Assembly: GCA_017309115.1 (NCBI GenBank)
Contig: JAFLEF010000015.1
Coordinates: forward strand, 1-64,000
Origin: Verrucomicrobiota bacterium
GTDB lineage: Bacteria; Verrucomicrobiota; Verrucomicrobiia; Limisphaerales; UBA9464
Length of the DNA stretch: 64,000 bases
Direction: 5' to 3'
A program made the position numbers and the translations under genes. This document shows positions 1 through 64,000 of this stretch, one piece after another. Position 1 is the stretch's first letter; each line of letters opens with the position of its first letter. The notes beneath the pieces were generated by a model. That model did not search any database and had not been told where the DNA came from. It was given only the letters and a program-made list of their open reading frames with translations.

Positions 1-1
1 T

Positions 2-526
2 TTCAACGACTTCATTCCGGTTCCAACCGGCTTCTTTTCCATCCTCGTGTCTCCTTCAGCCGGTTCGGGCAACTGGGACCTCCCCCCGGCTCCCCTCCAT
101 CCTAACAACACCGTCAAGATGCACCCTATAGGGACCAATTTCTTCCTCCGGCCGCGGTGGCAACTGTCCACCAATGGCGCCGGCACCGTCTGGATGAGCC
201 GCTCCCTGACCAATCAACCGTTGCCGGCATTACTGGATTTCGACTTTGGCACCTCTTTGGAGGTTGTGAGGATCTACCTCTGGAACTGGACACTGAAGGA
301 TGTGTCCTTGTTCCTGCGTACGACGCCTGGGGAGGCATGGCAACCGGCAGGCCAATCAACGCTGAACCTGGATGAGCCACCCCATTTGGATCCGCCAACC
401 GTAATCCCCTTGAGCACTGCGACCCCAGCCCGTTTCCTCGGAATACAGATCAACTCGGTCCATCCGGTGACCCCGGACTTGGCTCCGGAATTTGCCATTA
501 TGGGCGAAGTGATGGTCTCGGCGTGA
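2..526 (+). CDS. C-terminal part of an unknown, probably secreted protein (5' end outside window)
   Basis: The frame is open from base 2 to the TGA at 524-526, so the true start lies to the left; the GTG at 47 is unlikely to be it. The visible 174 residues are rich in aromatic, Pro and Thr residues and alternate short hydrophobic stretches, as in beta-sandwich surface domains. One stretch (FDFGTSLEVVRIYLWN, then FLRTTPGEAW) is reminiscent of discoidin/galactose-binding-like modules, but I cannot assign a family. There is no membrane anchor at the C-terminus. The function is unknown. Confidence 0.6.
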   Translation, partial: FNDFIPVPTGFFSILVSPSAGSGNWDLPPAPLHPNNTVKMHPIGTNFFLRPRWQLSTNGAGTVWMSRSLTNQPLPALLDFDFGTSLEVVRIYLWNWTLKDVSLFLRTTPGEAWQPAGQSTLNLDEPPHLDPPTVIPLSTATPARFLGIQINSVHPVTPDLAPEFAIMGEVMVSA

Positions 527-1116
527 GGTGAACTCCAACCGTCGGTCTGGACGGAGCGGAATGCGGATGGGAGCGTATAAGTGGGCTGGACCGGGATCCC
601 AAGGTTGAGCCTCGAGTTGGGTGGCGTGTATCAGGATGCGTTTGTTAGTCCTGCCACCGGTTTCCCTAACGCTCCGAGTCGATACTTTCTGGATCGCTAT
701 CTGATTCCCGTCGGCAGTTTTCCCGAACGTGTATTTTTCCGGGCAGAAAAAAGGAGCGGTCGAGAAGAGCCCACGAGGTCGGGTGCTAGAGAGACCAGTA
801 CCCTCGTCACCCGACGGGACGCGAACGCCTCGGCGGAGCCTCGCCCTACCAGGGTTCCCGGTCTTTTTCCTGTTTTCATGTTTTCCAGATTAGTCCCCTT
901 CCCCGTCTTTCCTTCGCCCTTACCGCTTACCCCTTCCCTGCCTTCCCTGGGCGGGTGTCCCTTCGACGCTGACCAGCCAAGGCCGCGTTCCTTCACTCCG
1001 CTCGGAAGCGCGGGGACGGCCCAACGGTCCATCCCTACCGCGGAGACGTTGAGCGACCGGAAGATGGCCCCGTCACCCCCTCCCACAGTCTCCCCGTCTC
1101 CCCTCTCCCCTGACCC
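527..1116. other. Gene-poor spacer with decayed coding remnant and interspersed repeats
   Basis: I see no convincing gene in these 590 bases. Around 605-755 on the plus strand a short stretch translates into protein-like sequence (GGVYQDAFVSPATG, then RYFLDRYLIPVGSFPERVFF) and then runs into repeat DNA, which looks like a gene tail that has decayed. From about 795 onward the spacer consists of the interspersed repeat modules described separately, followed by C/T-rich sequence up to the tRNA-Leu gene. Confidence 0.5.
795..950. repeat. Interspersed REP-like module plus CTTACC-type heptamer tract
   Basis: The stretch at 821-850 (GCGAACGCCTCGGCGGAGCC followed by TCGCCCTACC) matches modules near 12770, 14275, 21365, 21430, 40850, 48565, 48700, 50170, 53705, 53818 and 62990. 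The core reads GGCTCCGCGGAGC or close variants and is palindromic. About 70 bases on comes a CCCTTACCGCTTACCCC tract, the companion heptamer-type repeat. All copies I see lie in intergenic DNA outside elements A and B. Confidence 0.7.
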
Positions 1117-1202
1117 TGGTGCCGCTGGCGGGACTTGAACCCGCACGATCTTGCGATCTGGGGATTTTAAGTCCCCTGCGTCTGCCATTTCGCCACAGCG
1201 GC
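1117..1202 (-). tRNA. tRNA-Leu (anticodon UAA)
   Basis: Read on the minus strand, the 86-nt sequence starts GCCGCTGTGGCGAAATGGCA and ends in an encoded CCA (1117-1119). The anticodon stem-loop is GGGGA-CTTAAAA-TCCCC, giving anticodon TAA. The long variable arm (GATC-GCAA-GATC) and the T-arm GCGGG-TTCAAGT-CCCGC fit a class II leucine tRNA, and the 7-bp acceptor stem GCCGCTG/CAGCGGC is perfect. Element A lies immediately upstream of the 5' end; 1165-1202, from the anticodon loop to the first base, is repeated at 12434-12471. Confidence 0.97.
1165..1202. repeat. Attachment-site direct repeat of element A, tRNA-side copy
   Basis: These 38 bases (TTTTAAGTCCCCTGCGTCTG, then CCATTTCGCCACAGCGGC) are identical to 12434-12471. 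The identity ends exactly at the 5' end of tRNA-Leu on one side and within the anticodon loop on the other. The integrase gene begins 80 bp away. The repeat covers the 5' half of the tRNA, whereas most integrases use the 3' end, so the integrated element appears to supply or rebuild the 5' half of the gene. Confidence 0.92.
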
Positions 1203-1282
1203 AACCTTGGTAATCAACGACTTACAACGTGAAGCAACCCACCTTGTTGACCTTGTGCTTCACCGCGTGCTACTGATACGGC
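1203..1282. other. att-proximal region of element A with shared and repeated short motifs
   Basis: Bases 1213-1229 (ATCAACGACTTACAACG) match 21762-21778 next to the attachment site of element B with one difference. GTGCTAC at 1267-1273 recurs twice near the other end (12290-12296 and 12302-12308). Such short repeats flanking an att core are where integrase arm sites or excisionase sites would be expected; that role is inferred from position only. The integrase promoter must also lie here, but I see no clear -10/-35 pair. Confidence 0.5.
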
Positions 1283-2479
1283 GTGAAACGGGATGAAGCA
1301 AAAGGAAACGGGATTCCGGAAGGTCGTCACGACCGGCTTCAATACCGCCGCGTGATGGATGGGCGCAAGCAACCCGTTCGAGGATTGTGGATTCGAGGGC
1401 AGCGATTTTACGCTCAACTCCGCGTTGAGATGGACGGGAAGTCAGTTCCTCGCCGGGTACCCCTGACAACCCCCGGGGGGGCACCATGCAGCACAGCGGC
1501 AGAAGCGAAGGCAGCCCTGGAACGTTTGAAGCTCCGTCGGACCGATGACCAGTTGCAGGTTCACGACATCCGGCAAGCTCCTTACCTCCGAGATTTCGTC
1601 CCGCAGTACCTCGAAGACGTCAAAACCCGAAAGCGGCCGGAGACGTACCGGAAGGAAGTGCATGTCCTGAATCGCTGGGTTTCTGCCTTGGGTGGCCGGA
1701 GGCTGAACGCGATCCGGAAGGCGGACATCCTGGATTTTCGGGCGAGCAGGTTGAAGGAAGGAACCAACCCTCGAACCGCAAACATTGACGTCATTGTTCT
1801 CCGCCAGCTTCTCAAATACGCCTTCGACCAAGACCGCATCGGGTCTTTGCCGACGGTGGGACTGAGCCCTTTGAAGGCCGTTGCGCGGAAACGGGAGTTT
1901 GTACCGCCAGCGGACATTGACCGCCTCATTTCCTGCGCCCTTACCGCCTCGAAAAACGGGCGACAGGTTGCGGACTACCTCATGCTGCTTCGGTACAGCG
2001 GCGGGCGGGAGAAGGAGGTTCTTCGACTGCGCTGGAAGGACGTGGATTTCGACCGGAACCAACTGGTCATCGGTGCCGATGGTCTATCGAAGAATCACGA
2101 GGCGCGGATCGTGGATCTGAACGGTTCCCTGCGGGACCACCTTGCCGACATGAACGGACGGCGGGCGCCGGACTCCCAATGGCTCTTCCCGAGTCCGCAA
2201 CGGGGCGAGAAGGATGAACACGCCAAAACCTTCCGGGAATCGCTACGGCTGGCGCGGAAGGCTGCCGGAATGCCGTCCTTCGGGTTTCACGACTTGCGAC
2301 ACGCCTTCTGTTCCGCTGCCGTCATGGCCGGAATCGACTTCATGACCGTCGCCCGATGGCTGGGCCACAAGGACGGTGGAATGCTGATCGGGAAAGTCTA
2401 CGGCCACATTGCCGACGACCACCGGAAGCGCCAAGCCGCCAAGTTGGACTTCACCACAAAGGAACCTCCCACCGCTTGA
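1283..2479 (+). CDS. Tyrosine recombinase / integrase of element A
   Basis: A 398-residue phage-type integrase expected to recombine the tRNA-Leu attachment site. The N-terminal third looks like an arm-binding/SAM-like region (GLWIRGQRFYAQLRVEMDGK, then a core-binding helix set at about 105-200). The catalytic domain shows Arg242 (SGGREKEVLRL), Lys270, His336 and Arg339 (FHDLRHAF), His362 (LGHK) and nucleophile Tyr373 (VYGH). The GTG at 1283 gives the full length; ATG at 1355 (residue 25) is an alternative start because there is no strong ribosome-binding site. The gene lies 80 bp from the attachment repeat and reads away from the tRNA. It belongs to a different subfamily from the integrase of element B. 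Confidence 0.95.
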   Translation: MKRDEAKGNGIPEGRHDRLQYRRVMDGRKQPVRGLWIRGQRFYAQLRVEMDGKSVPRRVPLTTPGGAPCSTAAEAKAALERLKLRRTDDQLQVHDIRQAPYLRDFVPQYLEDVKTRKRPETYRKEVHVLNRWVSALGGRRLNAIRKADILDFRASRLKEGTNPRTANIDVIVLRQLLKYAFDQDRIGSLPTVGLSPLKAVARKREFVPPADIDRLISCALTASKNGRQVADYLMLLRYSGGREKEVLRLRWKDVDFDRNQLVIGADGLSKNHEARIVDLNGSLRDHLADMNGRRAPDSQWLFPSPQRGEKDEHAKTFRESLRLARKAAGMPSFGFHDLRHAFCSAAVMAGIDFMTVARWLGHKDGGMLIGKVYGHIADDHRKRQAAKLDFTTKEPPTA

Positions 2480-2489
2480 ACCCAATTTC

Positions 2490-2586
2490 CTCTCCGAAAA
2501 ACGCCGGGGGCCGGCGTTCGGAGAGTCACCTAACCAACCGCCAACCCGAACCAATCGGGCGCCCCCGGCGAAAACCAAAAGTCACC
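2490..2586 (+). promoter_or_regulatory. Conserved structured leader (hairpin plus C5 pairing) of element A
   Basis: The 97 bases between the integrase and the next ATG fold into CTCTCCGA (2490-2497) with TCGGAGAG (2518-2525), an inner stem ACGCC/GGCGT (2501-2505 with 2513-2517) and a G5-containing loop. A second hairpin is CCCGA-ACCAA-TCGGG (2545-2559). GCCCCCGGC (2561-2569) is complementary to GCCGGGGGC (2503-2511), so a pseudoknot or alternative fold is possible. Element B has the same architecture at 23209-23309 with compensatory stem changes and nearly invariant unpaired stretches (AGTCACC, then AACCAACCGCCAACC). No AG-rich ribosome-binding site precedes the ATG. Role unknown; cis-regulation of translation or readthrough is plausible. 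Confidence 0.75.
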
Positions 2587-3120
2587 ATGCAAACAGCAGC
2601 CAGTCAAACTATTAGGGAAGCCACCCTTCCCGACGGCACCGTCTTAAGATTCGCCGTCGATGAGGAGATTTTCCCGCGGTGGGAAGGCGTCGAACTCGAC
2701 GATTCTCTCGTCAGTGAGGGCCGGAAAGTGCGGACCCGACGAACCGGTTTGGCCCTTCAAGAATTGCACGAACTTGGCGGCAAGTACCTTCTTGCAATTC
2801 GTCCGCTTGGTCCTGACGGGAGGCGATTCAAGGGAGCCCCTGAGGTCCGGGAGATCTCTCAGTTCGAAGCCATCCGCATATTCATGGATTGGCACGGCAC
2901 CGACTTGATGACCGAGACGGTGTTGAACGCTCTTCGCGGAGAGGCGAAGGTGCAAAAGGAAAAGGGACGCATGGCTCGCGTAGAGATTCGTGGCGGACTC
3001 GCTCAGGCCCTTATCGGCCAAGCTGAGGCCCTTATCGGCCAAGCTGAGGCCCGGGGCGTCACCGAGGAGCAGTTGCTCCGGGACTTGTTGCTCGCCGCCA
3101 TTCGGGGAGGTGGCCGATGA
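2587..3120 (+). CDS. Hypothetical element protein with 7-residue tandem repeat
   Basis: 177 residues. The ATG at 2587 ends the structured leader (GTCACCATG), which decides this start over upstream in-frame codons. The N-terminal half is mixed alpha/beta; the C-terminal half is alpha-helical and contains a perfect 21-bp tandem duplication near 3006-3048 that encodes ALIGQAE twice. No family recognised. Its stop overlaps the next start (ATGA at 3117-3120), so the two are probably translationally coupled. It occupies the position of the 73-aa gene at 23310 in element B but shows no visible similarity to it. Confidence 0.8.
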   Translation: MQTAASQTIREATLPDGTVLRFAVDEEIFPRWEGVELDDSLVSEGRKVRTRRTGLALQELHELGGKYLLAIRPLGPDGRRFKGAPEVREISQFEAIRIFMDWHGTDLMTETVLNALRGEAKVQKEKGRMARVEIRGGLAQALIGQAEALIGQAEARGVTEEQLLRDLLLAAIRGGGR

Positions 3121-3410
3121 AACATCTCGCGTTGAAGTTCGCGTTGAAGTTCAAGGAACTCTCCATTGAACTCGCCATCGACTACGACCCCCACGTTCCT
3201 GGGTCCATCGAGAAAGCTGGGGAGCAGCTTCGCTTCCTCATTGGGCAGATCTACCTTGGTCGGAAATCGACGGAACTCGAACGCCTTCGAGACAAGGTTC
3301 AAGCGGGAGAGCTTCTCACGCGAGAAGAACGGGACTTTCTGCACGCACAGATTGTCGGCAACCCTCCATCCTGGCCGTCCCTACCTCAGAACAGAAACAG
3401 CCTGAACTGA
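3117..3410 (+). CDS. Hypothetical small helical protein
   Basis: 97 residues beginning MKHLALKFALKFKELSIELA; a 12-bp direct repeat (GCGTTGAAGTTC twice) encodes the LKF repeats. The rest is rich in charged residues and probably helical. The start overlaps the previous stop by four bases. I recognise no family. Conditional on the operon, it belongs to the early small-gene block of element A. Confidence 0.7.
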   Translation: MKHLALKFALKFKELSIELAIDYDPHVPGSIEKAGEQLRFLIGQIYLGRKSTELERLRDKVQAGELLTREERDFLHAQIVGNPPSWPSLPQNRNSLN

Positions 3411-3429
3411 TGTGAGACCAGGACGCTTA

Positions 3430-3579
3430 ATGGGTTCGCCGCCAGTTCATGGGAAAATCGTGTGCTTCCGGCTTCACCCGACAATCCGCAAACGCGTTGA
3501 CGAGTTAGCCCGGGAGAAGAGGCTGACACGAAGTGAAATCCTACACCGGCTGATTCGGCGGGGACTCGCCGCGAACTGA
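3430..3579 (+). CDS. Ribbon-helix-helix DNA-binding protein (49 aa)
   Basis: Start ATG at 3430, stop TGA 3577-3579, overlapping the next ATG by one base (TGATG). The product begins MGSPPVHGKIVCFRLHP and continues with two predicted helices (IRKRVDELAREK, then TRSEILHRLIRRGL). A short beta strand followed by two amphipathic helices with the RSEILHRLIRRG pattern is the Arc/CopG/MetJ ribbon-helix-helix fold. It is probably a small repressor or copy-control protein of the element. The gene is shorter than 60 codons and easily missed. Confidence 0.8.
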   Translation: MGSPPVHGKIVCFRLHPTIRKRVDELAREKRLTRSEILHRLIRRGLAAN

Positions 3580-4373
3580 TGCCGCCGAACCGCAAAACCA
3601 AACGCGTGCCGGGTCCGACCCCCGGACGCAAGGCCGCGCCAAAGATCACGGCGCCCACCGAAGGATCGTTCCCGCGGAAAGCTGAAGAAACCCGCACTGA
3701 CGGCACCAAGACCACCGTCAGCGACGACGGCATTTTTATTCGCACCAAGACTCAAGTTCCGCGAAGCACCGGCCCACTAGAAACCGAGTTGCGACGAATC
3801 AGAGCACTGAGCGCAGAGCAGCGAGAAGCTGAACGAAATGACCGAATCGCTACCTACGGAACTCCGGAACTTTGCTACAGTCATTGGACGCATCCGGGGG
3901 ACAACACAGCGCAACTACTCAACAAGATCCGATTCAACCTAGACATCATCGCTCAGCATTTGGCCACCTTAAAATCTGCCGACCATCGGAAGCTTTTGTT
4001 GGGCGACGTGGCGAGCCTAGAGAGCCAGATCAGCGAGGTGGAAGCCGCGATTGAATCCAAGACACGGCCGGAATTCATTGGAGCTTGGTGCTTCAGTATC
4101 GGAGCGGACTACACCAAGCTCGAAGTCGCTGCCAAGCTGGGTGAATTGGTGGTGGCGAAGCGAAATTCCGACGAAGGACCGAGGAGGCCTCGTGGGCAGT
4201 CGAACCCGCACTTACTCCGCCTGAAAGATAACTTCCCGAAGTGGCGCAAGTTGAGCCCGTCCCAAGCGATTCGGGCGATCCAATCAATCCTTCAAGGCTC
4301 TGACAGAGTAGCTTTTAGAGACGCCTCAGAAGCGTTTCGGAAGGCATTCACTCGCGCCAAGAAAATGAAATAG
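3579..4373 (+). CDS. Hypothetical element protein, basic N-terminus
   Basis: 264 residues; the start overlaps the upstream ribbon-helix-helix stop by one base, so the pair is probably co-translated. The first 75 residues are basic, Pro/Thr-rich and likely disordered. Residues about 110-190 are helical with Leu/Ala heptads (LLNKIRFNLDIIAQHLATL). The C-terminal third is basic with several Arg/Lys clusters. No family recognised. Coupling to a DNA-binding protein suggests a nucleoprotein partner, but this is only context. Confidence 0.75.
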   Translation: MPPNRKTKRVPGPTPGRKAAPKITAPTEGSFPRKAEETRTDGTKTTVSDDGIFIRTKTQVPRSTGPLETELRRIRALSAEQREAERNDRIATYGTPELCYSHWTHPGDNTAQLLNKIRFNLDIIAQHLATLKSADHRKLLLGDVASLESQISEVEAAIESKTRPEFIGAWCFSIGADYTKLEVAAKLGELVVAKRNSDEGPRRPRGQSNPHLLRLKDNFPKWRKLSPSQAIRAIQSILQGSDRVAFRDASEAFRKAFTRAKKMK

Positions 4374-4375
4374 TT

Positions 4376-4432
4376 CGGACGCTAGGCCTTAGCGTCCGGG
4401 CGGAGTGATGGCTAGCGGTTACCTCCTCCGCC
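4376..4432 (+). promoter_or_regulatory. Two consecutive hairpins directly in front of the AlpA-like gene
   Basis: CGGACGCTA (4376-4384) pairs perfectly with TAGCGTCCG (4390-4398). GGCGGAG (4399-4405) pairs perfectly with CTCCGCC (4426-4432), and the second stem ends at the base before the ATG at 4433. The first hairpin could terminate the upstream transcript, but no T-run follows. The second would place the start codon at the foot of a helix. A role in expression of the excisionase-like gene is inferred. Confidence 0.55.
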
Positions 4433-4672
4433 ATGTCACTTCACGCTGTTTCACCGAGTCACTCGATCACACCCGGACCGGTTCCGCTCAAAGCGTTCAT
4501 CCGCGACCGCGGTCTCTCCCCCGTCACTGTCTGGCGCTGGCGCAAACGGGGCTGGATTCAGACCTTCGAAATTGCCGGCAAGCCATACCTGAGCCTCGAT
4601 TCAATCCGCGAGTTTGAGCGGCGAGCCATCGCGGGCGAATTCGCGGCGGTACCCCGGTTCACCAACAACTGA
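4433..4672 (+). CDS. AlpA/excisionase-like helix-turn-helix protein
   Basis: 79 residues. The segment GPVPLKAFIRDRGLSPVTVW followed by RWRKRGWIQTFEIAGKPYLS and LDSIREFERRA has the layout of a small MerR/AlpA-type winged helix: a helix-turn-helix with the Ser-Pro-x-Thr-x-x-Trp-Arg recognition helix, a wing with G-K-P-Y-L, and a C-terminal helix. Such proteins act as excisionases or transcriptional switches of integrated elements. It corresponds in position and type to 24135-24338 in element B. Confidence 0.8.
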   Translation: MSLHAVSPSHSITPGPVPLKAFIRDRGLSPVTVWRWRKRGWIQTFEIAGKPYLSLDSIREFERRAIAGEFAAVPRFTNN

Positions 4673-4764
4673 AAAACCGCGCCCGGTTTCCCGGAGCGCG
4701 GCCTGCGACTTCGACACAAGCAGGATGCCCCCAGCGGAGCCGGACGCAAACCACAAACGCGTCC

Positions 4765-4962
4765 ATGAGAGACCAAGCGAATTGGGACCCTCGCGCCGCT
4801 GATTGGCGTGACGATGGCGGGTTGATTCTAACCCACGAATTCATCGACAGACTCGAAGGCGAACCGACCCCCAAGCCGAGACGGCAACGGCGTCCACCTA
4901 CGAAGCGCCCCGAGCCCCAAACCTTCACCTCGAACTCCGTTCCACCGGGGGACAGGGAATGA
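4765..4962 (+). CDS. Small basic protein with conserved PPGDRE tail
   Basis: 65 residues, proline- and arginine-rich in the middle (KPRRQRRPPTKRP) and ending in SNSVPPGDRE. The element B gene at 24328-24510 ends in SQSLPPGDRE; both lie between the AlpA-like gene and the initiator-like gene, and both overlap the initiator start by ATGA (4959-4962 here). The shared tail may partly reflect sequence needed for ribosome binding of the downstream gene, since it is encoded by a purine-rich end (GGGGGACAGGGA). Function unknown. Confidence 0.7.
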   Translation: MRDQANWDPRAADWRDDGGLILTHEFIDRLEGEPTPKPRRQRRPPTKRPEPQTFTSNSVPPGDRE

Positions 4963-5408
4963 GTCACGCCCTGGTCAAACTGGCATGGGATGCAACGTGC
5001 GATAACGCCTCCGAGAAGGTGGTTCTCCTCGCCCTCGCAGACCGGGCAAATGCGGACGGGAAATGTTGGCCAGGAATCGACGATATTGCCGCCCGTTGCT
5101 CACTCCAAGTCCGAGGGGTCAAAGGGATCATCCAGCGTCTCGAAAAGTCGGGTCACATCACCGTGGTTCGCGCCTCCGGAATCGTGAATAAATACACCGT
5201 CCACCCGTGCACGCCTTGCACTAGTGCACCGGATGCACCAGTGCATGAAATGCACCACACCCGTGCACCGGATGCACCGGTACCCGTGCACGCCGTGCAC
5301 CACACCCGTGCACGCCGTGCACCCGAATCGGTAAAGAACCTGTCAGGTGAACCGGTAATGAATCTATCCGACGCGTTCGCGGAGCAACTCGGGAGGGACG
5401 ACCAATGA
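4959..5408 (+). CDS. Replication-initiator-like winged-helix protein
   Basis: 149 residues. The N-terminal 75 residues form a clear helix-turn-helix typical of phage/plasmid replication proteins (HTH_36-like): SEKVVLLALADRANADGKCW, then DDIAARCSLQVRGVKGIIQRLEKSGHI. The central part (residues 83-121) is a His/Pro/Thr-rich string dictated by the RTGCAY repeats beneath it. The C-terminus is short and acidic. The gene lies directly before the DnaB-like helicase (ATGA overlap at 5405), as with lambda-type O-P modules. Element B has a longer initiator-like protein (24507-25253) in the same place. Role as origin-binding helicase loader is inferred. Confidence 0.75.
   Translation: MSHALVKLAWDATCDNASEKVVLLALADRANADGKCWPGIDDIAARCSLQVRGVKGIIQRLEKSGHITVVRASGIVNKYTVHPCTPCTSAPDAPVHEMHHTRAPDAPVPVHAVHHTRARRAPESVKNLSGEPVMNLSDAFAEQLGRDDQ
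5207..5322. repeat. Cluster of twelve RTGCAY-type hexamers: candidate replication origin
   Basis: Within 116 bases there are twelve copies of (G/A/T)TGCA(C/T), starting at about 5207, 5216, 5224, 5233, 5241, 5249, 5262, 5271, 5285, 5294, 5307 and 5317, spaced 8-9 or 13-14 bp. GTGCAC is itself palindromic. Larger blocks are also repeated (CACCGGATGCACC twice; CACACCCGTGCACGCCGTGC partly duplicated). The repeats sit inside the initiator-like coding region, as the iterons of lambdoid origins sit inside gene O. Origin function is inferred from this placement. Confidence 0.6.
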
Positions 5409-6769
5409 ACCCTGAAGAACTCGAAAGCCTTCCGCCGTACTCTCCGACCGACGAGCGGGGACTTCTCAGTTGTCTGATCCAAGACGCCAGCAAATGCCTA
5501 CCGGAATTCGTTGCCGATTTCCAAGGCGAGGCCAGCCACTTTTACGACTCTCGGCACCAGGTCATTTTCGGGGCAGTTCGCTGGCTCGCGGATGCACGGC
5601 AGCCCGTGGACCTGTCCACCCTAGCGGCACGACTGACCAAGAGCGGCACGATCGAGGACGCGGGCGGATTGCTCTACCTCAACGAACTTGCGGACGCTTC
5701 GCCATCTGCGGGGAACCTCAGATATTTCGCCGCCGAGGTTCGCGACTGCCGATTGCGTCGGTTGGCAATTCAGGGCGCCACCGAGGTTCTGCGGATCGCC
5801 CGGGAAGGAACGGCCGAAGATGCCGCCACGGCCGCCGAGAAGGAACTGACCGCAATTGCCACCGCTCGCTGCGGATCCGACGACACCAGCATTCGCGCCG
5901 CCGTAATCGACACGATTTCCGACTGGCAGACACAACAGGCCAACGGAAAAAAGCCGGGACTCCCGAGCGGACTGGGGATGCTTGATGTCCGGCTTCGCGG
6001 AATGCGGCCCGGGCAACTGATCGTCATCGCGGGGCGCCCTGGGGATGGCAAAACATCGCTGGCCATGCAGGCGGCAGAACACGTCGCGGTTGACCGCCGA
6101 ACCCCGGTGGGCGTGTTCAGCCTGGAAATGACCCGGGAGGAATTGGTAGGGCGGATGATTGCCGGCCGGGCGGGAGTCACCCAAGACGAAGCCACCCAGC
6201 CATTCAGCGGAAGTCCGGAGGCCGCGGAAATGAGCCGCAGACTAGCCAAGGCGGCGGGGGAGATCGGGAAGTCACCGTTGCACGTCTCGGACCGTTGCGG
6301 GCTCACCATGGGGCAAATACGCGCGCAGGCACGGCTTTGGGCGCAACGCCACAACGTGGCCTTGCTGGTCATCGACTACTTAGGGCTGATCCGAAGCGCC
6401 AACTCGAAGGCATCCGCCTACGAGCGAGTGTCTGAAATCTCCGTCGGACTGAAGGCGTTGGCCAAGGAACTCCAGGTCCCTGTGATTGGCCTGTCTCAAC
6501 TGAATCGGAAGAACCAATCAGAGGACCGGGCGCCGGATCTACATGATCTGCGGGATAGCGGATCAGTGGAGCAAGACGCAGACGTCGTCGTCATGTTGCA
6601 CCCCGACGGCGACGACGACGACGACGGGAACACACCGTTCAAAATCCTGATCCGGAAACACCGGCACGCCCGCCGCGGGGAGGTTCCGGTGATTTTCAAC
6701 CGCCGCCTGACCCGGTTTGAACCGAAGACCACCCAACCCTCACTCGAAGGGCTTGCCGACCACCCCTGA
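5405..6769 (+). CDS. DnaB-like replicative helicase of element A
   Basis: 454 residues, near the usual length of DnaB. The N-terminal DnaB domain spans about 10-115 (TDERGLLSCLIQDA, then DSRHQVIFGAVRWL). The RecA-like ATPase domain has Walker A GRPGDGKTS at 210-218, the FSLEM motif at 238-242, Walker B LVIDYLG at 321-327, then GLSQLNRKNQ (sensor) and LRDSGSVEQDADVV followed by an arginine-rich C-terminus. An Asp tract (GDDDDDG) interrupts the last part. Expected to form the hexameric ring that unwinds element DNA for autonomous replication. The start overlaps the initiator stop (ATGA). Close in architecture to the helicase of element B, with Walker A at the same residue. Confidence 0.93.
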   Translation: MNPEELESLPPYSPTDERGLLSCLIQDASKCLPEFVADFQGEASHFYDSRHQVIFGAVRWLADARQPVDLSTLAARLTKSGTIEDAGGLLYLNELADASPSAGNLRYFAAEVRDCRLRRLAIQGATEVLRIAREGTAEDAATAAEKELTAIATARCGSDDTSIRAAVIDTISDWQTQQANGKKPGLPSGLGMLDVRLRGMRPGQLIVIAGRPGDGKTSLAMQAAEHVAVDRRTPVGVFSLEMTREELVGRMIAGRAGVTQDEATQPFSGSPEAAEMSRRLAKAAGEIGKSPLHVSDRCGLTMGQIRAQARLWAQRHNVALLVIDYLGLIRSANSKASAYERVSEISVGLKALAKELQVPVIGLSQLNRKNQSEDRAPDLHDLRDSGSVEQDADVVVMLHPDGDDDDDGNTPFKILIRKHRHARRGEVPVIFNRRLTRFEPKTTQPSLEGLADHP

Positions 6770-6797
6770 TTTCAACTCAAAAACCTGTTCAAAACTT

Positions 6798-6992
6798 ATG
6801 ACCAAAGAACTCCAAGAACTCGCCAGAAAACTCACCGTTGCCAACGCGGGCGCCGTAGCTTTGGCCTCCGGATTCACACACGACGGAAACCGATTGCCCG
6901 GGGCAGGCCGGACACTCCGGAAGACCCTCGAAGCTGCCGCTGAAGCCGGCCGAATCGCGGAATCAGTTTTGAAAACCCAGGGGGCGAAGTGA
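6798..6992 (+). CDS. Small alpha-helical protein downstream of the helicase
   Basis: 64 residues (ATG 6798), Ala/Leu/Glu-rich and helical throughout: MTKELQELARKLTVANAGAV and later LRKTLEAAAEAGRIAESVL. The 63-aa protein at 26578 in element B has the same pattern (an N-terminal KxxELTxKVxxANAA helix and an ADRVL...EAAGELAR helix), so the two are probably homologous. Function unknown; location suggests a helicase-associated or regulatory role. Confidence 0.75.
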   Translation: MTKELQELARKLTVANAGAVALASGFTHDGNRLPGAGRTLRKTLEAAAEAGRIAESVLKTQGAK

Positions 6993-7453
6993 CGGCACAA
7001 CGACTGATCGAGGGAGTTGAAGGCTCAGAGCCTACCACGAACCGAGAGGACTCGGAAGGGTTCGACTGGGCCGAACTCGAACGCCTCATGGGGGAGGATG
7101 AGCTGGAGCCCATCGAGTACCAGCGTCTCGCGTTCGCCCTGGGTCGCATCCTGCGCTGGGTCATCCTGGGCAACGCTGCCGGTAGAAGCGCGGGCAATTC
7201 AGGCAGGTCCAAAGACCGGCGCCATGTCATCGCCGACCGCGTGCTAGCGTTAGCCTGGACCATCAACCCGGAGATCTTCGACGGGCGCCCCAGCCTCCGC
7301 ACCTTGGCCAAGCGCTACGGGGTCCACATGTCGGTAGCCTCCCGAACCGCGAGACGCGCAACCGCCGACTTCGGCCTCCAGAATCGGGAACAGATCGAAA
7401 TGCGGAAACGCACCAAACAGGAGCTTTCACCCGAGGAAATCCGGCGAAACTAA
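6989..7453 (+). CDS. Conserved element protein with C-terminal HTH
   Basis: 154 residues, starting at GTG 6989 that overlaps the previous stop (GTGA). The block FDWAELERLMGEDELEPIEY followed by QRLAFALGRILRWVIL and later ADRVLALAWTINPEIFDGRP is clearly homologous to the element B protein at 27077 (FDWEGLEHAMGEAELGPVEY, AMGRILRWLVL, ARRVLALAWTVTP). The C-terminal part, LRTLAKRYGVHMSVASRTAR, looks like a helix-turn-helix and is missing from the B copy. Probably a DNA-binding regulator specific to this element family. Confidence 0.85.
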   Translation: MTAQRLIEGVEGSEPTTNREDSEGFDWAELERLMGEDELEPIEYQRLAFALGRILRWVILGNAAGRSAGNSGRSKDRRHVIADRVLALAWTINPEIFDGRPSLRTLAKRYGVHMSVASRTARRATADFGLQNREQIEMRKRTKQELSPEEIRRN

Positions 7454-7462
7454 GTTCAGTTA

Positions 7463-7482
7463 GGTACACGGGGGACAATAGG
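7463..7482 (-). promoter_or_regulatory. Single iteron-like site between two HTH genes
   Basis: On the minus strand these 20 bases read CCTATTGTCCCCCGTGTACC, resembling the iteron-type unit of element B (CCAATTGCTCCCCATATGTG at 27396 and relatives). It sits at the equivalent location, between the HTH gene and the next small HTH gene, but in the opposite orientation. Possible operator for the downstream small-gene block. The match is partial, hence low confidence. Confidence 0.35.
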
Positions 7483-7498
7483 TGAAGGGCGAAAAACT

Positions 7499-7714
7499 AT
7501 GATCGACATTCCTCCCACAGCACTCGTGACGGTGAACGGCTTGGCCTCTGCGGCCGGTCTGCCGCCGTCTACGGTAAACCGCCGTCTCGAAAAACTCGGC
7601 ATCATCCCCGACGAAGAGCTTTTCCGGGGCCATCAGCCGGTCCAACCACTCTTCCGTGGTGACCGGGCCGCTCAACTCGTTCAGGCCCTGCTCGCTACTC
7701 CCCATGACCGCTAA
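7499..7714 (+). CDS. Small HTH-type protein
   Basis: 71 residues; ATG at 7499 after a purine-rich GGTGAAGGGCGAAAAA. The core ALVTVNGLASAAGLPPSTVN then RRLEKLGIIPDEELFRGHQP is a helix-turn-helix with an MerR/DNA-binding style recognition helix. The B counterpart (27496-27720) has the same elements (STAIRRLEKAGIKPDAFLKR). The 3' end overlaps the next gene by 11 bp. Likely a transcriptional or replication regulator; no closer family. Confidence 0.75.
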   Translation: MIDIPPTALVTVNGLASAAGLPPSTVNRRLEKLGIIPDEELFRGHQPVQPLFRGDRAAQLVQALLATPHDR

Positions 7715-8162
7715 ACAGCTTGCCGACGCCATCCTTTCCGGGGCCGAGACTCCCGCGATTCTGGATGAGGCCGAGACCGTGATGGTCCTGGCGGAGATCC
7801 GAGACCGGTGCCGGATCACACCTTCCTCAGCCGGTGAGACCGGAAGGCTTGCGGCCGACCTCGCCGCAGCAACCCAACGGGCTGATTCAGCCGAGGCAGA
7901 ACTCGCCAAGCTCCGGACGGAAAACGCCAAGCTGAAGGCCAAGGACGCGGACTTTGAAAACCGCGTTCACTTACGGGCAGCACAGGAACTCGTGCGCGTC
8001 GGAATCAGAGAATCGTCCGTGGCCAGTTCCCTCCCCACTTCAAAGCCGCCGACAATGACGGAAATTTGTCTCGCGGAAAAGGCGCGGATGGCAGCGACCG
8101 CACCCGTCCACCAACCCGTCCCGCCCGCCTCACAGTCAGTTGACGATGGCGACGAGGAGTGA
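7704..8162 (+). CDS. Coiled-coil element protein
   Basis: 152 residues. Residues about 55-95 form a strong coiled coil (heptads in LAAATQRADSAEAELAKLRT and ENAKLKAKDADFENR), followed by AAQELVRVGIRESSVAS and a Pro/Ala-rich tail. The B protein at 27717 has a longer coiled coil and a matching motif AAKMVVKYGIHDPR after it, so the pair is homologous. The ATG at 7704 overlaps the upstream gene by 11 bp. Phage scaffolding proteins look superficially like this, but nothing here proves that. Confidence 0.75.
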   Translation: MTAKQLADAILSGAETPAILDEAETVMVLAEIRDRCRITPSSAGETGRLAADLAAATQRADSAEAELAKLRTENAKLKAKDADFENRVHLRAAQELVRVGIRESSVASSLPTSKPPTMTEICLAEKARMAATAPVHQPVPPASQSVDDGDEE

Positions 8163-9001
8163 CCCGACCACCAACCGCAACCCGCAAACACGTTCACACG
8201 ATGCCAGACGATTTTGACGTTCCGACCAGCACCCCCGAGGCCAAGCCGCCGCCCGGGGAACCCGATACGAACCCCCGGCGCAAACCGGCCACCACGCCAG
8301 CCAGCTCCAAGGAGATCGCCCAAGCGGCGGAGAAACGTCGGGAGAGCTACGCAAAGGAACCCGCGCCAGTAGCTCCCGCCGATGCCGCCACGCCCGTTCC
8401 AGAGGCCCCAGACAGCCTGCCGGCAGATATGCAAAAAGCGGTCCTGCGGGCATGTCGAGCCGAAGCGCAAGCCCTGCTGAAAGCATACGCAATCTTCGTT
8501 GATCACGACGCGAAGATGTACGGGATCGTTGACGCTGAGTCGGCCCGGAAGCGACGCGACGCCCTCACCGAAAACATCACTCTGGAGAACTTCCAGGCCG
8601 TTTTGACGGAATGGACATTCTTGAGCGTGGTTGCTTCGAAACCGGATGGCTACGGCATGCTCTTGCGAGCGGTTGAACTTTGGCGGATGCGCCAATTCGA
8701 GCCCACCACTGAAGCCGCACGCGTGTTCTACCGGCGCATTGGTGAGGAAGTCGAGAAGCTCAAGACGCAGGCGGCAGAGGCGGAAAGGGGATTCTTCAGC
8801 CGCCTTTTTGGCGGAAAACAGACCGGCAAGAGCGCTGCCGCTGCTCTCGTCGCCCAACAATGCGAGCACCTAGCCCACGTCGGACCCCACTGGGACAACA
8901 GCCTTACTGAAGCAGTTCGCAATATCGGGTTCTGCGCTGCGGTGCATGTGCCCGGAACGTTGCTGGAACTCGCCCAGCAAGCCGTCGACCTGCCCGAATG
9001 A
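8159..9001 (+). CDS. Conserved element protein, Pro-rich N-terminus and helical body
   Basis: 280 residues from GTG 8159, which overlaps the previous stop (GTGA); ATG 8201 would give 266 residues. Residues about 15-90 are Pro/Ala/Thr-rich and probably disordered. The rest is helical, rich in Arg/Glu/Leu, with a Lys-Gln-Thr-Gly-Lys segment that is not a full P-loop. The C-terminal VHVPGTLLELAQQAVDL matches LLVPHNLVELARKALEL of the B protein at 28159, in the same position before the three-way-junction RNA. I do not recognise a family. Confidence 0.75.
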   Translation: MTRPPTATRKHVHTMPDDFDVPTSTPEAKPPPGEPDTNPRRKPATTPASSKEIAQAAEKRRESYAKEPAPVAPADAATPVPEAPDSLPADMQKAVLRACRAEAQALLKAYAIFVDHDAKMYGIVDAESARKRRDALTENITLENFQAVLTEWTFLSVVASKPDGYGMLLRAVELWRMRQFEPTTEAARVFYRRIGEEVEKLKTQAAEAERGFFSRLFGGKQTGKSAAAALVAQQCEHLAHVGPHWDNSLTEAVRNIGFCAAVHVPGTLLELAQQAVDLPE

Positions 9002-9009
9002 TGACCTTC

Positions 9010-9093
9010 GGTGCCCTGCCTCCCGCGCCTCGATTCATTAGACATGGGGTCTTGGCGCAGTCCGGTTGAGTGATCGGACGGAGGCAGGGCGCC
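9010..9093 (+). ncRNA. Candidate three-way-junction RNA of element A
   Basis: P1 pairs 9010-9023 (GGTGCCCTGCCTCC) with 9080-9093 (GGAGGCAGGGCGCC), 14 bp with one G-T. P2 pairs GCGCC (9025-9029) with GGCGC (9054-9058) and holds an inner hairpin AGAC-ATGGG-GTCT. P3 is GTCCG (9060-9064), a 10-nt loop GTTGAGTGAT, and CGGAC (9075-9079), directly against P1. Element B has the same three-helix layout at 28911-28981 with different stem bases but nearly the same P3 loop (GCTGAGTGGT). Either strand could be the RNA; the plus strand continues the upstream operon. No coding potential. Function unknown. Confidence 0.75.
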
Positions 9094-9400
9094 TTTCCCC
9101 TCTAAACCCGTGGAGATGTCGTCACCAGTCCAAACCGGAATCAAAAGCGCGTGGCGCCCCCGCCGGTGCGCAGGGTCCCCCCACCCATCCCCCGGGGTAA
9201 GGAATCTTTCTGATCAGCCCCCAGACTGCTCGTTACACGACCTAGCTACATTCTCGCAGCGGAAGTGAAAAATCGGATGTTCCATGAAATTCGAGTGCCG
9301 AGTCTTCCGCTAACAAATAAACGCCAACCGCTTACGAACGGCCGAAGGATTCAATCAGAGGTATAGGCCACCCCGTGAAGTCCGAACCCCAGTTTCCCTC
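9094..9400. other. Non-coding stretch with conserved CCCCCGGGGT block and a long hairpin
   Basis: No gene. Bases 9189-9209 (CCCCCGGGGTAAGGAATCTTT) match 28999-29021 of element B except for a 2-base gap and one substitution, at the same place after the three-way-junction RNA. AGCGGAAG (9258-9265) pairs with CTTCCGCT (9304-9311) across an AT-richer loop. A short GC-palindromic block conserved between elements would fit a packaging or nicking site, but nothing in the sequence proves it. Confidence 0.55.
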
Positions 9401-9772
9401 GTGAAAATGTTCCATAGACTCGCGCCGGACCCTTTCGGGTTGTCGTCGTTCGGGCAGTCCTGGTCGGGATTCTGGACCCCCCTACGGACCCCTGAATGTG
9501 CCCGGGATTGGGACGAGGCATTTGGTCGGACCACTCCCAACTTGGACGAGCCGAGCGATTGGCAGTTTGCCGCCCTCTACGAATCAGGGAGGCGGATCCG
9601 GTTTCTGGAATTCCGCAAACGGTCGCACCAGGGATGGCTGGCCGCGATGCACTCTGCCCGCACGGTCGATACGGGGGACCTGCTATCTCCCGAGCTCTTC
9701 GAACTTCAACAGCAGGCACACTTTTCCGCGCTCCGGCGCCAGTTCCAAAACCAAACCTCATCCAGGAAATGA
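9401..9772 (+). CDS. Hypothetical element protein
   Basis: 124 codons from GTG 9401 (an ATG lies two codons in). Trp/Phe-rich N-terminal half (SWSGFWTPLRTPECARDWDE) and a charged helical C-terminal half. No family recognised and no counterpart visible in element B. Stop overlaps the next start (ATGA at 9769-9772), which supports both genes. Confidence 0.65.
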   Translation: MKMFHRLAPDPFGLSSFGQSWSGFWTPLRTPECARDWDEAFGRTTPNLDEPSDWQFAALYESGRRIRFLEFRKRSHQGWLAAMHSARTVDTGDLLSPELFELQQQAHFSALRRQFQNQTSSRK

Positions 9773-9981
9773 CCGTTGAATTCTTGTTCCTCTCCGCCCC
9801 GGCTCCGACCGGCTTACCCGCCACCCATGACCTCGCCGTCCTGCCTCAACGGGGCGACCTCGTCACTTTCGTTGACGGAAGCCGGTGGGCAGTCAGTGAG
9901 ATCCAAACCGACGTTCGGGAATCCTCCGTGGCCGTAATCATCCACGTGGGACCTTACCTGGAACACCGGAACGCCCGGTAA
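9769..9981 (+). CDS. Small hypothetical beta-rich protein
   Basis: 70 residues from ATG 9769. The sequence RGDLVTFVDGSRWAVSEIQT then RESSVAVIIHVGPY alternates short beta strands, as in small SH3-like or phage structural accessory folds. The start overlaps the upstream stop by four bases. No family assignment. Its 3' end runs into a stretch that mimics a tRNA T-arm (see rejected observations). Confidence 0.6.
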   Translation: MTVEFLFLSAPAPTGLPATHDLAVLPQRGDLVTFVDGSRWAVSEIQTDVRESSVAVIIHVGPYLEHRNAR

Positions 9982-10014
9982 ACTGGTTGCCGGTTTGAAT
10001 CCCGGCTTCCCACG

Positions 10015-10362
10015 ATGAACCTTTCCCGACTCCCGCCGAACTGGAACATCCTCACGGATGGCGAGCGGCGGGAGGTTCGGGAGCTTCTGGACCTGCTGGA
10101 AACCCGTCCCCCGGGTCCGGTTGAGCTACGCGCCAAGGAGAGAATCCGGGACATCCTGGAGACCGCCGACGCGCGGGACCGCGCCCGTTGGCGATTCAGA
10201 GATCCGGCGATGCCGGCGATGACTCAGCGGAAAAACGGAGCAAGCGCGCAAAGCATTTGGACCATGCCCACGGCGAGAGCCACCCAAGTGAGGACAACAA
10301 CACGCTTCTGTGTCGCGTCGTTCGATGCGTTCAAATTCCTCATAGTCTCTTCAACTGACTGA
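10015..10362 (+). CDS. Small hypothetical protein, 3' end antisense to cargo gene
   Basis: 115 codons. The first 65 residues look protein-like: MNLSRLPPNWNILTDGERRE then charged helices (LLDLLETRPPGPVELRAKER). From about residue 70 on, the codons run antisense over the end of the minus-strand gene 10224-10571 and lose protein character. The original gene was probably cut by insertion of the minus-strand cargo and now ends in whatever frame follows. Confidence 0.5.
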   Translation: MNLSRLPPNWNILTDGERREVRELLDLLETRPPGPVELRAKERIRDILETADARDRARWRFRDPAMPAMTQRKNGASAQSIWTMPTARATQVRTTTRFCVASFDAFKFLIVSSTD

Positions 10363-10571
10363 ATCGTCCGAGCCATTTGAATGTGGTTTATCGTGAGGCC
10401 GCGAATTATCTCCCTTGGTTGAACTCCACCGTTTCTGACGCTGGCGGAGCAGAGGTGCTGAAGCCACTCCGCTAGTTTTTCTGGAGGGGCTTCAATAACC
10501 TTTCCGGTCTCGAATGCCAGATCCATCTCCGCCTTAACCATTCCAGATTTCTCATCCATGCCGAGATTCAT
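10224..10571 (-). CDS. Small membrane-anchored cargo protein
   Basis: 115 residues, minus strand. A soluble helical N-terminal part (IEAPPEKLAEWLQHLCSASV, then a heptad-like SVEETMRNLNASNDATQ) is followed by one C-terminal membrane segment (VVVLTWVALAVGMVQMLCAL). Base composition is clearly more AT-rich than the neighbouring element genes. Opposite orientation, lower GC and position near the end of the element mark it as cargo. Superinfection exclusion or another host-benefit role is possible; nothing in it is diagnostic. Confidence 0.65.
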   Translation of the reverse strand: MNLGMDEKSGMVKAEMDLAFETGKVIEAPPEKLAEWLQHLCSASVRNGGVQPREIIRGLTINHIQMARTIQSVEETMRNLNASNDATQKRVVVLTWVALAVGMVQMLCALAPFFR

Positions 10572-10615
10572 CGACAGCCAACTTCGATGTTCAAGGTTTT
10601 AGGCTCTATTCGTTC

Positions 10616-11230
10616 TCACTCGCCCAGCCATTTCGCCACCCGGATCTGGTCGTCGGGGTGCACTTTTTTCAATACTCGTTCATCATTTTTGATTCGGTCT
10701 TTACCGAGGTCAATGTAGTATAGTCCTCCACGCCTAACGAACCGCGCCTCACCAAGTTGAACGAAGTGAATCTCGCCGCTTTCACTATACTTAATAGTGT
10801 CTGTTTTTAATGGCTTTCCGGTAGTCAACCTCCTCCAAAAACCAGAAGCCCCGACATCCTGCTCGTAAGGCTCATTCATCACTCGGTCGAAGTCCCTGGC
10901 CCAATCCGGGTGCTTGGCTCGCATCTCCTTCTGCTCATTTAAGAACACCAATCCGGCATTCACTGTCACCTCGTCGTCAGAGAGGTCCTTCATGTGGGGA
11001 AATCTTTCTCGCATTAACACTACCACGGCGTTCGGCGGTCTTGTTGGCTTTTTGTTTGTGAATGCCACTGTTCGATCCATAACGAAGATAACTGCAATCG
11101 CGGCTGCAAAAACTACCATTTTTTGGGCTCTGGATGTCGAGAGGCCTAGACGCTTTCGGAATATCAAAACCAACCACGTGGCGAGGATTGAAAAAGCCCC
11201 CAACGCGACCAGATACAGGAACAGATTCAT
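10616..11230 (-). CDS. Two-TM membrane cargo protein
   Basis: 204 residues on the minus strand. Membrane segments at about 3-25 (LYLVALGAFSILATWLVLIF) and 38-55 (MVVFAAAIAVIFVMDRTVAF), then a cytosolic charged domain of about 150 residues ending KKVHPDDQIRVAKWLGE. AT-richer than the host and than the plus-strand element genes. It lies 44 bp upstream of the second cargo gene in the same direction, so the two are probably one transcript. No family recognised. Confidence 0.7.
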   Translation of the reverse strand: MNLFLYLVALGAFSILATWLVLIFRKRLGLSTSRAQKMVVFAAAIAVIFVMDRTVAFTNKKPTRPPNAVVVLMRERFPHMKDLSDDEVTVNAGLVFLNEQKEMRAKHPDWARDFDRVMNEPYEQDVGASGFWRRLTTGKPLKTDTIKYSESGEIHFVQLGEARFVRRGGLYYIDLGKDRIKNDERVLKKVHPDDQIRVAKWLGE

Positions 11231-11587
11231 GGCATTTGACCGTAGGTCGAAACATCCCGCATGACGCGACTCGAACCATCAAGCAATTTTTTCCGACCCG
11301 GACTGACAGTTTGCCGAGGTGCGAAACGCTGCCAACTGCCAACTCCCCCGTTCTGCCATGGTCAGCTTTGCGTCACTCAGTATCTGGTCACCGCCAAATC
11401 TATAGCTTACCCGAAGGCCTGGCGCCGGGTGTTCCGGTCCGGACCCTCAGGTTCTCGCATGGGTATTAGGAGATCGAGGAGACTGCCTCTCCGAACCGGC
11501 GAGGGATTCCCATCGCCATAAACCCGTTTGCCGGTTGAGTGCCGGCGCCGGAATCGGGGCGTGGCTTAGCCACCCTTGAGGCACCCG
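11231..11587. other. Non-coding stretch between cargo genes
   Basis: I see no convincing gene. The promoter of the minus-strand cargo pair must lie near 11231-11300 but no clear consensus is visible. The segment 11500-11580 is GC-rich with several short inverted GCCGG/CCGGC pairs and could hold terminators for the converging transcripts. Confidence 0.4.
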
Positions 11588-11797
11588 TCACTCCCACCCG
11601 ACGATTGGTCCATCGATGACTACCTCAAATGGCTCGTCAATTGGGCCAATCGTCCTGCCGCCCGGCCTGGGGCCAAACAAAACCGGAGGATTCTCCGCGA
11701 AGTGAACCTCGACGGGGCCGAGGTTGGGGAAGTGGCCTTTTAGGATCTTCCGGTTCCAGTCAATTCTGATGGGTCCGTTGAGCTTGATTTGTGTCAT
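11588..11797 (-). CDS. Small hypothetical cargo protein
   Basis: 69 residues; ATG at 11797 preceded by GAGGTG, a good ribosome-binding site, favours this start over the longer frame. Sequence MTQIKLNGPIRIDWNRKILK followed by beta-strand-like FPNLGPVEVHFAENPPVLFG and PIDEPFEVVIDGPIVGWE is compact and beta-rich. No family recognised. Third minus-strand gene of the cargo region. Confidence 0.55.
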   Translation of the reverse strand: MTQIKLNGPIRIDWNRKILKGHFPNLGPVEVHFAENPPVLFGPRPGGRTIGPIDEPFEVVIDGPIVGWE

Positions 11798-11904
11798 AGC
11801 ACCTCGTTTGTAGCATCCTCGTTCGCGAATCAAAGGGACAGTTTCTAGACTTTCTCACAATTGGTAGGTGTTGACGGCAGGTGTTGACTCTGTAGCTTGG
11901 TCCC

Positions 11905-12246
11905 GTGAAGAAGATCACGCGACAAGGGGCATGGGTGAAGCAACGCCGGCGGGAGTGGATTGCTTCCGGTCTGTGCCCTACGTGCGGCAAGGCGCGCGCA
12001 GAGGGCAAGAGCAAGTGCCGGGGGTGTCTCGACAAGGCAGCGGCCTGGAAACGCGCCACGAAGGCGCCTAAGCCCAAGGCGAGCCCTTTCCAAGTGACAG
12101 TTGCACCCGCTTCCCTCCGGGACCTGTCCGCGTGGATCTACGACAAACACGGGGCGGACCCAAGGTTCCGGGACGTGGCGCAAGCTCTGGCGGATGCTGC
12201 GGAGTCGATCAGGAGGTTGGAGAAGGGCCTTAAATCTAGTGACTGA
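11905..12246 (+). CDS. Small zinc-finger-like protein at the distal end of element A
   Basis: 113 residues from GTG 11905. Basic N-terminus, then a four-cysteine motif C24-x2-C27 ... C38-x2-C41 (LCPTCGKARAEGKSK then CRGC), a basic linker and a helical C-terminus. Two CxxC pairs ten residues apart indicate a zinc ribbon as found in phage and plasmid DNA-binding or HNH-associated proteins; no HNH residues follow, so nuclease activity is not supported. Ends just before a hairpin (12255-12288). Confidence 0.65.
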   Translation: MKKITRQGAWVKQRRREWIASGLCPTCGKARAEGKSKCRGCLDKAAAWKRATKAPKPKASPFQVTVAPASLRDLSAWIYDKHGADPRFRDVAQALADAAESIRRLEKGLKSSD

Positions 12247-12254
12247 GCAAGTGC

Positions 12255-12288
12255 CGGACTCTCAATCGGGAAAGGTTCCCTGAGTCCG
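12255..12288 (+). terminator. Hairpin after the last gene of element A
   Basis: CGGACTC (12255-12261) pairs with GAGTCCG (12282-12288), and GGGAA (12268-12272) with TTCCC (12276-12280). No T-run follows, so intrinsic termination is uncertain. Immediately behind are two GTGCTAC repeats (12290 and 12302) shared with the other end of the element. Confidence 0.4.
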
Positions 12289-12433
12289 TGTGCTACTTTC
12301 CGTGCTACTCACTCCTCCGGAATCTCTGACCCCATCGATTCAAGGGAAAAGTGCATTCCAGCCAATAAATACGGGGACTCCGTGATGATTCGGAGAAACA
12401 AAAAGGAATCCCATGAAAGTGCTAAAAACCGAT

Positions 12434-12471
12434 TTTTAAGTCCCCTGCGTCTGCCATTTCGCCACAGCGGC
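12434..12471. repeat. Attachment-site direct repeat of element A, distal copy (tRNA-Leu fragment)
   Basis: Identical to 1165-1202 over 38 bases and again ending exactly at the tRNA 5' end. Only the 5' half of the tRNA is present (no anticodon 3' side, variable arm or T-arm), so this copy is not a functional tRNA. It marks the junction back to the chromosome. Confidence 0.92.
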
Positions 12472-12835
12472 CCACAGAACTCATCTCGGCGCACCCCTCG
12501 GCCCGCCGAATCGGCAATGAGACAACCCATCCGCCAGCTCCGGTGAAACCGTTGCCCGCGTTGGTCGCCCATCGTCCGTCAGCGCGCTTTCCCAGAGGCA
12601 GGCGCCAACGGCCACCCATCCATACCGGCCGGCCAACCCGGGATGCAAGCCACCCGTGTCGGGAATCTCTCGTCGGTCCCTTTTGCCTGCAAAGCAGTTG
12701 AGAGTTGAGAGTTGAAAGTTGAGGGAAAAGACTTGGAATCCCAGCGCGCCATTCGGCGGGACACCAATGGCTCCGCGGAGCGTCGCCCCACCTGGCTCTG
12801 CTTGCTTACCCCGCTTACCGCTTGCCGCTTCTCAC
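12472..12835. repeat. Intergenic repeats: heptamer tract, REP-like palindrome, CTTACCG tract
   Basis: No gene in this stretch. AGTTGAGAGTTGAGAGTTGA (about 12698) is a 7-bp tandem repeat; ATGGCTCCGCGGAGCGTCGC (about 12768) is the REP-like palindrome; CTTACCCCGCTTACCGCTTG follows at about 12805. The first 220 bases are presumably the original upstream DNA of the tRNA-Leu gene, displaced by element A. This set recurs at about ten intergenic places in the window. Confidence 0.7.
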
Positions 12836-14023
12836 TTAGGCTTGGCGCTGACGCCGGATTCGGAGCCAAGAGGATGCTACGCCGAAGGCCAGCAGGCTCG
12901 CGGTCGCCGACAGCGGAGAGGCTTCCGGCACCGCGAAGTCAGTCACCAAGATCCCAACCGGCTCCCCATTTCGCGAGCCAAAGGCAATCAAGGCCGAGCC
13001 GTCCGCGGAAATGCCGTTGATCGACTCGAAGTTCCAGCCCGCCATATCCACCCCGCGGGACGCCAGCAACTCCTCAATGTCCAGCATTCCAGTCGCCTGA
13101 CTCCAGATGAACGCAGTGGGTGAAAAGCTGGAGTCGAACGTGGTGCCCCCGATGATCTGTCCATCCCCACTCACCGCGTTCGCTGAGCTGAAGAGTGTTC
13201 CGGGCAGCGAGCCGAGCGCCTGGGGTACATCGCCCAACCAACGAACAGCCTGAGCATCGCTAACCCCGGCGATGGCGGTTCCGTCCGCACTGAGGGCATA
13301 GGCGCCATCAAACGTGGAACCGGGCAGGAAGCCCAAAGGCTTCATTCCATCGGCCTGCGTCCAGCGAAAGATGCGACCGTCGCTGCCCACGTTTCCGTTG
13401 CCCACTATCACTTCGCCATCCCCGCTGATGGCGAGACCCAGCGAGTAGCTGCCGCCCGGGAGTACGCCCAAGTCCTGCATGCCGGCTTGGGTCCAACGAA
13501 AAGCGTGGGAATCGATTCCGTCGGAGGAGCTGTAGCCAGTTACGACCGATCCGTCGTAGCTTACTCCGGTGGATAGGGTCACGGGATTGGTTCCGCCAAG
13601 GCTTCCCAGATCCTCCATCACGCCGTTCTGGTAGCGAAAGGAAGCAAGATTGTAGTTGGGGTCGAAGGCAATCCCCACGACGGTCGAACCATTGCCGCTG
13701 AGGCCTGTGGGGATGGTAGCAAGGGTGAATCCCGGCAAAAATCCGATATCCTGAGCGCCACTGGCGCTGGTCCAGGTAAACCCTCGATCAATTTCACCAC
13801 TGGGAAGGACGTTACCGGCGGCGACAACGGAACCGTCGGCGCTAATTCCGGTGAGATGGCTGTAGAAGCCACCCGGAAATGGGGGGATGACTTGGAGGGT
13901 TTGGGCATGGGCGTAGGTCACTGCGGCGGCCAGGGAAAGAGCGGCGAGCGCTCGTTTCGGGTGACGCTTGGTGTACGGAAACTTTAACGGAGACGATCCT
14001 GGGTTGGATTGGCGGTGTTTCAT
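12836..14023 (-). CDS. HAF-repeat extracellular protein with PEP-CTERM-like tail
   Basis: 395 residues from ATG 14023, chosen because a signal peptide follows a basic N-region (ALAALSLAAAVTYAHAQ). The body consists of about eight repeats of roughly 40 residues with the pattern W-x-D/LG-LPG...AxGISADGSVVVG, as in HAF repeat proteins (for example DIGFLPGFTLATIPTGLSGN and DLGVLPGGSYSLGLAISGDG). The C-terminus VPEASPLSATASLLAFGVAS plus RIRRQRQA is a PEP-CTERM-type sorting signal: hydrophobic helix and a basic end. Probably exported and processed at the outer surface. Function of the propeller-like repeats is unknown. Confidence 0.8.
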   Translation of the reverse strand: MKHRQSNPGSSPLKFPYTKRHPKRALAALSLAAAVTYAHAQTLQVIPPFPGGFYSHLTGISADGSVVAAGNVLPSGEIDRGFTWTSASGAQDIGFLPGFTLATIPTGLSGNGSTVVGIAFDPNYNLASFRYQNGVMEDLGSLGGTNPVTLSTGVSYDGSVVTGYSSSDGIDSHAFRWTQAGMQDLGVLPGGSYSLGLAISGDGEVIVGNGNVGSDGRIFRWTQADGMKPLGFLPGSTFDGAYALSADGTAIAGVSDAQAVRWLGDVPQALGSLPGTLFSSANAVSGDGQIIGGTTFDSSFSPTAFIWSQATGMLDIEELLASRGVDMAGWNFESINGISADGSALIAFGSRNGEPVGILVTDFAVPEASPLSATASLLAFGVASSWLRIRRQRQA

Positions 14024-14404
14024 CGGTGTTTTCTCTTTCTTGTGCAGAGGGACGTGTTTTACGCCACCTACGCCCTTATGCGGATTCACCGCCGGAAATC
14101 GGACAGGGAATCCAAACATTTCTCGAAACTCCCGCTTCCCGGAGCGCCTGCGTCTCGCCGACCACTGTACGACGATGGGAGGAAAACGGAGGAACACGCC
14201 GGCGAGACGCCAGCGCTCCCAGTCGCCCCCGCTTCGCTTTCCTACCCGCTTGCCGCTTGCCAGAGCGCCGACGCCAACGGCTCCGCAGAGCGTCGCCCTA
14301 CCTTTCTTACCCCTTACCCCTTACCCCTTACCGCTTCCCTCCCCCCCGAAGTCTCGCATTTCAGGCTGGCTGACTGACCCGGGGTCCGGTCCACACTTCG
14401 GGCG
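14024..14404. repeat. Intergenic spacer with interspersed repeats
   Basis: Divergent promoter space between the HAF protein and the response regulator. From about 14195 it holds the interspersed modules: GCCGGCGAGACGCCAGCGCT, CCCGCTTGCCGCTTGCC, AACGGCTCCGCAGAGCGTCG and a CTTACCCCTTACCCCTTACC tract. No gene seen. Confidence 0.65.
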
Positions 14405-15046
14405 ATGAAATTCGTGCTCGTTGAGGATCAGGTGATGTTCCGCGGTCTCATCCGGAAACTCCTGATGCAGGAATGTAAAGGGGAGATCCTGCTCGAAACC
14501 AGCACCCTCGCCGAACTGCGCTCCAAGTTCGACAAGGTCCGCGCCGCCGATCTCCTCCTCCTCGACATCCATCTGCCCGATGGCGATGGCATCAGCATCA
14601 TCAACGAGTTGTCTGCCGCCATGATCGATACGCCGGTCCTGCTGTTTTCCTCCTCGGCCGAGGATTACATCGTGGATCGTGTCCGCCGAAGCTCCGCCCA
14701 GGGATTCGTCCACAAGGAGGAGAGCGAGGAGGTTTTGTTGACCGCCATTCAGAATGTTTCCGCCGGCAGCGCCTACTACAGCCCGCGCTTTGTCGATCGC
14801 ATCAAGCAACTCGGGAACAATCCGGTCAGCTTCGATAAGATCCTCTCCAAACGGGAACAGGAGCTCCTGTGTTATCTGGGCTCGGGCTACTCCGATGTCG
14901 AAGTAGCCGCGATGACGGGCTCGAAGGCGGGAACCATCCAGACCCACCGTCGGAACATCATGAACAAGGTGGGCGTCCACTCCGCCCAGGAGCTTCAGGC
15001 CTACGCCTTGCGCCACGGCTTCACGACGGTGTCCAAATTGCAGTAG
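14405..15046 (+). CDS. NarL/FixJ-family response regulator
   Basis: 213 residues. Receiver domain 1-120 with acidic pair E7-D8, phosphoacceptor Asp54 (LLLLDIHLPDGDG), Ser81/82 and Lys103 (FVHKEES). LuxR-type helix-turn-helix at about 145-205 (LSKREQELLCYLGSGYSDVE, then GTIQTHRRNIMNKVGVHSAQ). Its 3' end overlaps the convergent hybrid kinase gene by 46 bp, so the two are tail-to-tail and could influence each other through antisense transcription. It may be the output partner of that kinase, although the kinase carries its own receiver and Hpt domain. Confidence 0.92.
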   Translation: MKFVLVEDQVMFRGLIRKLLMQECKGEILLETSTLAELRSKFDKVRAADLLLLDIHLPDGDGISIINELSAAMIDTPVLLFSSSAEDYIVDRVRRSSAQGFVHKEESEEVLLTAIQNVSAGSAYYSPRFVDRIKQLGNNPVSFDKILSKREQELLCYLGSGYSDVEVAAMTGSKAGTIQTHRRNIMNKVGVHSAQELQAYALRHGFTTVSKLQ

Positions 15047-18000
15047 TCGGACAGAAACGCTTCCGAAGCCTTCACCAGCGCTTCGGTCGGTTCCCCGCGT
15101 TCCAGGGCGCCTTCCAGCAATTCGAGCTGTTCCGCCGCGTCGATCAGACCCAGCGCGCGACACAGATTGTTGAGTCGATGCGCGACGAAGACCGCCTTCT
15201 TGGGTTCGGTCCGGATCAATCCCAACAGTTCGTGCCAGCCTGCAACCAGTTCATCGGCCGGCTTGGGAGCGGGAGCGGGAGCAGGAACAGGAGCGGGTGG
15301 TTCCGGAGTTGACGCAGCCGGGGCCGACGGCGGGACGGCACTGACCGGAGGGGTCTTGGGTTGGGAGGTTTCCAGGGAAATTGTGGCCAACTTGCCCTCT
15401 GCCCAGGCCGCCAGGGTGGTGCGCAGTTTCTCCAACGTGATCGGCTTGCTAATGAAGCCCGACATGCCGGCCTTGAGACATTCATCGCGCCGCTCCTTCG
15501 TGGAATAGGCCGTCACGGCAAAGACAGCGGGCGTAGGATCGGAACAGTGTGCGAGAATCCGACGGGCCAGTTCGACGCCGTTGGTGTCTGGCAGGCGATA
15601 GTCCGTAAAGATGATGTCGTAGCCGTTTTCCTGGGCCAGCTTTAGCGCTTCCGCCCCAGTCGTCGCCCAGTCGACCGAGTAATTCATTTTGGCCAGGATG
15701 TTTCCGAGCACGATGCGATTGTAGTCTTCGTCCTCGATGGCCAGGGCGCGGGCGGGAAGACCGTTGGGCGTCGGAGCGGACTTGATTTCCAAGGTCTCGG
15801 TCGGGGCCTGGGCGAACGGAATATTGAGATAGAACGTCGTCTCCCCGTTGGCGCTCACCGCCCCCACTTCGCCGCCCATGGCTTGGGCATACCGGCGGCA
15901 GATAGCCAAGCCCAGGCCAGTGCCCCGGATATTGCGCTCCACGGCCTCACTACCGCGGGCGAAGCTGTCGAAAAAGGTGTCCAGCTTCTCCTTGGGAATG
16001 GTGGGGCCAAAGCTGGTGACCGACAGGGTCAAGCGCTTGCCGCCCTCAATCGGCGTCAGCAAAGTGATCACCCGTGCCCCGGGTGGCACGCCGTACTTGA
16101 GCGCATTGTTCAGATAATTGGCGAATATCTGGCGGAGTTTGCCAAGGTCGCCCACCAGGCGAATTCCGCGCTCGGGCGGATCCACGAACCGTATCTTGTC
16201 CCGATCCAGATCCACCGTGACGGCCGCGGCCTCCAATGTGTCGCGCAGGTCAAACTCCACCGACTCCAACTCCACCTTGCCCGCTTCAATCTTCGAGAAA
16301 TCCAGAATGTCGTCGACCGTCGTGCGCAACTGGTCGGCGCAGTTCTGCAACATGCGCAGGGTATACGCCTGACGGGGTGAGTGCGGCTGATCCTGGAGGT
16401 TTTCAACCAAGCCGATGACACCGTTCATGGGGTTTCGGATTTCATGGGACATGGCCGCCAGAAACTCGGACTTGGCCGCACTAGCCTGGAACAACGCCCG
16501 GGTGCGATCCTGCACGATTCGCTCCAGTTCCGCGGTTCGTCGGTGCAGCGTGTGAGTCCGGTATCGGTACCATCCGTAGAACGACATCCCGGCCAAGCCA
16601 AAGTAGGCTAACATGGCCGGACCAGTGGCATACCAAGGGGGCAGGACGGTAAAGGCATAGGACACCACTTCGCCCGCATGTCCCAAATGGGTACTCCGGA
16701 CCTCGAGGGTATAGTCCCGAGGCGAAAGTGACGGGTAGCTAACCGTTTCCCCTACCTTGGCCGGCAACCACTGGGTCTCGCTGGGAAGAAGCCGGCGCTC
16801 ATATTGGGGCCGCTCAGAAAACTCGTCGGCATCCAATCGACCCACCAACGACAGTCCACTTTCCTCGACTGACAATTCCCGGGCCATCTTCGAAGAGGTG
16901 ATCGTCTTTCCGTTCGAATCCCGAAAGACGAACTCCAAGCGCGGAGGAGCCAACCGGTACTGGGTTACCAACCGGTCCGTGCGGAGTTCCATAATGGTCG
17001 GCCCCGCGCAAAACGTCAGCAGGTGCCCGTTTCCATGGAAGGACAGAAGTTCTCCCAACTGGGCAATCCCCTTGGCTTCCACCGTTTCCCAGGACACGAC
17101 CCGATTGGTCATCACCAAGCGGCCCAGGCGCCGAACTCCATCCTGAACCCCCACCAACCACAAGCCGTCCTCGTTTTCGGCCAATTGAGCTTGCCGCAAC
17201 CGCTCGGCCTTCAGAATCGGCCGGAAGTCCAGCGTGGCCGCCACTCCCTCCGACGAGGCAAACACCAGGGTCTTCTGGAACTGATGGATGGTGGTCTCTT
17301 TCCGAAAGGGCTGATTTGTCCACCGGCTAAACGTCAGCGTCCGTCCCAGCGTGGAGCGAAAAAGTTCTCCCCCAGGTCCGGAGGCCCAGACGACATCGCC
17401 GCGGACCATCAAGGATGATACCTTTAGGCCTGACTCCTGGGGTTCGAGCACGGCCGTGCGCGATTTTGGATCGATCCGATAAAGCCGGTCACCCGAGGTC
17501 ACCAACAGGTCGCCGTCGGGCAGTTCCACCCCACTGTCCACAATATTTCCCTCGGTCTTGATAATCTCGCCGCGAGCCCACACTTCCGCCCACAAGCCGA
17601 CCAACGGCCCCTCGCGGGTCGAGGTAAACGACCATGGTCGGGTCGCGCCCTGAATTCGCTCACCCCGTTCCGGCCAGTACTCCCATCGATCGTTGAATCC
17701 CAAGAACAACCCCTGAGACCGACCAGCCATCACCGGGATACCCGTGACGTCCAGGATGTGCCCATAACTGAGGGATTCATACAGCATGATTCCGTTGCGG
17801 CGCCCCAGCCAAAGCCGTCCCGCGGAATCCACCGTGGAACATAAGAAGGCCGGACTCTCCGGTCCCACATTCCGAGCCCAAACCTTCAGGGAGCCATCGG
17901 TCAGGCGGTACACAGCCAGGCCATGGGAGTAGGTCGTGGCCACCACCAGATCCCCCCAGCGCACCACCGAAGTAATCAGGGGATCCGCGGCAAAATCCTT

Positions 18001-18774
18001 AAGTGACGCCAGCGCCACCCAACCGGTGGGATCCCGTCGGTAGAGTGTCTTGGACGTCAGCACATACGAACCATCGCTGCCGTGCCACGCGGTGTCGGTG
18101 GAATCGGGAAGCGGGTTGGTGAACCGGGCCAACTGACCGTCCTTCACTTCCCACAGACCGGTCCCGTCCTGCACCACCAGCAGACGGTCGGGCCAATCTT
18201 GAACGAGCAACCGGGAGTCGTTGGGGAGATGCACCTTATCGACCTCCAATTCGTCCGGATCGACCGTCCACAGGTACTGACTGGCCACGGCGATGATCAG
18301 TTTGCCGGATTTCCGGATGTCCCAAATGGTTCCCGCTTCCTTCAGGTCGGGAACAGCCAGCGGGCGATAGACACTACTCTCGGTGAGCGGCAGTCGAAAA
18401 CTCCCCAACTCTCCATAGGAAGCCACCCACAGAACATTTCCGTCGACGAGCATTCCCCGAATTTCCGAGCGGGTGAAATTGGTTACGAACCGCCACTGAT
18501 GGTCCTCGTAAAAGGCCAACCGCTGACCGGAAGCGACGACCTGCCCGCTGGGAGTCTGGAGCATCGACCAGATATAGGTCTCGCCATCCAATTGACTGCC
18601 AGGGAATACCGTCGTGAGCGGCAGCTTGGTTGGCTCCCCCAGAACCGGACTGAAACCCAAAAGGAAACACAAAAGCCCGACGTGAATCAGTCCGCCAAGC
18701 GCCGGTTGAAGAGCCGCCAAGCGAGCCCCAAAAAACGTAAAAACTACCTTTCTAAAGGTAGTACATCGACGCAC
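15001..18774 (-). CDS. Two-component-propeller hybrid sensor kinase with receiver and Hpt
   Basis: About 1257 residues if it starts at GTG 18774, followed by a hydrophobic signal segment (GGLIHVGLLCFLLGFSPVL). The frame is open further upstream, but that part runs antisense over the YcaO gene and is not credible. Domains: periplasmic propeller (about 50-640), Y_Y_Y-like domain (about 690-780 before the TM segment AMLAYFGLAGMSFYGWYRYR), HisKA with His777 (AAMSHEIRNPMNG), HATPase, receiver with Asp1058 (FTDYRLPD), Pro/Ala linker, Hpt with His1199 (VAHRLNN). This is the BvgS/HTCS-like phosphorelay layout. The ligand is unknown. Start uncertain by about 20 codons. Confidence 0.85.
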   Translation of the reverse strand: MRRCTTFRKVVFTFFGARLAALQPALGGLIHVGLLCFLLGFSPVLGEPTKLPLTTVFPGSQLDGETYIWSMLQTPSGQVVASGQRLAFYEDHQWRFVTNFTRSEIRGMLVDGNVLWVASYGELGSFRLPLTESSVYRPLAVPDLKEAGTIWDIRKSGKLIIAVASQYLWTVDPDELEVDKVHLPNDSRLLVQDWPDRLLVVQDGTGLWEVKDGQLARFTNPLPDSTDTAWHGSDGSYVLTSKTLYRRDPTGWVALASLKDFAADPLITSVVRWGDLVVATTYSHGLAVYRLTDGSLKVWARNVGPESPAFLCSTVDSAGRLWLGRRNGIMLYESLSYGHILDVTGIPVMAGRSQGLFLGFNDRWEYWPERGERIQGATRPWSFTSTREGPLVGLWAEVWARGEIIKTEGNIVDSGVELPDGDLLVTSGDRLYRIDPKSRTAVLEPQESGLKVSSLMVRGDVVWASGPGGELFRSTLGRTLTFSRWTNQPFRKETTIHQFQKTLVFASSEGVAATLDFRPILKAERLRQAQLAENEDGLWLVGVQDGVRRLGRLVMTNRVVSWETVEAKGIAQLGELLSFHGNGHLLTFCAGPTIMELRTDRLVTQYRLAPPRLEFVFRDSNGKTITSSKMARELSVEESGLSLVGRLDADEFSERPQYERRLLPSETQWLPAKVGETVSYPSLSPRDYTLEVRSTHLGHAGEVVSYAFTVLPPWYATGPAMLAYFGLAGMSFYGWYRYRTHTLHRRTAELERIVQDRTRALFQASAAKSEFLAAMSHEIRNPMNGVIGLVENLQDQPHSPRQAYTLRMLQNCADQLRTTVDDILDFSKIEAGKVELESVEFDLRDTLEAAAVTVDLDRDKIRFVDPPERGIRLVGDLGKLRQIFANYLNNALKYGVPPGARVITLLTPIEGGKRLTLSVTSFGPTIPKEKLDTFFDSFARGSEAVERNIRGTGLGLAICRRYAQAMGGEVGAVSANGETTFYLNIPFAQAPTETLEIKSAPTPNGLPARALAIEDEDYNRIVLGNILAKMNYSVDWATTGAEALKLAQENGYDIIFTDYRLPDTNGVELARRILAHCSDPTPAVFAVTAYSTKERRDECLKAGMSGFISKPITLEKLRTTLAAWAEGKLATISLETSQPKTPPVSAVPPSAPAASTPEPPAPVPAPAPAPKPADELVAGWHELLGLIRTEPKKAVFVAHRLNNLCRALGLIDAAEQLELLEGALERGEPTEALVKASEAFLSDYCNLDTVVKPWRKA
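18743..18762. promoter_or_regulatory. Perfect inverted repeat between hybrid kinase and peptide gene
   Basis: ACTACCTTT (18743-18751), two bases CT, AAAGGTAGT (18754-18762): a perfect 9-bp dyad. It lies at the extreme 5' end of the minus-strand kinase (inside it if GTG 18774 is the start) and 68 bp before the plus-strand peptide ATG. The placement suits an operator that controls both divergent units. The bound factor is unknown. Confidence 0.5.
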
Positions 18775-18829
18775 GAACGGTAATCGCGGAGATAGCCTAC
18801 CCTTCTCCCCGGCATAAAATGGGGGGGAC

Positions 18830-19009
18830 ATGAAAGGACACCCCAGAATCTTGTTCGCCATGCTCTCCACACTCCTGTTGGCCGTCGGAGCCGCGCAGGC
18901 CGCCGAGAAGTTCGATCCGCTCGCCGATACCGAGCTGGTGGACGAAGCGGATGGCCAAGCCAAACTGCCGAGTTTGCCGTGTCTCGGCCCCCGTAGCAGC
19001 CAAGCATAG
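18830..19009 (+). CDS. 59-aa peptide with Sec-like signal, possible YcaO substrate
   Basis: ATG at 18830 directly after a G-run (GGGGGGGAC) that can serve as ribosome-binding site; stop TAG 19007-19009, 26 bp before the YcaO gene. Residues 1-24 resemble a signal peptide (basic start, LFAMLSTLLLAVGAAQA). The mature part is about 35 residues: an acidic stretch (AEKFDPLADTELVDEADGQA) and a short tail KLPSLPCLGPRSSQA with one Cys and several Ser. A small peptide in tandem with a YcaO enzyme is the usual sign of a RiPP precursor, but a Sec-type leader would be unusual, because YcaO acts in the cytoplasm. The gene is below usual length cut-offs. Confidence 0.6.
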   Translation: MKGHPRILFAMLSTLLLAVGAAQAAEKFDPLADTELVDEADGQAKLPSLPCLGPRSSQA

Positions 19010-19035
19010 TCAACTGCCCCGAACTCACTCATCGT

Positions 19036-19920
19036 ATGTTTAGCCTCGCCGCCATTAATTATCGCGACATTCGAACCGATGCCGGCGGACCCATTGAACG
19101 GATTTCCTCCGGATCGATTGACGTGCTGGGAAAGTCGGTGTTTCAGGCTAACGCCTATCTTGCATCGGGCTTGGTCCGGGGCAAGCCTTCCCTGAACCTG
19201 TATGGCAATGCCGATGGCACTGGGGCGAGTGGATCGCCGCAGGTGGCCCGACATATTGCGATTTCCGAAGCTCTGGAACGTTGGGCCTTTCACGAAACCT
19301 CCCAACGCTCCGACGCCGCCCGCTTCGGCTTCGATCACGACAATTCCACCAACGGCATGGCCGCCTTCCCGGGCCTGTTCAAATCCCAGGCCCGCCGCCG
19401 CGCCCAATATGAAGCCCTCGAACGTTGGGCCTTGGTTTCCTGGTGGTCCGGCCATCTCCGGGCTTCGGTGGTGAATGATTCCCTGTTCGGCGTCACCGCC
19501 CTTCGATTGGAACAAAACGTCGGCCTAGGGGAAGTAGCCGTACTCTTCCGTCGGTCGGCCTCCGGACACGTCAGCTACGGCTACTCCGCCGGATCCTCCT
19601 TCAAGTCGGCCGCCGCCCGCGCAGCCATCGAACTGGCCCGCAACGAGTTCGTGGTGAGTTATTACAAGCTGACCTCGGCGGTTCGCGATGTCTCGAACTG
19701 CTTTGAACGCCGCTGCCTCTACTTCGCCGGGGAAGAAGGTCACGCGGAATTCCTTCGGCGGGTGTTTGATCGCAAACCCCTCCGCGAAGCCAAGTGGTCA
19801 GTCCGATTTGATGGTGAGTTGCCCGGCCCCTGGTCGCGCTATGCCACCGTCTGGCGCGTGGCCGCCGACATGCCCTGCCGCGATTACCTCGATCCTAAAG
19901 TCCCGTTTTTCTTTTGGTAA
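19036..19920 (+). CDS. YcaO-like protein (ATP-dependent cyclodehydratase family)
   Basis: 294 residues, shorter than typical YcaO proteins (about 400 or more). Signatures: ARHIAISEALERWAFHE (about 72-88), matching the SxxEAxER ATP-binding motif; a second AQYEALERWALVSWW (about 119-133); SSFKSAAARAAIELARNEFV (about 183-202), matching the conserved A-i-x-x-A-l-x-E helix. The C-terminus PKVPFFFW has two prolines, but not the full PxPxP motif. YcaO enzymes activate backbone amides to form azolines, thioamides or amidines. No partner E1-like/ocin-ThiF or TfuA gene is adjacent. The only nearby candidate substrate is the 59-aa peptide upstream. Confidence 0.78.
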   Translation: MFSLAAINYRDIRTDAGGPIERISSGSIDVLGKSVFQANAYLASGLVRGKPSLNLYGNADGTGASGSPQVARHIAISEALERWAFHETSQRSDAARFGFDHDNSTNGMAAFPGLFKSQARRRAQYEALERWALVSWWSGHLRASVVNDSLFGVTALRLEQNVGLGEVAVLFRRSASGHVSYGYSAGSSFKSAAARAAIELARNEFVVSYYKLTSAVRDVSNCFERRCLYFAGEEGHAEFLRRVFDRKPLREAKWSVRFDGELPGPWSRYATVWRVAADMPCRDYLDPKVPFFFW

Positions 19921-19928
19921 ACCAACAC

Positions 19929-20111
19929 CCGACCTGGGTATGCAGTTTATTCCCCTAACCGCAACCAATCCCACATCGTCATAACCCGGCGATGCCGGAT
20001 TGGGCCGTGACCCCCAACAGATTCCTTGCGGATCTTAAGGAGCCAACCGCTCACGCAGCTACCAAACAACCACAACGAGGGTTAGGGGAATAAACTGGAT
20101 ACCCAGATCGG
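19929..20111. mobile_element. 183-bp element with 32-bp terminal inverted repeats (MITE-like)
   Basis: Left end 19929-19960 and right end 20080-20111 are inverted copies with two mismatches (inner part CAGTTTATTCCCCTAACC identical). The middle has no coding potential. I see no obvious target-site duplication. It could be a miniature transposable element, or a very long hairpin terminator behind the YcaO gene. Only one copy is in the window. Confidence 0.6.
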
Positions 20112-20362
20112 AAAGACACGAACCAGCCAGCGCTCGCTCAATCTTTTCCAGGACGACCCACTCGGTCGCTTGAGTCCCGGCCATTTTGATTCGGGCTCCC
20201 ACGAATTGTCACGTGAAACCCCGCGTGAGTTCGTTTTGGGGGCCCGATTCTTCGTCGGATGCCGTCCCCTGCCCCTGGAATGCCTGCCGTTCGTAACTTC
20301 GCCGACACCTCCTTCTCCGGAAGGCGCATTGACGCCGATCCGGGTTTCCCGATGGTCCGCGC

Positions 20363-21280
20363 GTGTCTTTAAAAGCCGAGTCGCCAGGTGCGAGCGCGCG
20401 CTCCGGAGCCCTGGCCGCCGGGGTTTGTTACTTTCTGTGGGGCCTCGTTCCCCTCTATTGGAAACCTCTCGCCGCGATTGATCCGGTCGAACTGATCGCC
20501 CATCGCCACGTCTGGTCGCTGGTTCTCCTGCTCGTCCTTCTCCTGGGAATTGCTGGTGGGTACGGAGAGGTTCGTCAGGCGCTCAGTTCGTTTCGTTCGC
20601 TGGGACGCCTGTTCCTGAGTTCGGGACTGCTCACGCTCAATTGGCTGGTCTATGTTTGGGGTGTCAGCACCGGCCATATCGTGGAAACGAGTCTGGGCTA
20701 TTTCCTGGTCCCACTGGTCAACGTGGCCGCCGGTCGTTTCGTGTTAGGGGAACATCTGCGCCCCGCTCAGATCGGCGCCATCGCCTTGGCCGCCGCCGGC
20801 GTGGTGCTGATGGTGGTTCAGGCCGGACGACCGCCCTGGATTGCGTTGCTCATCGCCGGGACTTGGGGCGCCTACAGTTTGCTGCGCAAACAATCCTCGC
20901 TGGGAGCGATCACGGGCCTGGCCGTGGAAACCCTGGTCCTGTCGCCGCTGGCGGTGGGGTATCTGCTGTGGTGTCACGCCCAGGGCACGGGCGCCTTGGG
21001 CCGGGTGGATGGCTTCACCCACGCCCTGATTTTGAGCGCCGGCATCGTGACGGCGGTGCCGTTGCTGCTGTTCGCCTACGCCGCGCGTCGGATCAGGTTA
21101 TCGACCCTGGGCCTGCTGCAATACCTGGCACCATCGGTCCAGTTGGCCTTGGGAGTTTTGGTGTACCACGAACCCTTTTCCCGCTCCCGACTCCTGAGCT
21201 TCGGCCTGATCTGGACCGCCTTGGTGATCTACTCCACCGACAACCTCCTTTCTCAGCGAAAGCTGAGAGCTGAGAGGTAA
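20363..21280 (+). CDS. rarD: EamA-family transporter RarD
   Basis: 305 residues from GTG 20363. About ten membrane segments, with the RarD hallmarks near the start: GVCYFLWGLVPLYWKPLAAI, then IDPVELIAHRHVWSL. Later LNWLVYVWGVSTGHIVETSL GYF and the C-terminal half IRLSTLGLLQYLAPSVQLAL fit the family. Inner-membrane drug/metabolite exporter of uncertain substrate (named for chloramphenicol sensitivity effects in other bacteria). Followed directly by the repeat cluster at 21265. Confidence 0.92.
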   Translation: MSLKAESPGASARSGALAAGVCYFLWGLVPLYWKPLAAIDPVELIAHRHVWSLVLLLVLLLGIAGGYGEVRQALSSFRSLGRLFLSSGLLTLNWLVYVWGVSTGHIVETSLGYFLVPLVNVAAGRFVLGEHLRPAQIGAIALAAAGVVLMVVQAGRPPWIALLIAGTWGAYSLLRKQSSLGAITGLAVETLVLSPLAVGYLLWCHAQGTGALGRVDGFTHALILSAGIVTAVPLLLFAYAARRIRLSTLGLLQYLAPSVQLALGVLVYHEPFSRSRLLSFGLIWTALVIYSTDNLLSQRKLRAER

Positions 21281-21610
21281 GCGGTAAGCGGTAAGCGGTA
21301 AGCGGGAGGCGGGAGGCGGGAGGCGTTCCGGTCTCTCAACTCAACACTCAGCTCTCAGCTTTCCCCGGTAGGGCGAGGTTTCCACCGAGCCGTTCGCGTT
21401 TCGGCGAATGACGCGTCACAACTCCACCTGCGAACGGCTCGGCGGAACGTCGCCCCACGGTCTCTTCTTTTCGGCCTCTCAGCTCTCAGCTCTCAGCTCT
21501 CAGCTCTCAGCTGATTTCAGACGCGAGGCGTTCGCCGAGCCATGCCCCCCTTCGCTTCCCCCTTCCCGCTTACCGCTTACCGCTTGCCCCTTCCCCGCCC
21601 CCCGTTTTCT
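21265..21610. repeat. Dense cluster of interspersed repeats
   Basis: Contains (GGTAAGC)n at about 21272-21302, GGGAGGC repeats, CTCAGCT heptamers (21345 and four or more tandem copies at 21478-21512), two REP-like modules in opposite orientation (21365-21410 and 21428-21460) and a CTTACCG tract (about 21570). This is the fullest example of the repeat family in the window. It lies between rarD and tRNA-Ser and holds no gene. Confidence 0.75.
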
Positions 21611-21666
21611 CTGAGGAATCCTGTTGCACTGAGGGGAGGTCCCTCGCCACATTCCCCGCCGCTTTA

Positions 21667-21757
<91 letters not shown>

Positions 21758-21761
21758 CATC

Positions 21762-21778
21762 ATCAAGGACTTACAACG
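21762..21778. promoter_or_regulatory. Short motif shared next to the att sites of elements A and B
   Basis: ATCAAGGACTTACAACG, 4 bp from the att repeat, matches ATCAACGACTTACAACG at 1213-1229 in element A. The two integrases are of different subfamilies, so a shared site near both cores may serve another protein such as the AlpA-like factor. Role inferred from position. Confidence 0.4.
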
Positions 21779-21832
21779 GCGCAAGGCCGTTTTCACAAAG
21801 CCCACACAACGATTTGCTACAGTCTCGACGCA

Positions 21833-23053
21833 ATGAGACGCGGCAAATCGAAGGGCAAACAGATCAAGAAAGGGTCATTCGTCGCGACCCTGTATCCGGC
21901 GAAGCGAACCATTGCCGGCCGCGTCTATCGGTACTTCCGCCTCTGCTACGTCGAACCGGGCGGACGGCGCGTTGTCCGGGACTTTGCTGAGGAATCCGAC
22001 GCCACCAAAGCAGCCGCGGAAGCCTCCAAGGCTTTTGCCCTGGGACGCCCTGACGCTCTGGCGTGGTCCCGATCCGAGCTTGTCGAACTCGATGCCGCGG
22101 CCAAGGCCCTGGAGGGAACCGGGGTCGGGGTCTACGAAGCTGTGCAAGGGTTCCTCGCGACCGCGACCAAGACGCTTCCCCAGCGCACCGTTGCCCAAGT
22201 AGTGCAGGAGATGCACGCCGACCGGAAGAACGCCGGGTGCTCCGAGGAACACGTTCGGGACATTACCAAGCGTCTGGACCCGTTCGCCAAGGCGTTCGCC
22301 TGCCAAATCGCCAGCGTTACCCCGCCACTCGTTCGAAACTACCTCGCCGACCTCCGGGGCAGGAACGGGCAACCGCTCACTGCCAGGTCACGGGACAACG
22401 CACGGCGAATGATCGTCAGCCTGTTCAACTTCGCCCGTCAGCAACGGTACATCCCGCGGGAACTGGCTGAGGAGATGGCGGAACTTCCGGCGCCCAAGCT
22501 CGAAACCGTCGCCACCGAGGTTTTCACCCCGGAAGCCATGCGGACGATTCTGAAAGCCGCTGAGGGTCCCGACTTGGCCCTGCTGGCCATTGGCGCGTTC
22601 TGTGGGGTCCGGACGGCGGAACTTCACCGGCTTACCTGGGAAGACATTCGCTTCGGGGAACGCGTTCTGGTCATCGGCGCCGACCGCGCCAAGACGGCCA
22701 GCCGGCGAGTGATTCCCATTCCCGACAACCTCGCGGAATGGCTGGCCCCGTTCGCCAACGCCAAGGGGCAAATCAGCCCCTACAGCCATGAGCACGCGCT
22801 TTCCTGGGGACTCATGAAGATTGCCCGTCGGGCGGGCGTGGAATGGGTCAAGAACGGGCTCCGTCACTCGTTTTGTTCCTACCGTCTCGCCGTCACCAAG
22901 AACGCCGCCACGGTGGCGCACGAAGCCGGGAACAGCCCCGCCGTAATCCACCGCCACTATGCCGCGTTGAACACCGAAGCCGAAGGCAAGGCTTGGTTCG
23001 ACATTCGGCCGGCGACCCCTGCCAACGTCATCGCCTTACCCGCCACCAAATGA
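21833..23053 (+). CDS. Tyrosine recombinase / integrase of element B
   Basis: 406 residues. Catalytic domain about 230-390 with Arg260 (FCGVRTAELHRLTWED), Lys287, Arg344 (KNGLRHSFCSY) and nucleophile Tyr376 (HRHYAAL). The first His of the usual HxxR is Asn341, and the later His/Trp position is Asn367 (EAGNSP); these substitutions mark a divergent integrase group. N-terminal half has the arm-binding and SAM-like core-binding regions (AQVVQEMHADRKNAGCSEEH, then LTARSRDNARRMIVSLFNFA). Located 75 bp from the att repeat and reading into the element. Stop overlaps the next gene (ATGA). Confidence 0.93.
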   Translation: MRRGKSKGKQIKKGSFVATLYPAKRTIAGRVYRYFRLCYVEPGGRRVVRDFAEESDATKAAAEASKAFALGRPDALAWSRSELVELDAAAKALEGTGVGVYEAVQGFLATATKTLPQRTVAQVVQEMHADRKNAGCSEEHVRDITKRLDPFAKAFACQIASVTPPLVRNYLADLRGRNGQPLTARSRDNARRMIVSLFNFARQQRYIPRELAEEMAELPAPKLETVATEVFTPEAMRTILKAAEGPDLALLAIGAFCGVRTAELHRLTWEDIRFGERVLVIGADRAKTASRRVIPIPDNLAEWLAPFANAKGQISPYSHEHALSWGLMKIARRAGVEWVKNGLRHSFCSYRLAVTKNAATVAHEAGNSPAVIHRHYAALNTEAEGKAWFDIRPATPANVIALPATK

Positions 23054-23202
23054 AACCCGGAACCTACCTCATGAAGGCGCCGAACTACTCCCTGCCCGTC
23101 CGCATCGAGCTTTGGCAGGGTGAACTGTACGTCATCCCGCCGTCAGGCTGGCGGCATCTCCTGACCACCTTCGGGCCGGAATACCGATTCGAACCCGTGT
23201 GA
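23050..23202 (+). CDS. 50-aa hypothetical protein coupled to integrase
   Basis: ATG 23050 overlaps the integrase stop by four bases. The product starts MKPGTYLMKAPNYSLPVRIE and ends LTTFGPEYRFEPV, with alternating beta strands (IELWQGELYVIPPSGW). Translational coupling to the integrase suggests a small recombination or regulatory accessory. No family; no equivalent in element A. Confidence 0.6.
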   Translation: MKPGTYLMKAPNYSLPVRIELWQGELYVIPPSGWRHLLTTFGPEYRFEPV

Positions 23203-23208
23203 ACTTTC

Positions 23209-23309
23209 CTCTCCGACCAAGAAACTGCCGGGGGCCGGCAGTCGGAGAGTCACCAAACCAACCGCCAACCTGTTATCAGCAGGCACCCCCGGCAAAAACC
23301 AAAGTCACC
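23209..23309 (+). promoter_or_regulatory. Conserved structured leader of element B
   Basis: Same architecture as 2490-2586. Outer stem CTCTCCGA (23209-23216) with TCGGAGAG (23242-23249); inner stem CTGCC (23225-23229) with GGCAG (23237-23241), where element A has ACGCC/GGCGT, so two base pairs changed on both sides. Second hairpin CCTG-TTATCAG-CAGG (23269-23283) replaces CCCGA-ACCAA-TCGGG. CCCCCGGC (23286-23293) can pair with GCCGGGGG (23227-23234). The unpaired blocks AGTCACC, AACCAACCGCCAACC and AAAACCAAA are conserved, and both copies end GTCACCATG. The flanking genes are unrelated, so the RNA or DNA structure itself is what is conserved. Confidence 0.75.
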
Positions 23310-23531
23310 ATGCACACACTCGAAGCAATCATCAACCCCACGTCCGAATCACGCGGACTATTCAAAGGTCCGGCCGGATACCTGTTCCGGGAAACTGAGT
23401 CGGAAGCGTTCCAGCCTCTGACGTTGAAGGATGCCGCGACCAAAGCCGCGGACCTTCTGGACCAACGGCCGCACGACTTGGAAGTGGACCTGTCGCCCCT
23501 GTTGCGCGACCTCGCGAAAGGCGTCCTGTGA
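23310..23531 (+). CDS. Small hypothetical protein after the leader
   Basis: 73 residues, start fixed by the leader (GTCACCATG). The product begins MHTLEAIINPTSESRGLFKG and ends in an acidic helical part (LKDAATKAADLLDQRPHDLE, then LLRDLAKGVL). No family recognised. Stop overlaps the next start (GTGA at 23528). Confidence 0.7.
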   Translation: MHTLEAIINPTSESRGLFKGPAGYLFRETESEAFQPLTLKDAATKAADLLDQRPHDLEVDLSPLLRDLAKGVL

Positions 23532-23869
23532 CCTGGGTTCATTGGTTGGGAGAACGGCACGCCGTCGCGTTCCGGCTGACCAGGTTGACCCGCACAACGT
23601 CCCGTTGCCGGTTCCGGGTTCACTTCGACCCGGACCTTACACAACAAATTGTGGAAGGTGGGAACGAGAAACCGGCGCAACAAATTGCGCCAGTTTCCCA
23701 AGTCATCAACGTTGACGTGATATCGGTTCCGGTGGACCGCGCAGCATTGGAGAGGGTCGCCGCAGAGCGGTTCCCGGGTCGGCGGATTGAACTCCTCTGG
23801 GAGACTCCATCAATTCACCGCTCACTGATTGAGCCGCTGGCTACGCTGCAAACGGCCTCGAAAATCTGA
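23528..23869 (+). CDS. Hypothetical element protein
   Basis: 113 residues from GTG 23528, overlapping the upstream stop by four bases. Arg-rich N-terminal third (HAVAFRLTRLTRTTSRCRFR) followed by a mixed alpha/beta part (VINVDVISVPVDRAALERVA). A DNA-binding role would suit the base composition, but no motif supports it. The AT-poor operon ends here; the next 100 bases lead into the iterons. Confidence 0.6.
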   Translation: MTWVHWLGERHAVAFRLTRLTRTTSRCRFRVHFDPDLTQQIVEGGNEKPAQQIAPVSQVINVDVISVPVDRAALERVAAERFPGRRIELLWETPSIHRSLIEPLATLQTASKI

Positions 23870-23974
23870 CGCGATTCTTTCGCCGTCAGGGAACACCGCC
23901 ATGCAGTCAGTAAACGCCTGAAACGGTGCGGGTTGCGCAATGCAGCCCGCGCCTCTCTACCCTGCAATAATGCT

Positions 23975-24133
23975 CCATTCGCCCCCTATGTAGCGGGCGT
24001 GAGGTCGCAGATTACAGCCCGTATGTAGCGGGCGAGGTCGCCAATTGCGCCCCGTATGTAGCGGGGTGAGTTCCCAAATTCCTCCCCCTATGTAGCGGGC
24101 GAGACCTCCCACCATTCGCCCCATATGCAGCAA
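23975..24133. repeat. Five iteron-like repeats, 33-35 bp apart
   Basis: Units share ATT-n-C-n-CCCC-n-TATGTAGCGGGCGAGGTC. The TATGTAG/TATGCAG cores start at 23987, 24022, 24055, 24089 and 24124, giving spacings of 35, 33, 34 and 35 bp. The outer CCCG...CGGG bases form a small dyad. The last unit ends one base before the AlpA-like ATG (24135). Two more members occur at 27387-27475. Regular spacing near three helical turns fits iterons or cooperative operators bound by an element protein. Confidence 0.8.
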
Positions 24134-24134
24134 C

Positions 24135-24338
24135 ATGAAATCTATCGCCATCAATCAGTCAGTCCCTGACCAGCTCATCACCGAGCCGGAACTTGCCGAG
24201 CGGTTGCAGATCAGTCACCGCACGGCCGTCACCCGTCGCCAGAACGGGGAACTCCCATACGTCCTGATTGGCCGACTTGTTCGGTACAACTGGAATGACG
24301 TTGTCGCCCACCTGAAGCGGAATTCCGGTGCTCGGTAA
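24135..24338 (+). CDS. AlpA/excisionase-like helix-turn-helix protein
   Basis: 67 residues. LITEPELAERLQISHRTAVT then RRQNGELPYVLIGRLVRYNW and NDVVAHLKRN is a textbook AlpA/MerR-like winged helix: helix-turn-helix, G-R-L-V-R-Y wing, and the NDVVAHL end helix. The iteron array ends directly at its start codon, so it may autoregulate or bind those repeats. It corresponds to 4433-4672 of element A. Expected roles are excisive recombination or control of the replication operon. Confidence 0.85.
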   Translation: MKSIAINQSVPDQLITEPELAERLQISHRTAVTRRQNGELPYVLIGRLVRYNWNDVVAHLKRNSGAR

Positions 24339-24510
24339 AATGGGCTGGCACCCGATCGCGTCCCGATGGCTAGCCCGCGGCGGAAGCGTCCTTTCTGAAC
24401 GCTTCGTCCGTTTGCTTGAGCGTCGCCGCGCCGGGAGTCGGAAACCCAGGCGGAAGCCTATTCCGCCGTCGTTTGCGAGCCAATCACTTCCCCCTGGAGA
24501 TCGAGAATGA
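24328..24510 (+). CDS. Small basic protein with PPGDRE tail
   Basis: 60 residues from GTG 24328 (overlapping the upstream gene by 11 bp) or 56 from ATG 24340. Basic middle (LLERRRAGSRKPRRKPIPPS) and end SQSLPPGDRE, like the 65-aa protein of element A. Stop overlaps the initiator start (ATGA at 24507). Function unknown; conservation of tail and position is the evidence that it is real. Confidence 0.65.
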   Translation: MLGKMGWHPIASRWLARGGSVLSERFVRLLERRRAGSRKPRRKPIPPSFASQSLPPGDRE

Positions 24511-25253
24511 GCGGATTTACCAAGCTGTTCGCCAGCATCACCGAGTCATCTGTCTGGGTCGCCGACGACAAGACGTTGCGCGTCTGGGTCGCCATGCTGG
24601 CCCGGTGCGACGCCCGGGGAATTGTCGAGGGTTCAGTCCCCGGGTTTGCGTCCCTCTGCCGGATGAGCATTGAGGATTTCGAGGAACGAATTAGCACCCT
24701 TTCTGCACCCGACCGCTACAGCCGAACTCCCGACAATGAAGGTCGGCGAATCGAACCGGTTGAAGGTGGCTGGAGGGTTTTGAATTACGGGAAGTATCGG
24801 GAAAAAGGACAATCCAAGGCCGGTTCAACAGCCGAAAAAGTCCGACTCTGGCGGGCGAAAAAGAAGGCCGAAAACGCTGGGTTACATGTAACCGACGGTA
24901 ACCCGAAAAAGTTACACGTCAGACAAGAAGCAGAAGCAGATAATACATTGCAGCTGACAGCTGCGAGTGAAGGGAAGAGAACCCGAAAGCGTGATCCGCT
25001 TTTCGATGCCCTCGTCGAAATCGAAGGAGCGAATCCGGCGCAACTTACCCCAAGCGCAAATGGCGCCATCGGGAAGGCCCTGAGTGAAATCAAGACCGCC
25101 TGCCCCGGCGTGACTCCGGACGAAATCCGAAACCGTGCGTCGGCATATCGTCGCCTGATGCCCCGGGCAACGATAACCGCGAACGCATTGGCGAAGTATT
25201 GGGCGCGTTGTGGAGGCTCAAGCAAGTCCACAGAGGAGGCCATGCTGTCATGA
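24507..25253 (+). CDS. Replication-initiator-like protein of element B
   Basis: 248 residues. The N-terminal part FTKLFASITESSVWVADDKT then VWVAMLARCDARGIVEGSVP and GFASLCRMSIEDFEERISTL is the winged-helix region typical of phage replication proteins. A charged linker follows (KVRLWRAKKKAENAG). The C-terminal 90 residues (LVEIEGANPAQLTPSANGAI and onward) are helical and DnaD-like in layout. In the linker the DNA holds GGTTACATGTAACC (24880-24893, a perfect palindrome), GGTAACC and GTTACACG, which could be an origin as in element A. Stop overlaps the helicase start (ATGA). Confidence 0.75.
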   Translation: MSGFTKLFASITESSVWVADDKTLRVWVAMLARCDARGIVEGSVPGFASLCRMSIEDFEERISTLSAPDRYSRTPDNEGRRIEPVEGGWRVLNYGKYREKGQSKAGSTAEKVRLWRAKKKAENAGLHVTDGNPKKLHVRQEAEADNTLQLTAASEGKRTRKRDPLFDALVEIEGANPAQLTPSANGAIGKALSEIKTACPGVTPDEIRNRASAYRRLMPRATITANALAKYWARCGGSSKSTEEAMLS

Positions 25254-26581
25254 ACGAACTGACCTCACTAGACCGACTCCCGCCCCACTCGTTGCCAGCG
25301 GAACAGGGTGTGCTCGGGTGCATCCTGCTCTCTCCATCTGAAAGCTTGGATGCGTGCGCCACGCTGCCGCCCGCCGCGTTTTACGACCTCCGACACCGGG
25401 ACTTGCTCCAAACGCTTCGGGACATGCACGACGCCCGCCAACCGCTCGACCTCATCACGGTTCAACAGCGGTTGAAGGATGCCGGTCAACTCGAGGCAGT
25501 CGGCGGGATTTCCTACCTCTCCGGACTTCTCGACGCCGTACCGAGCGCCGCGAACCTTGGGTACTACCTCGGCATTCTGCGAGAGAAGTTCACCCTCCGG
25601 AGAATGCTTTCCGTTGCCACGGAAACGATTTCCCGAATCCATGAGAATGCCGCGCCGGTTGAAGACCTCGTCGCCGGATTCGAGCGAGACGTGCTTTCGG
25701 TTCGGGAAGACTCCGCAGACGATTCGGAAGCTGACGTTAGGGGATGCCTCACCGAGATCATTTCCGAGATGCAGGAAGCCGCCTCAGGCAAGCCGACGCC
25801 GCGCCTCTGGACCGGACTTCATGCGCTGGACCAATCGAGCGAAGGACTGCGGGAAGGTGAACTTTTCGTGATTGCCGGCAGGCCTGGCACGGGCAAGACC
25901 AGCCTGGCCATGCAGGTCGCCGAGCATGTCGCGGTAGGGTGCGGGAAGCCCGTAGGGGTGTTTTCGCTGGAGATGTCGCGCAAGGAGTTGCTCGGAAGGA
26001 TGGCAACATCCTTGGCACGGGTTGACGCCCGACGCGCCGAGCGTGGCCAGTTCAACGCGCAAGAGGCTTCCAGGCTAACCGCCGCCATGGGCCGTCTTTC
26101 AAGGGCGCATCTCCTCATTTGGGACAAGCCCGGGCTGACCGTGGCTCAAATCGCGGCCCGTGCGCGACGCTGGAAACAGCGCCACGGTATCGAGCTATTG
26201 GTGCTCGACTACTTGGGGTTGATTAGAGATTCGGGCCGTCAACGATCGCGCTACGAAGCCGTGTCCGACATCACCAGGGAAGTGAAGGCGCTGGCCAAGG
26301 AACTGCGGGTCCCGGTGATTCTGCTCTGCCAGCTAAACCGAGCGAGCGAGACGGACAACCGCGCCCCGCGTCTGTCTGACCTCCGCGATTCGGGTTCAAT
26401 CGAACAAGACGCCGATCTTGTCTGGTTACTCCACCACGAAGACGGGTCGGTCATCGTCGCCACCGCCAAGGCCAGACGCGGACCCCGAGGGACAACCCGA
26501 CTCAACTTCATCGGCTCATATACCCGCTTCGAAGATCAAACCAATGCGCCCGACACAGGTTCACTTGAAGGACACCCATGA
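25250..26581 (+). CDS. DnaB-like replicative helicase of element B
   Basis: 443 residues from ATG 25250, chosen because it overlaps the initiator stop (ATGA) and aligns with the start of other DnaB proteins; an in-frame codon 51 bp upstream is less likely. N-terminal domain SLPAEQGVLGCILLSPSESL through about 115; Walker A GRPGTGKTS at 210-218; FSLEM; Walker B LLVLDYLGL; CQLNRASETDNRAPRLSDLR; C-terminal Arg-finger region. Clearly homologous to the helicase of element A (shared EHVAVxxxxPVGVFSLEM). Provides element-specific replication. Confidence 0.94.
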   Translation: MNELTSLDRLPPHSLPAEQGVLGCILLSPSESLDACATLPPAAFYDLRHRDLLQTLRDMHDARQPLDLITVQQRLKDAGQLEAVGGISYLSGLLDAVPSAANLGYYLGILREKFTLRRMLSVATETISRIHENAAPVEDLVAGFERDVLSVREDSADDSEADVRGCLTEIISEMQEAASGKPTPRLWTGLHALDQSSEGLREGELFVIAGRPGTGKTSLAMQVAEHVAVGCGKPVGVFSLEMSRKELLGRMATSLARVDARRAERGQFNAQEASRLTAAMGRLSRAHLLIWDKPGLTVAQIAARARRWKQRHGIELLVLDYLGLIRDSGRQRSRYEAVSDITREVKALAKELRVPVILLCQLNRASETDNRAPRLSDLRDSGSIEQDADLVWLLHHEDGSVIVATAKARRGPRGTTRLNFIGSYTRFEDQTNAPDTGSLEGHP

Positions 26582-26769
26582 AGCCTAAGATTCGCGAACT
26601 CACCACCAAAGTTCAACGCGCCAATGCCGCGCTGACCGTCTTGGACAATGGCCGGCGCCATGACGGACAGGCCCAGACCACCGGCGCCGATCGCGTGCTG
26701 ACCGAAGCCCTGGCAGACGTTGAGGCAGCCGGCGAACTCGCCCGCCAAATCCGGGAGGGTGGACGATGA
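26578..26769 (+). CDS. Small alpha-helical protein downstream of helicase
   Basis: 63 residues, MKPKIRELTTKVQRANAALT and later ADRVLTEALADVEAAGELAR. Same size, place and helical pattern as 6798-6992 of element A. ATGA overlaps at both ends (26578 and 26766) show tight coupling. Function unknown. Confidence 0.75.
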   Translation: MKPKIRELTTKVQRANAALTVLDNGRRHDGQAQTTGADRVLTEALADVEAAGELARQIREGGR

Positions 26770-27080
26770 AAAACCCCAACTCCCAGGAACTGCAGGTCGC
26801 CGTTTTCCTCGGCGGTTTGTGCTGGCGGACCATCGACGCATTCAGCGAAGCCCCGGAAGGCGTCAGGAACGCACTTCGCCCTATCCGCGCCGCGCTGGAT
26901 GACAGCTTGAAGGACATCGACGTTGAGCTTTTCGAAGCTGCACCGGGCGAGGCCTTCAACCCGGCGACCATGCGCCCAATGCTCCACATGCCTGCACCCA
27001 AAGCCGTCACCAAGACGCTGAGCCCTGGCTTCCGGCGAAGCACAACCGGCGAAGTGTTGTCGCAAGCTCTGATCGCATGA
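26766..27080 (+). CDS. Hypothetical element protein specific to element B
   Basis: 104 residues, MKNPNSQELQVAVFLGGLCW then RTIDAFSEAPEGVRNALRPI and a C-terminal SPGFRRSTTGEVLSQALIA. No equivalent in element A and no family recognised. Four-base overlaps with both neighbours. Confidence 0.65.
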   Translation: MKNPNSQELQVAVFLGGLCWRTIDAFSEAPEGVRNALRPIRAALDDSLKDIDVELFEAAPGEAFNPATMRPMLHMPAPKAVTKTLSPGFRRSTTGEVLSQALIA

Positions 27081-27415
27081 GCCCAACCGAGTACCACGAC
27101 GGCGACGCCGACCCGAACGACCCGACCGACGAGCGCAGTGTTCCATTCGACTGGGAGGGACTCGAACACGCCATGGGCGAGGCCGAGCTTGGCCCGGTCG
27201 AGTACGAGCGGCTCTCGTTGGCCATGGGGCGAATCCTGCGCTGGCTGGTGCTCACTGATCCGGGCCAGCGTGACCGTCAGCGGATCATTGCCCGACGCGT
27301 GCTTGCCCTAGCTTGGACGGTCACCCCTGGAACGTTCGACGATTGCCCCAGCCTGAAACAAGCCGCGAAGCGTGCGGGAATTCTGAGTAGGTCGCCAATT
27401 GCTCCCCATATGTGA
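27077..27415 (+). CDS. C-terminally truncated homologue of the element HTH protein
   Basis: 112 residues. The first 95 align with the 154-residue protein of element A (FDWEGLEHAMGEAELGPVEY, AMGRILRWLVL, ARRVLALAWTVTPGTFDDCP, then LKQAAKRAG). At that point the reading frame enters the iteron-like DNA (27387 onward) and stops after ILSRSPIAPHM, so the HTH C-terminus is lost. The insertion or expansion of repeats appears to have trimmed the gene. Confidence 0.8.
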   Translation: MSPTEYHDGDADPNDPTDERSVPFDWEGLEHAMGEAELGPVEYERLSLAMGRILRWLVLTDPGQRDRQRIIARRVLALAWTVTPGTFDDCPSLKQAAKRAGILSRSPIAPHM

Positions 27416-27475
27416 CGCGTGCAACGCGCCTCGAAACTTGGGGGGGTCCCAAATTGCTCCCCATATGTGAGACGC
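27387..27475. repeat. Two more iteron-like units
   Basis: AATTGCTCCCCATATGTGA occurs at about 27398-27416 and again at 27452-27470, each preceded by GTCGCC or GTCCC and followed by GACGCG. They belong to the family at 23975-24133 (compare GTCGCCAATTGCGCCCCGTA there). They lie between two HTH genes, at the place where element A has a single related site (7463-7482). Likely operators for the same binding protein, or a secondary origin site. Confidence 0.75.
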
Positions 27476-27495
27476 GAGATGCGCACTTCAAAAAC

Positions 27496-27720
27496 ATGAA
27501 CGCAACACTTCCTGAAATTCCGGCCGATCTGAGCCTTCCTGAACTGGTCACCGCGACCGGCGTTGGCCTTCAGTTCGGCCTTCCGGCGAGCACTGCCATC
27601 CGACGTTTGGAGAAGGCTGGAATCAAACCCGACGCGTTTCTGAAGCGAGGGCATGAAGCGGCCGTGCCTCTGTTCTTGACCACCCGGCTGGTCGAACTTG
27701 AACCCGTTTTGTTCGCGTGA
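27496..27720 (+). CDS. Small HTH-type protein
   Basis: 74 residues from ATG 27496, which lies downstream of the second iteron unit; the frame is open further upstream, but that part consists of repeat DNA. LSLPELVTATGVGLQFGLPA then STAIRRLEKAGIKPDAFLKR matches the element A protein at 7499. Probable DNA-binding regulator. Stop overlaps the next start (GTGA at 27717). Confidence 0.75.
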   Translation: MNATLPEIPADLSLPELVTATGVGLQFGLPASTAIRRLEKAGIKPDAFLKRGHEAAVPLFLTTRLVELEPVLFA

Positions 27721-28178
27721 ACTTGTTTGACGCCCTCCGCGCTCAGCACCTCGGCGAGTCCGAAGTCTGGGCTTTGATTCCGCAGATGCAGGCACGCTTG
27801 CAGACGCTGAATCGGCCGGTTCCCACGGACCCGTTCGAACTGTACCTCGCCACCACCGCGACGCTGCCGGAACGACTGGAAGCCGAATGCGAGCAGATGC
27901 GGGCCGAGAATGAACGACTCCGCGCCGAGATCGCCGCGATTCCCGCGAAGTCTGCGGAACTCGACGCCGAGATCGAGCGGCTACGGGGTGAGATCGCCGC
28001 GGAGAACGCCAAAGCCGCTGCCATTTCCGCCCAGATCGAACAAGAGAAAGCCCGGATCCGGGAACTGAATCGCAAAAACGACCCCGCTTTTCTGGCTGCC
28101 AAAATGGTAGTCAAATACGGGATCCACGACCCAAGAAACCCAAAAGAAACTATCACCCATGGCCCGAAAGAAAACTGA
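27717..28178 (+). CDS. Coiled-coil element protein
   Basis: 153 residues from GTG 27717. Residues about 50-120 are a strong coiled coil (ECEQMRAENERLRAEIAAIP, then ELDAEIERLRGEIAAENAKA), followed by AAKMVVKYGIHDPR as in element A. Overlaps the next gene by 20 bp. Role unknown; scaffold-like or regulatory. Confidence 0.75.
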   Translation: MNLFDALRAQHLGESEVWALIPQMQARLQTLNRPVPTDPFELYLATTATLPERLEAECEQMRAENERLRAEIAAIPAKSAELDAEIERLRGEIAAENAKAAAISAQIEQEKARIRELNRKNDPAFLAAKMVVKYGIHDPRNPKETITHGPKEN

Positions 28179-28902
28179 AGCTGACGCCTCCGACGAGTTC
28201 GAAGCGTCTATCGCGACCTTGCCCCCATCCGTCGCACTGGCACCCCAACCCGTGGCGATTCCTGAACCCGCGCCATCCGCGCCGCCACCCTTGGCGCCGG
28301 AACTGGTCGAACTGGGCAGGCGTCACGCGGTCCCGCATGACCTGGACGAAGTTGTCCTGAAGACGTTGAAGCACGAAGCCGACGCATTCGTGACGGCGTT
28401 TGATTCTTGGTTCGCCACCTGTCTGGAAATCGAGCGCGAAGGCGACCTGCCGACGCTCATGCACCGACGGGACGAAATCACCCGGAACCTGAACACCGGG
28501 AATGTCGCGGAACTGTTCACGCTGACGACCAGGATCGTGGCGCTGACCAGCCAGCACCCTGCCGTTGCTCAGGCGAGCCAAGCGTTCGCGTTGTTCCGAC
28601 GCAAAAGCTTCGATGACTTGGTGCGACCCAGCATGGCAGCCTTCGGGTCAGCTCTCGAAGCCGGTCTGCAACGCGAGATCGACCGCGCCAGAGCCATCGA
28701 GCAAGAGTTCCTCGCGGCCTTCGGATCAGGACGCGTTGAAGGCATCGGACCTGTCGAGGAAGCTGTCCGGCGTGAATGCGCTGACCTCCTGCGCGTTCAT
28801 GAAACTTGGAAGCTTCAGGATGAGGCGATTTCCCGCATGCCCGGGCATCTGCTCGTACCGCACAACCTGGTCGAGCTTGCCCGAAAGGCGCTCGAACTGT
28901 GA
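28159..28902 (+). CDS. Conserved element protein, Pro-rich N-terminus and helical body
   Basis: 247 residues. Disordered Pro/Ala-rich N-terminus (ALAPQPVAIPEPAPSAPPPL), then helices (ADAFVTAFDSWFATCLEIER, EQEFLAAFGSGRVEGIGPVE). The C-terminus LLVPHNLVELARKALEL matches VHVPGTLLELAQQAVDL of element A. In both elements this is the last conserved protein before the three-way-junction RNA. No family recognised. Confidence 0.75.
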   Translation: MARKKTEADASDEFEASIATLPPSVALAPQPVAIPEPAPSAPPPLAPELVELGRRHAVPHDLDEVVLKTLKHEADAFVTAFDSWFATCLEIEREGDLPTLMHRRDEITRNLNTGNVAELFTLTTRIVALTSQHPAVAQASQAFALFRRKSFDDLVRPSMAAFGSALEAGLQREIDRARAIEQEFLAAFGSGRVEGIGPVEEAVRRECADLLRVHETWKLQDEAISRMPGHLLVPHNLVELARKALEL

Positions 28903-28910
28903 ACCCCTTT

Positions 28911-28981
28911 GGCGTCCCGACGAACACGCGCTTCAAACGTGGTCATGGTGCTTGGCTGAGTGGTCAAGCGGTCGGGACGCC
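28911..28981 (+). ncRNA. Candidate three-way-junction RNA of element B
   Basis: P1 pairs GGCGTCCCGAC (28911-28921) perfectly with GTCGGGACGCC (28971-28981). P2 is CACG (28925-28928) with CGTG (28938-28941). P3 is GCTTG (28950-28954), loop GCTGAGTGGT, CAAGC (28965-28969), extended by a T-G pair. The layout equals 9010-9093 of element A; the stem sequences differ entirely while the P3 loop keeps 8 of 10 bases. It begins 8 bp after the upstream stop codon. The loop also resembles a class II tRNA D-loop, which may be chance. Confidence 0.75.
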
Positions 28982-29101
28982 TCCCTTTCCCTGCCGACCC
29001 CCCGGGGTCTAAGGATTCTTTTTTCCGACCCTTTTCGTGGTGGTAGTTTCGTCACTCCACCCCTCGCGCTGGCAGACCAAAAATCACAATTTCCCACCCC
29101 C
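28982..29101. other. CCCCCGGGGT block and leader of the next gene
   Basis: Bases 28999-29021 (CCCCCGGGGTCTAAGGATTC, then TTT) match 9189-9209 of element A. A T-run follows (TTTTTT at about 29019-29024), so in element B the GC block plus T-run could act as a terminator; element A has only a short T-run. The remainder, up to ATG 29102, holds no gene. Confidence 0.5.
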
Positions 29102-29440
29102 ATGAACCGACAAATCCTATCCGCCGAAACCCGGCGACTTGCCAAGGGAATGATTGCCGCCTCGAAGGCGTTGCAAGAGTTCCGCTCTCGCGGCCCCCAG
29201 TCACCACGGGGGGGCATCGCCCTCGATCAACTTGTGACGATCCTGACCGAGGGCGCGTTGCTGGCCGGTCAACTCCGGGACAACGACGACCCGGCGTTTT
29301 GGACAGAACCGAACTTCCGCAAGAACACCCCCGCGCCGAGCGCCGGCGCCACCCCCAGCGCGTTTGAATGTCTGAACCGGCCGAACCCCGCCGCCGGCTA
29401 CAGCTTCGATGACCGCCGCCGGGAAGGCCTACCCACCTAA
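29102..29440 (+). CDS. Hypothetical protein upstream of tape-measure gene
   Basis: 112 residues from ATG 29102. Helical N-terminal part MNRQILSAETRRLAKGMIAA, then a middle part with GGIALDQLVTILTEGALLAG and a Pro/Ala-rich tail. Three bases separate it from the tape-measure-like gene, so the two are one transcript. No family recognised; a tail-assembly accessory is possible by position only. Confidence 0.65.
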   Translation: MNRQILSAETRRLAKGMIAASKALQEFRSRGPQSPRGGIALDQLVTILTEGALLAGQLRDNDDPAFWTEPNFRKNTPAPSAGATPSAFECLNRPNPAAGYSFDDRRREGLPT

Positions 29441-29443
29441 ACC

Positions 29444-31291
29444 ATGAGCAACACGATCAAAGTAAAAGTCGGAATCGACGGCGTTGAGCAGGTCGAGGCG
29501 GGAATGCGCCGCGTTGGCGATTCCGCGAAGCAGGCCTTCGCCAAGCTCAATGCGGAGAGCGCGCGGTTCAACCAGGTCACCGGTCAGTTCCAGAAACTGG
29601 GTAGCATCGCCGCGGCTACCGGGTCGCCGGTCGCGCAACAGGTTTCCGCCATCGCGGAAAGCTTCCGGCTACTGCGCTCCGCCGCGTCACCCGCCGCCCT
29701 GGGAGTCGCCGGCTTTTTCGCCGTGGCAACGAAGGCAACTGAAGCCTACTTCCAACGCGTCGCCCGGTTGAGTGAAGAACTATCCGCCCGCTTGGGTTTG
29801 GCCCTGGGCCCTGGGACCGCCATCATGGGGCGAGCCCCGGACATCGCCAGCGAACAGGACCGCCAGAAGCTACTGACTGACCTCGATTCGGAAGTCTCCC
29901 GGTTGGGGAAACGCCGGACCGAGCTCATGGCCAAGCTCAACACGTGGGGAAGTTGGTTCCAGGATGGCAAAAACGGCATTGAAGAGCTGAAAGCCGTTAG
30001 CGAGCAGCTCCGCACCCTCCAATCAATCCGGGAACGCTACTCCGGAGCCATCGGCAAGGAGACCGTCTATCAGAATCAACTCGCGCAAGCTAACCGTGAA
30101 TCCTCGGAGTGGTTGAAGGTCCACGCGGATAGCTACAATCTCGAAATCGAGGCTCTCATGCGGTCCCAAGCACCGTTGACGGAGCAGCTGAAACTTCTGG
30201 AGAAGGAACGGAAAGCCCTCGAGGAACTTTACGCGAACACGTCCGGCGCCTCCCCGATGGGCGAAAAGGCGCGCCTCCAAATCCGTTTGGACATCCTGAA
30301 AGCCAAGGAGAAGGAAACCGCGATAGAAGGACAGTTGGCGGACCTCGCCGCCCGGGAAGCCGAGGCTACCAAGCGCCAAGTGAAGGAAATCAACGACGCA
30401 TGGCGCGAGCAGGTCGAACACGTCAACGCCGTCGGGCGCGAACTCCAACAGCATCACCTCATGCTGGCAGCGATTGAAGCGCGGATGCGCGACAACGCCC
30501 GCGGCTCGACCTACGCCGGGGCATCGGCTGACGCCTACGGACAGCACCGCCTCGCCGGGATGACGGAGCAGGCATACGGCATGGGCGGCATGGGTGCCGG
30601 GGCAATCGCGGGGATTCAGAACGCCGTGACCATGCTGGGCACGACGGCGAGCCAAGTGGGCAACGCCATCACCAGCAGCATCGGCGGCGCACTCGACGGA
30701 ATCTCGTCCAGTATCGAAGGACTTATCCGGGGAACGATGACTTGGGCGGATGCCTTCCGAAACGTCGGGATGGCCATCCTTAACAGCGTGGTGACCGCGT
30801 TCGCCAAGATGATCGCGCAGATGATGGTGAGCTTCATCCTTCAGAAGATTTTCGGGAAGGCGATGCAGCAACAGGCCATGCAGGTAGGCAGCGCGTGGAC
30901 CGCCGCGGCAATCAGCGCCTCGATCGCGTCTTACGGTACGGCTGCCGGCGTCGGTCTGGGTGCCTTCCTAGCCGCTCAGGCAGCGGGCCAAGCGGCAACG
31001 GTTGGCATGTCCGGGTTCGCATCGGGTGGGTTCACCGGCAACCAACCCACCAACGCCGTCGCTGGCGTGGTCCACGGCGGGGAGTTCGTCTTCTCCGCTC
31101 CCGCGGTTCGCCGGGTCGGACTGGACAACCTCGAAGCCATGCACGACGGGGCCAAGTCGGGCACGGGTGCGGGCGGAAAGCCAATCGGGATTGCCCTTTT
31201 CGACAACCGCCGCGAGGCAGAGCGGATGATTCAGGAAAACGAAGGCTGGGTCATGGAAGTTGTCTCCCGCAACCGGCATCAATTTCGCTAG
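29444..31291 (+). CDS. Phage tail tape-measure-like protein
   Basis: 615 residues. N-terminus MSNTIKVKVGIDGVEQVEAG with early helices is typical of tape-measure proteins; a long helical/coiled-coil middle (about 130-320) follows; then hydrophobic Gly/Ala-rich segments (GIQNAVTMLGTTASQVGNAI, NSVVTAFAKMIAQMMVSFIL) and the diagnostic C-terminal block GFASGGFTGNQPTNAVAGVV then HGGEFVFSAPAVRRVGLDNL. By the usual relation of tape length to tail length this is short for a siphophage. No other tail gene is present in the element, which makes it striking. Followed by a strong terminator. Confidence 0.85.
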   Translation: MSNTIKVKVGIDGVEQVEAGMRRVGDSAKQAFAKLNAESARFNQVTGQFQKLGSIAAATGSPVAQQVSAIAESFRLLRSAASPAALGVAGFFAVATKATEAYFQRVARLSEELSARLGLALGPGTAIMGRAPDIASEQDRQKLLTDLDSEVSRLGKRRTELMAKLNTWGSWFQDGKNGIEELKAVSEQLRTLQSIRERYSGAIGKETVYQNQLAQANRESSEWLKVHADSYNLEIEALMRSQAPLTEQLKLLEKERKALEELYANTSGASPMGEKARLQIRLDILKAKEKETAIEGQLADLAAREAEATKRQVKEINDAWREQVEHVNAVGRELQQHHLMLAAIEARMRDNARGSTYAGASADAYGQHRLAGMTEQAYGMGGMGAGAIAGIQNAVTMLGTTASQVGNAITSSIGGALDGISSSIEGLIRGTMTWADAFRNVGMAILNSVVTAFAKMIAQMMVSFILQKIFGKAMQQQAMQVGSAWTAAAISASIASYGTAAGVGLGAFLAAQAAGQAATVGMSGFASGGFTGNQPTNAVAGVVHGGEFVFSAPAVRRVGLDNLEAMHDGAKSGTGAGGKPIGIALFDNRREAERMIQENEGWVMEVVSRNRHQFR

Positions 31292-31309
31292 GTCATGGTT
31301 AATGGGTGA

Positions 31310-31338
31310 CCCCGGCCGGCAGTCTGGCCGGGGTTTTT
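31310..31338 (+). terminator. Rho-independent terminator after the tape-measure gene
   Basis: CCCCGGCC (31310-31317), loop GGCAGTCT, GGCCGGGG (31326-31333), TTTTT (31334-31338). Perfect 8-bp GC stem and T-run, 18 bp after the stop codon. Confidence 0.93.
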
Positions 31339-31351
31339 CTTTGCCCATGCC

Positions 31352-31540
31352 GGTGACAACGCGTCACCAGCCGGAAATCAAGTGGACAACGTGTCAGCTT
31401 GAAAGGCTTCACGGCGGGGACAGAAAATCAAGGTTGCAACGTGAAACCTTGAACGACTTTGGTCCATCGGGGTAACAACGTGTTACCCCGGTAACAACGC
31501 GTTACCAGGGTTCCCGCAGATTTGGTGACACGTTGTCATC
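31352..31540. repeat. Array of six palindromes with constant AACGY centre and varying arms
   Basis: Units: GGTGAC-AACGC-GTCACC (31352-31368); AAGTGGAC-AACGT-GTCAGCTT (31380-31400, imperfect); AAGGTTGC-AACGT-GAAACCTT (31430-31450, one mismatch); CGGGGTAAC-AACGT-GTTACCCCG (31468-31490); GGTAAC-AACGC-GTTACC (31490-31506); and, inverted, GATGAC-AACGT-GTCACC (31524-31540). The 5-base centre is fixed and the arms change together, so pairing is what is maintained. It lies between the terminator of the plus-strand operon and the end of the minus-strand cargo gene, just inside the att site. Function unknown. Confidence 0.75.
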
Positions 31541-31557
31541 AATTCGCCCGCGTTCTC

Positions 31558-31932
31558 TCATTTTCCAAGGGCGCAATTCATAACCTCGTCTTGATAAATC
31601 TTCTTAGACTCCTCCCACGCTTGCTGCACCTGGTCGATGACGGTGCTCTTTTCGCTTGGGCTAAGAGTTTCAATTGTATCGAGCCGCAGCTTCGCTACCT
31701 CGATGAATCTGGCTCGCTGTTCTAGTTCAAGTTGAACGATTCGGTGCCGGTTTGTTCGCGCTGATTCATGGATTGTAGTGACAGCAAATCCCACAAACGC
31801 GAGTACTGTTCCGATGGCACTAAGCAGATCGTCAGGCACCCCTGCGCAGTGCAGTGCAACGATTAAGAGTAGAGCTGTGGAGCCAAAAGCCAGAAGTTTG
31901 ATCCCGAGGTTCATCAATCGGCATGAAGCCAT
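31558..31932 (-). CDS. Two-TM membrane cargo protein of element B
   Basis: 124 residues (118 if started at the internal Met, 31914). Membrane segments LLAFGSTALLLIVALHCAGV and LLSAIGTVLAFVGFAVTTIH, then a heptad-rich cytosolic helix (LEQRARFIEVAKLRLDTIET). AT-richer than its neighbours, opposite orientation, at the distal end: same cargo niche as the minus-strand genes of element A, but no sequence similarity is visible. Possible defence or exclusion function. Confidence 0.7.
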   Translation of the reverse strand: MASCRLMNLGIKLLAFGSTALLLIVALHCAGVPDDLLSAIGTVLAFVGFAVTTIHESARTNRHRIVQLELEQRARFIEVAKLRLDTIETLSPSEKSTVIDQVQQAWEESKKIYQDEVMNCALGK

Positions 31933-32066
31933 TTCGACTCACTGGAATCAACGTTGACTAGTTCACACTTTTTCACACGTTCTGAACCGATTTCGCTTGC
32001 ATTGACTTGCAGGCGAAAACCCCAGAAACCCCAACAAATCGAGGTTTTTGACAGTTTCCCCGTGGC

Positions 32067-32089
32067 TTCGAATCCCCCCCTCTCCGCCA
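32067..32089. repeat. Attachment-site direct repeat of element B, distal copy
   Basis: Identical to 21735-21757 (T-loop to CCA of tRNA-Ser). Marks the right boundary of element B. The conflict operon starts (3' end) only 105 bp further on, with a fragment of the REP-like repeat (CCAGAGCGTCGCCCTACC at about 32182-32199) in between. Confidence 0.93.
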
Positions 32090-32193
32090 AATTTTGGGCC
32101 AGTGGGCACTCGCCCAACCGCGCCCCCCTTCCCGCCGCTTCTACTCGCGTCTCGATCGTCCACCCACGTACAACTCCGTTCCAGAGCGTCGCC

Positions 32194-33273
32194 CTACCGG
32201 CGGTGACTGGGGCGGTTTTTTTGCAGGGGACGTTTGCGAACTGCGCGCTGGGATTCTTGGCGATCTCGGGCCAGTTCCAGCAACAAGCCCGGTAGCGCGA
32301 ACAGGGCGTCCTCGACCGGTTGACCCAGTCGCCGCAGGCCGTCACTCAAATCGACCCGACTCTGCCTTTCCAGCGCCTGACACGCTTCGCCGTACAAGCG
32401 CTCGGCATCGCCGCCGCTTCCGGCCAACGCCAGCACCGGTAGGCCCGCGGCCAATGCCGAACGACCGATCTGCGCCGTCCCCCCTGCTCCCGACAGCAGG
32501 ATCACCACATCGGCCTCTTCCACCGACCGGTCAATCGACTCCTCAACGGTATCGAACTCTTCGATGGCGCCCTGGGCAACCCGCGGTTCGCGCTTGGGCT
32601 CGACATAGACCCGCAGCCAGGACGACGGCGACCGCCGATCCAGAGCGAGGCGGGAAAGGAATCCCTCGGCGGCATACTGATCCACACCCGGCCAACCGCC
32701 GGCAATCAACCCATGGCCGGTCGCGGCAATCACGGCCCCAACGGCACTGGCCGCCCGTTCCAACTCCGACGGCAAGGTCTCGCTGCCGAGTCCGACCATA
32801 AGCACCCATCCCACAGGAGTTCGGACGTCCAAGGCGCCGGATGGCAGTTCCGAAACCTCCGCTCCGTCCGGTTGCCAGAGGTCACCCAAAGACTCCACTG
32901 GGCAGGCGCCCCCCGAACGGCCTTGTCGAATGGCCTGTTCCACGTCGGCTAGGAACAAGGTCTGGAGTTGAAGCTGCCGTGCTTCGGTCAGGCGCCCGTT
33001 GGCGGTATCCCGATCCAAGGCGGCCACAAGCGATTCCAAACGATCGGCATCTAACGTCACCTCGGATCCGGCGCCGGACGCTAAATACTGCATCAAGGCC
33101 AAGGCTTGCGTCACGGCTGCGGGAAGCTGGTGAAGGGGGCGGCCCTGCCGATCCCGCACGTACTCCGGGGACGCTGATCGCCACTCCGGTGGTGGCCGAT
33201 TGAGTCGGGCGGAGAGTTCCGCCTCGACCAATACTGCGTCGAGGAAAGGGGGTGGGGCGTCAGGTGCGTTCAT
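32194..33273 (-). CDS. SLOG-domain protein, last gene of conflict operon
   Basis: 359 residues. The N-terminal 150 residues are helical and unassigned. Residues about 155-300 are a Rossmann-like SLOG/LOG-type domain: VGWVLMVGLGSETLPSELER, then the Gly-rich GHGLIAGGWPGVDQYAAEGF, EEADVVILLSGAGGTAQIGR and ALAAGLPVLALAGSGGDAER. SLOG domains are thought to bind nucleotide-derived ligands and occur as sensors or effectors in conflict systems. It lies 15 bp after the SAV_2336-like gene, in the same direction. The Arg/Lys-rich tail overlaps intergenic repeat DNA and may be extended. Ligand unknown. Confidence 0.8.
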   Translation of the reverse strand: MNAPDAPPPFLDAVLVEAELSARLNRPPPEWRSASPEYVRDRQGRPLHQLPAAVTQALALMQYLASGAGSEVTLDADRLESLVAALDRDTANGRLTEARQLQLQTLFLADVEQAIRQGRSGGACPVESLGDLWQPDGAEVSELPSGALDVRTPVGWVLMVGLGSETLPSELERAASAVGAVIAATGHGLIAGGWPGVDQYAAEGFLSRLALDRRSPSSWLRVYVEPKREPRVAQGAIEEFDTVEESIDRSVEEADVVILLSGAGGTAQIGRSALAAGLPVLALAGSGGDAERLYGEACQALERQSRVDLSDGLRRLGQPVEDALFALPGLLLELARDRQESQRAVRKRPLQKNRPSHRR

Positions 33274-33288
33274 GGGCCGACGATGGGT

Positions 33289-36171
33289 TCAGGCGACAGG
33301 CGGAGATTCCCCGGGGTCGGTGGCGACGTACCGTCGGGTGGTGCGCAGAGCAATCGCCAACTGCTGGGCGGGACCGAGGCGATCCCAAAGTTCCGATAGG
33401 TTCTCCAGGGTAGCGGAGGTCCCGGATTCCTGGGTTGATTCCCCGCTCGTCTGGTGAAGGAGTTGCTGGAAGTGGGGATGGAAGATCTCCACTAATCGCC
33501 CCATCCATTGGAGCGAACCCTCGTCGGGAGGGTGGCCAGGAACGAGAATGGACAACACATACCGGGCTTCAATTTGGGAACGGGCCGGAGATTGTTCCGC
33601 GGCAATTGAAGAGGTAGTCGACCCCAATTGCAGGGTAAGGATCAGAAACGTCTGGCTCGCCCCGACCCAAACGCGGGTATTCACCACGAACTGGTTTTGC
33701 GTCGCGGAGTCAAAGGCCTCCTCCAGCATAGCGCGATCGGCGTCCGGATGACGGGGTCGCTGGGGACGCCCCAATTCGCACACCAACTCGCCTCGACGAT
33801 CGCGTCGCCAGATCCCGACTTCGGTGGCTCCGCTGGCCAATTGGAGCAACTGGAGCAACCAATGTAGTCCGAGTTCGCGGAATAGATGATGCTGAGTCAT
33901 CTCCTCCCACAAAGGGGCATCGAGTCGGGCCAGCATCCCGGCAATCTCAGCCTCCTTGAAGCCCTGCTTCTTCAACTCGACCGTGACCGCCGCGGCAGGT
34001 TCAGACGGCAGCAGTGGCTTCAAACTGGGTTTCCCCGAAGCGGCCTCCGGTGACACGCCAACCTCCAATACTTTCAGCAGCGCCGTTCGGAGTCGGGCAA
34101 AGTTGGTCTCGCAGGCGAAGGCACCCAAGGCCAAGGCTTGTTCGCGAACCGAGTCAGCCCGACGCGTGTACAGTCCAATCGGGATCGTCGAGCTGTGCTC
34201 CCGCAGCTTCGCAATGAATTGAAGCCCGGCCTCAGAACTCTCCAGGTCCCGGCCCAGATCGGAAATCACCGCCTGAACTGAGTTCCCCGCCAAGTAGCTC
34301 AACGCGTGGTCGGTGGTCTTTACGCGGACCACGGTTATCCCGTCCGCCACGAGCTGCGCCGCCTGTCGGTCATTGTTGTCGGGATGATCATCCACCCAGA
34401 GGATGCTCCGCCCCGCAAATCGCCCCGCGGGATCACCCTCCTCCAGCGACGCCAGCGGAGGCGCGGCTGACCGCGACTGCTGGTCTCTGACCGCTTGAGG
34501 ATTCTCCCCCGACCACATCTGATCCATTGCCCGCAATTGCTGCGCCGCTTCCCGATACCTCCCGCCCAACCGTCCCAGCACGACGCCCTGCACTCGTGCA
34601 AAGGCCCGATCCAGCGCGGGCACCGGCAAGCCTCCCGCCAACCCCGGCACCGACAGGACCGCAGCAAATCCGCCATCCGTGCGTCCCAACCGTTCCCGCA
34701 GGTAGTCCGAGACCACTCGCTGAACTTCCAACGGATCGCTGGCATCGCCCGAGTCCAACAACATTTCGCGAACCCCGGGATGAAATTCGTAGTCCACCGA
34801 TTCGGAATCGGTCACGTCGTCCGGGGATTGTCGCCGCAACAGTCCCCCCAAGAACACCTCCGCCAAGTGGACCTGAGTGGATCCGGGCAACAACACCTGC
34901 TGGATCAGCCGCATGAGGGGCAGTCGTAAAGGGGCCGCGGCCAGCAGACGGGCCAAGTCCAGGGCAACCGGCGAAGCGACCTGCTGGAACGTCAGCACGC
35001 GATCGGCGCCCGTACGTTCCCCTGTCTCTTCGCCCGCGACCGTGGCCTTCGGTCGAACCACAGCGGAGCGACTTGAGTTCCAAGTCACCCCCGGGACGCG
35101 GGTCGGGGTGGCTCGGGTCACCAGATTCACCCAGTTCGCCACGTCGCGGGGGGCGGTGGTGAAAACGGGAATCGGCACTCCGACGGGCGCCGCCGCACCG
35201 GGACGGGCGCGCCATCCGCGGGACTTGAGTTGTCCATTGGCCAAACCTGCGCTGCGGGAACCGATTTCCACCCAGGCAGGGCCCAGCGCGGGATCCAAAG
35301 CCGTGCGTCGCCAGAAGGACGCTGGCAAAAGTTGCAGTATGGCGGTCGGTTGATGTCGTCCCCAGGTTGTGAGCGCGGTGCCGACGACGCCGGCATCCCA
35401 CGCGGGTCCGGTGCAATCCGAGACGACAACCACAACGCGTCGGGCGTCCGTGACTACCAATTGGCCCGGGGCTACCGAAGGCCCACCCGAGCCCGGTTGC
35501 AGTCGGATCTGATCCGGTCGGGAGGTGTCGAGGCGCCAGAGCCGGACATCGCGGAAGGCTCCGAGCTGTTCCAATAATCGCCGCAGTTCCCGAAGAGAAT
35601 CGCGCCAGATTCCCAGGGACGCCGATTCGTCCACGACCAGTGCCAGCTCAAGCCACCGTGAGCGATCGGGGACCAACATCGGCATCCAGGTGTCGGTTTC
35701 GGCCACGTTGCGGACGGTCCGTTCCTCATCCAGAACAAACACAGTGCGGGCGGGAACGCGTCGCCGGAATGGCCGCAGGACGCGCAGCAAGTCGCGCGCG
35801 CCGGGCAACGCCCGTCCGCCCGGGGTTCGCAGCGCCAGTCCACTGGTGGAGCCCACTGGACTCCCGTCGGTCGGAACCACCAAGGGAGCCGAACCGGAGT
35901 TGGAATCCGGTAAGGAACGAGAATCCCGCAGACTCGCTTGGGGAGAGGTGAAGGAAGACGACGCGTCGGTTGATCCGCCGGTTCCCGGAGGCTTCACTCC
36001 CGAAGTGGAATCGGTTGGCGGACCTTGGGGAGGCGAAGCTGGAGCGACCGAAGGCGACTTCGTTGTCGTCGCCACAACCCCGAGGCTGGCGAGCCAAAGC
36101 GCGTCGGCCAGTTCCTCGGGATCCGCGTGGGGAGCCCGATGGCGCAGCCAGTCGGTGAAAGTTTCAGACAT
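33289..36171 (-). CDS. SAV_2336-like vWA protein with receiver-like and GAF-like C-terminal regions
   Basis: 960 residues. Residues 10-30 (DPEELADALWLASLG) and 130-215 (LRPFRRRVPARTVFVLDEER, then RWLELALVVDESASLGIWRD) are the SAV_2336 N-terminal pattern, with a vWA-type MIDAS DESAS at 181-185. Residues about 588-703 form a receiver-like fold (SILWVDDHPDNNDRQ, VISDLG with Asp638), but the conserved Lys after the last strand is missing (FACETN). Residues about 770-940 resemble a GAF-like sensor. This protein type pairs with MoxR ATPases in predicted conflict systems and probably acts as the regulated scaffold between ATPase and effectors. The receiver fusion is unusual. Confidence 0.82.
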   Translation of the reverse strand: MSETFTDWLRHRAPHADPEELADALWLASLGVVATTTKSPSVAPASPPQGPPTDSTSGVKPPGTGGSTDASSSFTSPQASLRDSRSLPDSNSGSAPLVVPTDGSPVGSTSGLALRTPGGRALPGARDLLRVLRPFRRRVPARTVFVLDEERTVRNVAETDTWMPMLVPDRSRWLELALVVDESASLGIWRDSLRELRRLLEQLGAFRDVRLWRLDTSRPDQIRLQPGSGGPSVAPGQLVVTDARRVVVVVSDCTGPAWDAGVVGTALTTWGRHQPTAILQLLPASFWRRTALDPALGPAWVEIGSRSAGLANGQLKSRGWRARPGAAAPVGVPIPVFTTAPRDVANWVNLVTRATPTRVPGVTWNSSRSAVVRPKATVAGEETGERTGADRVLTFQQVASPVALDLARLLAAAPLRLPLMRLIQQVLLPGSTQVHLAEVFLGGLLRRQSPDDVTDSESVDYEFHPGVREMLLDSGDASDPLEVQRVVSDYLRERLGRTDGGFAAVLSVPGLAGGLPVPALDRAFARVQGVVLGRLGGRYREAAQQLRAMDQMWSGENPQAVRDQQSRSAAPPLASLEEGDPAGRFAGRSILWVDDHPDNNDRQAAQLVADGITVVRVKTTDHALSYLAGNSVQAVISDLGRDLESSEAGLQFIAKLREHSSTIPIGLYTRRADSVREQALALGAFACETNFARLRTALLKVLEVGVSPEAASGKPSLKPLLPSEPAAAVTVELKKQGFKEAEIAGMLARLDAPLWEEMTQHHLFRELGLHWLLQLLQLASGATEVGIWRRDRRGELVCELGRPQRPRHPDADRAMLEEAFDSATQNQFVVNTRVWVGASQTFLILTLQLGSTTSSIAAEQSPARSQIEARYVLSILVPGHPPDEGSLQWMGRLVEIFHPHFQQLLHQTSGESTQESGTSATLENLSELWDRLGPAQQLAIALRTTRRYVATDPGESPPVA

Positions 36172-36177
36172 GTCGGC

Positions 36178-37257
36178 CTAGGCCCCGCCGTCCGCGAGAT
36201 CGCGCAGGGCCAGGTGACGGAACTCCGGATGGTCCGGCGTTAGCACTCCGTTCATCACCAACGCCACTGCATTCAGGAGTTGGTCATTGGCGAGTTGCCG
36301 TTTGCCACCATCTCGCTCTTGCTGGAAGTGCTCGATCAACTGCTTCACGGCCTCCGACTGGGTGGCGGCTTCTCCGAGTCGGGCGGCCACAATCCGCGTG
36401 AGTTCGGCTCGGGCTTCGTTGGGATCCTTGGGCGGAGTGAGGTCCAGTCGCACGCAACGCCGCAGAAACGCCGGTGGAAAATCACGCTCGCCATTGCTCG
36501 TGAGGAACACGATCGGGAATTCTTGGCACGTCACCAGACCCCGCGTCACGCTGGCCGTTTCCTGACGAGGCCCGCCCACCGTGAGGGTCTGGAATCGCGG
36601 TTCATCGGGCAACCGCGACAACTCGGGAATTTCAAAGGAGCCTTCCTCGAACACGTGCAGAAGGTCGTTGGGCAGGTCGATATCGCTTTTATCGATCTCG
36701 TCGATCAGCAGCACCCGGGGCGCCCCGGGTTTGGACAGCGCCAGGGCGGCGCCGAGGGGACCGAGCTTGAGATACCGTCCGATGTCCTCTTCGCCGGCAG
36801 CCTTTTGCTTTTCGCTGCTGCGGCGCGAAGCGTCCTGAAGACGGGCGATGGCGTCATAGTGATAAAGCCCCTGCTGCAGCGTGCTGCGCGAGGTGATCGG
36901 CCAGGAGAAAAGTCGGCCCAGCTTGAGTTCATGAGCCACCGCGTAAGCGAGCGAGGTCTTGCCGGCGCCAGGTCGGCCGGTGATGAGCAGCGGTCGGCGG
37001 AGGTACAAGGCGACGTTGACCGCCGTGATCTCCCGTTCGCTAGCGAGGTAGGTGCTGCCTCGGGTGGACTCGGGATCGGAACCTTTCGGAGCATTGAAGG
37101 CCCGCCACGGAGGAGGTGGCGGTAAGTCGGCCAAGGTGGCCCCCAGCTGATCCTTCGAAGGAGGCTTCCCTGAGGCCTCTGTCTTGCCCCGGAAGATCCG
37201 TTTGGCTGGGGCGATGGCCGGAGGCCGGGAGGGAGAGGAAGACGAGGTCGAATTCAT
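36178..37257 (-). CDS. MoxR-type AAA ATPase of conflict operon
   Basis: 359 residues from ATG 37257; the longer frame is not needed. Walker A GRPGAGKTS (94-102), Walker B VLLIDEIDKSDIDLPNDLLH (about 182-201), sensor 1 FPIVFLTSNGERDFPPAFLR with RR fingers, and the C-terminal lid. The central part has YHYDAIARLQDA, typical of MoxR proteins of this kind. MoxR ATPases remodel vWA-domain partners; here the partner is the adjacent SAV_2336-like protein. Gaps to neighbours are 8 bp (caspase) and 6 bp (SAV_2336), so one operon. ATP-dependent threshold control of the effectors is inferred. Confidence 0.92.
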   Translation of the reverse strand: MNSTSSSSPSRPPAIAPAKRIFRGKTEASGKPPSKDQLGATLADLPPPPPWRAFNAPKGSDPESTRGSTYLASEREITAVNVALYLRRPLLITGRPGAGKTSLAYAVAHELKLGRLFSWPITSRSTLQQGLYHYDAIARLQDASRRSSEKQKAAGEEDIGRYLKLGPLGAALALSKPGAPRVLLIDEIDKSDIDLPNDLLHVFEEGSFEIPELSRLPDEPRFQTLTVGGPRQETASVTRGLVTCQEFPIVFLTSNGERDFPPAFLRRCVRLDLTPPKDPNEARAELTRIVAARLGEAATQSEAVKQLIEHFQQERDGGKRQLANDQLLNAVALVMNGVLTPDHPEFRHLALRDLADGGA

Positions 37258-37265
37258 GAAAGGAA

Positions 37266-39278
37266 CTAGACTGAGGGGTTCTTTACCGGATGGCTTTGAC
37301 GGTTCGGAGCGGCTGGCAGTGGAGAATCGTGGGGATCCCACAGCACCGTGAGCCCGGTCCAACCCGCAGGCTGGCGGCGCAGCGTTAACGTCCGCTGCGG
37401 CCATTCGGTGGGTGGATGGGCCAGGAACTCGTCCTGCAACCATTGCTGAAGCGCGGCGGGTGGCAGCGTAGTGGTGCGGACCCAGAGGGCCAGGGGCAGC
37501 CCGGAATCGGTCAGTTCACTGGCCAGCGTCAGATCGGTCCCAATCGTTTGATTAGGATCAAACACGCCGGCCGCCAGCGCACGGACCGAAGGAGTCCGCC
37601 AAATTTCAGTCCGGCCAGCCAACGCAGCGGACACGGTGTCGGGACCCGCGATGGCCTGAGCGGGGAGAGGTTGGGTGGGAGGCGCGCCGCGGGTACGCCG
37701 GCGGGTGCGCGGTTCCAGGAGTTGATCCGGGTCACCAAAGGCCAGGTCGTAAGAGCGGATCACCAAGGGATAATGGTGGCCAACCGGCTCGAGCTTCGGC
37801 TGGCGGCGGGCGTTCTGACCGGTGCAGATGGGCCAGGCTTCCGGGCATTCCGCGTAGAGTTCAAACGGGAGGGCAATTTCCAGGCGATCGGCGGGTTGGC
37901 CGTTTGAGCCATGGGTCCGAGCGAACAACCGTTGGAATTGTTGGGCCAACTGGTCGGGGTGACTGATGGGAGACTCCTGGTGGAACGGTCCACCATCGGA
38001 ACGTTGACCGCGCATCTGGTATTCACCGCCAGGCAGTGGTTCCACTACCACCTGCAACCAAGCGGACTTCGGCTGGGCTGCGGCCTGGACCCGAGCCACC
38101 AGAGGCGCCGCCCATTGCCGAACTTCCTTGTCGAGATCCACGCCCTCAGCCGTGCCGACATCCTCCTGCCATTTTCCTACGGCGGCGTTCATGTCAGGAT
38201 CGGCCAGTAACGAGCGACACAGCTCCACGAACTTGAGAAGCGCCGACGGAGGACGCGTCAGAAGCTGTTCCGTCAGCGCGGCCCAGGCGGCACCCGGTTG
38301 GATCCATTGCAGCAACTCCAGTTGGGTCGCCAAGGTGACCAGACGATAGGCTTCGACCACCGCCGCGTCGGGAAGTGCAGGCTGCGCCGAGTGCGTCAAC
38401 TTGAGGAGCCTGGGCAGGTCGGGATCGAAGCCAGCCCCACGCAGGATTGGCCCCGCCCCGGTCGGGGACTCGTTCTGATAAAAGGCGGGCAGTTGGCGGG
38501 CCTGTCCGGTCGTCGAAAGTGAGTGAAAGCGGGCGCGCAACTGTTGATCGAGCGCGGCGAAATCCGGCGGCCAGACCAACCCTGGAGCGGGCTGAGGCAG
38601 CACCGCCCGAAGTTCGCGAGAGAACACCCCGGTTTGCTCGGCATTGCTGTTTTCGGCAGCCTCGCCCTTCCGACTCGCCACGAGGGAAGAGCGTTCGCGG
38701 GCTTCCTCCTTGGCCTTGCCTCCTCCAAAGGCGACCGGGGCCAAACTGCCCTGCAGCCCGGAGCGATGAGCATGGGTGGAGCACACGTCGAGAATCATCA
38801 GGGTGTGCTGCAAGACGGGGGCGCCCCGGGATGGCACAAAGTCGGGCTTCGGCATCGCCTTAACCGAGCGCAGGTACCGCCAGAGATCATCGGGATCCAG
38901 GCACGCTGCGCTGTCCTGATGGGCGTCACTGAAGAGAAGGTATCGGTGCTCATCATCGAGCACGCCGTGTCCGCCCCAGTACAACCAGAACCAGCGGGGT
39001 GCCGCTTTCGTCAGTTCATTGACCACCGCCGCCTTGAACGCGGCCTCTGTGGGTTCGCGCCGTTGCACTCCGTCGGGCAGTGGCGGTACGTCGGCCGCCA
39101 GTGGGCGCGATGGGGGTGAGAGGAAGACGGTGATGTCCGCCGGTTTGACCCCGTGCCCAACCAACCACGCGACAAACCGATGGGCGTCGGCCACGGGACC
39201 CGAAAGCCGATTCCAGGCCCCGCCAAAGGCGTAGGCCTCAATGCCGACGACGAAGGCGCGGGATTGATCGGCGCTCAT
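37266..39278 (-). CDS. Caspase-like (C14) peptidase of conflict operon
   Basis: 670 residues. Peptidase C14 fold in the first 200 residues: start AFVVGIEAYAFGGAWNRLSG, catalytic His104 (YWGGHGVLDDEHRYLL) and Cys166 (LMILDVCSTHAHRS). The remainder (about 250-650) is unassigned, with a Pro/Ala-rich tract and a beta-rich C-terminus. Caspase-like proteins are common effectors in MoxR/vWA conflict systems and are expected to cleave cellular proteins when activated. Start ATG overlaps the hydrolase stop (39275-39278). Confidence 0.88.
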   Translation of the reverse strand: MSADQSRAFVVGIEAYAFGGAWNRLSGPVADAHRFVAWLVGHGVKPADITVFLSPPSRPLAADVPPLPDGVQRREPTEAAFKAAVVNELTKAAPRWFWLYWGGHGVLDDEHRYLLFSDAHQDSAACLDPDDLWRYLRSVKAMPKPDFVPSRGAPVLQHTLMILDVCSTHAHRSGLQGSLAPVAFGGGKAKEEARERSSLVASRKGEAAENSNAEQTGVFSRELRAVLPQPAPGLVWPPDFAALDQQLRARFHSLSTTGQARQLPAFYQNESPTGAGPILRGAGFDPDLPRLLKLTHSAQPALPDAAVVEAYRLVTLATQLELLQWIQPGAAWAALTEQLLTRPPSALLKFVELCRSLLADPDMNAAVGKWQEDVGTAEGVDLDKEVRQWAAPLVARVQAAAQPKSAWLQVVVEPLPGGEYQMRGQRSDGGPFHQESPISHPDQLAQQFQRLFARTHGSNGQPADRLEIALPFELYAECPEAWPICTGQNARRQPKLEPVGHHYPLVIRSYDLAFGDPDQLLEPRTRRRTRGAPPTQPLPAQAIAGPDTVSAALAGRTEIWRTPSVRALAAGVFDPNQTIGTDLTLASELTDSGLPLALWVRTTTLPPAALQQWLQDEFLAHPPTEWPQRTLTLRRQPAGWTGLTVLWDPHDSPLPAAPNRQSHPVKNPSV

Positions 39279-40603
39279 GGCGACAGGCTACGCAACACGG
39301 GTTTGGCGATGTCCCACAAGGCCGCGTTCTGCCAATAGGCGCTGTGCGAGCCAGGGAAACTGCAACCATTGTCCAATTCGTGATCCGCCGGGGGAACACT
39401 GGAACCCGGAGTCTGGAAAATGGGTGCGGCCAGGTAACTGAGGAGATCCCGCGGATCGTGAAAGTTAAGCCAGCGGGGGAAGGAACCCGGCAGGGCGTGG
39501 GGCAAGGGCGGACGTGGGGCCGGAAGCAGCGGCTTCGAGGCGAGTGCCCCGATTTCGTAGAAATATGGCGCTTGCGAACCGGCGGTGATCAGGAGTTTCA
39601 CTCCGGGCGGGGCCTGCTCGATCAACGTGTCCACGCACGCGATCCCGCCGAGGCTGTGGGCGAGCAGTACAACTGGTCCTTCCTGGGCATACCCGGCCGC
39701 CTGTCGCGCGATCTCGTCCCGTAGGCGGCGTCCGTGAGCCTGGTACCAGAGGATGTCCCCCACCGCTGCGGACGAACCATCGGTCAGCGAGCGACGACGT
39801 TTTCTCGCCCGCCAGGTAGCGACATGGGCGGCGGACCAAACAAACGGGGCTTTGACCAGATCGTCGAACGCGTGTTTGGCGAAGTCCATTACGCCGCGGG
39901 TATCAGGTGGGTAACGCACGTCCCGAAGATGTTCCGCGAGGAGCCCGGCCCATTCATCCCGTTTCTTGGGATCAAGGGCCAGGTCGTCGAGAGCGTCGCT
40001 GCCCGCTTCCGTTTGGGCCGGCAGAACCAGCAACGTGGCGAGAGTGGCACGAGCCAGAACAGGGAGGTGGCGGGGGACGTCGGCGGTCAGCACCGTGCGA
40101 ACCAGCGGGCTTTCGCTAACGGCCTCCACCGCCCCTCTGAACTCCGGATCGAGGTGGGCGTCGCCCAGCAAGACGGCGAGGCGTTGGCCGGAGAGAGTGG
40201 CGGCGAGAGGTTTCTGAAGAGCTTCCAAGGCTTCGGGCCACTGCTGGTCGAAGCCCGGCGGTAGAGCACCGGTAGAGACCGCTGCACCCAGTTGGCGAAA
40301 CTCGAAGAGCGGATCCCGTTCCAACTGTTCCCAGATAAGGCTGCGAATCTCGGCCTGCACCTGAGTGGGATCGGCGCCTGTCTCATCGGCAAGGTCCGTG
40401 GTGAGGACTCCGCGACTAGTCTGGTAGCCGGGGATGGAAACGCCGTCGAAATGGAGATCCGTGCCGAGCGGACCGCCCCAGTAGAATCCTTCAACCCGTA
40501 TGCCGGGCTGGAGGTCACGGAGTTGCTCGCGGATCTGGGACAGGGCGGTCCGGTAGGCGATCTCGCGGGTGCCGGTGCCGTGGATAAAGAGAACGGTGGT
40601 CAT
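39275..40603 (-). CDS. Alpha/beta hydrolase, first gene of conflict operon
   Basis: 442 residues from ATG 40603 (a longer frame exists, but MTTVLFIHGTGTREIAY is the natural N-terminus: first strand and oxyanion HG). Nucleophile Ser317 in AHSLGG; candidate His near the end in GSHSAYW; Asp probably in FHDPRD. Family: lipase/esterase-like alpha/beta hydrolases. In defence operons such enzymes may attack membrane lipids, but they can also be housekeeping. Overlap of ATGA with the caspase gene ties it to the operon. Repeat-rich DNA upstream (40604-40915) contains the promoter. Confidence 0.85.
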   Translation of the reverse strand: MTTVLFIHGTGTREIAYRTALSQIREQLRDLQPGIRVEGFYWGGPLGTDLHFDGVSIPGYQTSRGVLTTDLADETGADPTQVQAEIRSLIWEQLERDPLFEFRQLGAAVSTGALPPGFDQQWPEALEALQKPLAATLSGQRLAVLLGDAHLDPEFRGAVEAVSESPLVRTVLTADVPRHLPVLARATLATLLVLPAQTEAGSDALDDLALDPKKRDEWAGLLAEHLRDVRYPPDTRGVMDFAKHAFDDLVKAPFVWSAAHVATWRARKRRRSLTDGSSAAVGDILWYQAHGRRLRDEIARQAAGYAQEGPVVLLAHSLGGIACVDTLIEQAPPGVKLLITAGSQAPYFYEIGALASKPLLPAPRPPLPHALPGSFPRWLNFHDPRDLLSYLAAPIFQTPGSSVPPADHELDNGCSFPGSHSAYWQNAALWDIAKPVLRSLSP

Positions 40604-40915
40604 GGGGCGTGGGCGATTCGCGGCGGGATGTTGGGACGGACGGTAGCGGGATTCGCCGGAGGTGGGGAGAGGCAATTGCTAAGTCAGTTGAGAGTTGAAA
40701 GTTGAGAGTTGAGAGACAAAGGCAGCGGGGCCTCCGGCCTTCCAAATCACCACTCTGAGTTTCATTCGTGTTTCTTTGCGTCCAATCGTGGTTCCCGTCT
40801 GCTTTTCCCGAGGGGCAAAGTTCAGCGACACCAGTCCACACACAAACGGCTCCGCGGAGCGTCGTCCTACCGGCTTTTTTCTCTGAACTCTCAACCCTCA
40901 ACTCTCAACTGGTCT
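40604..40915. repeat. Intergenic repeat cluster upstream of conflict operon
   Basis: No gene. AGTTGAGAGTTGAAAGTTGA at about 40685 and its inverted companion CTCTCAACCCTCAACTCTCA at about 40888 bracket a REP-like module (ACGGCTCCGCGGAGCGTCGT, about 40849). The two heptamer tracts are inverted relative to one another, so they can form a long stem. Confidence 0.7.
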
Positions 40916-42409
40916 TCAGTAATGCGTGATCGGCGATTGGTCGCGCGGTTCGAGCACCAACACAAGGCGGTTGGTCCGACCGGCCACGAGCGTCACAGTG
41001 GCCTCCCGAGCTTGACCGCTCCCAGGTGCACCCGTGGCCGGCAACGCAAACCGCTCATGATTCACACTCAACTCCCTCACTGTGGCCGGCAGATTCGGGA
41101 GTACGGCCAGTCCTGTTCCATCACTCACACCCTGAAAGTCCGGCACTTGGAAATTCCACCCGGAACGTCCGTCCATCCGTGACAAGAGGAAGTCGGCAGT
41201 GTGGTAAAGATCCGAGGCCATGATAACGGCCGCCCACTCGCCGTACCGCACATTCGGCCACGTCACCACTTGTGCGTTCGGAACTGGATTGCCCTTCGCA
41301 TCCGTCACGCGGACCTCCAACCGGGCCGTCGGTTCCATGCCCACGATGATCGAGAGATCATTGGTTTCGAGCCGATGCTTCTGAGGATACCGCATGCCGG
41401 ATGTTCCCGGTCCGTTCGTGCTGATGAATCCCTGACACAGGGCCACAATTTCCAGATCTCCCGGTGGGAGGGATTCAAACCCGAAACTCCCGTCCGGCTG
41501 AATCGGCGACCACGTATGCCACTGCGGCGGTGACACGTCGGGCTTTTCGCCAAACGGCCAAACGTGGGCAACCACCCGACCGTTCGTGATCGGGCGCGGC
41601 ACCGAGGCATCCAAGGAACCCCGCACCGCCCGTCCCCGCTTTAAGTCCACCGCCAGCGCCTGGGTCGCACCCGCCACGACCGTCAGGGGGAACAGCTCGC
41701 TGAACCACGCGATCCCTGCGGCATCAAAGCGGACTGCCCGGACCCCTTGTTTTCCTGCCGGAAGCTGGCGGGTGACTGCGAAGCCCGGTCGTGGACGCGT
41801 CCAAGCATTGGAGTTCGCCGCCCAACTGGCGAACGTCTGCGCGAACAAGGGCGTGTCCTGGGGTCCCTCCGACTCGGGCTTGACGGACAACTCGAGAATG
41901 CCCCCGGGCTGCAACGCCACCGGTTCAGTCCGGGCTATCAGCGATCGGTTTCGCAGCCGACTCTCCACAAACTCCCACCACTCTTTCCACGACGCTCCGA
42001 GGGGCGGCACGGAACTGACGACTCGAAAGGGGCGATCGGGAACGAAGTCGGGATGTTGAACCAGAAAACTAATCTGGCCCGTCTCAATCCGTTCGAAGAC
42101 GAACCGGGGATACTCCACCATCGCATATCCCTCGGCGTCGGAAACCGCGGCGGGCTTCGGCGTCCCGTTTAGATTGGTCGCCGACCAGAAATAATGGCCG
42201 CCCCCATACGGCCCCTCTTTGGTCCGCAGTCCATCCACCAAAATAGCAGCGCCGGACACGGGAGACCCCGCTGGATCCACCACCCGGAGTCGGGCCACGG
42301 GTAGTGTCGCCGTTCTGCCGAACACAACGAGTAGCAACAGCCCCAAGCCACCGAAAGCTGCTAGGAGCAAAATCCATCGCCCGGGACCGGTTTTGATCAT
42401 GATCGGCAA
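40916..42409 (-). CDS. Membrane-anchored protein with carboxypeptidase-regulatory-like repeats
   Basis: 497 residues (start at 42409 or the Met three codons on). One N-terminal membrane helix (WILLLAAFGGLGLLLLVVFG) followed by an extracytoplasmic region with several Ig/CnaB-like modules: LRVVDPAGSPVSGAAILVDG near 40-60 and LEVRVTDAKGNPVPNAQVVT near 365-385. No catalytic motif. The ATG lies 3 bp after the hybrid kinase stop, so the two are co-transcribed; it might sense or scaffold at the surface for that kinase. Function unknown. Confidence 0.75.
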   Translation of the reverse strand: MPIMIKTGPGRWILLLAAFGGLGLLLLVVFGRTATLPVARLRVVDPAGSPVSGAAILVDGLRTKEGPYGGGHYFWSATNLNGTPKPAAVSDAEGYAMVEYPRFVFERIETGQISFLVQHPDFVPDRPFRVVSSVPPLGASWKEWWEFVESRLRNRSLIARTEPVALQPGGILELSVKPESEGPQDTPLFAQTFASWAANSNAWTRPRPGFAVTRQLPAGKQGVRAVRFDAAGIAWFSELFPLTVVAGATQALAVDLKRGRAVRGSLDASVPRPITNGRVVAHVWPFGEKPDVSPPQWHTWSPIQPDGSFGFESLPPGDLEIVALCQGFISTNGPGTSGMRYPQKHRLETNDLSIIVGMEPTARLEVRVTDAKGNPVPNAQVVTWPNVRYGEWAAVIMASDLYHTADFLLSRMDGRSGWNFQVPDFQGVSDGTGLAVLPNLPATVRELSVNHERFALPATGAPGSGQAREATVTLVAGRTNRLVLVLEPRDQSPITHY

Positions 42410-42412
42410 ACC

Positions 42413-45400
42413 CTACCGCCTCGCAGCCGTTTGGAACAGCTGTTGACGACTCCGGGCGAAGAGACCGCGCAGACCGGCCAGTTCGATCGGCTTGGAGATG
42501 TAATCATCCATGCCGGCCTCCAGACATTTCTCCCGGTCGCCCAACATGGCATGCGCCGTCATGGCAACGATCCACGGTTGTACGGCCAACTCACTCGACG
42601 CCCGAATTCGCCGGGTCACTTCGTAGCCGTCCAGACCGGGCATCTGACAATCCATCAGAATGATGTCATACGGCTTTTCGGCCAACTTCGTGAGCACTTC
42701 GAGTCCATCCGACGCAAGCTCGAAGCCGTAGCCGAGCTTCTGCAGTTGCAGGCAGATCAACTTCTGGTTCACCGGATTGTCCTCGGCGACCAGGATGCGA
42801 AGACCTTGGTCCCGCGGAACCGCGTTCGTTGCGGCCGGTCCAGGCTCGGAACTGGGAACTCCTTCAACGAGAGTCTTCGTTAGCACCTGACGCAGCACTC
42901 CCATCAACTGCAGTTGGCGAATTGGCTTCGAGACGTGGCCCCTTCCCCCGGCACCAGGCAATCCTATTCGGGTCCCTGGCGAATCGCTCAGCCGGCTCAT
43001 TAGCACCAACTTCACTCCGGCGTTCTCCGCCTGGGCACTCAGCGATCGAACCTGGGCAGCGCCGTCGGGAGTGCCGGAGTGGGTCAGTTCCACCAGCGCA
43101 ATCTCAAACGGGTCACCGTCCGTCTGGGCGGCCTTCAATCGTTCGGTCCAGTCCTGACCGTCGGGAGCGCAGCTTTCCGGACGCAGGCCCCAGGTCCGCA
43201 AGGTCAGCTCCAGCGAATCGCGCACCGCGCGACTCCGGTCCACCACCAGCACTCGAAGGCCCGCGAAGCGTTCCTCGGAGAGCGTGAACCCGGGAACTCC
43301 CGCCCGGGGCAACGGGAGGCGAAACCAGAATTGTGAGCCCTCTCCCTGACGGCTGTTCACCCCGATCTCCCCGCCCATTTGTTCAATCAAGCGCTTCGAA
43401 ATCGCCAGACCCAATCCCGTGCCGCCGAACTTGCGCGTGGTATCGGCATCCTCCTGTTCGAACGCGCTGAACAAGCGGGTGAGCGCCGCCTCGGAAATTC
43501 CGATTCCGGTATCCTGCACCGACACCTTCACCCAGGCCGGATTCGTCCCCTCCACCGTCACTTCCACAACCACCTCGCCCCGCTCGGTGAATTTGACGGC
43601 GTTGCCCACCAGGTTCTGCAACACCTGACGAATCCGTCCGGAGTCGCCCACAAACTTCAGCGGATCCGACGCCGGGATGCGGGACACAAGTTCCACCGTC
43701 TTCGCCCCGGCGCGTTCGGCCTGCAGGCACAACGTGGTTTCCACCGTCTCCCGCAGATCGAACTCATGAGGATTGAAGGTCAGCTTGCCGGCCTCGATTT
43801 TGGAGAAGTCGAGGATGTCATTGAGGATATTCAGCAGGCTTTCGCCACTGCTTTGGACAATGGTCGCCAGTTCGCGTTGTTCCCGGGTCAGGGACGTGTC
43901 GAGGAGCAGATGGTTCATCCCCAGAATCCCGTTCATCGGGGTCCGGATTTCGTGGGACATGTTGGCGAGGAACACGCTCTTGGCGCGACTGGCGGCATTC
44001 GCCTCCTCGGTGGCCAACCGGGCCTGAGCCTCCGCCTTCTTGCGTTCTTCGACCTCGTCTTCGAGTTCGCTCGTGCGGATCTGCACCTGCCGACGCAGCA
44101 GACGGATCCACACCATGGTCACCAGCAAAACCCCCGCCAGGGAACCCGCCAGCAGCAAGACGTGTCGAAGGGTCCACCACCCCGGACTCGACACCACCCG
44201 GACGTCCTCGGGGCGATTGAGCAACAACTCAAAATGTTCCAAGTCATCACTCTGATCCTGCGCGGCCTCCTCGGCGGCATACACTCCGGTTAGCTCCAGA
44301 ACACTTCCCTTCGCCATCTGGGGCAGCCGACCTTTTCCATGTTCCAACCGAGCGAGGAACGGACCCAGATGCGACTGAAGTTCCAGGATGTCTTCCGAAC
44401 GACCATGCACCGTGTTCAGCAAGGTGGCTTCCAGACGAACGATGGTGACATCCCCGGGGAGTTCCGACCTTTCGTCTGGCGTTAACCGTCGCGGTTCCGG
44501 CAGGGGCGCGCTGCCCGTCTTGCGAATCACTGCGTCCCGCACCATCCACACCGAGTCGTTCAACTCGGGGAATCCCACCACCTCCACCAAATCCCCGACA
44601 GCGCCGGCGGTCCGTTTGGGCGTGATGCGGATACCGTTGGTCCCATCCATCCCGTACAGTACGCCCTGGCGTTCATGCACGATTTGGAGCGGAAGCTTGA
44701 TCCGCCGCAACGCGTCGGACTTGGCGTCGAACTGGGACAGTTCCCGAATCTGTTTCACCGGCTGATCAAACAGATCCAGCGGTGCCGGCTTCTCCACCAG
44801 AATCGCAGCTTCACGGAACCAAACCTCCCCAGGGGAAGCCCGCCCTTCCTTCCAACGGGCGAACAGACAACCGCGCAGCCGAATCGACGCATGCTCGTAG
44901 CGCGGCAGCCGTTCCTGATCGCTACCAATCTCTACCTTGATTCGACCTTCGGGCATGCGGAGCAAGAGGCCATCGGGCAACACCTCCGTGACCACGCCCT
45001 GCAGTTCCACATACTGGGCGTCCAGACTGCCATTCATGAGCTGGTTCCACGCCGGCTTCAGCGGTAGCGGCAATTGCCCAGTGCCCAGCCACTTCATTTC
45101 CCGGACCAACACCACCGGCGAAAAATCGCCCGGTCCGGTGACACCCTCAATCTCCCAGGTGTCCCCGACCTGCGGCGGATTCAGCCGGTCCAGCGTCGCC
45201 AACATATAGATTCCGCGCGTGTCGTCCTGCAGGACAAAGTCCGTCAGGAATGGGGTGATTACTGAGGTGACGACGCCCCGAAGTTTCACCGGTCGGCCTT
45301 CCTCGGCCTGTTGCCGGCTCAAGCCTTGAACCTGTTCCACCGAGATCAGGGGCGTCGGCTCCTCCGGGGAGGCCGATGGAGCTCGTCGCAGAAAGGCTTC

Positions 45401-46792
45401 CTCCAGCGCAGGCTCACCAGAACGAGCGCGAACTCCCAGGATCTCAACGTCCTGTTGCCGCAGATTCCCCGGAAGGAGTTGCCTTGTCCGGACCGGCAGC
45501 CGACCGGTGGAATCCTCCACCACCAGCAAATGACCATCAACCTGGTCCACCACCCGTCCGCGAACCTGAACGACCCTCGGCAGATGCGGGAGAGCGCCAG
45601 CCTCAGCCACTGCCTGGAGGGAGGACACGTCGGTCCGGCTCCACAGCAGCGGATCGAGTTGGAGGACCTGCAGTCCATTCTGGCCCAGAAGATCGACCGT
45701 CCCCGCCAGAGCCATTCCATCTGGGGCGAGCGTACGGCGACAAACTCCCGTTAGGCGAACCCGGCTGTGCAACAGCAACCGAGTGATCAACGATCCCGAT
45801 TCCGCGATCTTGGCCCGCCAACGACTGGCGCCGGTGATCAACTCCAATTCCAGCCCCGTTCCCTGGCGGGCGACATAAGTGACCGTTCCCTCGAGCTGGG
45901 CCCATTCCGCCCCCCGGGAAACGACACTGCCACCCAGAATGGTCCGGGGCGGGACCAACGGTCGGGTTCCAAGGACTTCCAGTTCCACCGGCGGCTCCCC
46001 CAGGAACAATTGGCTGCCGTCATCCGACGCGAGGTAGAACGTGTAGTCGCCGTCCGTCGCCAGGTTGAGCTCTCCCGAAAAGACCAAGCCGGTGTTCTCC
46101 TGTCGGCTGCTCACCGAAATATCGACCACCGGAACGGTCCCGGACTTCACCGGGGTCAGCCGATCCCACCGCGGCAGCTGATTCCAAGTTCCCTCGTAGG
46201 CCCGGAACTCCAGTCCCCGTGGCAACGCCGCCGGTCCGATTGGTTGCCGGTCCAAAGCCGGTCCTTCGAAAGCGACTTCGAGACCGCGGTCGCCGAGCTG
46301 ATTGAACCACGCGATCCGAAGGGGAATTCGTCCCGCCTTGAGGCTTACGGTGGCCGACTTTTCGACCCGCTCATGAATACCATCGTTGTCGATGACGAAT
46401 GGCGTCAGCACGAACCCCTGATCTTCGCGTTGCACGGGACACGCCGTGCCGGTCAGGCGAAGATGCCAGCCCGCTTTCAACTCCGGATGGGGACCATCCA
46501 GACGAAGAATCTCCACTGCCGAATCGTCCTCCATTACGAAGGAGCCCGAGGGCGACGTGACCTCACGAACCGTACCTTCGAAACGGAAGCTGAGATTAGT
46601 CCGCCCTACCTGCGAGACTCGCTGAGCCAAGTCGGCCAACCGAAGCAAAACCTCGGAATCTGCGGCCATCACCTGGCCGCATCCCAAGGCCAGCAGGAGC
46701 CAGCACCACACCCAAACCCTCCCTCCGTCCCGCGGACCGACGCGGGCCGGGCAGGTAGCCTTCACGGCTCTCACCGAGGCGTTTGAGTTCAC
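42413..46792 (-). CDS. Giant hybrid histidine kinase with PA14-like sensor and two receivers
   Basis: 1459 residues. Signal segment [20 protein letters not shown]; periplasmic region with a PA14-like module (about 195-280, [20 protein letters not shown]) and OB/BOF-like repeats (for example [20 protein letters not shown] and [20 protein letters not shown]); TM helix about 880-900 ([20 protein letters not shown]); coiled coil; HisKA with His947 ([13 protein letters not shown]); HATPase; first receiver degenerate (ALVELTHSG lacks the acceptor Asp); second receiver with Asp1381 ([10 protein letters not shown]) and Lys (YISKPI). Probably senses an extracellular carbohydrate-like ligand; output partner not seen nearby. 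Confidence 0.88.
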
Positions 46793-47105
46793 TGTTCCGA
46801 AACCTCACTGTTATGCTCCCAGCGATCAAGAACTGAGGTTCCCTTGAACGCCGGGTTGGGCGTGGGCTGACGGCATGGATGCGTCGCGTTGTGGCAGGAG
46901 CTTGGAACGCCGTCCAGTCTGCTGCCAACCACCGCCGGTGGAAAGCCCAACCAATCTTGGCCGAACCAGGGAGACAAGGTCCCGAAACGCGATTCCGCAC
47001 CATCGCCTTCCCGAGAAAACGGAACTCTGAGCGCGACTGCCCCCAAGACTTTTGAGGTTCTGAAGGAGCGTCGTACGGAAAGAGGCCTTGCCCCCCCAGA
47101 GACGC
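46793..47105. other. Promoter-side spacer, no gene seen
   Basis: About 313 bp upstream of the hybrid kinase. No protein-like frame and none of the interspersed repeat modules. Contains AACGCCGGGTTGGGCGTGGG near 46847, which vaguely resembles the right half of an integron attC site, but no left half is found. Confidence 0.4.
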
Positions 47106-48434
47106 CTACTGATAAAGCGCCAGGAATTGCTTCCGGTACGCTACTTCCGTTTTCGGCAACCGTTCCCGCAGGGTGTCCCGGTGAATTGCCCCGTGCTGAA
47201 ATCGACGCTTTCCAAAAACCGGCATGTCGATTCCAAACAACTGCCGGATACCGCGCGAGACCACTTCGCCCTTCAATGAGTACAACGTCGGCACGTCATA
47301 TTGCGTGAGCTCGATGAACGGAATGCCTTCACTCACCGTCATGACGCGACGTCCCATCAACGGACTGAATCCCGTGAAACCGTACTTCCGGCTGGGCGCA
47401 TAGGTCCGAACATATCCCCGGCTCAAGCCACCGCTGTAGGTCAGTGAGTGCTTGATCCGACCAACGCCCCAGCCCTCGTGATACAGCATCAGGTTGTGCA
47501 CGACCGACCGGATGGTGAGTTCCGGATTTTCCTCGATCGGATAGTCCTTCAGGTTCTCGTCGCCACCATCCCCGTCGAACAACCAGTTCCATTCCGGATA
47601 GCGCTGCCGGATTCCCCGACAGAGCGCCAACCCCATTACGCCGCACTCGACATCCAGCGGCTTGTAATCTTCCAGCACCTTCAGAGCTTCGCTGTAATCG
47701 AGGTCCGCGGGATCGGCATGAATTTCCTCCAGAAACAAGCCCAGACCCAACCGACCCAAAAAGTCCCGCGCCTGCTGCAGATCCGGCCCATCCCCAAAGC
47801 TCAACGTAAACGCCTTCAAGCGGGCGGGGTTCATCCCCAACTGACGCATTACCTGATACGTCGTGAGGAACACCGCCCCGGAATCCACGCCCCCGGAAAA
47901 AGCCACTCCCACCGGCTCGTGCTCGGGGATCAGCTGCAACTGGGCGGCAATCTCGTCGGCCAGCGCTCCTATGTAGCGTCGGCCGATGACGTCGAGATCA
48001 GCCGGCAACGCATTGCGCTCCGGCGTGAAGAAGCGGGTGTAGGTGGGATCAGGATCCGGGCAACCAATGAGCTGGATCTCTACCACATGGTGCGCCGGAA
48101 CCATCCGGGTGTAACTCGGATGAAACTGGTCCTCCAGGCCTTCGCGTTGGAGCTGCCCGTAAAGCGCGTCGATCCGGTCGGCGACGATCAGGGCCGGACC
48201 TTCCTTCCGTTTCGCGAGGAAATACCGCATGGGCCGGTCGAGCGATCGGGCCATGCGCACCATTTTACCGTCGCGGGCCAGGAGGGCGAAGGAGCCATCA
48301 ATCTCAGCCACGGCCGCCGCATCACCGGACAAGACCCGTCGGCGGGCTTCGTCGAGAGAGACGTTGACCAAGCGATTCGCCGTTGGATCGAGCAGGTCAA
48401 CTACCCGCTCCACATAGGCATCATGGGGATTCAT
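47106..48434 (-). CDS. Asparagine-synthetase-like PP-loop protein without glutaminase
   Basis: 442 residues from ATG 48434. Residues 1-140 resemble the class II glutamine amidotransferase fold (VLSGDAAAVAEIDGSFALLA, then ADRIDALYG), but the catalytic N-terminal Cys is absent (Met-Asn-Pro). The synthetase domain starts about 150, with PP-loop AFSGGVDSGAVF (178-189) and later LFDGDGGDENLKDYP and EVAYRKQFLALY. Proteins of this kind activate a carboxylate by adenylation and use ammonia or another nucleophile; relatives include AsnB, beta-lactam synthetases and RiPP lasso cyclases. Substrate unknown. Not next to other biosynthesis genes. Confidence 0.8.
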   Translation of the reverse strand: MNPHDAYVERVVDLLDPTANRLVNVSLDEARRRVLSGDAAAVAEIDGSFALLARDGKMVRMARSLDRPMRYFLAKRKEGPALIVADRIDALYGQLQREGLEDQFHPSYTRMVPAHHVVEIQLIGCPDPDPTYTRFFTPERNALPADLDVIGRRYIGALADEIAAQLQLIPEHEPVGVAFSGGVDSGAVFLTTYQVMRQLGMNPARLKAFTLSFGDGPDLQQARDFLGRLGLGLFLEEIHADPADLDYSEALKVLEDYKPLDVECGVMGLALCRGIRQRYPEWNWLFDGDGGDENLKDYPIEENPELTIRSVVHNLMLYHEGWGVGRIKHSLTYSGGLSRGYVRTYAPSRKYGFTGFSPLMGRRVMTVSEGIPFIELTQYDVPTLYSLKGEVVSRGIRQLFGIDMPVFGKRRFQHGAIHRDTLRERLPKTEVAYRKQFLALYQ

Positions 48435-48876
48435 GGCGGTACCGTTGCGGCAGAGCCGTTCCGAGGCAAGCCGGGGGTGGGGGAAACCAGTTGAGATGGA
48501 AAGCCGGCAAGGGGTAAGCGGTAAGCGGTAAGCGGTAAGGGGAAAGGGGAAAGCAAGCGCGAAGCGCGGTGGGGCGAGGTTCCACCGAGCCGTTCGCGCC
48601 CCGGCAAATGACGCGCCCGGAGTCCTCCCACCCACGGCTCCGCAGATCGTCGCCCCACCTCCAGTTCCGACCTCTCAGCTCTCAGCTTCCCCCGCCCCGG
48701 TGGGGCGAGGTTCCACCGAGCCGTTCGCGTCCCGGCGAATGACGCGCCCGGAGTCCACCCACCCACGGCTCCGCAGAGCGTCGCCCTACCTCCAATTCCG
48801 ACCTCTCAGCTCTCAGCTCTCAGCTCTCAGCTTTCCCGTCTTGACCCCAACCCAGGGCCGCAGATGCACTGCACCC
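48435..48876. repeat. Long intergenic repeat cluster
   Basis: (GGTAAGC)n at about 48510-48540, then REP-like modules at about 48568-48625 and 48700-48760 (GGTGGGGCGAGGTTCCACCG, then AGCCGTTCGCG) which are close copies of each other, and CTCAGCT heptamers at 48673-48690 and 48807-48835. No gene. It includes the divergent promoters of the AsnB-like gene and the PQQ-propeller gene. Confidence 0.75.
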
Positions 48877-50154
48877 ATGCACCGGATTCGATTGTGGGGT
48901 TGGCTCGGCCTTTGGATGGCCTTTGGCTGTCTCAGTCCCGCCGCTGACTGGCCGCAATGGCGTGGACCAGATCGCACCGGCTACCTCTCCAGCCCACCGG
49001 CCCTGCCCGTGCAATTGCCGGGAAGCCTGCCACAGGTCTGGCGTCAGCCCGCCGGAGAGGGCTTCGCTTCGCCGGTTGTGGCGGGTGGCAAGGTCTTCCT
49101 GTTCGATAATCAGGGCGGCCAGGAAACGCTTCGGGCGTTGTCCGCCGCGGATGGCCAGGAGCTGTGGCGCGCTGCTGTTGATGAAACCTTCAAGGACTCG
49201 CAGGGCCCACCCGGACCGCGTTGCACTCCGGTCGTGGACGGCGATCGCGTTTACGCACAATCCTGTCGCGGCGAACTCCAGTGCCTGGCTGTGGCCGATG
49301 GACGGAAACTCTGGAGCGTGAACTTCGGTCGCGACTTCGGCGCCGTTTTCGTGGGTGAGAAAGGCAACGCCCCCGGCGCCACCCGCCACGGCAACAACGG
49401 ATCACCCTTAATCAGCGGCGACTGGCTCTATGCCTCCGTCGGATCCACCAACGGCGCCGCCGTGGTGGCCTTCGACAAACGCACCGGCGCGGTGAAGTGG
49501 AAGGCCGGCCACGAAATCGCCGCCTACGCTCCCCCGGTCATCAGCCATACCTGGAAACCCACTCAGGTGGTGAACTTCATGGCCGACGCCGCCCTGGGCT
49601 TCGACGCCGCCACCGGCCGACCGTTGTGGCGATTCCCACTCAAGACCGCGTTCGCCCGTCATGTCATGACCCCCCTCCTGGACGAGCCTCGCAACCTGGT
49701 CCTCCTCGGATCACATCAAACCGGACTGTTCGGTCTCCGCCTCGTTCCGGAGGGCGATGGATTTCGTGTCGAGGAAGCCTGGAAGCAGACCGCGGCGTCT
49801 CCCAATTTTTCATCCGGCTTTCTGCGAGACGGTTTCTACTACGGACTCGGCCCCACGCGAAATCTGGTGTGCGTGGATGTCGCGACCGGCGCGGTTCGCT
49901 GGTCGAATGAATCGTGGGTCAGCACCCCCGCTGACAAGGCCCACGCCAGCTTTGTGTTCGACCGGGAACGGTCGCTCGCCCTGCTGGACGATGGGCAATT
50001 GATCCTGTGGGAACCCCGTCCGGAAGCGTATCGGGAGCTCAGCCGGGTTCAGGCCTGTGCCGTCAACTGGTGTCAGCCCGCCGTGGCTGACGGCCGAATC
50101 TACGTGCGGGACGGCTTGAAAGGGCCGGGTCAGCTCACCTGCCTGCAACTCTAA
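48877..50154 (+). CDS. PQQ-like beta-propeller protein (exported)
   Basis: 425 residues from ATG 48877, selected because a signal sequence follows (IRLWGWLGLWMAFGCLSPAA). Mature start DWPQWRGPDRTGYL is the usual opening of outer-membrane-assembly-type PQQ-like propellers in planctomycetes and Verrucomicrobia. Repeated blades contain AxDGxxLW patterns (ALSAADGQELWRAAVDETFK, CLAVADGRKLWSVNFG, AFDKRTGAVKWKAGHE, DVATGAVRWSNESW). PQQ binding is not shown. Related in design to 53908-55176. Probably periplasmic, function unknown. Confidence 0.85.
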   Translation: MHRIRLWGWLGLWMAFGCLSPAADWPQWRGPDRTGYLSSPPALPVQLPGSLPQVWRQPAGEGFASPVVAGGKVFLFDNQGGQETLRALSAADGQELWRAAVDETFKDSQGPPGPRCTPVVDGDRVYAQSCRGELQCLAVADGRKLWSVNFGRDFGAVFVGEKGNAPGATRHGNNGSPLISGDWLYASVGSTNGAAVVAFDKRTGAVKWKAGHEIAAYAPPVISHTWKPTQVVNFMADAALGFDAATGRPLWRFPLKTAFARHVMTPLLDEPRNLVLLGSHQTGLFGLRLVPEGDGFRVEEAWKQTAASPNFSSGFLRDGFYYGLGPTRNLVCVDVATGAVRWSNESWVSTPADKAHASFVFDRERSLALLDDGQLILWEPRPEAYRELSRVQACAVNWCQPAVADGRIYVRDGLKGPGQLTCLQL

Positions 50155-50288
50155 GCGCCAAACTGTTAAGGCGACGCTCCGCGGAGCCGTGCGTTTGTGG
50201 ACTCCCGACGCCTCACCCGCCGAGACGCTGACGGCTCGGGCAGAGCCTCGCCCTACCCTTCCGACCTCTCAGCTCTCAGCTCTCAGCT
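50155..50288. repeat. Interspersed repeats between PQQ-propeller gene and recF
   Basis: GCGACGCTCCGCGGAGCCGT (about 50171) and GACGGCTCGGGCAGAGCCTC (about 50228) are REP-like modules facing each other, followed by CTCTCAGCTCTCAGCTCTCA (50267). They lie between two convergent genes, where they might act as bidirectional terminators. Confidence 0.7.
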
Positions 50289-51368
50289 TTACCCCCCCCG
50301 CCCCAACGTTCCCTGCGAAACGTTCCACCGGATCAATTCCCGACCCAGATCCTGCGGCCAGTTTTCCTCGGTGCAGGTCATGAAGACTTGTCCGCCGGCC
50401 TGATGGGCCTGATGCAACAAGGGGAGGAATCCTGAACGCCGATGCGCATCCAACTCCCCCATGACATCGTCGATCAACAGAATCGGCGGGGATCCATGGC
50501 GTCCGGCCAGATACTCCGCCTGGGCCATTTTGAGCGCGATAGCGAGGGTTCGCTTCTGCCCTTCACTGGTGAACGGCGCCGCTGGACGTCCGTTGACCCG
50601 CAGCACCAGTTCGTCCCGATGCGGCCCCATCAGGGTCGTCCGATACGATCGTTCCCGCGCTCGACTTGTGGCAATCGCCACTGCGAAATCGCCCTCAAAC
50701 GTGGGCTGGTATTCCAAGCTCAGTTCGTCGGTATCGGCTGAGATTCGCCGGAAAGCCAGTCGTGCCAGGGGAGAAATCCGGGGAATCAGTTGTTTCCGGG
50801 CTTCCATAAGCGGCGCGCCCAAGCGGATCAGTTCCGCCGTAAAGCCGGCCAATTGGTCTTCATCCACCTTCGGATGCTTGAGTAGCGCATTGCGGGCTTT
50901 TAGCGCCTGGAGATACCGCAACAAGAGGGTCAGGTAGCCCGGCTGGGTTTGGGCCAGCAGTAGATCGATAAAGCGTCGGCGGGAGCGGGGCGTTCCCTTC
51001 ACCAACTGCACATCCTCGCTGCAGAACACCACCGCCCGCAACGTTCCCACGTAATCGGCCACCCGCTTCACCGGGGCCCCATTAAGCGCGAGTTTCCGTT
51101 CCCGAGGCGACCAGTAGGCCTTGATTTCCGAGCGACCCTGCCCCTCCACCGTCGCGCCCACGAAGTAACCTTTGGCCCCCTCCCGAATCATCTGACTCCC
51201 CCCCACTCCACGGAACGACCGCAGGGTGGCCAGCAGATAAATTGCTTCGAGCAGGTTGGTCTTCCCCTGGGCATTTCGGCCGAGGAACAAATGGAATCCG
51301 GGCGAGAACACGGCATCCAGCCGGACGAAATTCCGGAAGTCGCGAAGTCGTAGTTGCGCCAGGTGCAC
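50289..51368 (-). CDS. recF: DNA replication and repair protein RecF
   Basis: 359 residues, the normal RecF length. N-terminus MHLAQLRLRDFRNFVRLDAV; Walker A GRNAQGKTN (30-38); FCSEDVQLVKGTPRSRRRFI with the family signature; TSEGQKRTLAIALKMAQAEY (signature motif); Walker B ILLIDDVMGELDAHRR. Loads RecA at gapped DNA with RecO/RecR. It is not next to dnaA/dnaN here. Divergent from the S8 protease gene. Confidence 0.96.
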   Translation of the reverse strand: MHLAQLRLRDFRNFVRLDAVFSPGFHLFLGRNAQGKTNLLEAIYLLATLRSFRGVGGSQMIREGAKGYFVGATVEGQGRSEIKAYWSPRERKLALNGAPVKRVADYVGTLRAVVFCSEDVQLVKGTPRSRRRFIDLLLAQTQPGYLTLLLRYLQALKARNALLKHPKVDEDQLAGFTAELIRLGAPLMEARKQLIPRISPLARLAFRRISADTDELSLEYQPTFEGDFAVAIATSRARERSYRTTLMGPHRDELVLRVNGRPAAPFTSEGQKRTLAIALKMAQAEYLAGRHGSPPILLIDDVMGELDAHRRSGFLPLLHQAHQAGGQVFMTCTEENWPQDLGRELIRWNVSQGTLGRGG

Positions 51369-51442
51369 CTCCCCACCATGCGAAACCCGGGGCCAAGTGC
51401 AAAGCCCATGGCAAATTGAACGACACTCGCTAGGTTTCGCCC

Positions 51443-53692
51443 GTGTTTCGCCTTCGACTTCCCTGTTTGGGCTGGCTGCTCAGCGTGACTGCGCTGACGG
51501 CCATCGGCCAGCGGGTGGAGTTTCGCGGCTCCGGTTCCGGGACGTTGGATCTCGATCCCGCCACGCCCCGCTCCGCGCAATGGTTGCCCGCTCGCCGGCC
51601 GGGCTTTCAAAACCCGGTCATCCTGGGCCGCCGGGTCATCGTCCAAACCGACGGCACCCGGGAACCCGCCTTCGACCAACTCACCCCGGGAATCACGAAC
51701 CGGAAACGCATTAACCACCGCACCTGGTTGCTCGAGACCGGATCCGCTCGCGAAGCCGTGGACGCTTCTCTCCAACTAGCTGCCGACCCGGCCGTCACGT
51801 TGGCCCGGCCCACCCGGCGTCCGCAGGTGCGCCGGCATGAGCCGTGGGCGGCGATTCCCAACGACCCCTATTTTCCCCGGCAGTACTCACTGGAAACCAC
51901 CACAGCCAGCGCGTCCTTTCTGCCGGTTTCCGTCGACCTGAATGCCCGGGCCGCCTGGGCCTACACCCGGGGCGAAGGGGTCATCATTGGCGTGGGCGAC
52001 GACGGCATTGAGAAAACGCATCCCGATTTGGCCGCCAATTACGCCGGTCCCAACCACAACTTCCTGACGGGCGCGGCCAACGGGGATCCCATGGGCCGCT
52101 CGCTCTATCACGGAACTGCGGTGGCTGGACTTATCGCCGCCGCCGGCAACAACGGGGTCGGCCTGAGCGGGGTGGCGCCGCGGGCGAAACTCGCGAGCTG
52201 GGTGATCTTCGACCAGACCAACACCAACGAACCCGACGAAGCCGGGTTCGCCGCCCTCTTCGGCACGGGAAATCAGGAGGTGGCCGTTCAGAACCATTCC
52301 TGGGGCAATCCGGCCTACAACTTCATCCCGCTGGGGGAACTCGAGCAGTTGGCTCTGGATAAAGCCGTTCAAGAAGGCCGGGGAGGTCGAGGTGTGGTCT
52401 TTATCCGGTCCGCGGGCAATACCCGACAAAACTTCACCGGCGCTCCCACCGGGGACGTGAATCTGGATGGCTACGCCAACGACCCGCGCCAAACCACAGT
52501 GGCCGCCGTACGCCCCAACGGCCGGTTCGCCAGCTACAGCACGCCCGGCGCGAGCGTGTTAGTGGCTGCCCCGGGGGGCGATTTCGTGGGTGGGTTTCCA
52601 GGCCTGATCACCACTGACCGAGTCGGGTCGGCCGGACTCATTACGGTTCCCGAGCCCGGCGATCCCACCTCCTCCGATTACCTGTCCGGCAGCCGCTTGT
52701 TTGTCGGCACTTCCGGCTCCGCCCCGTTGGTGGCCGGCGTGGCGGCGCTGATTCTCTCGGCCCGCCCGGAACTCCGCTGGTGGGAAGTTCAGCAGATTTT
52801 GGCGTTGTCCGCCCGGCACGTGGATCTAACCGACCCGGACCTCCAAACGAATGGCGCCGGATTCAGGGTCAGTTCCAACACCGGCTATGGAATTCCCGAT
52901 GCCGGGCTGGCGGTTCGTCTGGCCCGGGATTGGGTTCTCCAGGCGCCTCCCGAAACGGTCCGGATTCCGGTGACCGAGCCGCGGACCATTCCAGATTTTC
53001 CTGGGGTTGGGTTTTCCGACCCGTATCGGCAGGAGTTCGTCGTCACCAATGAACTCGTTCTGCAGCACGTCCAGATGGAGGTTCACTGGACCCACCTCCG
53101 CGGACGGGACCTTAAAGTCACGCTCACGTCGCCCTCCGGTTGGGTCAGCACCCTGTTGCGCTCTGGATCGCAGAGTGAACCGGTGCCGGATGTTTGGACC
53201 TTCTCCTCCGTTCAGCATCTGGGCGAATGCAGCGTCGGCACCTGGATGTTGGAAATCACCGACACGGTGGCGGGAGAAGTGGGTCAGGTTGACGCCGCGA
53301 CCCTGATCCTGCGGGGCCGCGGCATTCGCGACGAAGACCACGACGGTTTGGATGACGAATGGGAGCACGCGGCGGTCGGTTCACTCGCGCCTCAACCCGG
53401 CGAGGATCCGGATCGGGACGGCTGGAGTCACGCGGCGGAGCAAATGGCCGGACGCAATCCGGGAATCCGCGATGAAGCCCTGGCCGTGGATCTGGGCCGC
53501 TCGCAAGACGGGCGCCTTCGCCTGACCTGGCCGGCAGCCGCGACGGATAGCTTCCAAGTCTGGAGTGCCCCGAACCTGAGCGAACCCCTGAACCTGGTCA
53601 CCAACGTCCCCGGCCGGTTTCCGCAGTCGGGTTGGTTTCTACCCGACACCTCCGTCAGCGAAGTCTTCGAGATCCGCCGCACCTCGCCGTGA
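51443..53692 (+). CDS. Secreted subtilisin-like (S8, kexin-type) protease with P domain
   Basis: 749 residues from GTG 51443. Signal peptide LRLPCLGWLLSVTALTAIGQ. Pro-region to about 135. Catalytic triad: Asp187 (VGDDGIEKTHPDL), His223 (LYHGTAVAG), Ser424 (GTSGSAPLVAG). Proprotein-convertase P domain about 505-630 (RGRDLKVTLTSPSGWVSTLL, then GTWMLEITDTVAGEVGQVDA). C-terminal tail DEDHDGLDDEWEHAAVGSLA is a calcium/dockerin-like TSP3-type motif. Kexin-like specificity after basic residues is expected from the family. Exported enzyme of unknown substrate. Confidence 0.92.
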   Translation: MFRLRLPCLGWLLSVTALTAIGQRVEFRGSGSGTLDLDPATPRSAQWLPARRPGFQNPVILGRRVIVQTDGTREPAFDQLTPGITNRKRINHRTWLLETGSAREAVDASLQLAADPAVTLARPTRRPQVRRHEPWAAIPNDPYFPRQYSLETTTASASFLPVSVDLNARAAWAYTRGEGVIIGVGDDGIEKTHPDLAANYAGPNHNFLTGAANGDPMGRSLYHGTAVAGLIAAAGNNGVGLSGVAPRAKLASWVIFDQTNTNEPDEAGFAALFGTGNQEVAVQNHSWGNPAYNFIPLGELEQLALDKAVQEGRGGRGVVFIRSAGNTRQNFTGAPTGDVNLDGYANDPRQTTVAAVRPNGRFASYSTPGASVLVAAPGGDFVGGFPGLITTDRVGSAGLITVPEPGDPTSSDYLSGSRLFVGTSGSAPLVAGVAALILSARPELRWWEVQQILALSARHVDLTDPDLQTNGAGFRVSSNTGYGIPDAGLAVRLARDWVLQAPPETVRIPVTEPRTIPDFPGVGFSDPYRQEFVVTNELVLQHVQMEVHWTHLRGRDLKVTLTSPSGWVSTLLRSGSQSEPVPDVWTFSSVQHLGECSVGTWMLEITDTVAGEVGQVDAATLILRGRGIRDEDHDGLDDEWEHAAVGSLAPQPGEDPDRDGWSHAAEQMAGRNPGIRDEALAVDLGRSQDGRLRLTWPAAATDSFQVWSAPNLSEPLNLVTNVPGRFPQSGWFLPDTSVSEVFEIRRTSP

Positions 53693-53907
53693 GGGCGAAC
53701 CCGGTGGGGCGACGCTCCGCGAAGCCGTACGCTCGTGGACTCCCCCCCGCGTCACCCTCCACCCACGTCTGGCGAAATGGGAAAGCGGCAGCATGGCTAG
53801 CATGGCTACCGCACTCCATAGGCTCCGCGGAGCCTCGCCCTACCACGCTTCGCGTCTTCCTTACGGCTTACCGCTTCGCGCTTACCAGTTTTACCTCTCA
53901 GCTCATC
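53693..53907. repeat. Interspersed repeats between convergent genes
   Basis: GGTGGGGCGACGCTCCGCGA (about 53702), AGGCTCCGCGGAGCCTCGCC (about 53819), TTACGGCTTACCGCTTCGCG (about 53862) and a short TCTCAGCTCATCTCA. It occupies the whole gap between two converging genes. Confidence 0.7.
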
Positions 53908-55176
53908 TCACTTCACTTCCAAACACACCGCTTCCTTGGTGCTGCGGGCATACACCCGGCCGTTGCTGACCACGGGGGTTCCCCAGCACTTCCCGTCCAG
54001 AATGTCGGCCCGGGCAATCTCCTTGTACGCGCTGGGCGTCGCTTCGATCAGCACCAACTGCCCGGCATCACCCAAGGCCAGCACCTGATTCCCCACCAGG
54101 ATGACCTGACCCGGCCCAAACCCCGGCTGCTCCCACTTCACTTTACCGGTGGCGACTTCCACGCACTTGACCGGACCGTCACCGTATTCCTTGAACTGGA
54201 ACATGCCGTACAGATGCCCGTCGTGGAGCACCGGCGTGGACCAGTGGTTGGCCAGCGGCTTGTTGCCTTCGAACCGATAAACTTCCTGCGCTGACCATGT
54301 GTCGCCGCTCTTGCTCACCTTGCAGGCTCCGGCCCCGACGCCGTAACCCGCCGAGCAGTACACCGTGTCACCGGCCACGACCGGCGAGGCCGCGGTCGAC
54401 ACGCGGAACGGGAACGCATACCGCCAGAGTTCCTTGCCGGTCTTGGGATCCACCGACAACAGACCCGACTTCACGAAAAAGATGATCTGCCGCTGACCAT
54501 GAATCGTCGTCGGTGTCGGCGTCGCGTGCGTCATGATTTCGTCGAACGCCTTCCAAGCGACTTCCCCCGTCTTGGCATCGAAGGCGATCAGAGACTCCCC
54601 AACCCCGCCGCCCGCTACGTAAACCAGTCCGCCTTCCACCAGCGGGGAGGCGGCGTTCTCCCACGAAATGTTCCGCCCTGCGAAGTCCTTCATCAGGTTC
54701 TTCTGCCACACCACGTCGCCGCTCTTGGCGTCGAAACAGGTGAGAACCAACTTCGCCGAGGTCACATACACTTTGCCATCCGCCCAGGTCGGCGTGGACC
54801 GCGGACCGTCTCCGCCCTTGTTGTCCTTGGTGCCATCGTCTCCGCCGCCCTGATACTTCACCGGTCCGAGGGACTTCACCCACTGCTCCGCTCCCGTGTT
54901 GGCATCGCGGGCTACGACCACCTCCTGCTTGGCACCGTCCACCGTGCGCAACTCCAGATTGAAGACCTGCCCACCCGCCACCGCGAACGAACTAAACCCC
55001 AGTTCGCTGGGCACCTTCCACAGGACCTTGGGTCCGCTGGCCGGCCACTTCGCCGAGATCTTTTCCGGTGTCGTCCCGTCGCCTTGGGGACCCCGAACAA
55101 AGGTCCAATTGCCCGCGAGCAGGATCGAGCCGGAAATGAGTCCGGTAACAACGGAAAGGCGCACAGAGGGGTTCAT
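53908..55176 (-). CDS. PQQ-like beta-propeller protein (exported)
   Basis: 422 residues from ATG 55176, with a signal sequence (LSVVTGLISGSILLAGNW) and the opening WTFVRGPQGDGTTPEKISAK. Repeated blades such as CFDAKSGDVVWQKNL, AFDAKTGEVAWKAFDE, SVDPKTGKELWRYAFPF and CVEVATGKVKWEQPGF. Same class as 48877-50154 but only distantly similar. Probably periplasmic; ligand and role unknown. Confidence 0.85.
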   Translation of the reverse strand: MNPSVRLSVVTGLISGSILLAGNWTFVRGPQGDGTTPEKISAKWPASGPKVLWKVPSELGFSSFAVAGGQVFNLELRTVDGAKQEVVVARDANTGAEQWVKSLGPVKYQGGGDDGTKDNKGGDGPRSTPTWADGKVYVTSAKLVLTCFDAKSGDVVWQKNLMKDFAGRNISWENAASPLVEGGLVYVAGGGVGESLIAFDAKTGEVAWKAFDEIMTHATPTPTTIHGQRQIIFFVKSGLLSVDPKTGKELWRYAFPFRVSTAASPVVAGDTVYCSAGYGVGAGACKVSKSGDTWSAQEVYRFEGNKPLANHWSTPVLHDGHLYGMFQFKEYGDGPVKCVEVATGKVKWEQPGFGPGQVILVGNQVLALGDAGQLVLIEATPSAYKEIARADILDGKCWGTPVVSNGRVYARSTKEAVCLEVK

Positions 55177-55311
55177 GTCGGCGACTAAGGTTCGACACGA
55201 GGGAATCTGGTCAACCCCTTTCCGAAAGATTGCCCAACACAAAGCCGTTCGAACTCCTGCAAAAAACCCGATCTTCCCCAGTCCGGGAATTCGCGGCACC
55301 GTTCCTCCGCA

Positions 55312-58300
55312 GTGTCCAATTCAGATCCCATCCCGCAGGCCCAGCGTCTGGCCTGGTACGAACAAGGCGCCTTCCTTTCTCTCTGGGACTCCTGGAAAGA
55401 AGCTGGCCCTCCCGAGTCGTGGACCGATCCCGACCAACGGATCCTGGCCGGCCGGGCGATTCGGTTTCTCGGCGATACCGCCCGGGGAGAACGACTTATC
55501 CTGCGGACCTGGCGACGGCACCCCACTCATCCTGAGGCCCATCACCACATGCTGTGGATTCGCGCGGGCAGTCGCGGTCCCTGGGCAGCCCTGGCCTATC
55601 TGCAAAAGACCCGTGGTCATGTCTCCGGTTCCGGAATACCGGGCGACACCGCAGCGCTGGAAGGCTCTTTGTACAGTCACCTTCGGGATTTCTCCCGCGC
55701 CGAGGAACGGCTTCAGCAAGCCCGCCACGAAGCGCCCCAGGATCCCTGGATTGAAGTCTGCTGGGCCGGGCATTACGAACGGTTGGACCGCACGTCCGCC
55801 GCCCTCGAACGCGTGGATCAGGCGCTGACCTTGAATCCCCGTTATCCCCACGCACTGACCCTGAAGGCGCATTTACTCCAGCACATCGGTCGGGAGGAAG
55901 AAGCCCTGGCCCTGTTGGAACGGACCAGTTGGGAACTCGAGGACAGCCAACTCGCCCTGCAACTGGCCCGGCTGTACGACGAATTGGGGCGTCCAGACGA
56001 TCTCGATCGAGCGCTCGACCGTCATGAGGCCCTCACTCCATTGGCCTCCCCGGAGTTACGCGAACTTCGGGCTCAACTGCGCGCCGAAGCGGCCTACTAT
56101 CGGGGCGACCTTACTCGGGCCGCCGACTGGGCTCGGCAGGCGGCCGGAAGCCCCTTTTTCGAACGGATGTCCCAGCGCTGGTCGGCCCCCGAGCCCCACT
56201 GGCGCCGGGTGGCCCTGCCCGTGCCGTTCGTCCGCCAGAAACACCTCACCTGTGTTCCCGCCACCCTGACTTCCCTGGCGCAGTATTGGAACCGACCGGT
56301 GGATCAACTCGAAGTGGCCGAGGCGATTTGTTACGACGGAACCGCTTCTCACAGCGAACGCCGCTGGGCCACCGACCAGGGCTGGATCACTCGCGAATTC
56401 CGCGTTACGGCCGCGGCCGCCCGGCAGCTTCTGGACCGCGGACTGCCTTTCGCACTGTGCACGGTGTTTCCCGGCAATGCCCACGAACAGGCGGTGTTCG
56501 GTTACGATGATTTCCGGGACACCCTGCTCATTCGAGATCCCTCCCAGCGATCCCGCACCGAATTGGTGATCCACACCGGACTGCCGGCCCTGGCCGCCAA
56601 TGGTCCCCGTGGATTGCTCCTGCTCCCCCCAGACCGAGCCGCCGATCTGGACGGAATCGATCTGCCCGAAGCCGAAGCCTACGACCACCTCCATGCCCTC
56701 TATCTGGCCCTGGATCGCCACGATCGCCTTGCTGCCGCTGCCGCCGCGGATCGGCTCATCGCGTGGAATCCGCTCCATCGGTTGACTTGGCAGGCGCGCC
56801 GGGCGCTCGCGGGTTATGACGGCAATGCCGCCGCCCACCTCGCTGCGGTGGAGGCGTTGCTCAGTCAATTCCCCGAGGAAACGAATTGGCAACTGGCGCG
56901 CAACTCCCTGCTGCGCGAACTGGCTCCGACGACCGAACGGTTGGCGCGACTGCGCGCCGATTGTAACCGCCCTCAGGCGCACCCCCTGCTTTGGCAGGAA
57001 CTGGCCGGTGAACTGGCGGTCGACGCCCGCGAACTCGGTCCCGCGCGCCAGCAACTCGACCGCGCCGCCCGTCGGCGACCTCTCGATGGTTACGCGATGT
57101 TCCTGCGGGCCCAACTCGCTTGGGAGGAGGGGCTCCGTCCGGAAGCCCTGGATCTGTATCGCCTAGCCTCGTGTCTTGATGACAAGCGATCCGATTTCGC
57201 GCGCGCTTACTTCCGACAATCCCGCTGGGTGGGACGGACTGAGGAAGCCTTGGGATGGCTGAAGCTGCGGTTCGAACGGGACGGACGTCGCTCTGGCCTC
57301 CCGGGTCAGGTGCTCTCGTGGGCATACTCGGAACTGGATCAGGTGACCCAGGCCAGCACGGTTTTGGAGCAGGCGGTGGAGCTCCGCCCAACCGACATGG
57401 AACTTCGGTTGTATGCCGTGGAATGGTTTGCCCGCTTGGGGGACCTGCCCCGCGCCGAAGCGCACCTCGCGGCGGCTCGCAGTCCCGCCGCTCCCGGTAC
57501 CTGGGGTCGGGCCGCCGCCGCCTTGGCGAATCGACGGGGTGAAGCCGCGGAAGAACTTCGTCTCTGGGGCACGGTACTGGAGACCGAACCCACCGCCGTC
57601 GATGCTCATCGGCGCCGGACTGAACTCCTCGCCGAAACCCAAGGCCCCGACGCCGCCCTCACCCATCTCACCGAGACGGCCCGGCGGTTCCCGTATTCCC
57701 TGAATCTCCGACGACTGCTGATTGACCGCTTGCGGGAGGAACAGCCGGAGTCGTGGGAATCCGCCGTTCGCGACTACCTCGAGGTCAATCCGATCTGCGC
57801 CTGGGGTTGGCGGGAACTGGCCCTGGCCCTAATCCAAAGCAAACGTAGCGCCGAAGCCCAGGCCGCCCTGAACACCGCTCTTCCGCTCGAACCCCGCGCC
57901 GGCGCTTGGTTCAACCTTCAAGGCGAACTGCATTTCACCGAAGGCCGCTGGCCGGAAGCTCGGGCGTGTTTCGCCGAATCCCTGGTTCTCTCCGTCGACG
58001 ACACCTGGGCCATGCGCCGACTCCTGGCCGCCACCACCAATGCCCAGGAACGCCAATCCGCCCTCGATCTTCTCCAGCAGGAACTGTCCCGGCAAACCAC
58101 CCTCGGCCACGGCTGGTTCGAGTTTGCTGATCTCGCCCGACCCTATCTGACGCCGGATCAACTGCTCGCCCCCCTGCAACAAGCCCATCAACACCGACCC
58201 GACTTGTGGCAAACATGGTCCACACTGGCGCGTCAGTTGAGTGCAATCGGGCGCCCCGCCGAAGCCTTGGCCACGATTGAGCAGGCCCTGGAACGGTTCC

Positions 58301-60432
58301 CCTTCCACGCCCGCCTCTGGGCGGATCAGGCCCTGATCCATTTGCACCAGGGCGATGCCCGGCGGGAACAGGAAGCCTGGAACCGGGTCCGGGAACTCAG
58401 CCCGGAATGGGGCTGGGCCTTGCGGTATTTGGCCCAGAATGCCTATCGCCGCGGCGTACCGACCGAGGCTCGTCAGGTCCTCGAGGAAGCCGTCCGGCGC
58501 AGTCCGCGCGACAGCACCAATTGGAGCGACCTCGCGGAAGCACGCCGCAAATCCGGAGATCTTCCCGGCGCGATCGAAGCCGTGCGCACCGCGCTCCGTA
58601 TCGAACCGGGCAACGTCGAAGCGTGGAACCTGCTGCAGACCCTGGGCGCGCCAGCCGGCCAGCCCGACCTGGCCGCCGAGCAGGCGGCGGAGCTCACCCA
58701 ACAACGTCCCGGCGAGGCCCGCAGTTGGTGGCTCCACGCCGAAATGTTGTCCGGACCGGACCGGGTGGAACAGCGGCTCGAACTCCTCAACCGAGCCCTT
58801 CAACTCTCGCCGAAGATGATCGCGGCCCATCGACTTCGGGCCAACCTGCTGGCCGAAGCGGGACACTGGGACGAGGCATGCGCCGCCTGCCAGCCCGAAG
58901 CCCTGGCCGGACAGCCCTCCGCGGAACTGCTCCTCACCGAAGCCGAACTTTGGTGGACCCGCGGAAATCCGACCAAGGCCATCGCGAGTCTGCGTCAGGC
59001 ACTCGCCGTCGATCCGGGTCTGGACCAGGCTTGGCAACGGCTTTCTCAATGGCAGATCCTGCTGGGCGAATTTCGCGACGCGCAGGCCACCATCGAACGT
59101 TGGATCGAAGTCGCCCCGCTCAATGCCGCCCCTTTCGGACTTCTCGGTGAACTTCACGCCCGGGACCAAAATCTTCCCAAGGCCACCGAAGCCTTCCGCC
59201 GCGCCTTCGATCTGGATCCGCAGTATCGTTTTGCCGGCCGGAAACTCTTCGACGTCCTGTGCCGGCAACGCCAGTACAACGACGCCGCCACCGTCGCCGA
59301 ACGCCTGCGCACCCATCTGCCCGAAGCCGAGGGTCTGCTTCTGGACCTGACCCTCGTGCTCGCGGACTCCACCCGCGGCTCCCTGCCGGATCTGCTCCGT
59401 CGCCTCTGTCGCACTCGCGAAGATCATCCCGCCATCTTTGCCGAACTGGCTGACCAGCTCAAAGACTCACCCCACCGCAAAACGGCGGCCTCCGTTCTGG
59501 CGGAACTGGTGCGCGAACCTCAAATCAATCCCGCCACCGGCAGCCTCTGGGTCACCGTGGCCTTCGCCAAGCAGGCACGCGCCCTGCGCAAAACCCTGAT
59601 CGAACTCGGCTTCACCAGCGATCTGGCTATCCGCGCCTGGGACACCTGGCTCGACGCCGCCGGTGATTACTTCAGTACCGCCAAGTATCAATCCGATCTG
59701 TTGCGGCGATTCCGCGACCTTGGCTTTCGCAGTCTGTACCGACGCCACGGCGCCGAGCTCCGCGCCCCGACCCGACTCTGGGGCCAGTTGGGCCGAATCT
59801 TCTGCGAACTCGGAAAATGGTCGAAGACAGTCGAGCTCATGCAGGATTGGCGGGATCGGCCCGATGCCCAGCCCTGGATGCTCTCCAATCTGGCCTGGGC
59901 TCGCTGCCACCTAGGTCCCACGACGGAACTCCGGGAGCTCCTTCAAGTCGTGGTTCGGATTGGAAACCACGACACCCGGTGGCGCCGTTACGAACTGTGG
60001 GAGGCGCTCCTGGCCCTCGCCGAGGATCAAGAGGAACCCGCCCGGAAGGCAATGGCCGTGATCGATCCTCAATCCCTCGACAGATTCGAGAAAACCATTT
60101 GGTCCGCCTTGCAAGCCTGGCAGCGGTTTCCCACAGGAACCCGGCAGCAAGCCGTCGCCGCCGCCGACCGAGCCGCCTGGAGTCAATTCTTTGAAAGCCA
60201 CGCGCGTGTGCCGGAGTTGCTCGCGGTTGGCCATCGGTTAATGGGCCGCGTCCATCTCCGCGGAGATTGCTTCTGGCTACCGGGCTGGAGCTCCAGCCAG
60301 CCAGGAGGACAGGTCCGCCGGATCGGAAAAGTGGCCATTCCCCTGACCCTCATCGTGCTCCTGCTCGCCACGAAAGGAGGGGCAGGGGTCCTGTTGATCT
60401 CTTACCTGATCTATCGGCTTCGCTCCCGCTGA
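55312..60432 (+). CDS. Giant TPR protein with embedded C39-like peptidase domain
   Basis: 1706 residues from GTG 55312. TPR-like repeats fill most of the length (for example RTSAALERVDQALTLNPRYP and GDLPGAIEAVRTALRIEPGN). Residues about 295-440 form a papain-like C39-type domain: Cys314 (LTCVPATLTSLAQYW), His391 (NAHEQAVFGYDD), Asp409 (LIRDPSQ). A C-terminal membrane segment (VAIPLTLIVLLLATKGGAGV) ends with a short basic tail. C39 domains cleave leader peptides at double-Gly sites in exporters; in TPR fusions they may bind or process partners. No transporter is fused. Large scaffold, perhaps for peptide handling; substrate unknown. Confidence 0.85.
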   Translation: MSNSDPIPQAQRLAWYEQGAFLSLWDSWKEAGPPESWTDPDQRILAGRAIRFLGDTARGERLILRTWRRHPTHPEAHHHMLWIRAGSRGPWAALAYLQKTRGHVSGSGIPGDTAALEGSLYSHLRDFSRAEERLQQARHEAPQDPWIEVCWAGHYERLDRTSAALERVDQALTLNPRYPHALTLKAHLLQHIGREEEALALLERTSWELEDSQLALQLARLYDELGRPDDLDRALDRHEALTPLASPELRELRAQLRAEAAYYRGDLTRAADWARQAAGSPFFERMSQRWSAPEPHWRRVALPVPFVRQKHLTCVPATLTSLAQYWNRPVDQLEVAEAICYDGTASHSERRWATDQGWITREFRVTAAAARQLLDRGLPFALCTVFPGNAHEQAVFGYDDFRDTLLIRDPSQRSRTELVIHTGLPALAANGPRGLLLLPPDRAADLDGIDLPEAEAYDHLHALYLALDRHDRLAAAAAADRLIAWNPLHRLTWQARRALAGYDGNAAAHLAAVEALLSQFPEETNWQLARNSLLRELAPTTERLARLRADCNRPQAHPLLWQELAGELAVDARELGPARQQLDRAARRRPLDGYAMFLRAQLAWEEGLRPEALDLYRLASCLDDKRSDFARAYFRQSRWVGRTEEALGWLKLRFERDGRRSGLPGQVLSWAYSELDQVTQASTVLEQAVELRPTDMELRLYAVEWFARLGDLPRAEAHLAAARSPAAPGTWGRAAAALANRRGEAAEELRLWGTVLETEPTAVDAHRRRTELLAETQGPDAALTHLTETARRFPYSLNLRRLLIDRLREEQPESWESAVRDYLEVNPICAWGWRELALALIQSKRSAEAQAALNTALPLEPRAGAWFNLQGELHFTEGRWPEARACFAESLVLSVDDTWAMRRLLAATTNAQERQSALDLLQQELSRQTTLGHGWFEFADLARPYLTPDQLLAPLQQAHQHRPDLWQTWSTLARQLSAIGRPAEALATIEQALERFPFHARLWADQALIHLHQGDARREQEAWNRVRELSPEWGWALRYLAQNAYRRGVPTEARQVLEEAVRRSPRDSTNWSDLAEARRKSGDLPGAIEAVRTALRIEPGNVEAWNLLQTLGAPAGQPDLAAEQAAELTQQRPGEARSWWLHAEMLSGPDRVEQRLELLNRALQLSPKMIAAHRLRANLLAEAGHWDEACAACQPEALAGQPSAELLLTEAELWWTRGNPTKAIASLRQALAVDPGLDQAWQRLSQWQILLGEFRDAQATIERWIEVAPLNAAPFGLLGELHARDQNLPKATEAFRRAFDLDPQYRFAGRKLFDVLCRQRQYNDAATVAERLRTHLPEAEGLLLDLTLVLADSTRGSLPDLLRRLCRTREDHPAIFAELADQLKDSPHRKTAASVLAELVREPQINPATGSLWVTVAFAKQARALRKTLIELGFTSDLAIRAWDTWLDAAGDYFSTAKYQSDLLRRFRDLGFRSLYRRHGAELRAPTRLWGQLGRIFCELGKWSKTVELMQDWRDRPDAQPWMLSNLAWARCHLGPTTELRELLQVVVRIGNHDTRWRRYELWEALLALAEDQEEPARKAMAVIDPQSLDRFEKTIWSALQAWQRFPTGTRQQAVAAADRAAWSQFFESHARVPELLAVGHRLMGRVHLRGDCFWLPGWSSSQPGGQVRRIGKVAIPLTLIVLLLATKGGAGVLLISYLIYRLRSR

Positions 60433-60458
60433 TTCCCATTCGCGCTCCCGACAACACG

Positions 60459-61715
60459 TCAGGGGAACAACCCGCGCATCTGCTTCGCTTCCCAGACCCG
60501 CTTGATTCCAAGCGTTAGGGCCGCCAAGCGCATCGAGATATTCTCTTTGCGGGAGAGCGCGAGGGTTTGAACAAAGGAGCCCTCCAGAATCCGGAACAAC
60601 TTGTCCATCACCTCGCCCTCCGACCAGAAGAAGGATTGGAGATCTTGGACCCACTCGAAATAGCTCACCACCACACCGCCGGCGTTGCAGAGGATGTCCG
60701 GGATCACCAAGACATCGCCCCGTTCGTTCAAAATCGCATCCGCTTCCGGAGTTGTCGGGCCGTTCGCGCCTTCGGCCACGATTCGGCAGCGCAACTTGCC
60801 GGCGTTGGCGGCGGTGATTTGCCGTTCCAGGGCGGCGGGAACCAACACGTCACAGGGCAGAATCAACATGGCTTCCCCCGGTATGGGCTCCGCTTCGGGA
60901 AAGCCCACCACGGTCCGGCGCTCGGTCACCCAGGAATCAAGTGCCCGCATATCGAGTCCGCGCGGATTAAAAATCGCGCCGTTCACGTCGCTGACCGCAA
61001 TGATCTTCAACCCCTGGCGTACCAGCGATTGCGCCGCCACCGCCCCCACGTTGCCGTAACCCTGAATCACTGCGGTCGCATTCGCGGCTTCCAGGCCGAG
61101 GGTGTCCATGGCCCGTCCGGCCAGATACGCCACCCCGCGACCCGTCGCCTCCCGCCGCCCCAGGGATCCACCAATGCCCACCGGTTTACCCGTCACCACA
61201 CCCGGCACGGAATGTCCGGCGTGCACCGAGTAAGTATCCATCATCCACGCCATGGTTTGCTCGTTGGTGCCCATGTCGGGCGCCGGAATGTCCAGTTGCG
61301 GCCCGATGAAACCGATCAATTCCTGGGTGTACCGCCGGGTCACCCGCTCCAACTCACCCCGGGACAGCTTTCGCGGATCCACCGCCACCCCGCCCTTGGC
61401 ACCGCCGTACGGCAAACCCGTAAGGGCGCACTTCCAACTCATCCACATCGCCAGGGCCGCAACTTCGCCCAATTGCACGTCCGGATGGTAACGAACCCCG
61501 CCTTTGGTTGGGCCCAGGGTCAAGTGATGTTGCACTCGGAAGCCGGAGAAAACCTGGGTCGATCCGTCATCCATGCGCACCGGCACCGCCACCACCAATG
61601 CTCGCTTGGGGGCCTTGAGCCAGGCCCGATCGGCCACGGGCATGTGCAAACGATCGGCCACCAGTTCGAACTGTTGGCAGGCCATGTCGAAAACGGGATG
61701 TCGGTAGATTTCCAT
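60459..61715 (-). CDS. gdhA: NAD(P)-dependent glutamate (Glu/Leu/Phe/Val) dehydrogenase
   Basis: 418 residues from ATG 61715 (MEIYRHPVFDMACQQFELVA). Substrate-binding motifs GPTKGGVRYHPDVQLGEVAA and catalytic Lys in LPYGGAKGGVAVDP; Rossmann motif VIQGYGNVGAVAAQSL; EGANGPTTPEADAIL and CNAGGVVVSYFEWVQDLQSF. Hexameric class I-like enzyme interconverting glutamate and 2-oxoglutarate plus ammonia. Divergent from dgt with 54 bp between starts. Gene name from family resemblance. Confidence 0.94.
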   Translation of the reverse strand: MEIYRHPVFDMACQQFELVADRLHMPVADRAWLKAPKRALVVAVPVRMDDGSTQVFSGFRVQHHLTLGPTKGGVRYHPDVQLGEVAALAMWMSWKCALTGLPYGGAKGGVAVDPRKLSRGELERVTRRYTQELIGFIGPQLDIPAPDMGTNEQTMAWMMDTYSVHAGHSVPGVVTGKPVGIGGSLGRREATGRGVAYLAGRAMDTLGLEAANATAVIQGYGNVGAVAAQSLVRQGLKIIAVSDVNGAIFNPRGLDMRALDSWVTERRTVVGFPEAEPIPGEAMLILPCDVLVPAALERQITAANAGKLRCRIVAEGANGPTTPEADAILNERGDVLVIPDILCNAGGVVVSYFEWVQDLQSFFWSEGEVMDKLFRILEGSFVQTLALSRKENISMRLAALTLGIKRVWEAKQMRGLFP

Positions 61716-61769
61716 GACGGATTCCTGGCTGGTACGCGCCCACTGTTGCGGCGGAAATGACACTTCGCA

Positions 61770-62963
61770 ATGGCCGTTCCGACATGTTCCCATGCACCTG
61801 TGTCACCGGTCAGCCGAACCGATCTCGAGGAGCGGGAACGCCGCTTCCTCTCCCCGCTCGCCCAGTTCAGCGGCGCCACCCGCGGTCGGGTCCATCGCGA
61901 AGATCCTCCGACTTGGCGCACCCAGTTTCAGCGCGACCGCGATCGGGTCATCCATTCCCGTGCCTTCCGCCGCTTGGAGTACAAGACCCAAGTGTTCCTC
62001 AACGGCACCGGTGATCACCTGCGCACGCGCCTCACGCACACGATGGAAGTCGCCGCCATCTCCCGGAACATCGCCCGCGCACTCGGTCTCAATGAGGATC
62101 TGGCCGAAACCATCGCTCTGGCCCACGACCTCGGACATTCCCCTTTCGGCCACACCGGGGAACATCGGCTCAATCAGCTGATGAAAGGTCACGGCGGATT
62201 CGAACACAACCGCCAGAGTCTGCGGGTCGTGGAGGAACTCGAACGGAAGTATCCGCGCTTCACCGGTCTCAACCTGAGCTGGGAAGTCCGGGAAGGTCTG
62301 TCCAAGCATGATCCCGACTTCGACCTGCCCGCCCGCGCCGCGCGCCTGGACCCGTACCACCAGCCGTCGCTCGAGGCGCAGATCGCCAATCTGTCCGACG
62401 AAATTGCGTACTACAGCCATGATCTCGACGACGGACTCGACCACCGGTTGCTCGACGAGAAGAAACTCCTCGCTGAAGTCCAGGTCTGGGCCGAAGCCGC
62501 CGCAGAAGTGAAGCAGCTCTTCGGCGTCCTTCCCGCGGAGAGCCGACGCTACTACACGATCCGGCAGATCATTGACCAGCAGGTCACCGATGTGGTGGAG
62601 ACGACGCTGCGTCAGGTGGAGGCGGCAGGCGTCACCCAAGTGGACGAGGTTCGGGCTTGGAAGAAGCCGCTGGTGAGTTACAGCCCGACGCGGAAGAAGG
62701 CGAATCTCGACCTCCGCAAATACCTGTACCGAAATCTCTATTACAATCCCGTCGTGGCCGAGCCCAACCGCCGCGCGGTGCGCATGCTGGGCGAGGTATT
62801 CACGGCCTACCTGGAGCGTCCCGAAGAAATGGGTCGCGAAGCCCGCAAACAGGTGGCTCGGCTCGGACTCCACCGTGCGGTATGCGATTACGTAGCCAGC
62901 ATGACCGACCGGTACGTCATCCAGGAACACAGCCGCCTCTTCGGACTCCAACTCCCCCGCTGA
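61770..62963 (+). CDS. dgt: Deoxyguanosinetriphosphate triphosphohydrolase-like protein
   Basis: 397 residues. HD-superfamily dNTPase: DRDRVIHSRAFRRLEYKTQV near 56-75, metal ligands in RTRLTHTMEVA, then LAHDLGHSPFGHTGEH, and a later Asp in NLSDEIAYYSHDLDDGL. C-terminal antiviral-type extension ending QEHSRLFGLQLPR. Hydrolyses dNTPs to nucleosides and triphosphate, controlling dNTP pools; members also limit phage growth. The first 20 residues vary, and a later start is possible. Confidence 0.93.
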   Translation: MAVPTCSHAPVSPVSRTDLEERERRFLSPLAQFSGATRGRVHREDPPTWRTQFQRDRDRVIHSRAFRRLEYKTQVFLNGTGDHLRTRLTHTMEVAAISRNIARALGLNEDLAETIALAHDLGHSPFGHTGEHRLNQLMKGHGGFEHNRQSLRVVEELERKYPRFTGLNLSWEVREGLSKHDPDFDLPARAARLDPYHQPSLEAQIANLSDEIAYYSHDLDDGLDHRLLDEKKLLAEVQVWAEAAAEVKQLFGVLPAESRRYYTIRQIIDQQVTDVVETTLRQVEAAGVTQVDEVRAWKKPLVSYSPTRKKANLDLRKYLYRNLYYNPVVAEPNRRAVRMLGEVFTAYLERPEEMGREARKQVARLGLHRAVCDYVASMTDRYVIQEHSRLFGLQLPR

Positions 62964-63104
62964 CCCTAGCTTTCCCCGCCCCCCGGGTGGGGCGACGCTC
63001 CGCGGAGCCGTGTGGTGCGTCGCCCGCCACGCCTCGCGTCTTCCTTACCGCTTCCCGCTTCGCGCTTACCGGCTCTACCTCTCAGCTCTCAGCTCTCTGC
63101 TAAT
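62964..63104. repeat. Interspersed repeats between dgt and thiE
   Basis: GGTGGGGCGACGCTCCGCGG (about 62984), CTTACCGCTTCCCGCTTCGC (about 63044) and CTCTCAGCTCTCAGCTCTCT (about 63078). Same three-part set as elsewhere, between convergent genes. Confidence 0.7.
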
Positions 63105-63761
63105 TCACACCCCCATCCTCCTCCGAAACTCCCGACACGCACCCGCGACATCCGGCGCCCGCAAAATCGCTGAAACCACACAAATCCGCGTCGCCCCCGC
63201 CGCCTGAATCTCCTCGAGATTCTCCAACGTGATGCCCCCAATCGCGAACCACGGCAGGGTCACGTTCTGCGCCGCCCAACGCACATACTCCAACGTCACC
63301 GGCGGACGTCCCGGTTTGGTGGGCGTGGCGAAAATCGGGCCGATGGCGATGTAGTCCGGCCCGGCCGCGACCGCCCGCTGCGCCTGCTCGGGCGCATGCG
63401 TGCTCAACCCAAATTCCATTTGCGATCCTGGACCCCGCAGTTCCGCCACCTGCCGATACCCGGCCTCAAAAAAATCCTCCTGACCCAGATGACACACGTC
63501 CGCTCCGAGATCCCGTGCGAGTTCGACATGATCATTGATCACCAACCGCACTCCGGCCGCCCGGGTCACCGGCAACAACTGTTCCGCCACCCGCCGCACC
63601 TTCTCGACCTCCATTCCCTTGGCCCGCCATTGAATGAGATCGGCGCCCCCATCGCACAATTGCCGGGCCAGCGTGACCGGTTCCCGACCCGCCAAATAGG
63701 CTGAGTCCACGAAGGCGTACAGCCGGCAATCCGAAAGAGGCTTCAAGCGAACAAGGGACAT
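63105..63761 (-). CDS. thiE: Thiamine-phosphate synthase
   Basis: 218 residues from ATG 63761 (start favoured by MSLVRLKPLSDCRLYAFVDS). TIM-barrel motifs: LIQWRAKGMEVEKVRRVAEQ (strand 2 region), VRLVINDHVELARDLGADVC, HLGQEDFF, DYIAIGPIFATPTKPGRPPV, WFAIGGITLENLEEIQAAGA and RICVVSAIL. Couples the thiazole and pyrimidine phosphates in thiamine synthesis. The gene lies 20 bp downstream of the prepilin-type gene and in the same direction. Confidence 0.95.
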   Translation of the reverse strand: MSLVRLKPLSDCRLYAFVDSAYLAGREPVTLARQLCDGGADLIQWRAKGMEVEKVRRVAEQLLPVTRAAGVRLVINDHVELARDLGADVCHLGQEDFFEAGYRQVAELRGPGSQMEFGLSTHAPEQAQRAVAAGPDYIAIGPIFATPTKPGRPPVTLEYVRWAAQNVTLPWFAIGGITLENLEEIQAAGATRICVVSAILRAPDVAGACREFRRRMGV

Positions 63762-63781
63762 CCCGTCGGCACCCGCAGCAC

Positions 63782-64000
63782 TCAGCGCCTCACCGTGGTG
63801 TGCGCCCTCAACCAATCCGTGTCCGTCCGACTCGTCGTTCCTGGCACTCCACTGTGAACCGCGTGGAAATCGCCCTTGTAGGTCGGCCGAATGAACCGCG
63901 CGTCGCGCCATTTGTGCCCCTCCGCATGACCATCGGCCATCGCGAAACTGGATACCTGACCATGGTAATTCCCCGGAACGTGATACGCACCGTTGTTTCC
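63782..64000 (-). CDS. Prepilin-type protein, C-terminal part only (runs off window)
   Basis: The minus-strand frame is open from the window edge to the TGA at 63782-63784 (72 residues visible). Sequence NYHGQVSSFAMADGHAEGHK then WRDARFIRPTYKGDFHAVHS shows the H-X9-DG motif (His, nine residues, Asp-Gly) typical of the tail of Verrucomicrobia and planctomycete type II secretion/prepilin-like proteins. The N-terminal cleavage/methylation motif would be outside the window. Useful taxonomic pointer. Confidence 0.82.
   Translation of the reverse strand, partial: GNNGAYHVPGNYHGQVSSFAMADGHAEGHKWRDARFIRPTYKGDFHAVHSGVPGTTSRTDTDWLRAHTTVRR

Follow-up and report, generated by a model that had tools for sequence, protein, structure and literature searches.

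Does a 64,000-nucleotide window of a verrucomicrobial genome contain members of a phage satellite family, or remnants of prophages? The initial annotation had described two co-resident satellite-like elements, A and B, with a common gene order. We analyzed their boundaries, their genes, their relatives and the phage functions they lack.

Boundaries and relatives of the elements

Element A (1165-12471) is a bounded integrative element in a tRNA-Leu (TAA) gene. It is flanked by a 38-bp exact repeat, the left copy of which (1165..1202) lies in the 5' half of the tRNA gene (1117-1202, minus strand), and the right copy at 12434..12471. Element B (21728-32092) is likewise bounded and occupies a tRNA-Ser GGA gene (21667-21757); its 33-bp repeat, with 91% identity between the copies, is located at the 3' end of this gene (21728..21760) and at 32060..32092. 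Another tRNA gene of the same genome, tRNA-Ser CGA, harbors element C, a mosaic combining parts of A and B; the co-resident members thus number three and not two. A further relative, D, was found in the GGA tRNA of another species of the same genus. The search for further elements yielded 18 candidates, several of them partial, and 17 of the 18 belong to one order. Both attachment copies were established for A, B, C and D, each of which has its own integrase and attachment repeats in a tRNA gene. A, B and C each occupy a specific tRNA site. A similar compact gene order and a size of 10-11 kb recur in separate species and tRNA sites.

Gene order and structured RNAs

Proteins of A and B were compared by BLASTP without low-complexity filter, and seven matched genes were found in the same order; all features are on the plus strand unless stated otherwise. 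Both elements begin with a tyrosine integrase (A, 1283..2479, PF00589 5e-23; B, 21833..23053, PF00589 2e-10), with 29% identity over 133 aa (8e-8); the enzyme of B is 55% identical to that of C and 71% to that of D. A leader follows (A, 2498..2579; B, 23222..23303; 82% identity over 82 nt) for which two alternative pairings are possible; among hand-chosen pairs in A, B and C, 2 of 8 and 2 of 9 showed changes on both sides and none was broken. Next in A are gene 2 (2587..3120; 89% to C, no Pfam or PHROG match up to E 1), a small ORF (3117..3410; no match at 0.01) and an ORF with no function assigned (3579..4373); B has genes 2 and 3 (23310..23869), also with no function assigned, and four direct repeats with about 34-bp spacing (23982..24131) upstream of its AlpA-like HTH gene (24135..24338; HTH_17 7e-7, phrog_66 8e-7). 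The small AlpA-like HTH protein of A (4433..4672) was recognized weakly (phrog_66, 0.043 only).

The replication region starts with a PPGDRE-tailed protein (A, 4765..4962; B, 24328..24510; 38%, 1e-11). It continues with an O-like initiator in A (4959..5408; HTH_36 5e-11, phrog_1032 1e-16) and a putative initiator in B, named by position (24507..25253; no family below 0.25), and then with a DnaB-type helicase (A, 5405..6769, PF03796 2e-71; B, 25250..26581, PF03796 4e-77; 43%, 7e-106). The AlpA-like, initiator and gene 2/3 proteins gave no BLASTP match between A and B, and the replication genes of C and other members differ from this set of initiator and helicase.

Downstream lie a small helical protein (A, 6798..6992; B, 26578..26769; 34%, 1e-5; A to C, 39%), an extra ORF of B (26766..27080) lacking a BLASTP counterpart in A, and the FDW protein (A, 6989..7453, helical with a C-terminal HTH; B, 27077..27415; 49%, 5e-29). 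A model of the FDW protein of A (pLDDT 74) had no PDB or BFVD match at 1e-3. The second HTH protein (A, 7499..7714; B, 27412..27720; 50% over 58 aa, 6e-13) is weakly small-terminase-like in A (phrog_141, 0.088), and phrog_141 matched its homologues in C (5e-4) and in candidate L031 (0.0068). The coiled-coil proteins (A, 7704..8162; B, 27717..28178) align at 26% identity and gave no BLASTP match at 1e-2; the large proteins (A, 8159..9001; B, 28159..28902) share 22% (1e-7), and the model of the large helical protein of A (pLDDT 55) was not usable. Two additional BLASTP hits, between the coiled coil of A and the PPGDRE protein of B (2e-4) and between the large protein and the tape measure of B (0.006), were taken as chance or low complexity.

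The reported low protein identity holds between A and B (22-50% in matched genes). It is not general, because between A and C identity reaches 97% for the FDW protein and 85% for both the coiled-coil and the large protein. That these late proteins are so similar in elements with different integrases suggests recent exchange between elements.

The conserved three-way-junction RNA noted behind the large gene was confirmed. In A (9010..9093) it has a 14-bp P1 and a z-score of -5.3, in C of -3.9; the copy of B (28911..28982) folds more weakly (z -2.1, 4 of 200 shuffles folding as well) and was missed by the RNA scan. Of 18 pairs chosen by hand in P1 and P3, 7 changed on both sides among A, B and C, and none was broken. 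This RNA probably acts on the late region as a regulator or terminator. A then carries two late ORFs (9401..9772, 41% to C; 9769..9981, 63% to C, no PHROG up to E 1), two accessory ORFs (10224..11230, minus strand; no PHROG below 0.2) and end ORFs at 11588-11833 (minus) and 11905-12246 (plus). B carries an ORF with no function assigned (29105..29440), a tape-measure gene (29444..31291) and an end ORF (31558..31932, minus).

Virion genes present and absent

The elements had been said to show no packaging or capsid gene. Large terminase, portal and capsid matches are indeed missing from A, B and C, and the capsid profile search found none in these elements or their genome. The statement needs qualification because the coiled-coil protein of A and C resembles, distantly, a phage protein whose gene directly precedes that of the major capsid protein and which is presumed to be a scaffold; the phage proteins were named from position and coil, not from PHROGs. 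When the coiled-coil profile was run against 1005 ORFs of chosen loci, the best four non-satellite matches (2e-4 to 6e-3; the next at 0.06) were the four phage proteins encoded before the capsid gene. In the reverse search, the phage pre-capsid profile matched L032, A and C at 3.5e-4 to 9e-4 and gave only 0.17 for B; hhalign of the coiled coil of A with the pre-capsid protein gave 7e-4 at 27% probability. By tblastn at 1e-3, neither a phage scaffold nor a small-terminase match was found in A, B or C, including for the coiled coil of A against the local phage scaffold; matches to one or both occurred in 4 of the 18 candidates (L031, L032, L041, L240). The large protein of one subgroup also weakly matched the pre-capsid protein of the other (hhalign 0.0045, 0.015, 0.037 and 0.37).

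Small-terminase matches were obtained in L032 (phrog_57, 1e-10), L238 (9e-5) and L031 (0.0016), the best among A, B and C being 5e-4 in C. Major capsid proteins were detected in L029 and L047 (phrog_283, 1e-11 and 3e-16). L029, L047, L209 and L056 have stand-alone capsid genes (355-381 aa), the phage versions closest to them being fusions (692-763 aa); more distant viral relatives (about 40%) are also stand-alone (303-319 aa). The satellite capsid proteins do not form one clade, and at least three changes are needed.

No match to large terminase, portal, minor-tail or tip proteins was obtained in any of the 18 candidates (tblastn, 1e-3, a threshold that divergent versions could escape). The queries came from phages of G073, G138, G143 and G182, and PHROG families confirmed what they had been labelled as (phrog_15 for terminase, phrog_21 for portal, phrog_247 for major head, and families for tail assembly and tail). 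Pfam and PHROG searches of the A, B and C proteins likewise revealed no full virion gene set, and the terminase, portal, capsid and tail operons of a prophage were not found in the elements.

The "lone tail gene" reported for B is a tape measure of 615 aa (phrog_1107, 1e-18; 48% to C). Its C-terminus matches annotated phage tape measures; Pfam gave only 0.023. The gene is not unique to B: it recurs in C, L032 and L031 (1e-31) and, weakly, in L211 (4e-4) and L212 (1.4e-3), and is the sole recognized tail gene of the members bearing it. It is absent from A, in which the accessory genes occupy the position of the tape measure of C. Between the structured RNA and the tape measure lie no ORF in L032, one in B and L031, and two in C. 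The other satellite tape measures have 629, 708, 764 (L032), 473 and 484 aa. The median of 21 non-satellite homologues is 810 aa (Mann-Whitney p=0.003 against the six satellite ones, p=0.019 without the weak L211 and L212; these values treat related sequences as independent and depend on starts from a custom gene caller). Those of B and C are shorter than 18 of the 21; the remaining three (387, 388 and 583 aa) are shorter than that of B. Minor-tail or tip homologues accompany 18 of the 21 non-satellite loci, two of which are label sources.

Satellites, rival readings and known systems

The family is regarded as satellite-like because its members are bounded, integrated in tRNA genes, equipped with their own integrase and replication genes, devoid of any large-terminase, portal or tail-assembly gene detectable at the thresholds used, and related to elements elsewhere in the order. 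Judged from their genes, A, B and C are probably phage satellites and would reshape the heads and tails of a helper. Their own integrase would excise them, and their own initiator and helicase would copy them; a helper tailed phage would have to provide large terminase, portal, tail tube, tail tip and lysis. The scaffold homologue would act on the helper head in A and C, and probably in B, and the tape measure of B and C may replace that of the helper, giving a chimeric tail. Other members would supply a small terminase directing packaging, a protease-less major capsid protein, or both.

Decay of a single complete prophage at the same attachment site does not explain A and B, because an attachment repeat of its own bounds each of them, large-terminase matches to phrog_2 are confined to other contigs (C26, which is Mu-like by eye, and weak ones on C50 and C32), and phrog_15 terminase and phrog_21 portal, the local phage kinds, gave no hit in the genome assembly. 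A looser version, in which decaying phages happened to retain an integrase, replication genes and a few late ones, appears unlikely. Every identifiable late gene does have a phage homologue, full phages of the order carry the FDW protein too (loci judged by eye), A has accessory genes instead of a tape measure, the integrase of L032 is split into two ORFs, the coiled-coil frame of L031 looks broken, and the capsid changes are those that repeated capture or decay would give. Chance decay is at odds, however, with the recurring compact order, size and closed repeats, with the 85-97% identical late proteins of A and C beside different integrases, and with stand-alone capsid genes where the nearest phages have fusions.

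Mobilization by conjugation or transformation, with the phage-derived genes as passengers, is highly improbable: B-type integrases do occur in other islands of the genome, one adjoining conjugation-like genes by eye, but no relaxase or conjugation family was among the Pfam and PHROG matches listed for A, B and C proteins (one listing covering 25 of 29 families), and genes for scaffold, tape measure, small terminase and capsid would be of little use to such elements. We also doubt that the elements are mainly anti-phage islands, with tape measure and scaffold as decoys wrecking helper assembly and transfer secondary. Tail assembly is a known target of defence (Tai, Rta), and one of 28 A, B and C proteins had a weak PADLOC match (mad1, 2e-4); integrase, replication genes and the small terminase of relatives point instead to transfer, and the tape measure of PLE serves transduction (PMC12987554).

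Taken together, full tailed phages of the order (G073, G138, G013, G143) have in common with the satellites the FDW protein, tape-measure homology, a presumed scaffold, a small terminase and a capsid protein, which in G073 is 68% identical to that of L029; unlike the satellites, they possess genes for large terminase, portal, tail assembly and tip, and their tape measures measure 802-852 aa. P4 is marked by psu, delta, sid and alpha primase. SaPI1 and SaPIbov5 are not known to have a tape measure and differ also in their Gram-positive hosts. Compared by description, these two resemble the present elements in using single substitute morphogenesis proteins: SaPI1 has CpmA/CpmB (paper titled "Competing scaffolding proteins determine capsid size") and SaPIbov5 has Ccm, a capsid-protein homologue. 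PICI hallmarks are unique attachment sites, phage-dependent induction, interference and specific packaging (PMC6092414); for A, B and C the comparison covers the first, through their specific tRNA sites. cfPICIs make their own capsids (PMC11389934), and some have putative tmp genes; some verrucomicrobial members similarly encode a major capsid protein, a small terminase or both, but lack a full capsid operon because portal and large terminase were not found.

A precedent is PLE (PICI-like elements of Vibrio cholerae, with helper ICP1), a satellite which encodes its own tape measure and forms chimeric tails, about 10 nm shorter in PLE11 virions; deletion of tmp lowered transduction of PLE1, PLE4 and PLE11 by 96, 99 and 99.9%, and a conserved small RNA was speculated to help (PMC12987554). 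B and C, compared by description, would work alike through their tape measure without belonging to PLE, and in B, C, L031 and L032 a structured RNA also lies upstream of it. The phylum is different, no chaperone or baseplate-hub gene was recognized in the verrucomicrobial elements, and these have a scaffold homologue or, in some members, a whole capsid protein. Thus, the claim that the gene set matches no known satellite stands for the genes and not for the strategy: the lineage is new, the strategy known. Word searches of a collection of open-access papers found no earlier description of the family, and no paper on satellites of this phylum by title or abstract. IMG/VR scans with alignments of the FDW and tape-measure proteins gave no confirmed relative.

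A further reading, possible rather than probable, is that elements pick from interchangeable parts (scaffold, protease-less capsid, small terminase, tape measure) which determine how large the head is, what cargo is chosen and how long the tail is, every other virion part being left to the helper. The conserved junction RNA of the tape-measure subgroup would coordinate the switch in a role comparable to that proposed for the small RNA of PLE.

PLEs were called the first satellites known with chimeric tails, and their authors left generality, mechanism and benefit open (PMC12987554). A separate lineage with three co-resident members and a scaffold homologue would make the tail question testable by comparison, namely whether tail length itself is selected, tail-targeting defence is dodged or DNA entry is adapted. 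The elements would extend satellites to Verrucomicrobiota and, if the interchangeable parts do operate as proposed, chimeric tails would have evolved in two unrelated bacterial phyla.

Three co-resident elements

The window is the initial 64 kb of contig C19, which is 129 kb long and belongs to a genome of 7.53 Mb in 111 contigs. Element A (1165-12471) is bounded by an exact 38-bp repeat that corresponds to the 5' half of a tRNA-Leu gene. The repeat bounding element B (21728-32092) has 33 bp, with 91% identity between its two copies, and corresponds to a tRNA-Ser 3' end. The att copy of A runs up to the anticodon loop; in B, in element C described below and in the related element D, the tRNA-Ser 3' end is used. 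The A integrase is the odd one too, with 29% identity to that of B. Genes were called by a simple in-house script and some starts, e.g. that of the A integrase, are misplaced. BLASTP matched seven proteins of A and B in conserved order with 22-50% identity; the AlpA-like proteins, the initiators and genes 2 and 3 gave no match. The coiled-coil proteins could be aligned at 26% identity, yet remained below the BLASTP cut-off of 1e-2.

A whole-genome DNA search revealed that contig C45 carries a further copy (87%) of the A leader and gene 2. This copy is part of a third element, C, of 11.3 kb, located at a tRNA-Ser CGA gene with an exact 23-bp repeat. C shares the integrase type (55%), the AlpA-like protein (58%) and the tape measure (48%) with B, and gene 2 (89%), the FDW protein (a helical protein with a C-terminal HTH; 97%), the coiled-coil protein (85%) and the large protein (85%) with A. 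The DnaB gene is replaced in C by three ORFs, the last of which encodes an ERCC4-type nuclease (phrog_3490, 3e-16). When C and leftover proteins were matched to Pfam and PHROG, one protein matched DUF3102; from its sequence, it is taken to be the putative product of the first of these ORFs. C combines A-type and B-type genes; apparently, parts move between co-resident elements. The initial annotation had described two co-resident members with a common gene order and low identity. A and B stand as such and the order holds for the seven matched proteins; the AlpA-like, initiator and coiled-coil proteins lie outside the BLASTP matches, and the count rises to three.

Repeats were observed at several positions. 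Four direct repeats spaced by ~34 bp lie directly upstream of the B AlpA-like gene (23982-24131), and two related copies are located near 27390-27484 at the junction of the FDW and second HTH genes; together they possibly represent a candidate origin. Within the A initiator gene, short repeats with GTGCAC (families D6, D7 and D10) are present at 5202-5326. Origins within O-like genes often have such short repeats. Dense simple repeats (GGTAAGC, CTCAGCT) are located at 21261-21595 upstream of the tRNA-Ser gene.

Morphogenesis genes

The 615-aa protein of B matched PHROG tape-measure families (best 1e-18), and the Pfam lambda tape measure at 0.023 only. Its C-terminus matched annotated phage tape measures; 140 phage records were matched, none spanning more than 80% of the query. 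Similar matches were obtained for the 629-aa protein of C; candidates L032 and L031 encode tape measures of 764 and 708 aa, L211 and L212 proteins of 473 and 484 aa with weak matches, and L029 a 504-aa protein with a doubtful match (0.024). The lone tail gene noticed in B, a tape measure, is not confined to B. At 21 non-satellite tape-measure loci the median length was 810 aa (range 387-959). Homologues of minor-tail or tip proteins are also present at 18 of them, including the two loci from which those labels were taken. The satellite tape measures have a lower average length (P = 0.003, or 0.019 if the two weakly matching proteins are excluded); the ranges overlap, and the sequences are not independent.

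In phages of four genomes (G138, G013, G201, G063) a coiled-coil protein is encoded directly before the capsid gene, the capsid label having been checked for G138. A profile of the A, B and C coiled-coil proteins was searched against 1005 called ORFs from selected loci; the best non-satellite matches were exactly these four phage proteins (2e-4 to 6e-3), the next match being 0.06. The reverse search reached L032, A and C at 3.5e-4 to 9e-4 and B at 0.17, and pairwise hhalign gave an E-value of 7e-4 at 27% probability. On these profile matches, the coiled-coil proteins of A, C and L032 are taken as homologues of the phage pre-capsid protein, and that of B is likely one. PHROGs gives the phage protein no scaffold name; its position and coil suggest that it is a scaffold.

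The small terminase of L032 (phrog_57, 1e-10) is 50% identical to that of the G073 phage, and phrog_57 was also matched by L238 (9e-5) and L031 (0.0016). A 240-aa candidate small terminase of L047 had no PHROG match, but showed 42% identity to the product of the gene that precedes the terminase gene on phage contig L058. The second HTH proteins of C and L031 matched phrog_141 weakly (5e-4 and 0.0068). A major capsid protein (phrog_283) is encoded in L029 and L047; those of L209 and L056 are 49-64% identical to these, and L211 and L212 carry cut copies of the gene. By tblastn, the capsid match was weak in L238, L239 and L241 (6e-7 to 6e-6) and absent in L240 (0.12). In L029, L047, L209 and L056 the capsid protein stands alone with 355-381 aa. 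The nearest phages have it fused to the head maturation protease (checked for G073); distant viral relatives possess short stand-alone capsid ORFs. An IMG/VR capsid scan gave 114 relatives, of which 80 were kept, most at ~40% identity. In the capsid tree the satellites do not form a single clade and at least three changes are forced; a single capture of the gene was therefore dropped.

Relatives and RNA structures

Among 196 genomes of the order, the FDW alignment matched 15 and the capsid alignment 18; among 321 genomes, the tape-measure alignment matched 27 (at 1e-10), the pre-capsid alignment nine and the large-protein alignment two, the window's own and G100. Genomes supplying alignment rows match their own profile by construction, and many matches are full phages. 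Sorted by eye, the 15 FDW-matching genomes, found by a search the initial annotation had proposed, comprise five with satellite-like loci (G000, the window's own, G067, G100, G170, G188) and seven with phages (G013, G063, G073, G084, G138, G143, G182). The matches of G010, G043 and G132 were rejected as chance; they overlap ruvB-like genes, and each match contains an internal stop.

Eighteen loci, classified from gene maps, are candidate satellites: A, B, C, D (L250), L029, L031, L032, L047, L209, L056, L211, L212, L238, L239, L240, L241, L235 and L041. Seventeen are from the order and L056 is from IMG/VR; several are partial, and the contigs of L031, L041, L209, L211, L212, L235 and L240 are short or cut. 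L236 and L237, which matched the pre-capsid profile, were left outside. A tRNA or tmRNA gene adjoins A, B, C and D, the four for which both att copies were checked, and nine of the 14 others. Two capsid-bearing loci, L029 and L047, have named records (L054 and L055), both verrucomicrobial MAGs. No confirmed relative emerged when IMG/VR was scanned for the FDW protein and the tape measure, nor when genome_contigs was scanned for the tape measure.

D occupies the tRNA-Ser GGA gene of another species of the genus; its integrase is 71% identical to that of B and its att copies are 9.75 kb apart. A third species showed no integrase or element gene beside its tRNA-Ser GGA gene; the window flanks aligned to neither species, save a few dozen bases that precede the tRNA, so that this is not proven to be an unoccupied version of the same site. 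The B-type integrase was dropped as a satellite marker because it also occurs in other islands. In the window's genome, a B-like integrase adjoins a gene cluster resembling, by eye, a conjugative element (L260, contig C60:9000-28000). L211 and L212 of G138 are closely similar satellites ending at tRNA-Ser CGA and tRNA-Ser GGA, the tRNAs used by C and B. Two genomes placed in different families (L209:5611-6123, L047:17384-17896) share a tRNA-Glu insertion, and the flanking 170-aa host protein (MNKTELF...) is identical over the compared residues; the contigs may be misbinned or come from one source population.

A three-way junction with a P1 of 12-14 bp directly follows the large-protein gene of A, C, L032 and L031; the fold at this place in B is weaker. 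Scanning eight elements yielded no further junction with P1 of at least 12 bp; B was missed, L029 and L047 gave smaller junctions only, and L209 gave none. Between A, B and C, seven of 18 hand-chosen P1 and P3 pairs change on both sides and none is broken in these three sequences. T-runs after one junction in L031 and L032 suit a terminator. Two alternative pairings are possible in the leader, as expected of an attenuator; in each, two pairs (of 8 and of 9) change on both sides. A phi29-like packaging role of the junction RNA was considered and dropped, as nothing pointed to it. Rfam returned two tRNAs only at gathering score and no match to the A junction RNA at E ≤ 1; a match to sroD, antisense to the A leader, was at chance level. 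The AlphaFold model of the large protein had a pLDDT of 54.6; for that of the FDW protein (74.4), neither PDB nor BFVD contained a similar fold at 1e-3.

Presumed helper phage and proposed takeover of assembly

Large terminase, portal, minor-tail and tip proteins of local phages matched none of the 18 candidates by tblastn at 1e-3. In the same search the phage scaffold was matched by L031, L032 and L041, and the small terminase by L032 and L240; none of the 17 phage proteins used, the scaffold among them, had a match in A, B or C. PHROGs served to check the labels of ten phage and satellite proteins, including large terminase (phrog_15), portal (phrog_21), major head (phrog_247), a protease-capsid fusion, and tail-assembly and tail families. 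The elements are unlikely to be remnants of one complete known prophage with its capsid and terminase genes in the same site: each is closed by its own att repeat, and phrog_2 terminases were found in the window's genome on contigs C26, C50 and C32 only, the one strong match lying in a prophage on C26 (L206-L207) that is Mu-like by eye. Neither phrog_15 nor phrog_21 was matched in this genome as assembled, which favours a satellite nature of the elements; hence no helper of the local phage types is seen to reside there. The stand-alone, distant capsids and the tblastn miss of A-C speak slightly against it.

As phage satellites, the elements would excise and replicate by their own genes. A-C would then take over the assembly of a tailed phage with a substitute scaffold and tape measure; other members may do so by a small terminase and capsid protein instead. 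The strongest support for this proposal is the published PLE case. PLE11 virions are reported to contain the PLE tape measure in place of that of the phage, with tails 10 nm shorter; tmp deletions lower transduction, and the authors point out tmp genes in other satellites (PMC12987554). B and C likewise carry a tape-measure gene. Head-side precedents for substitute morphogenesis proteins are the capsid homologue Ccm of SaPIbov5 (PMC8569155) and CpmA/CpmB, which SaPI1 employs for heads (PMC5644958). Charybdis elements differ, being described as 4.6 kb in size, from archaeal hosts and without hallmark genes (PMC12324425). Searched by words, the open-access literature, with few subscription papers covered, yielded no account of such elements from Verrucomicrobia. 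The satellite-like family with a gene set of its own, as initially proposed, is real and an apparently new satellite lineage, whose function we infer and whose strategy is a recently recognised one.
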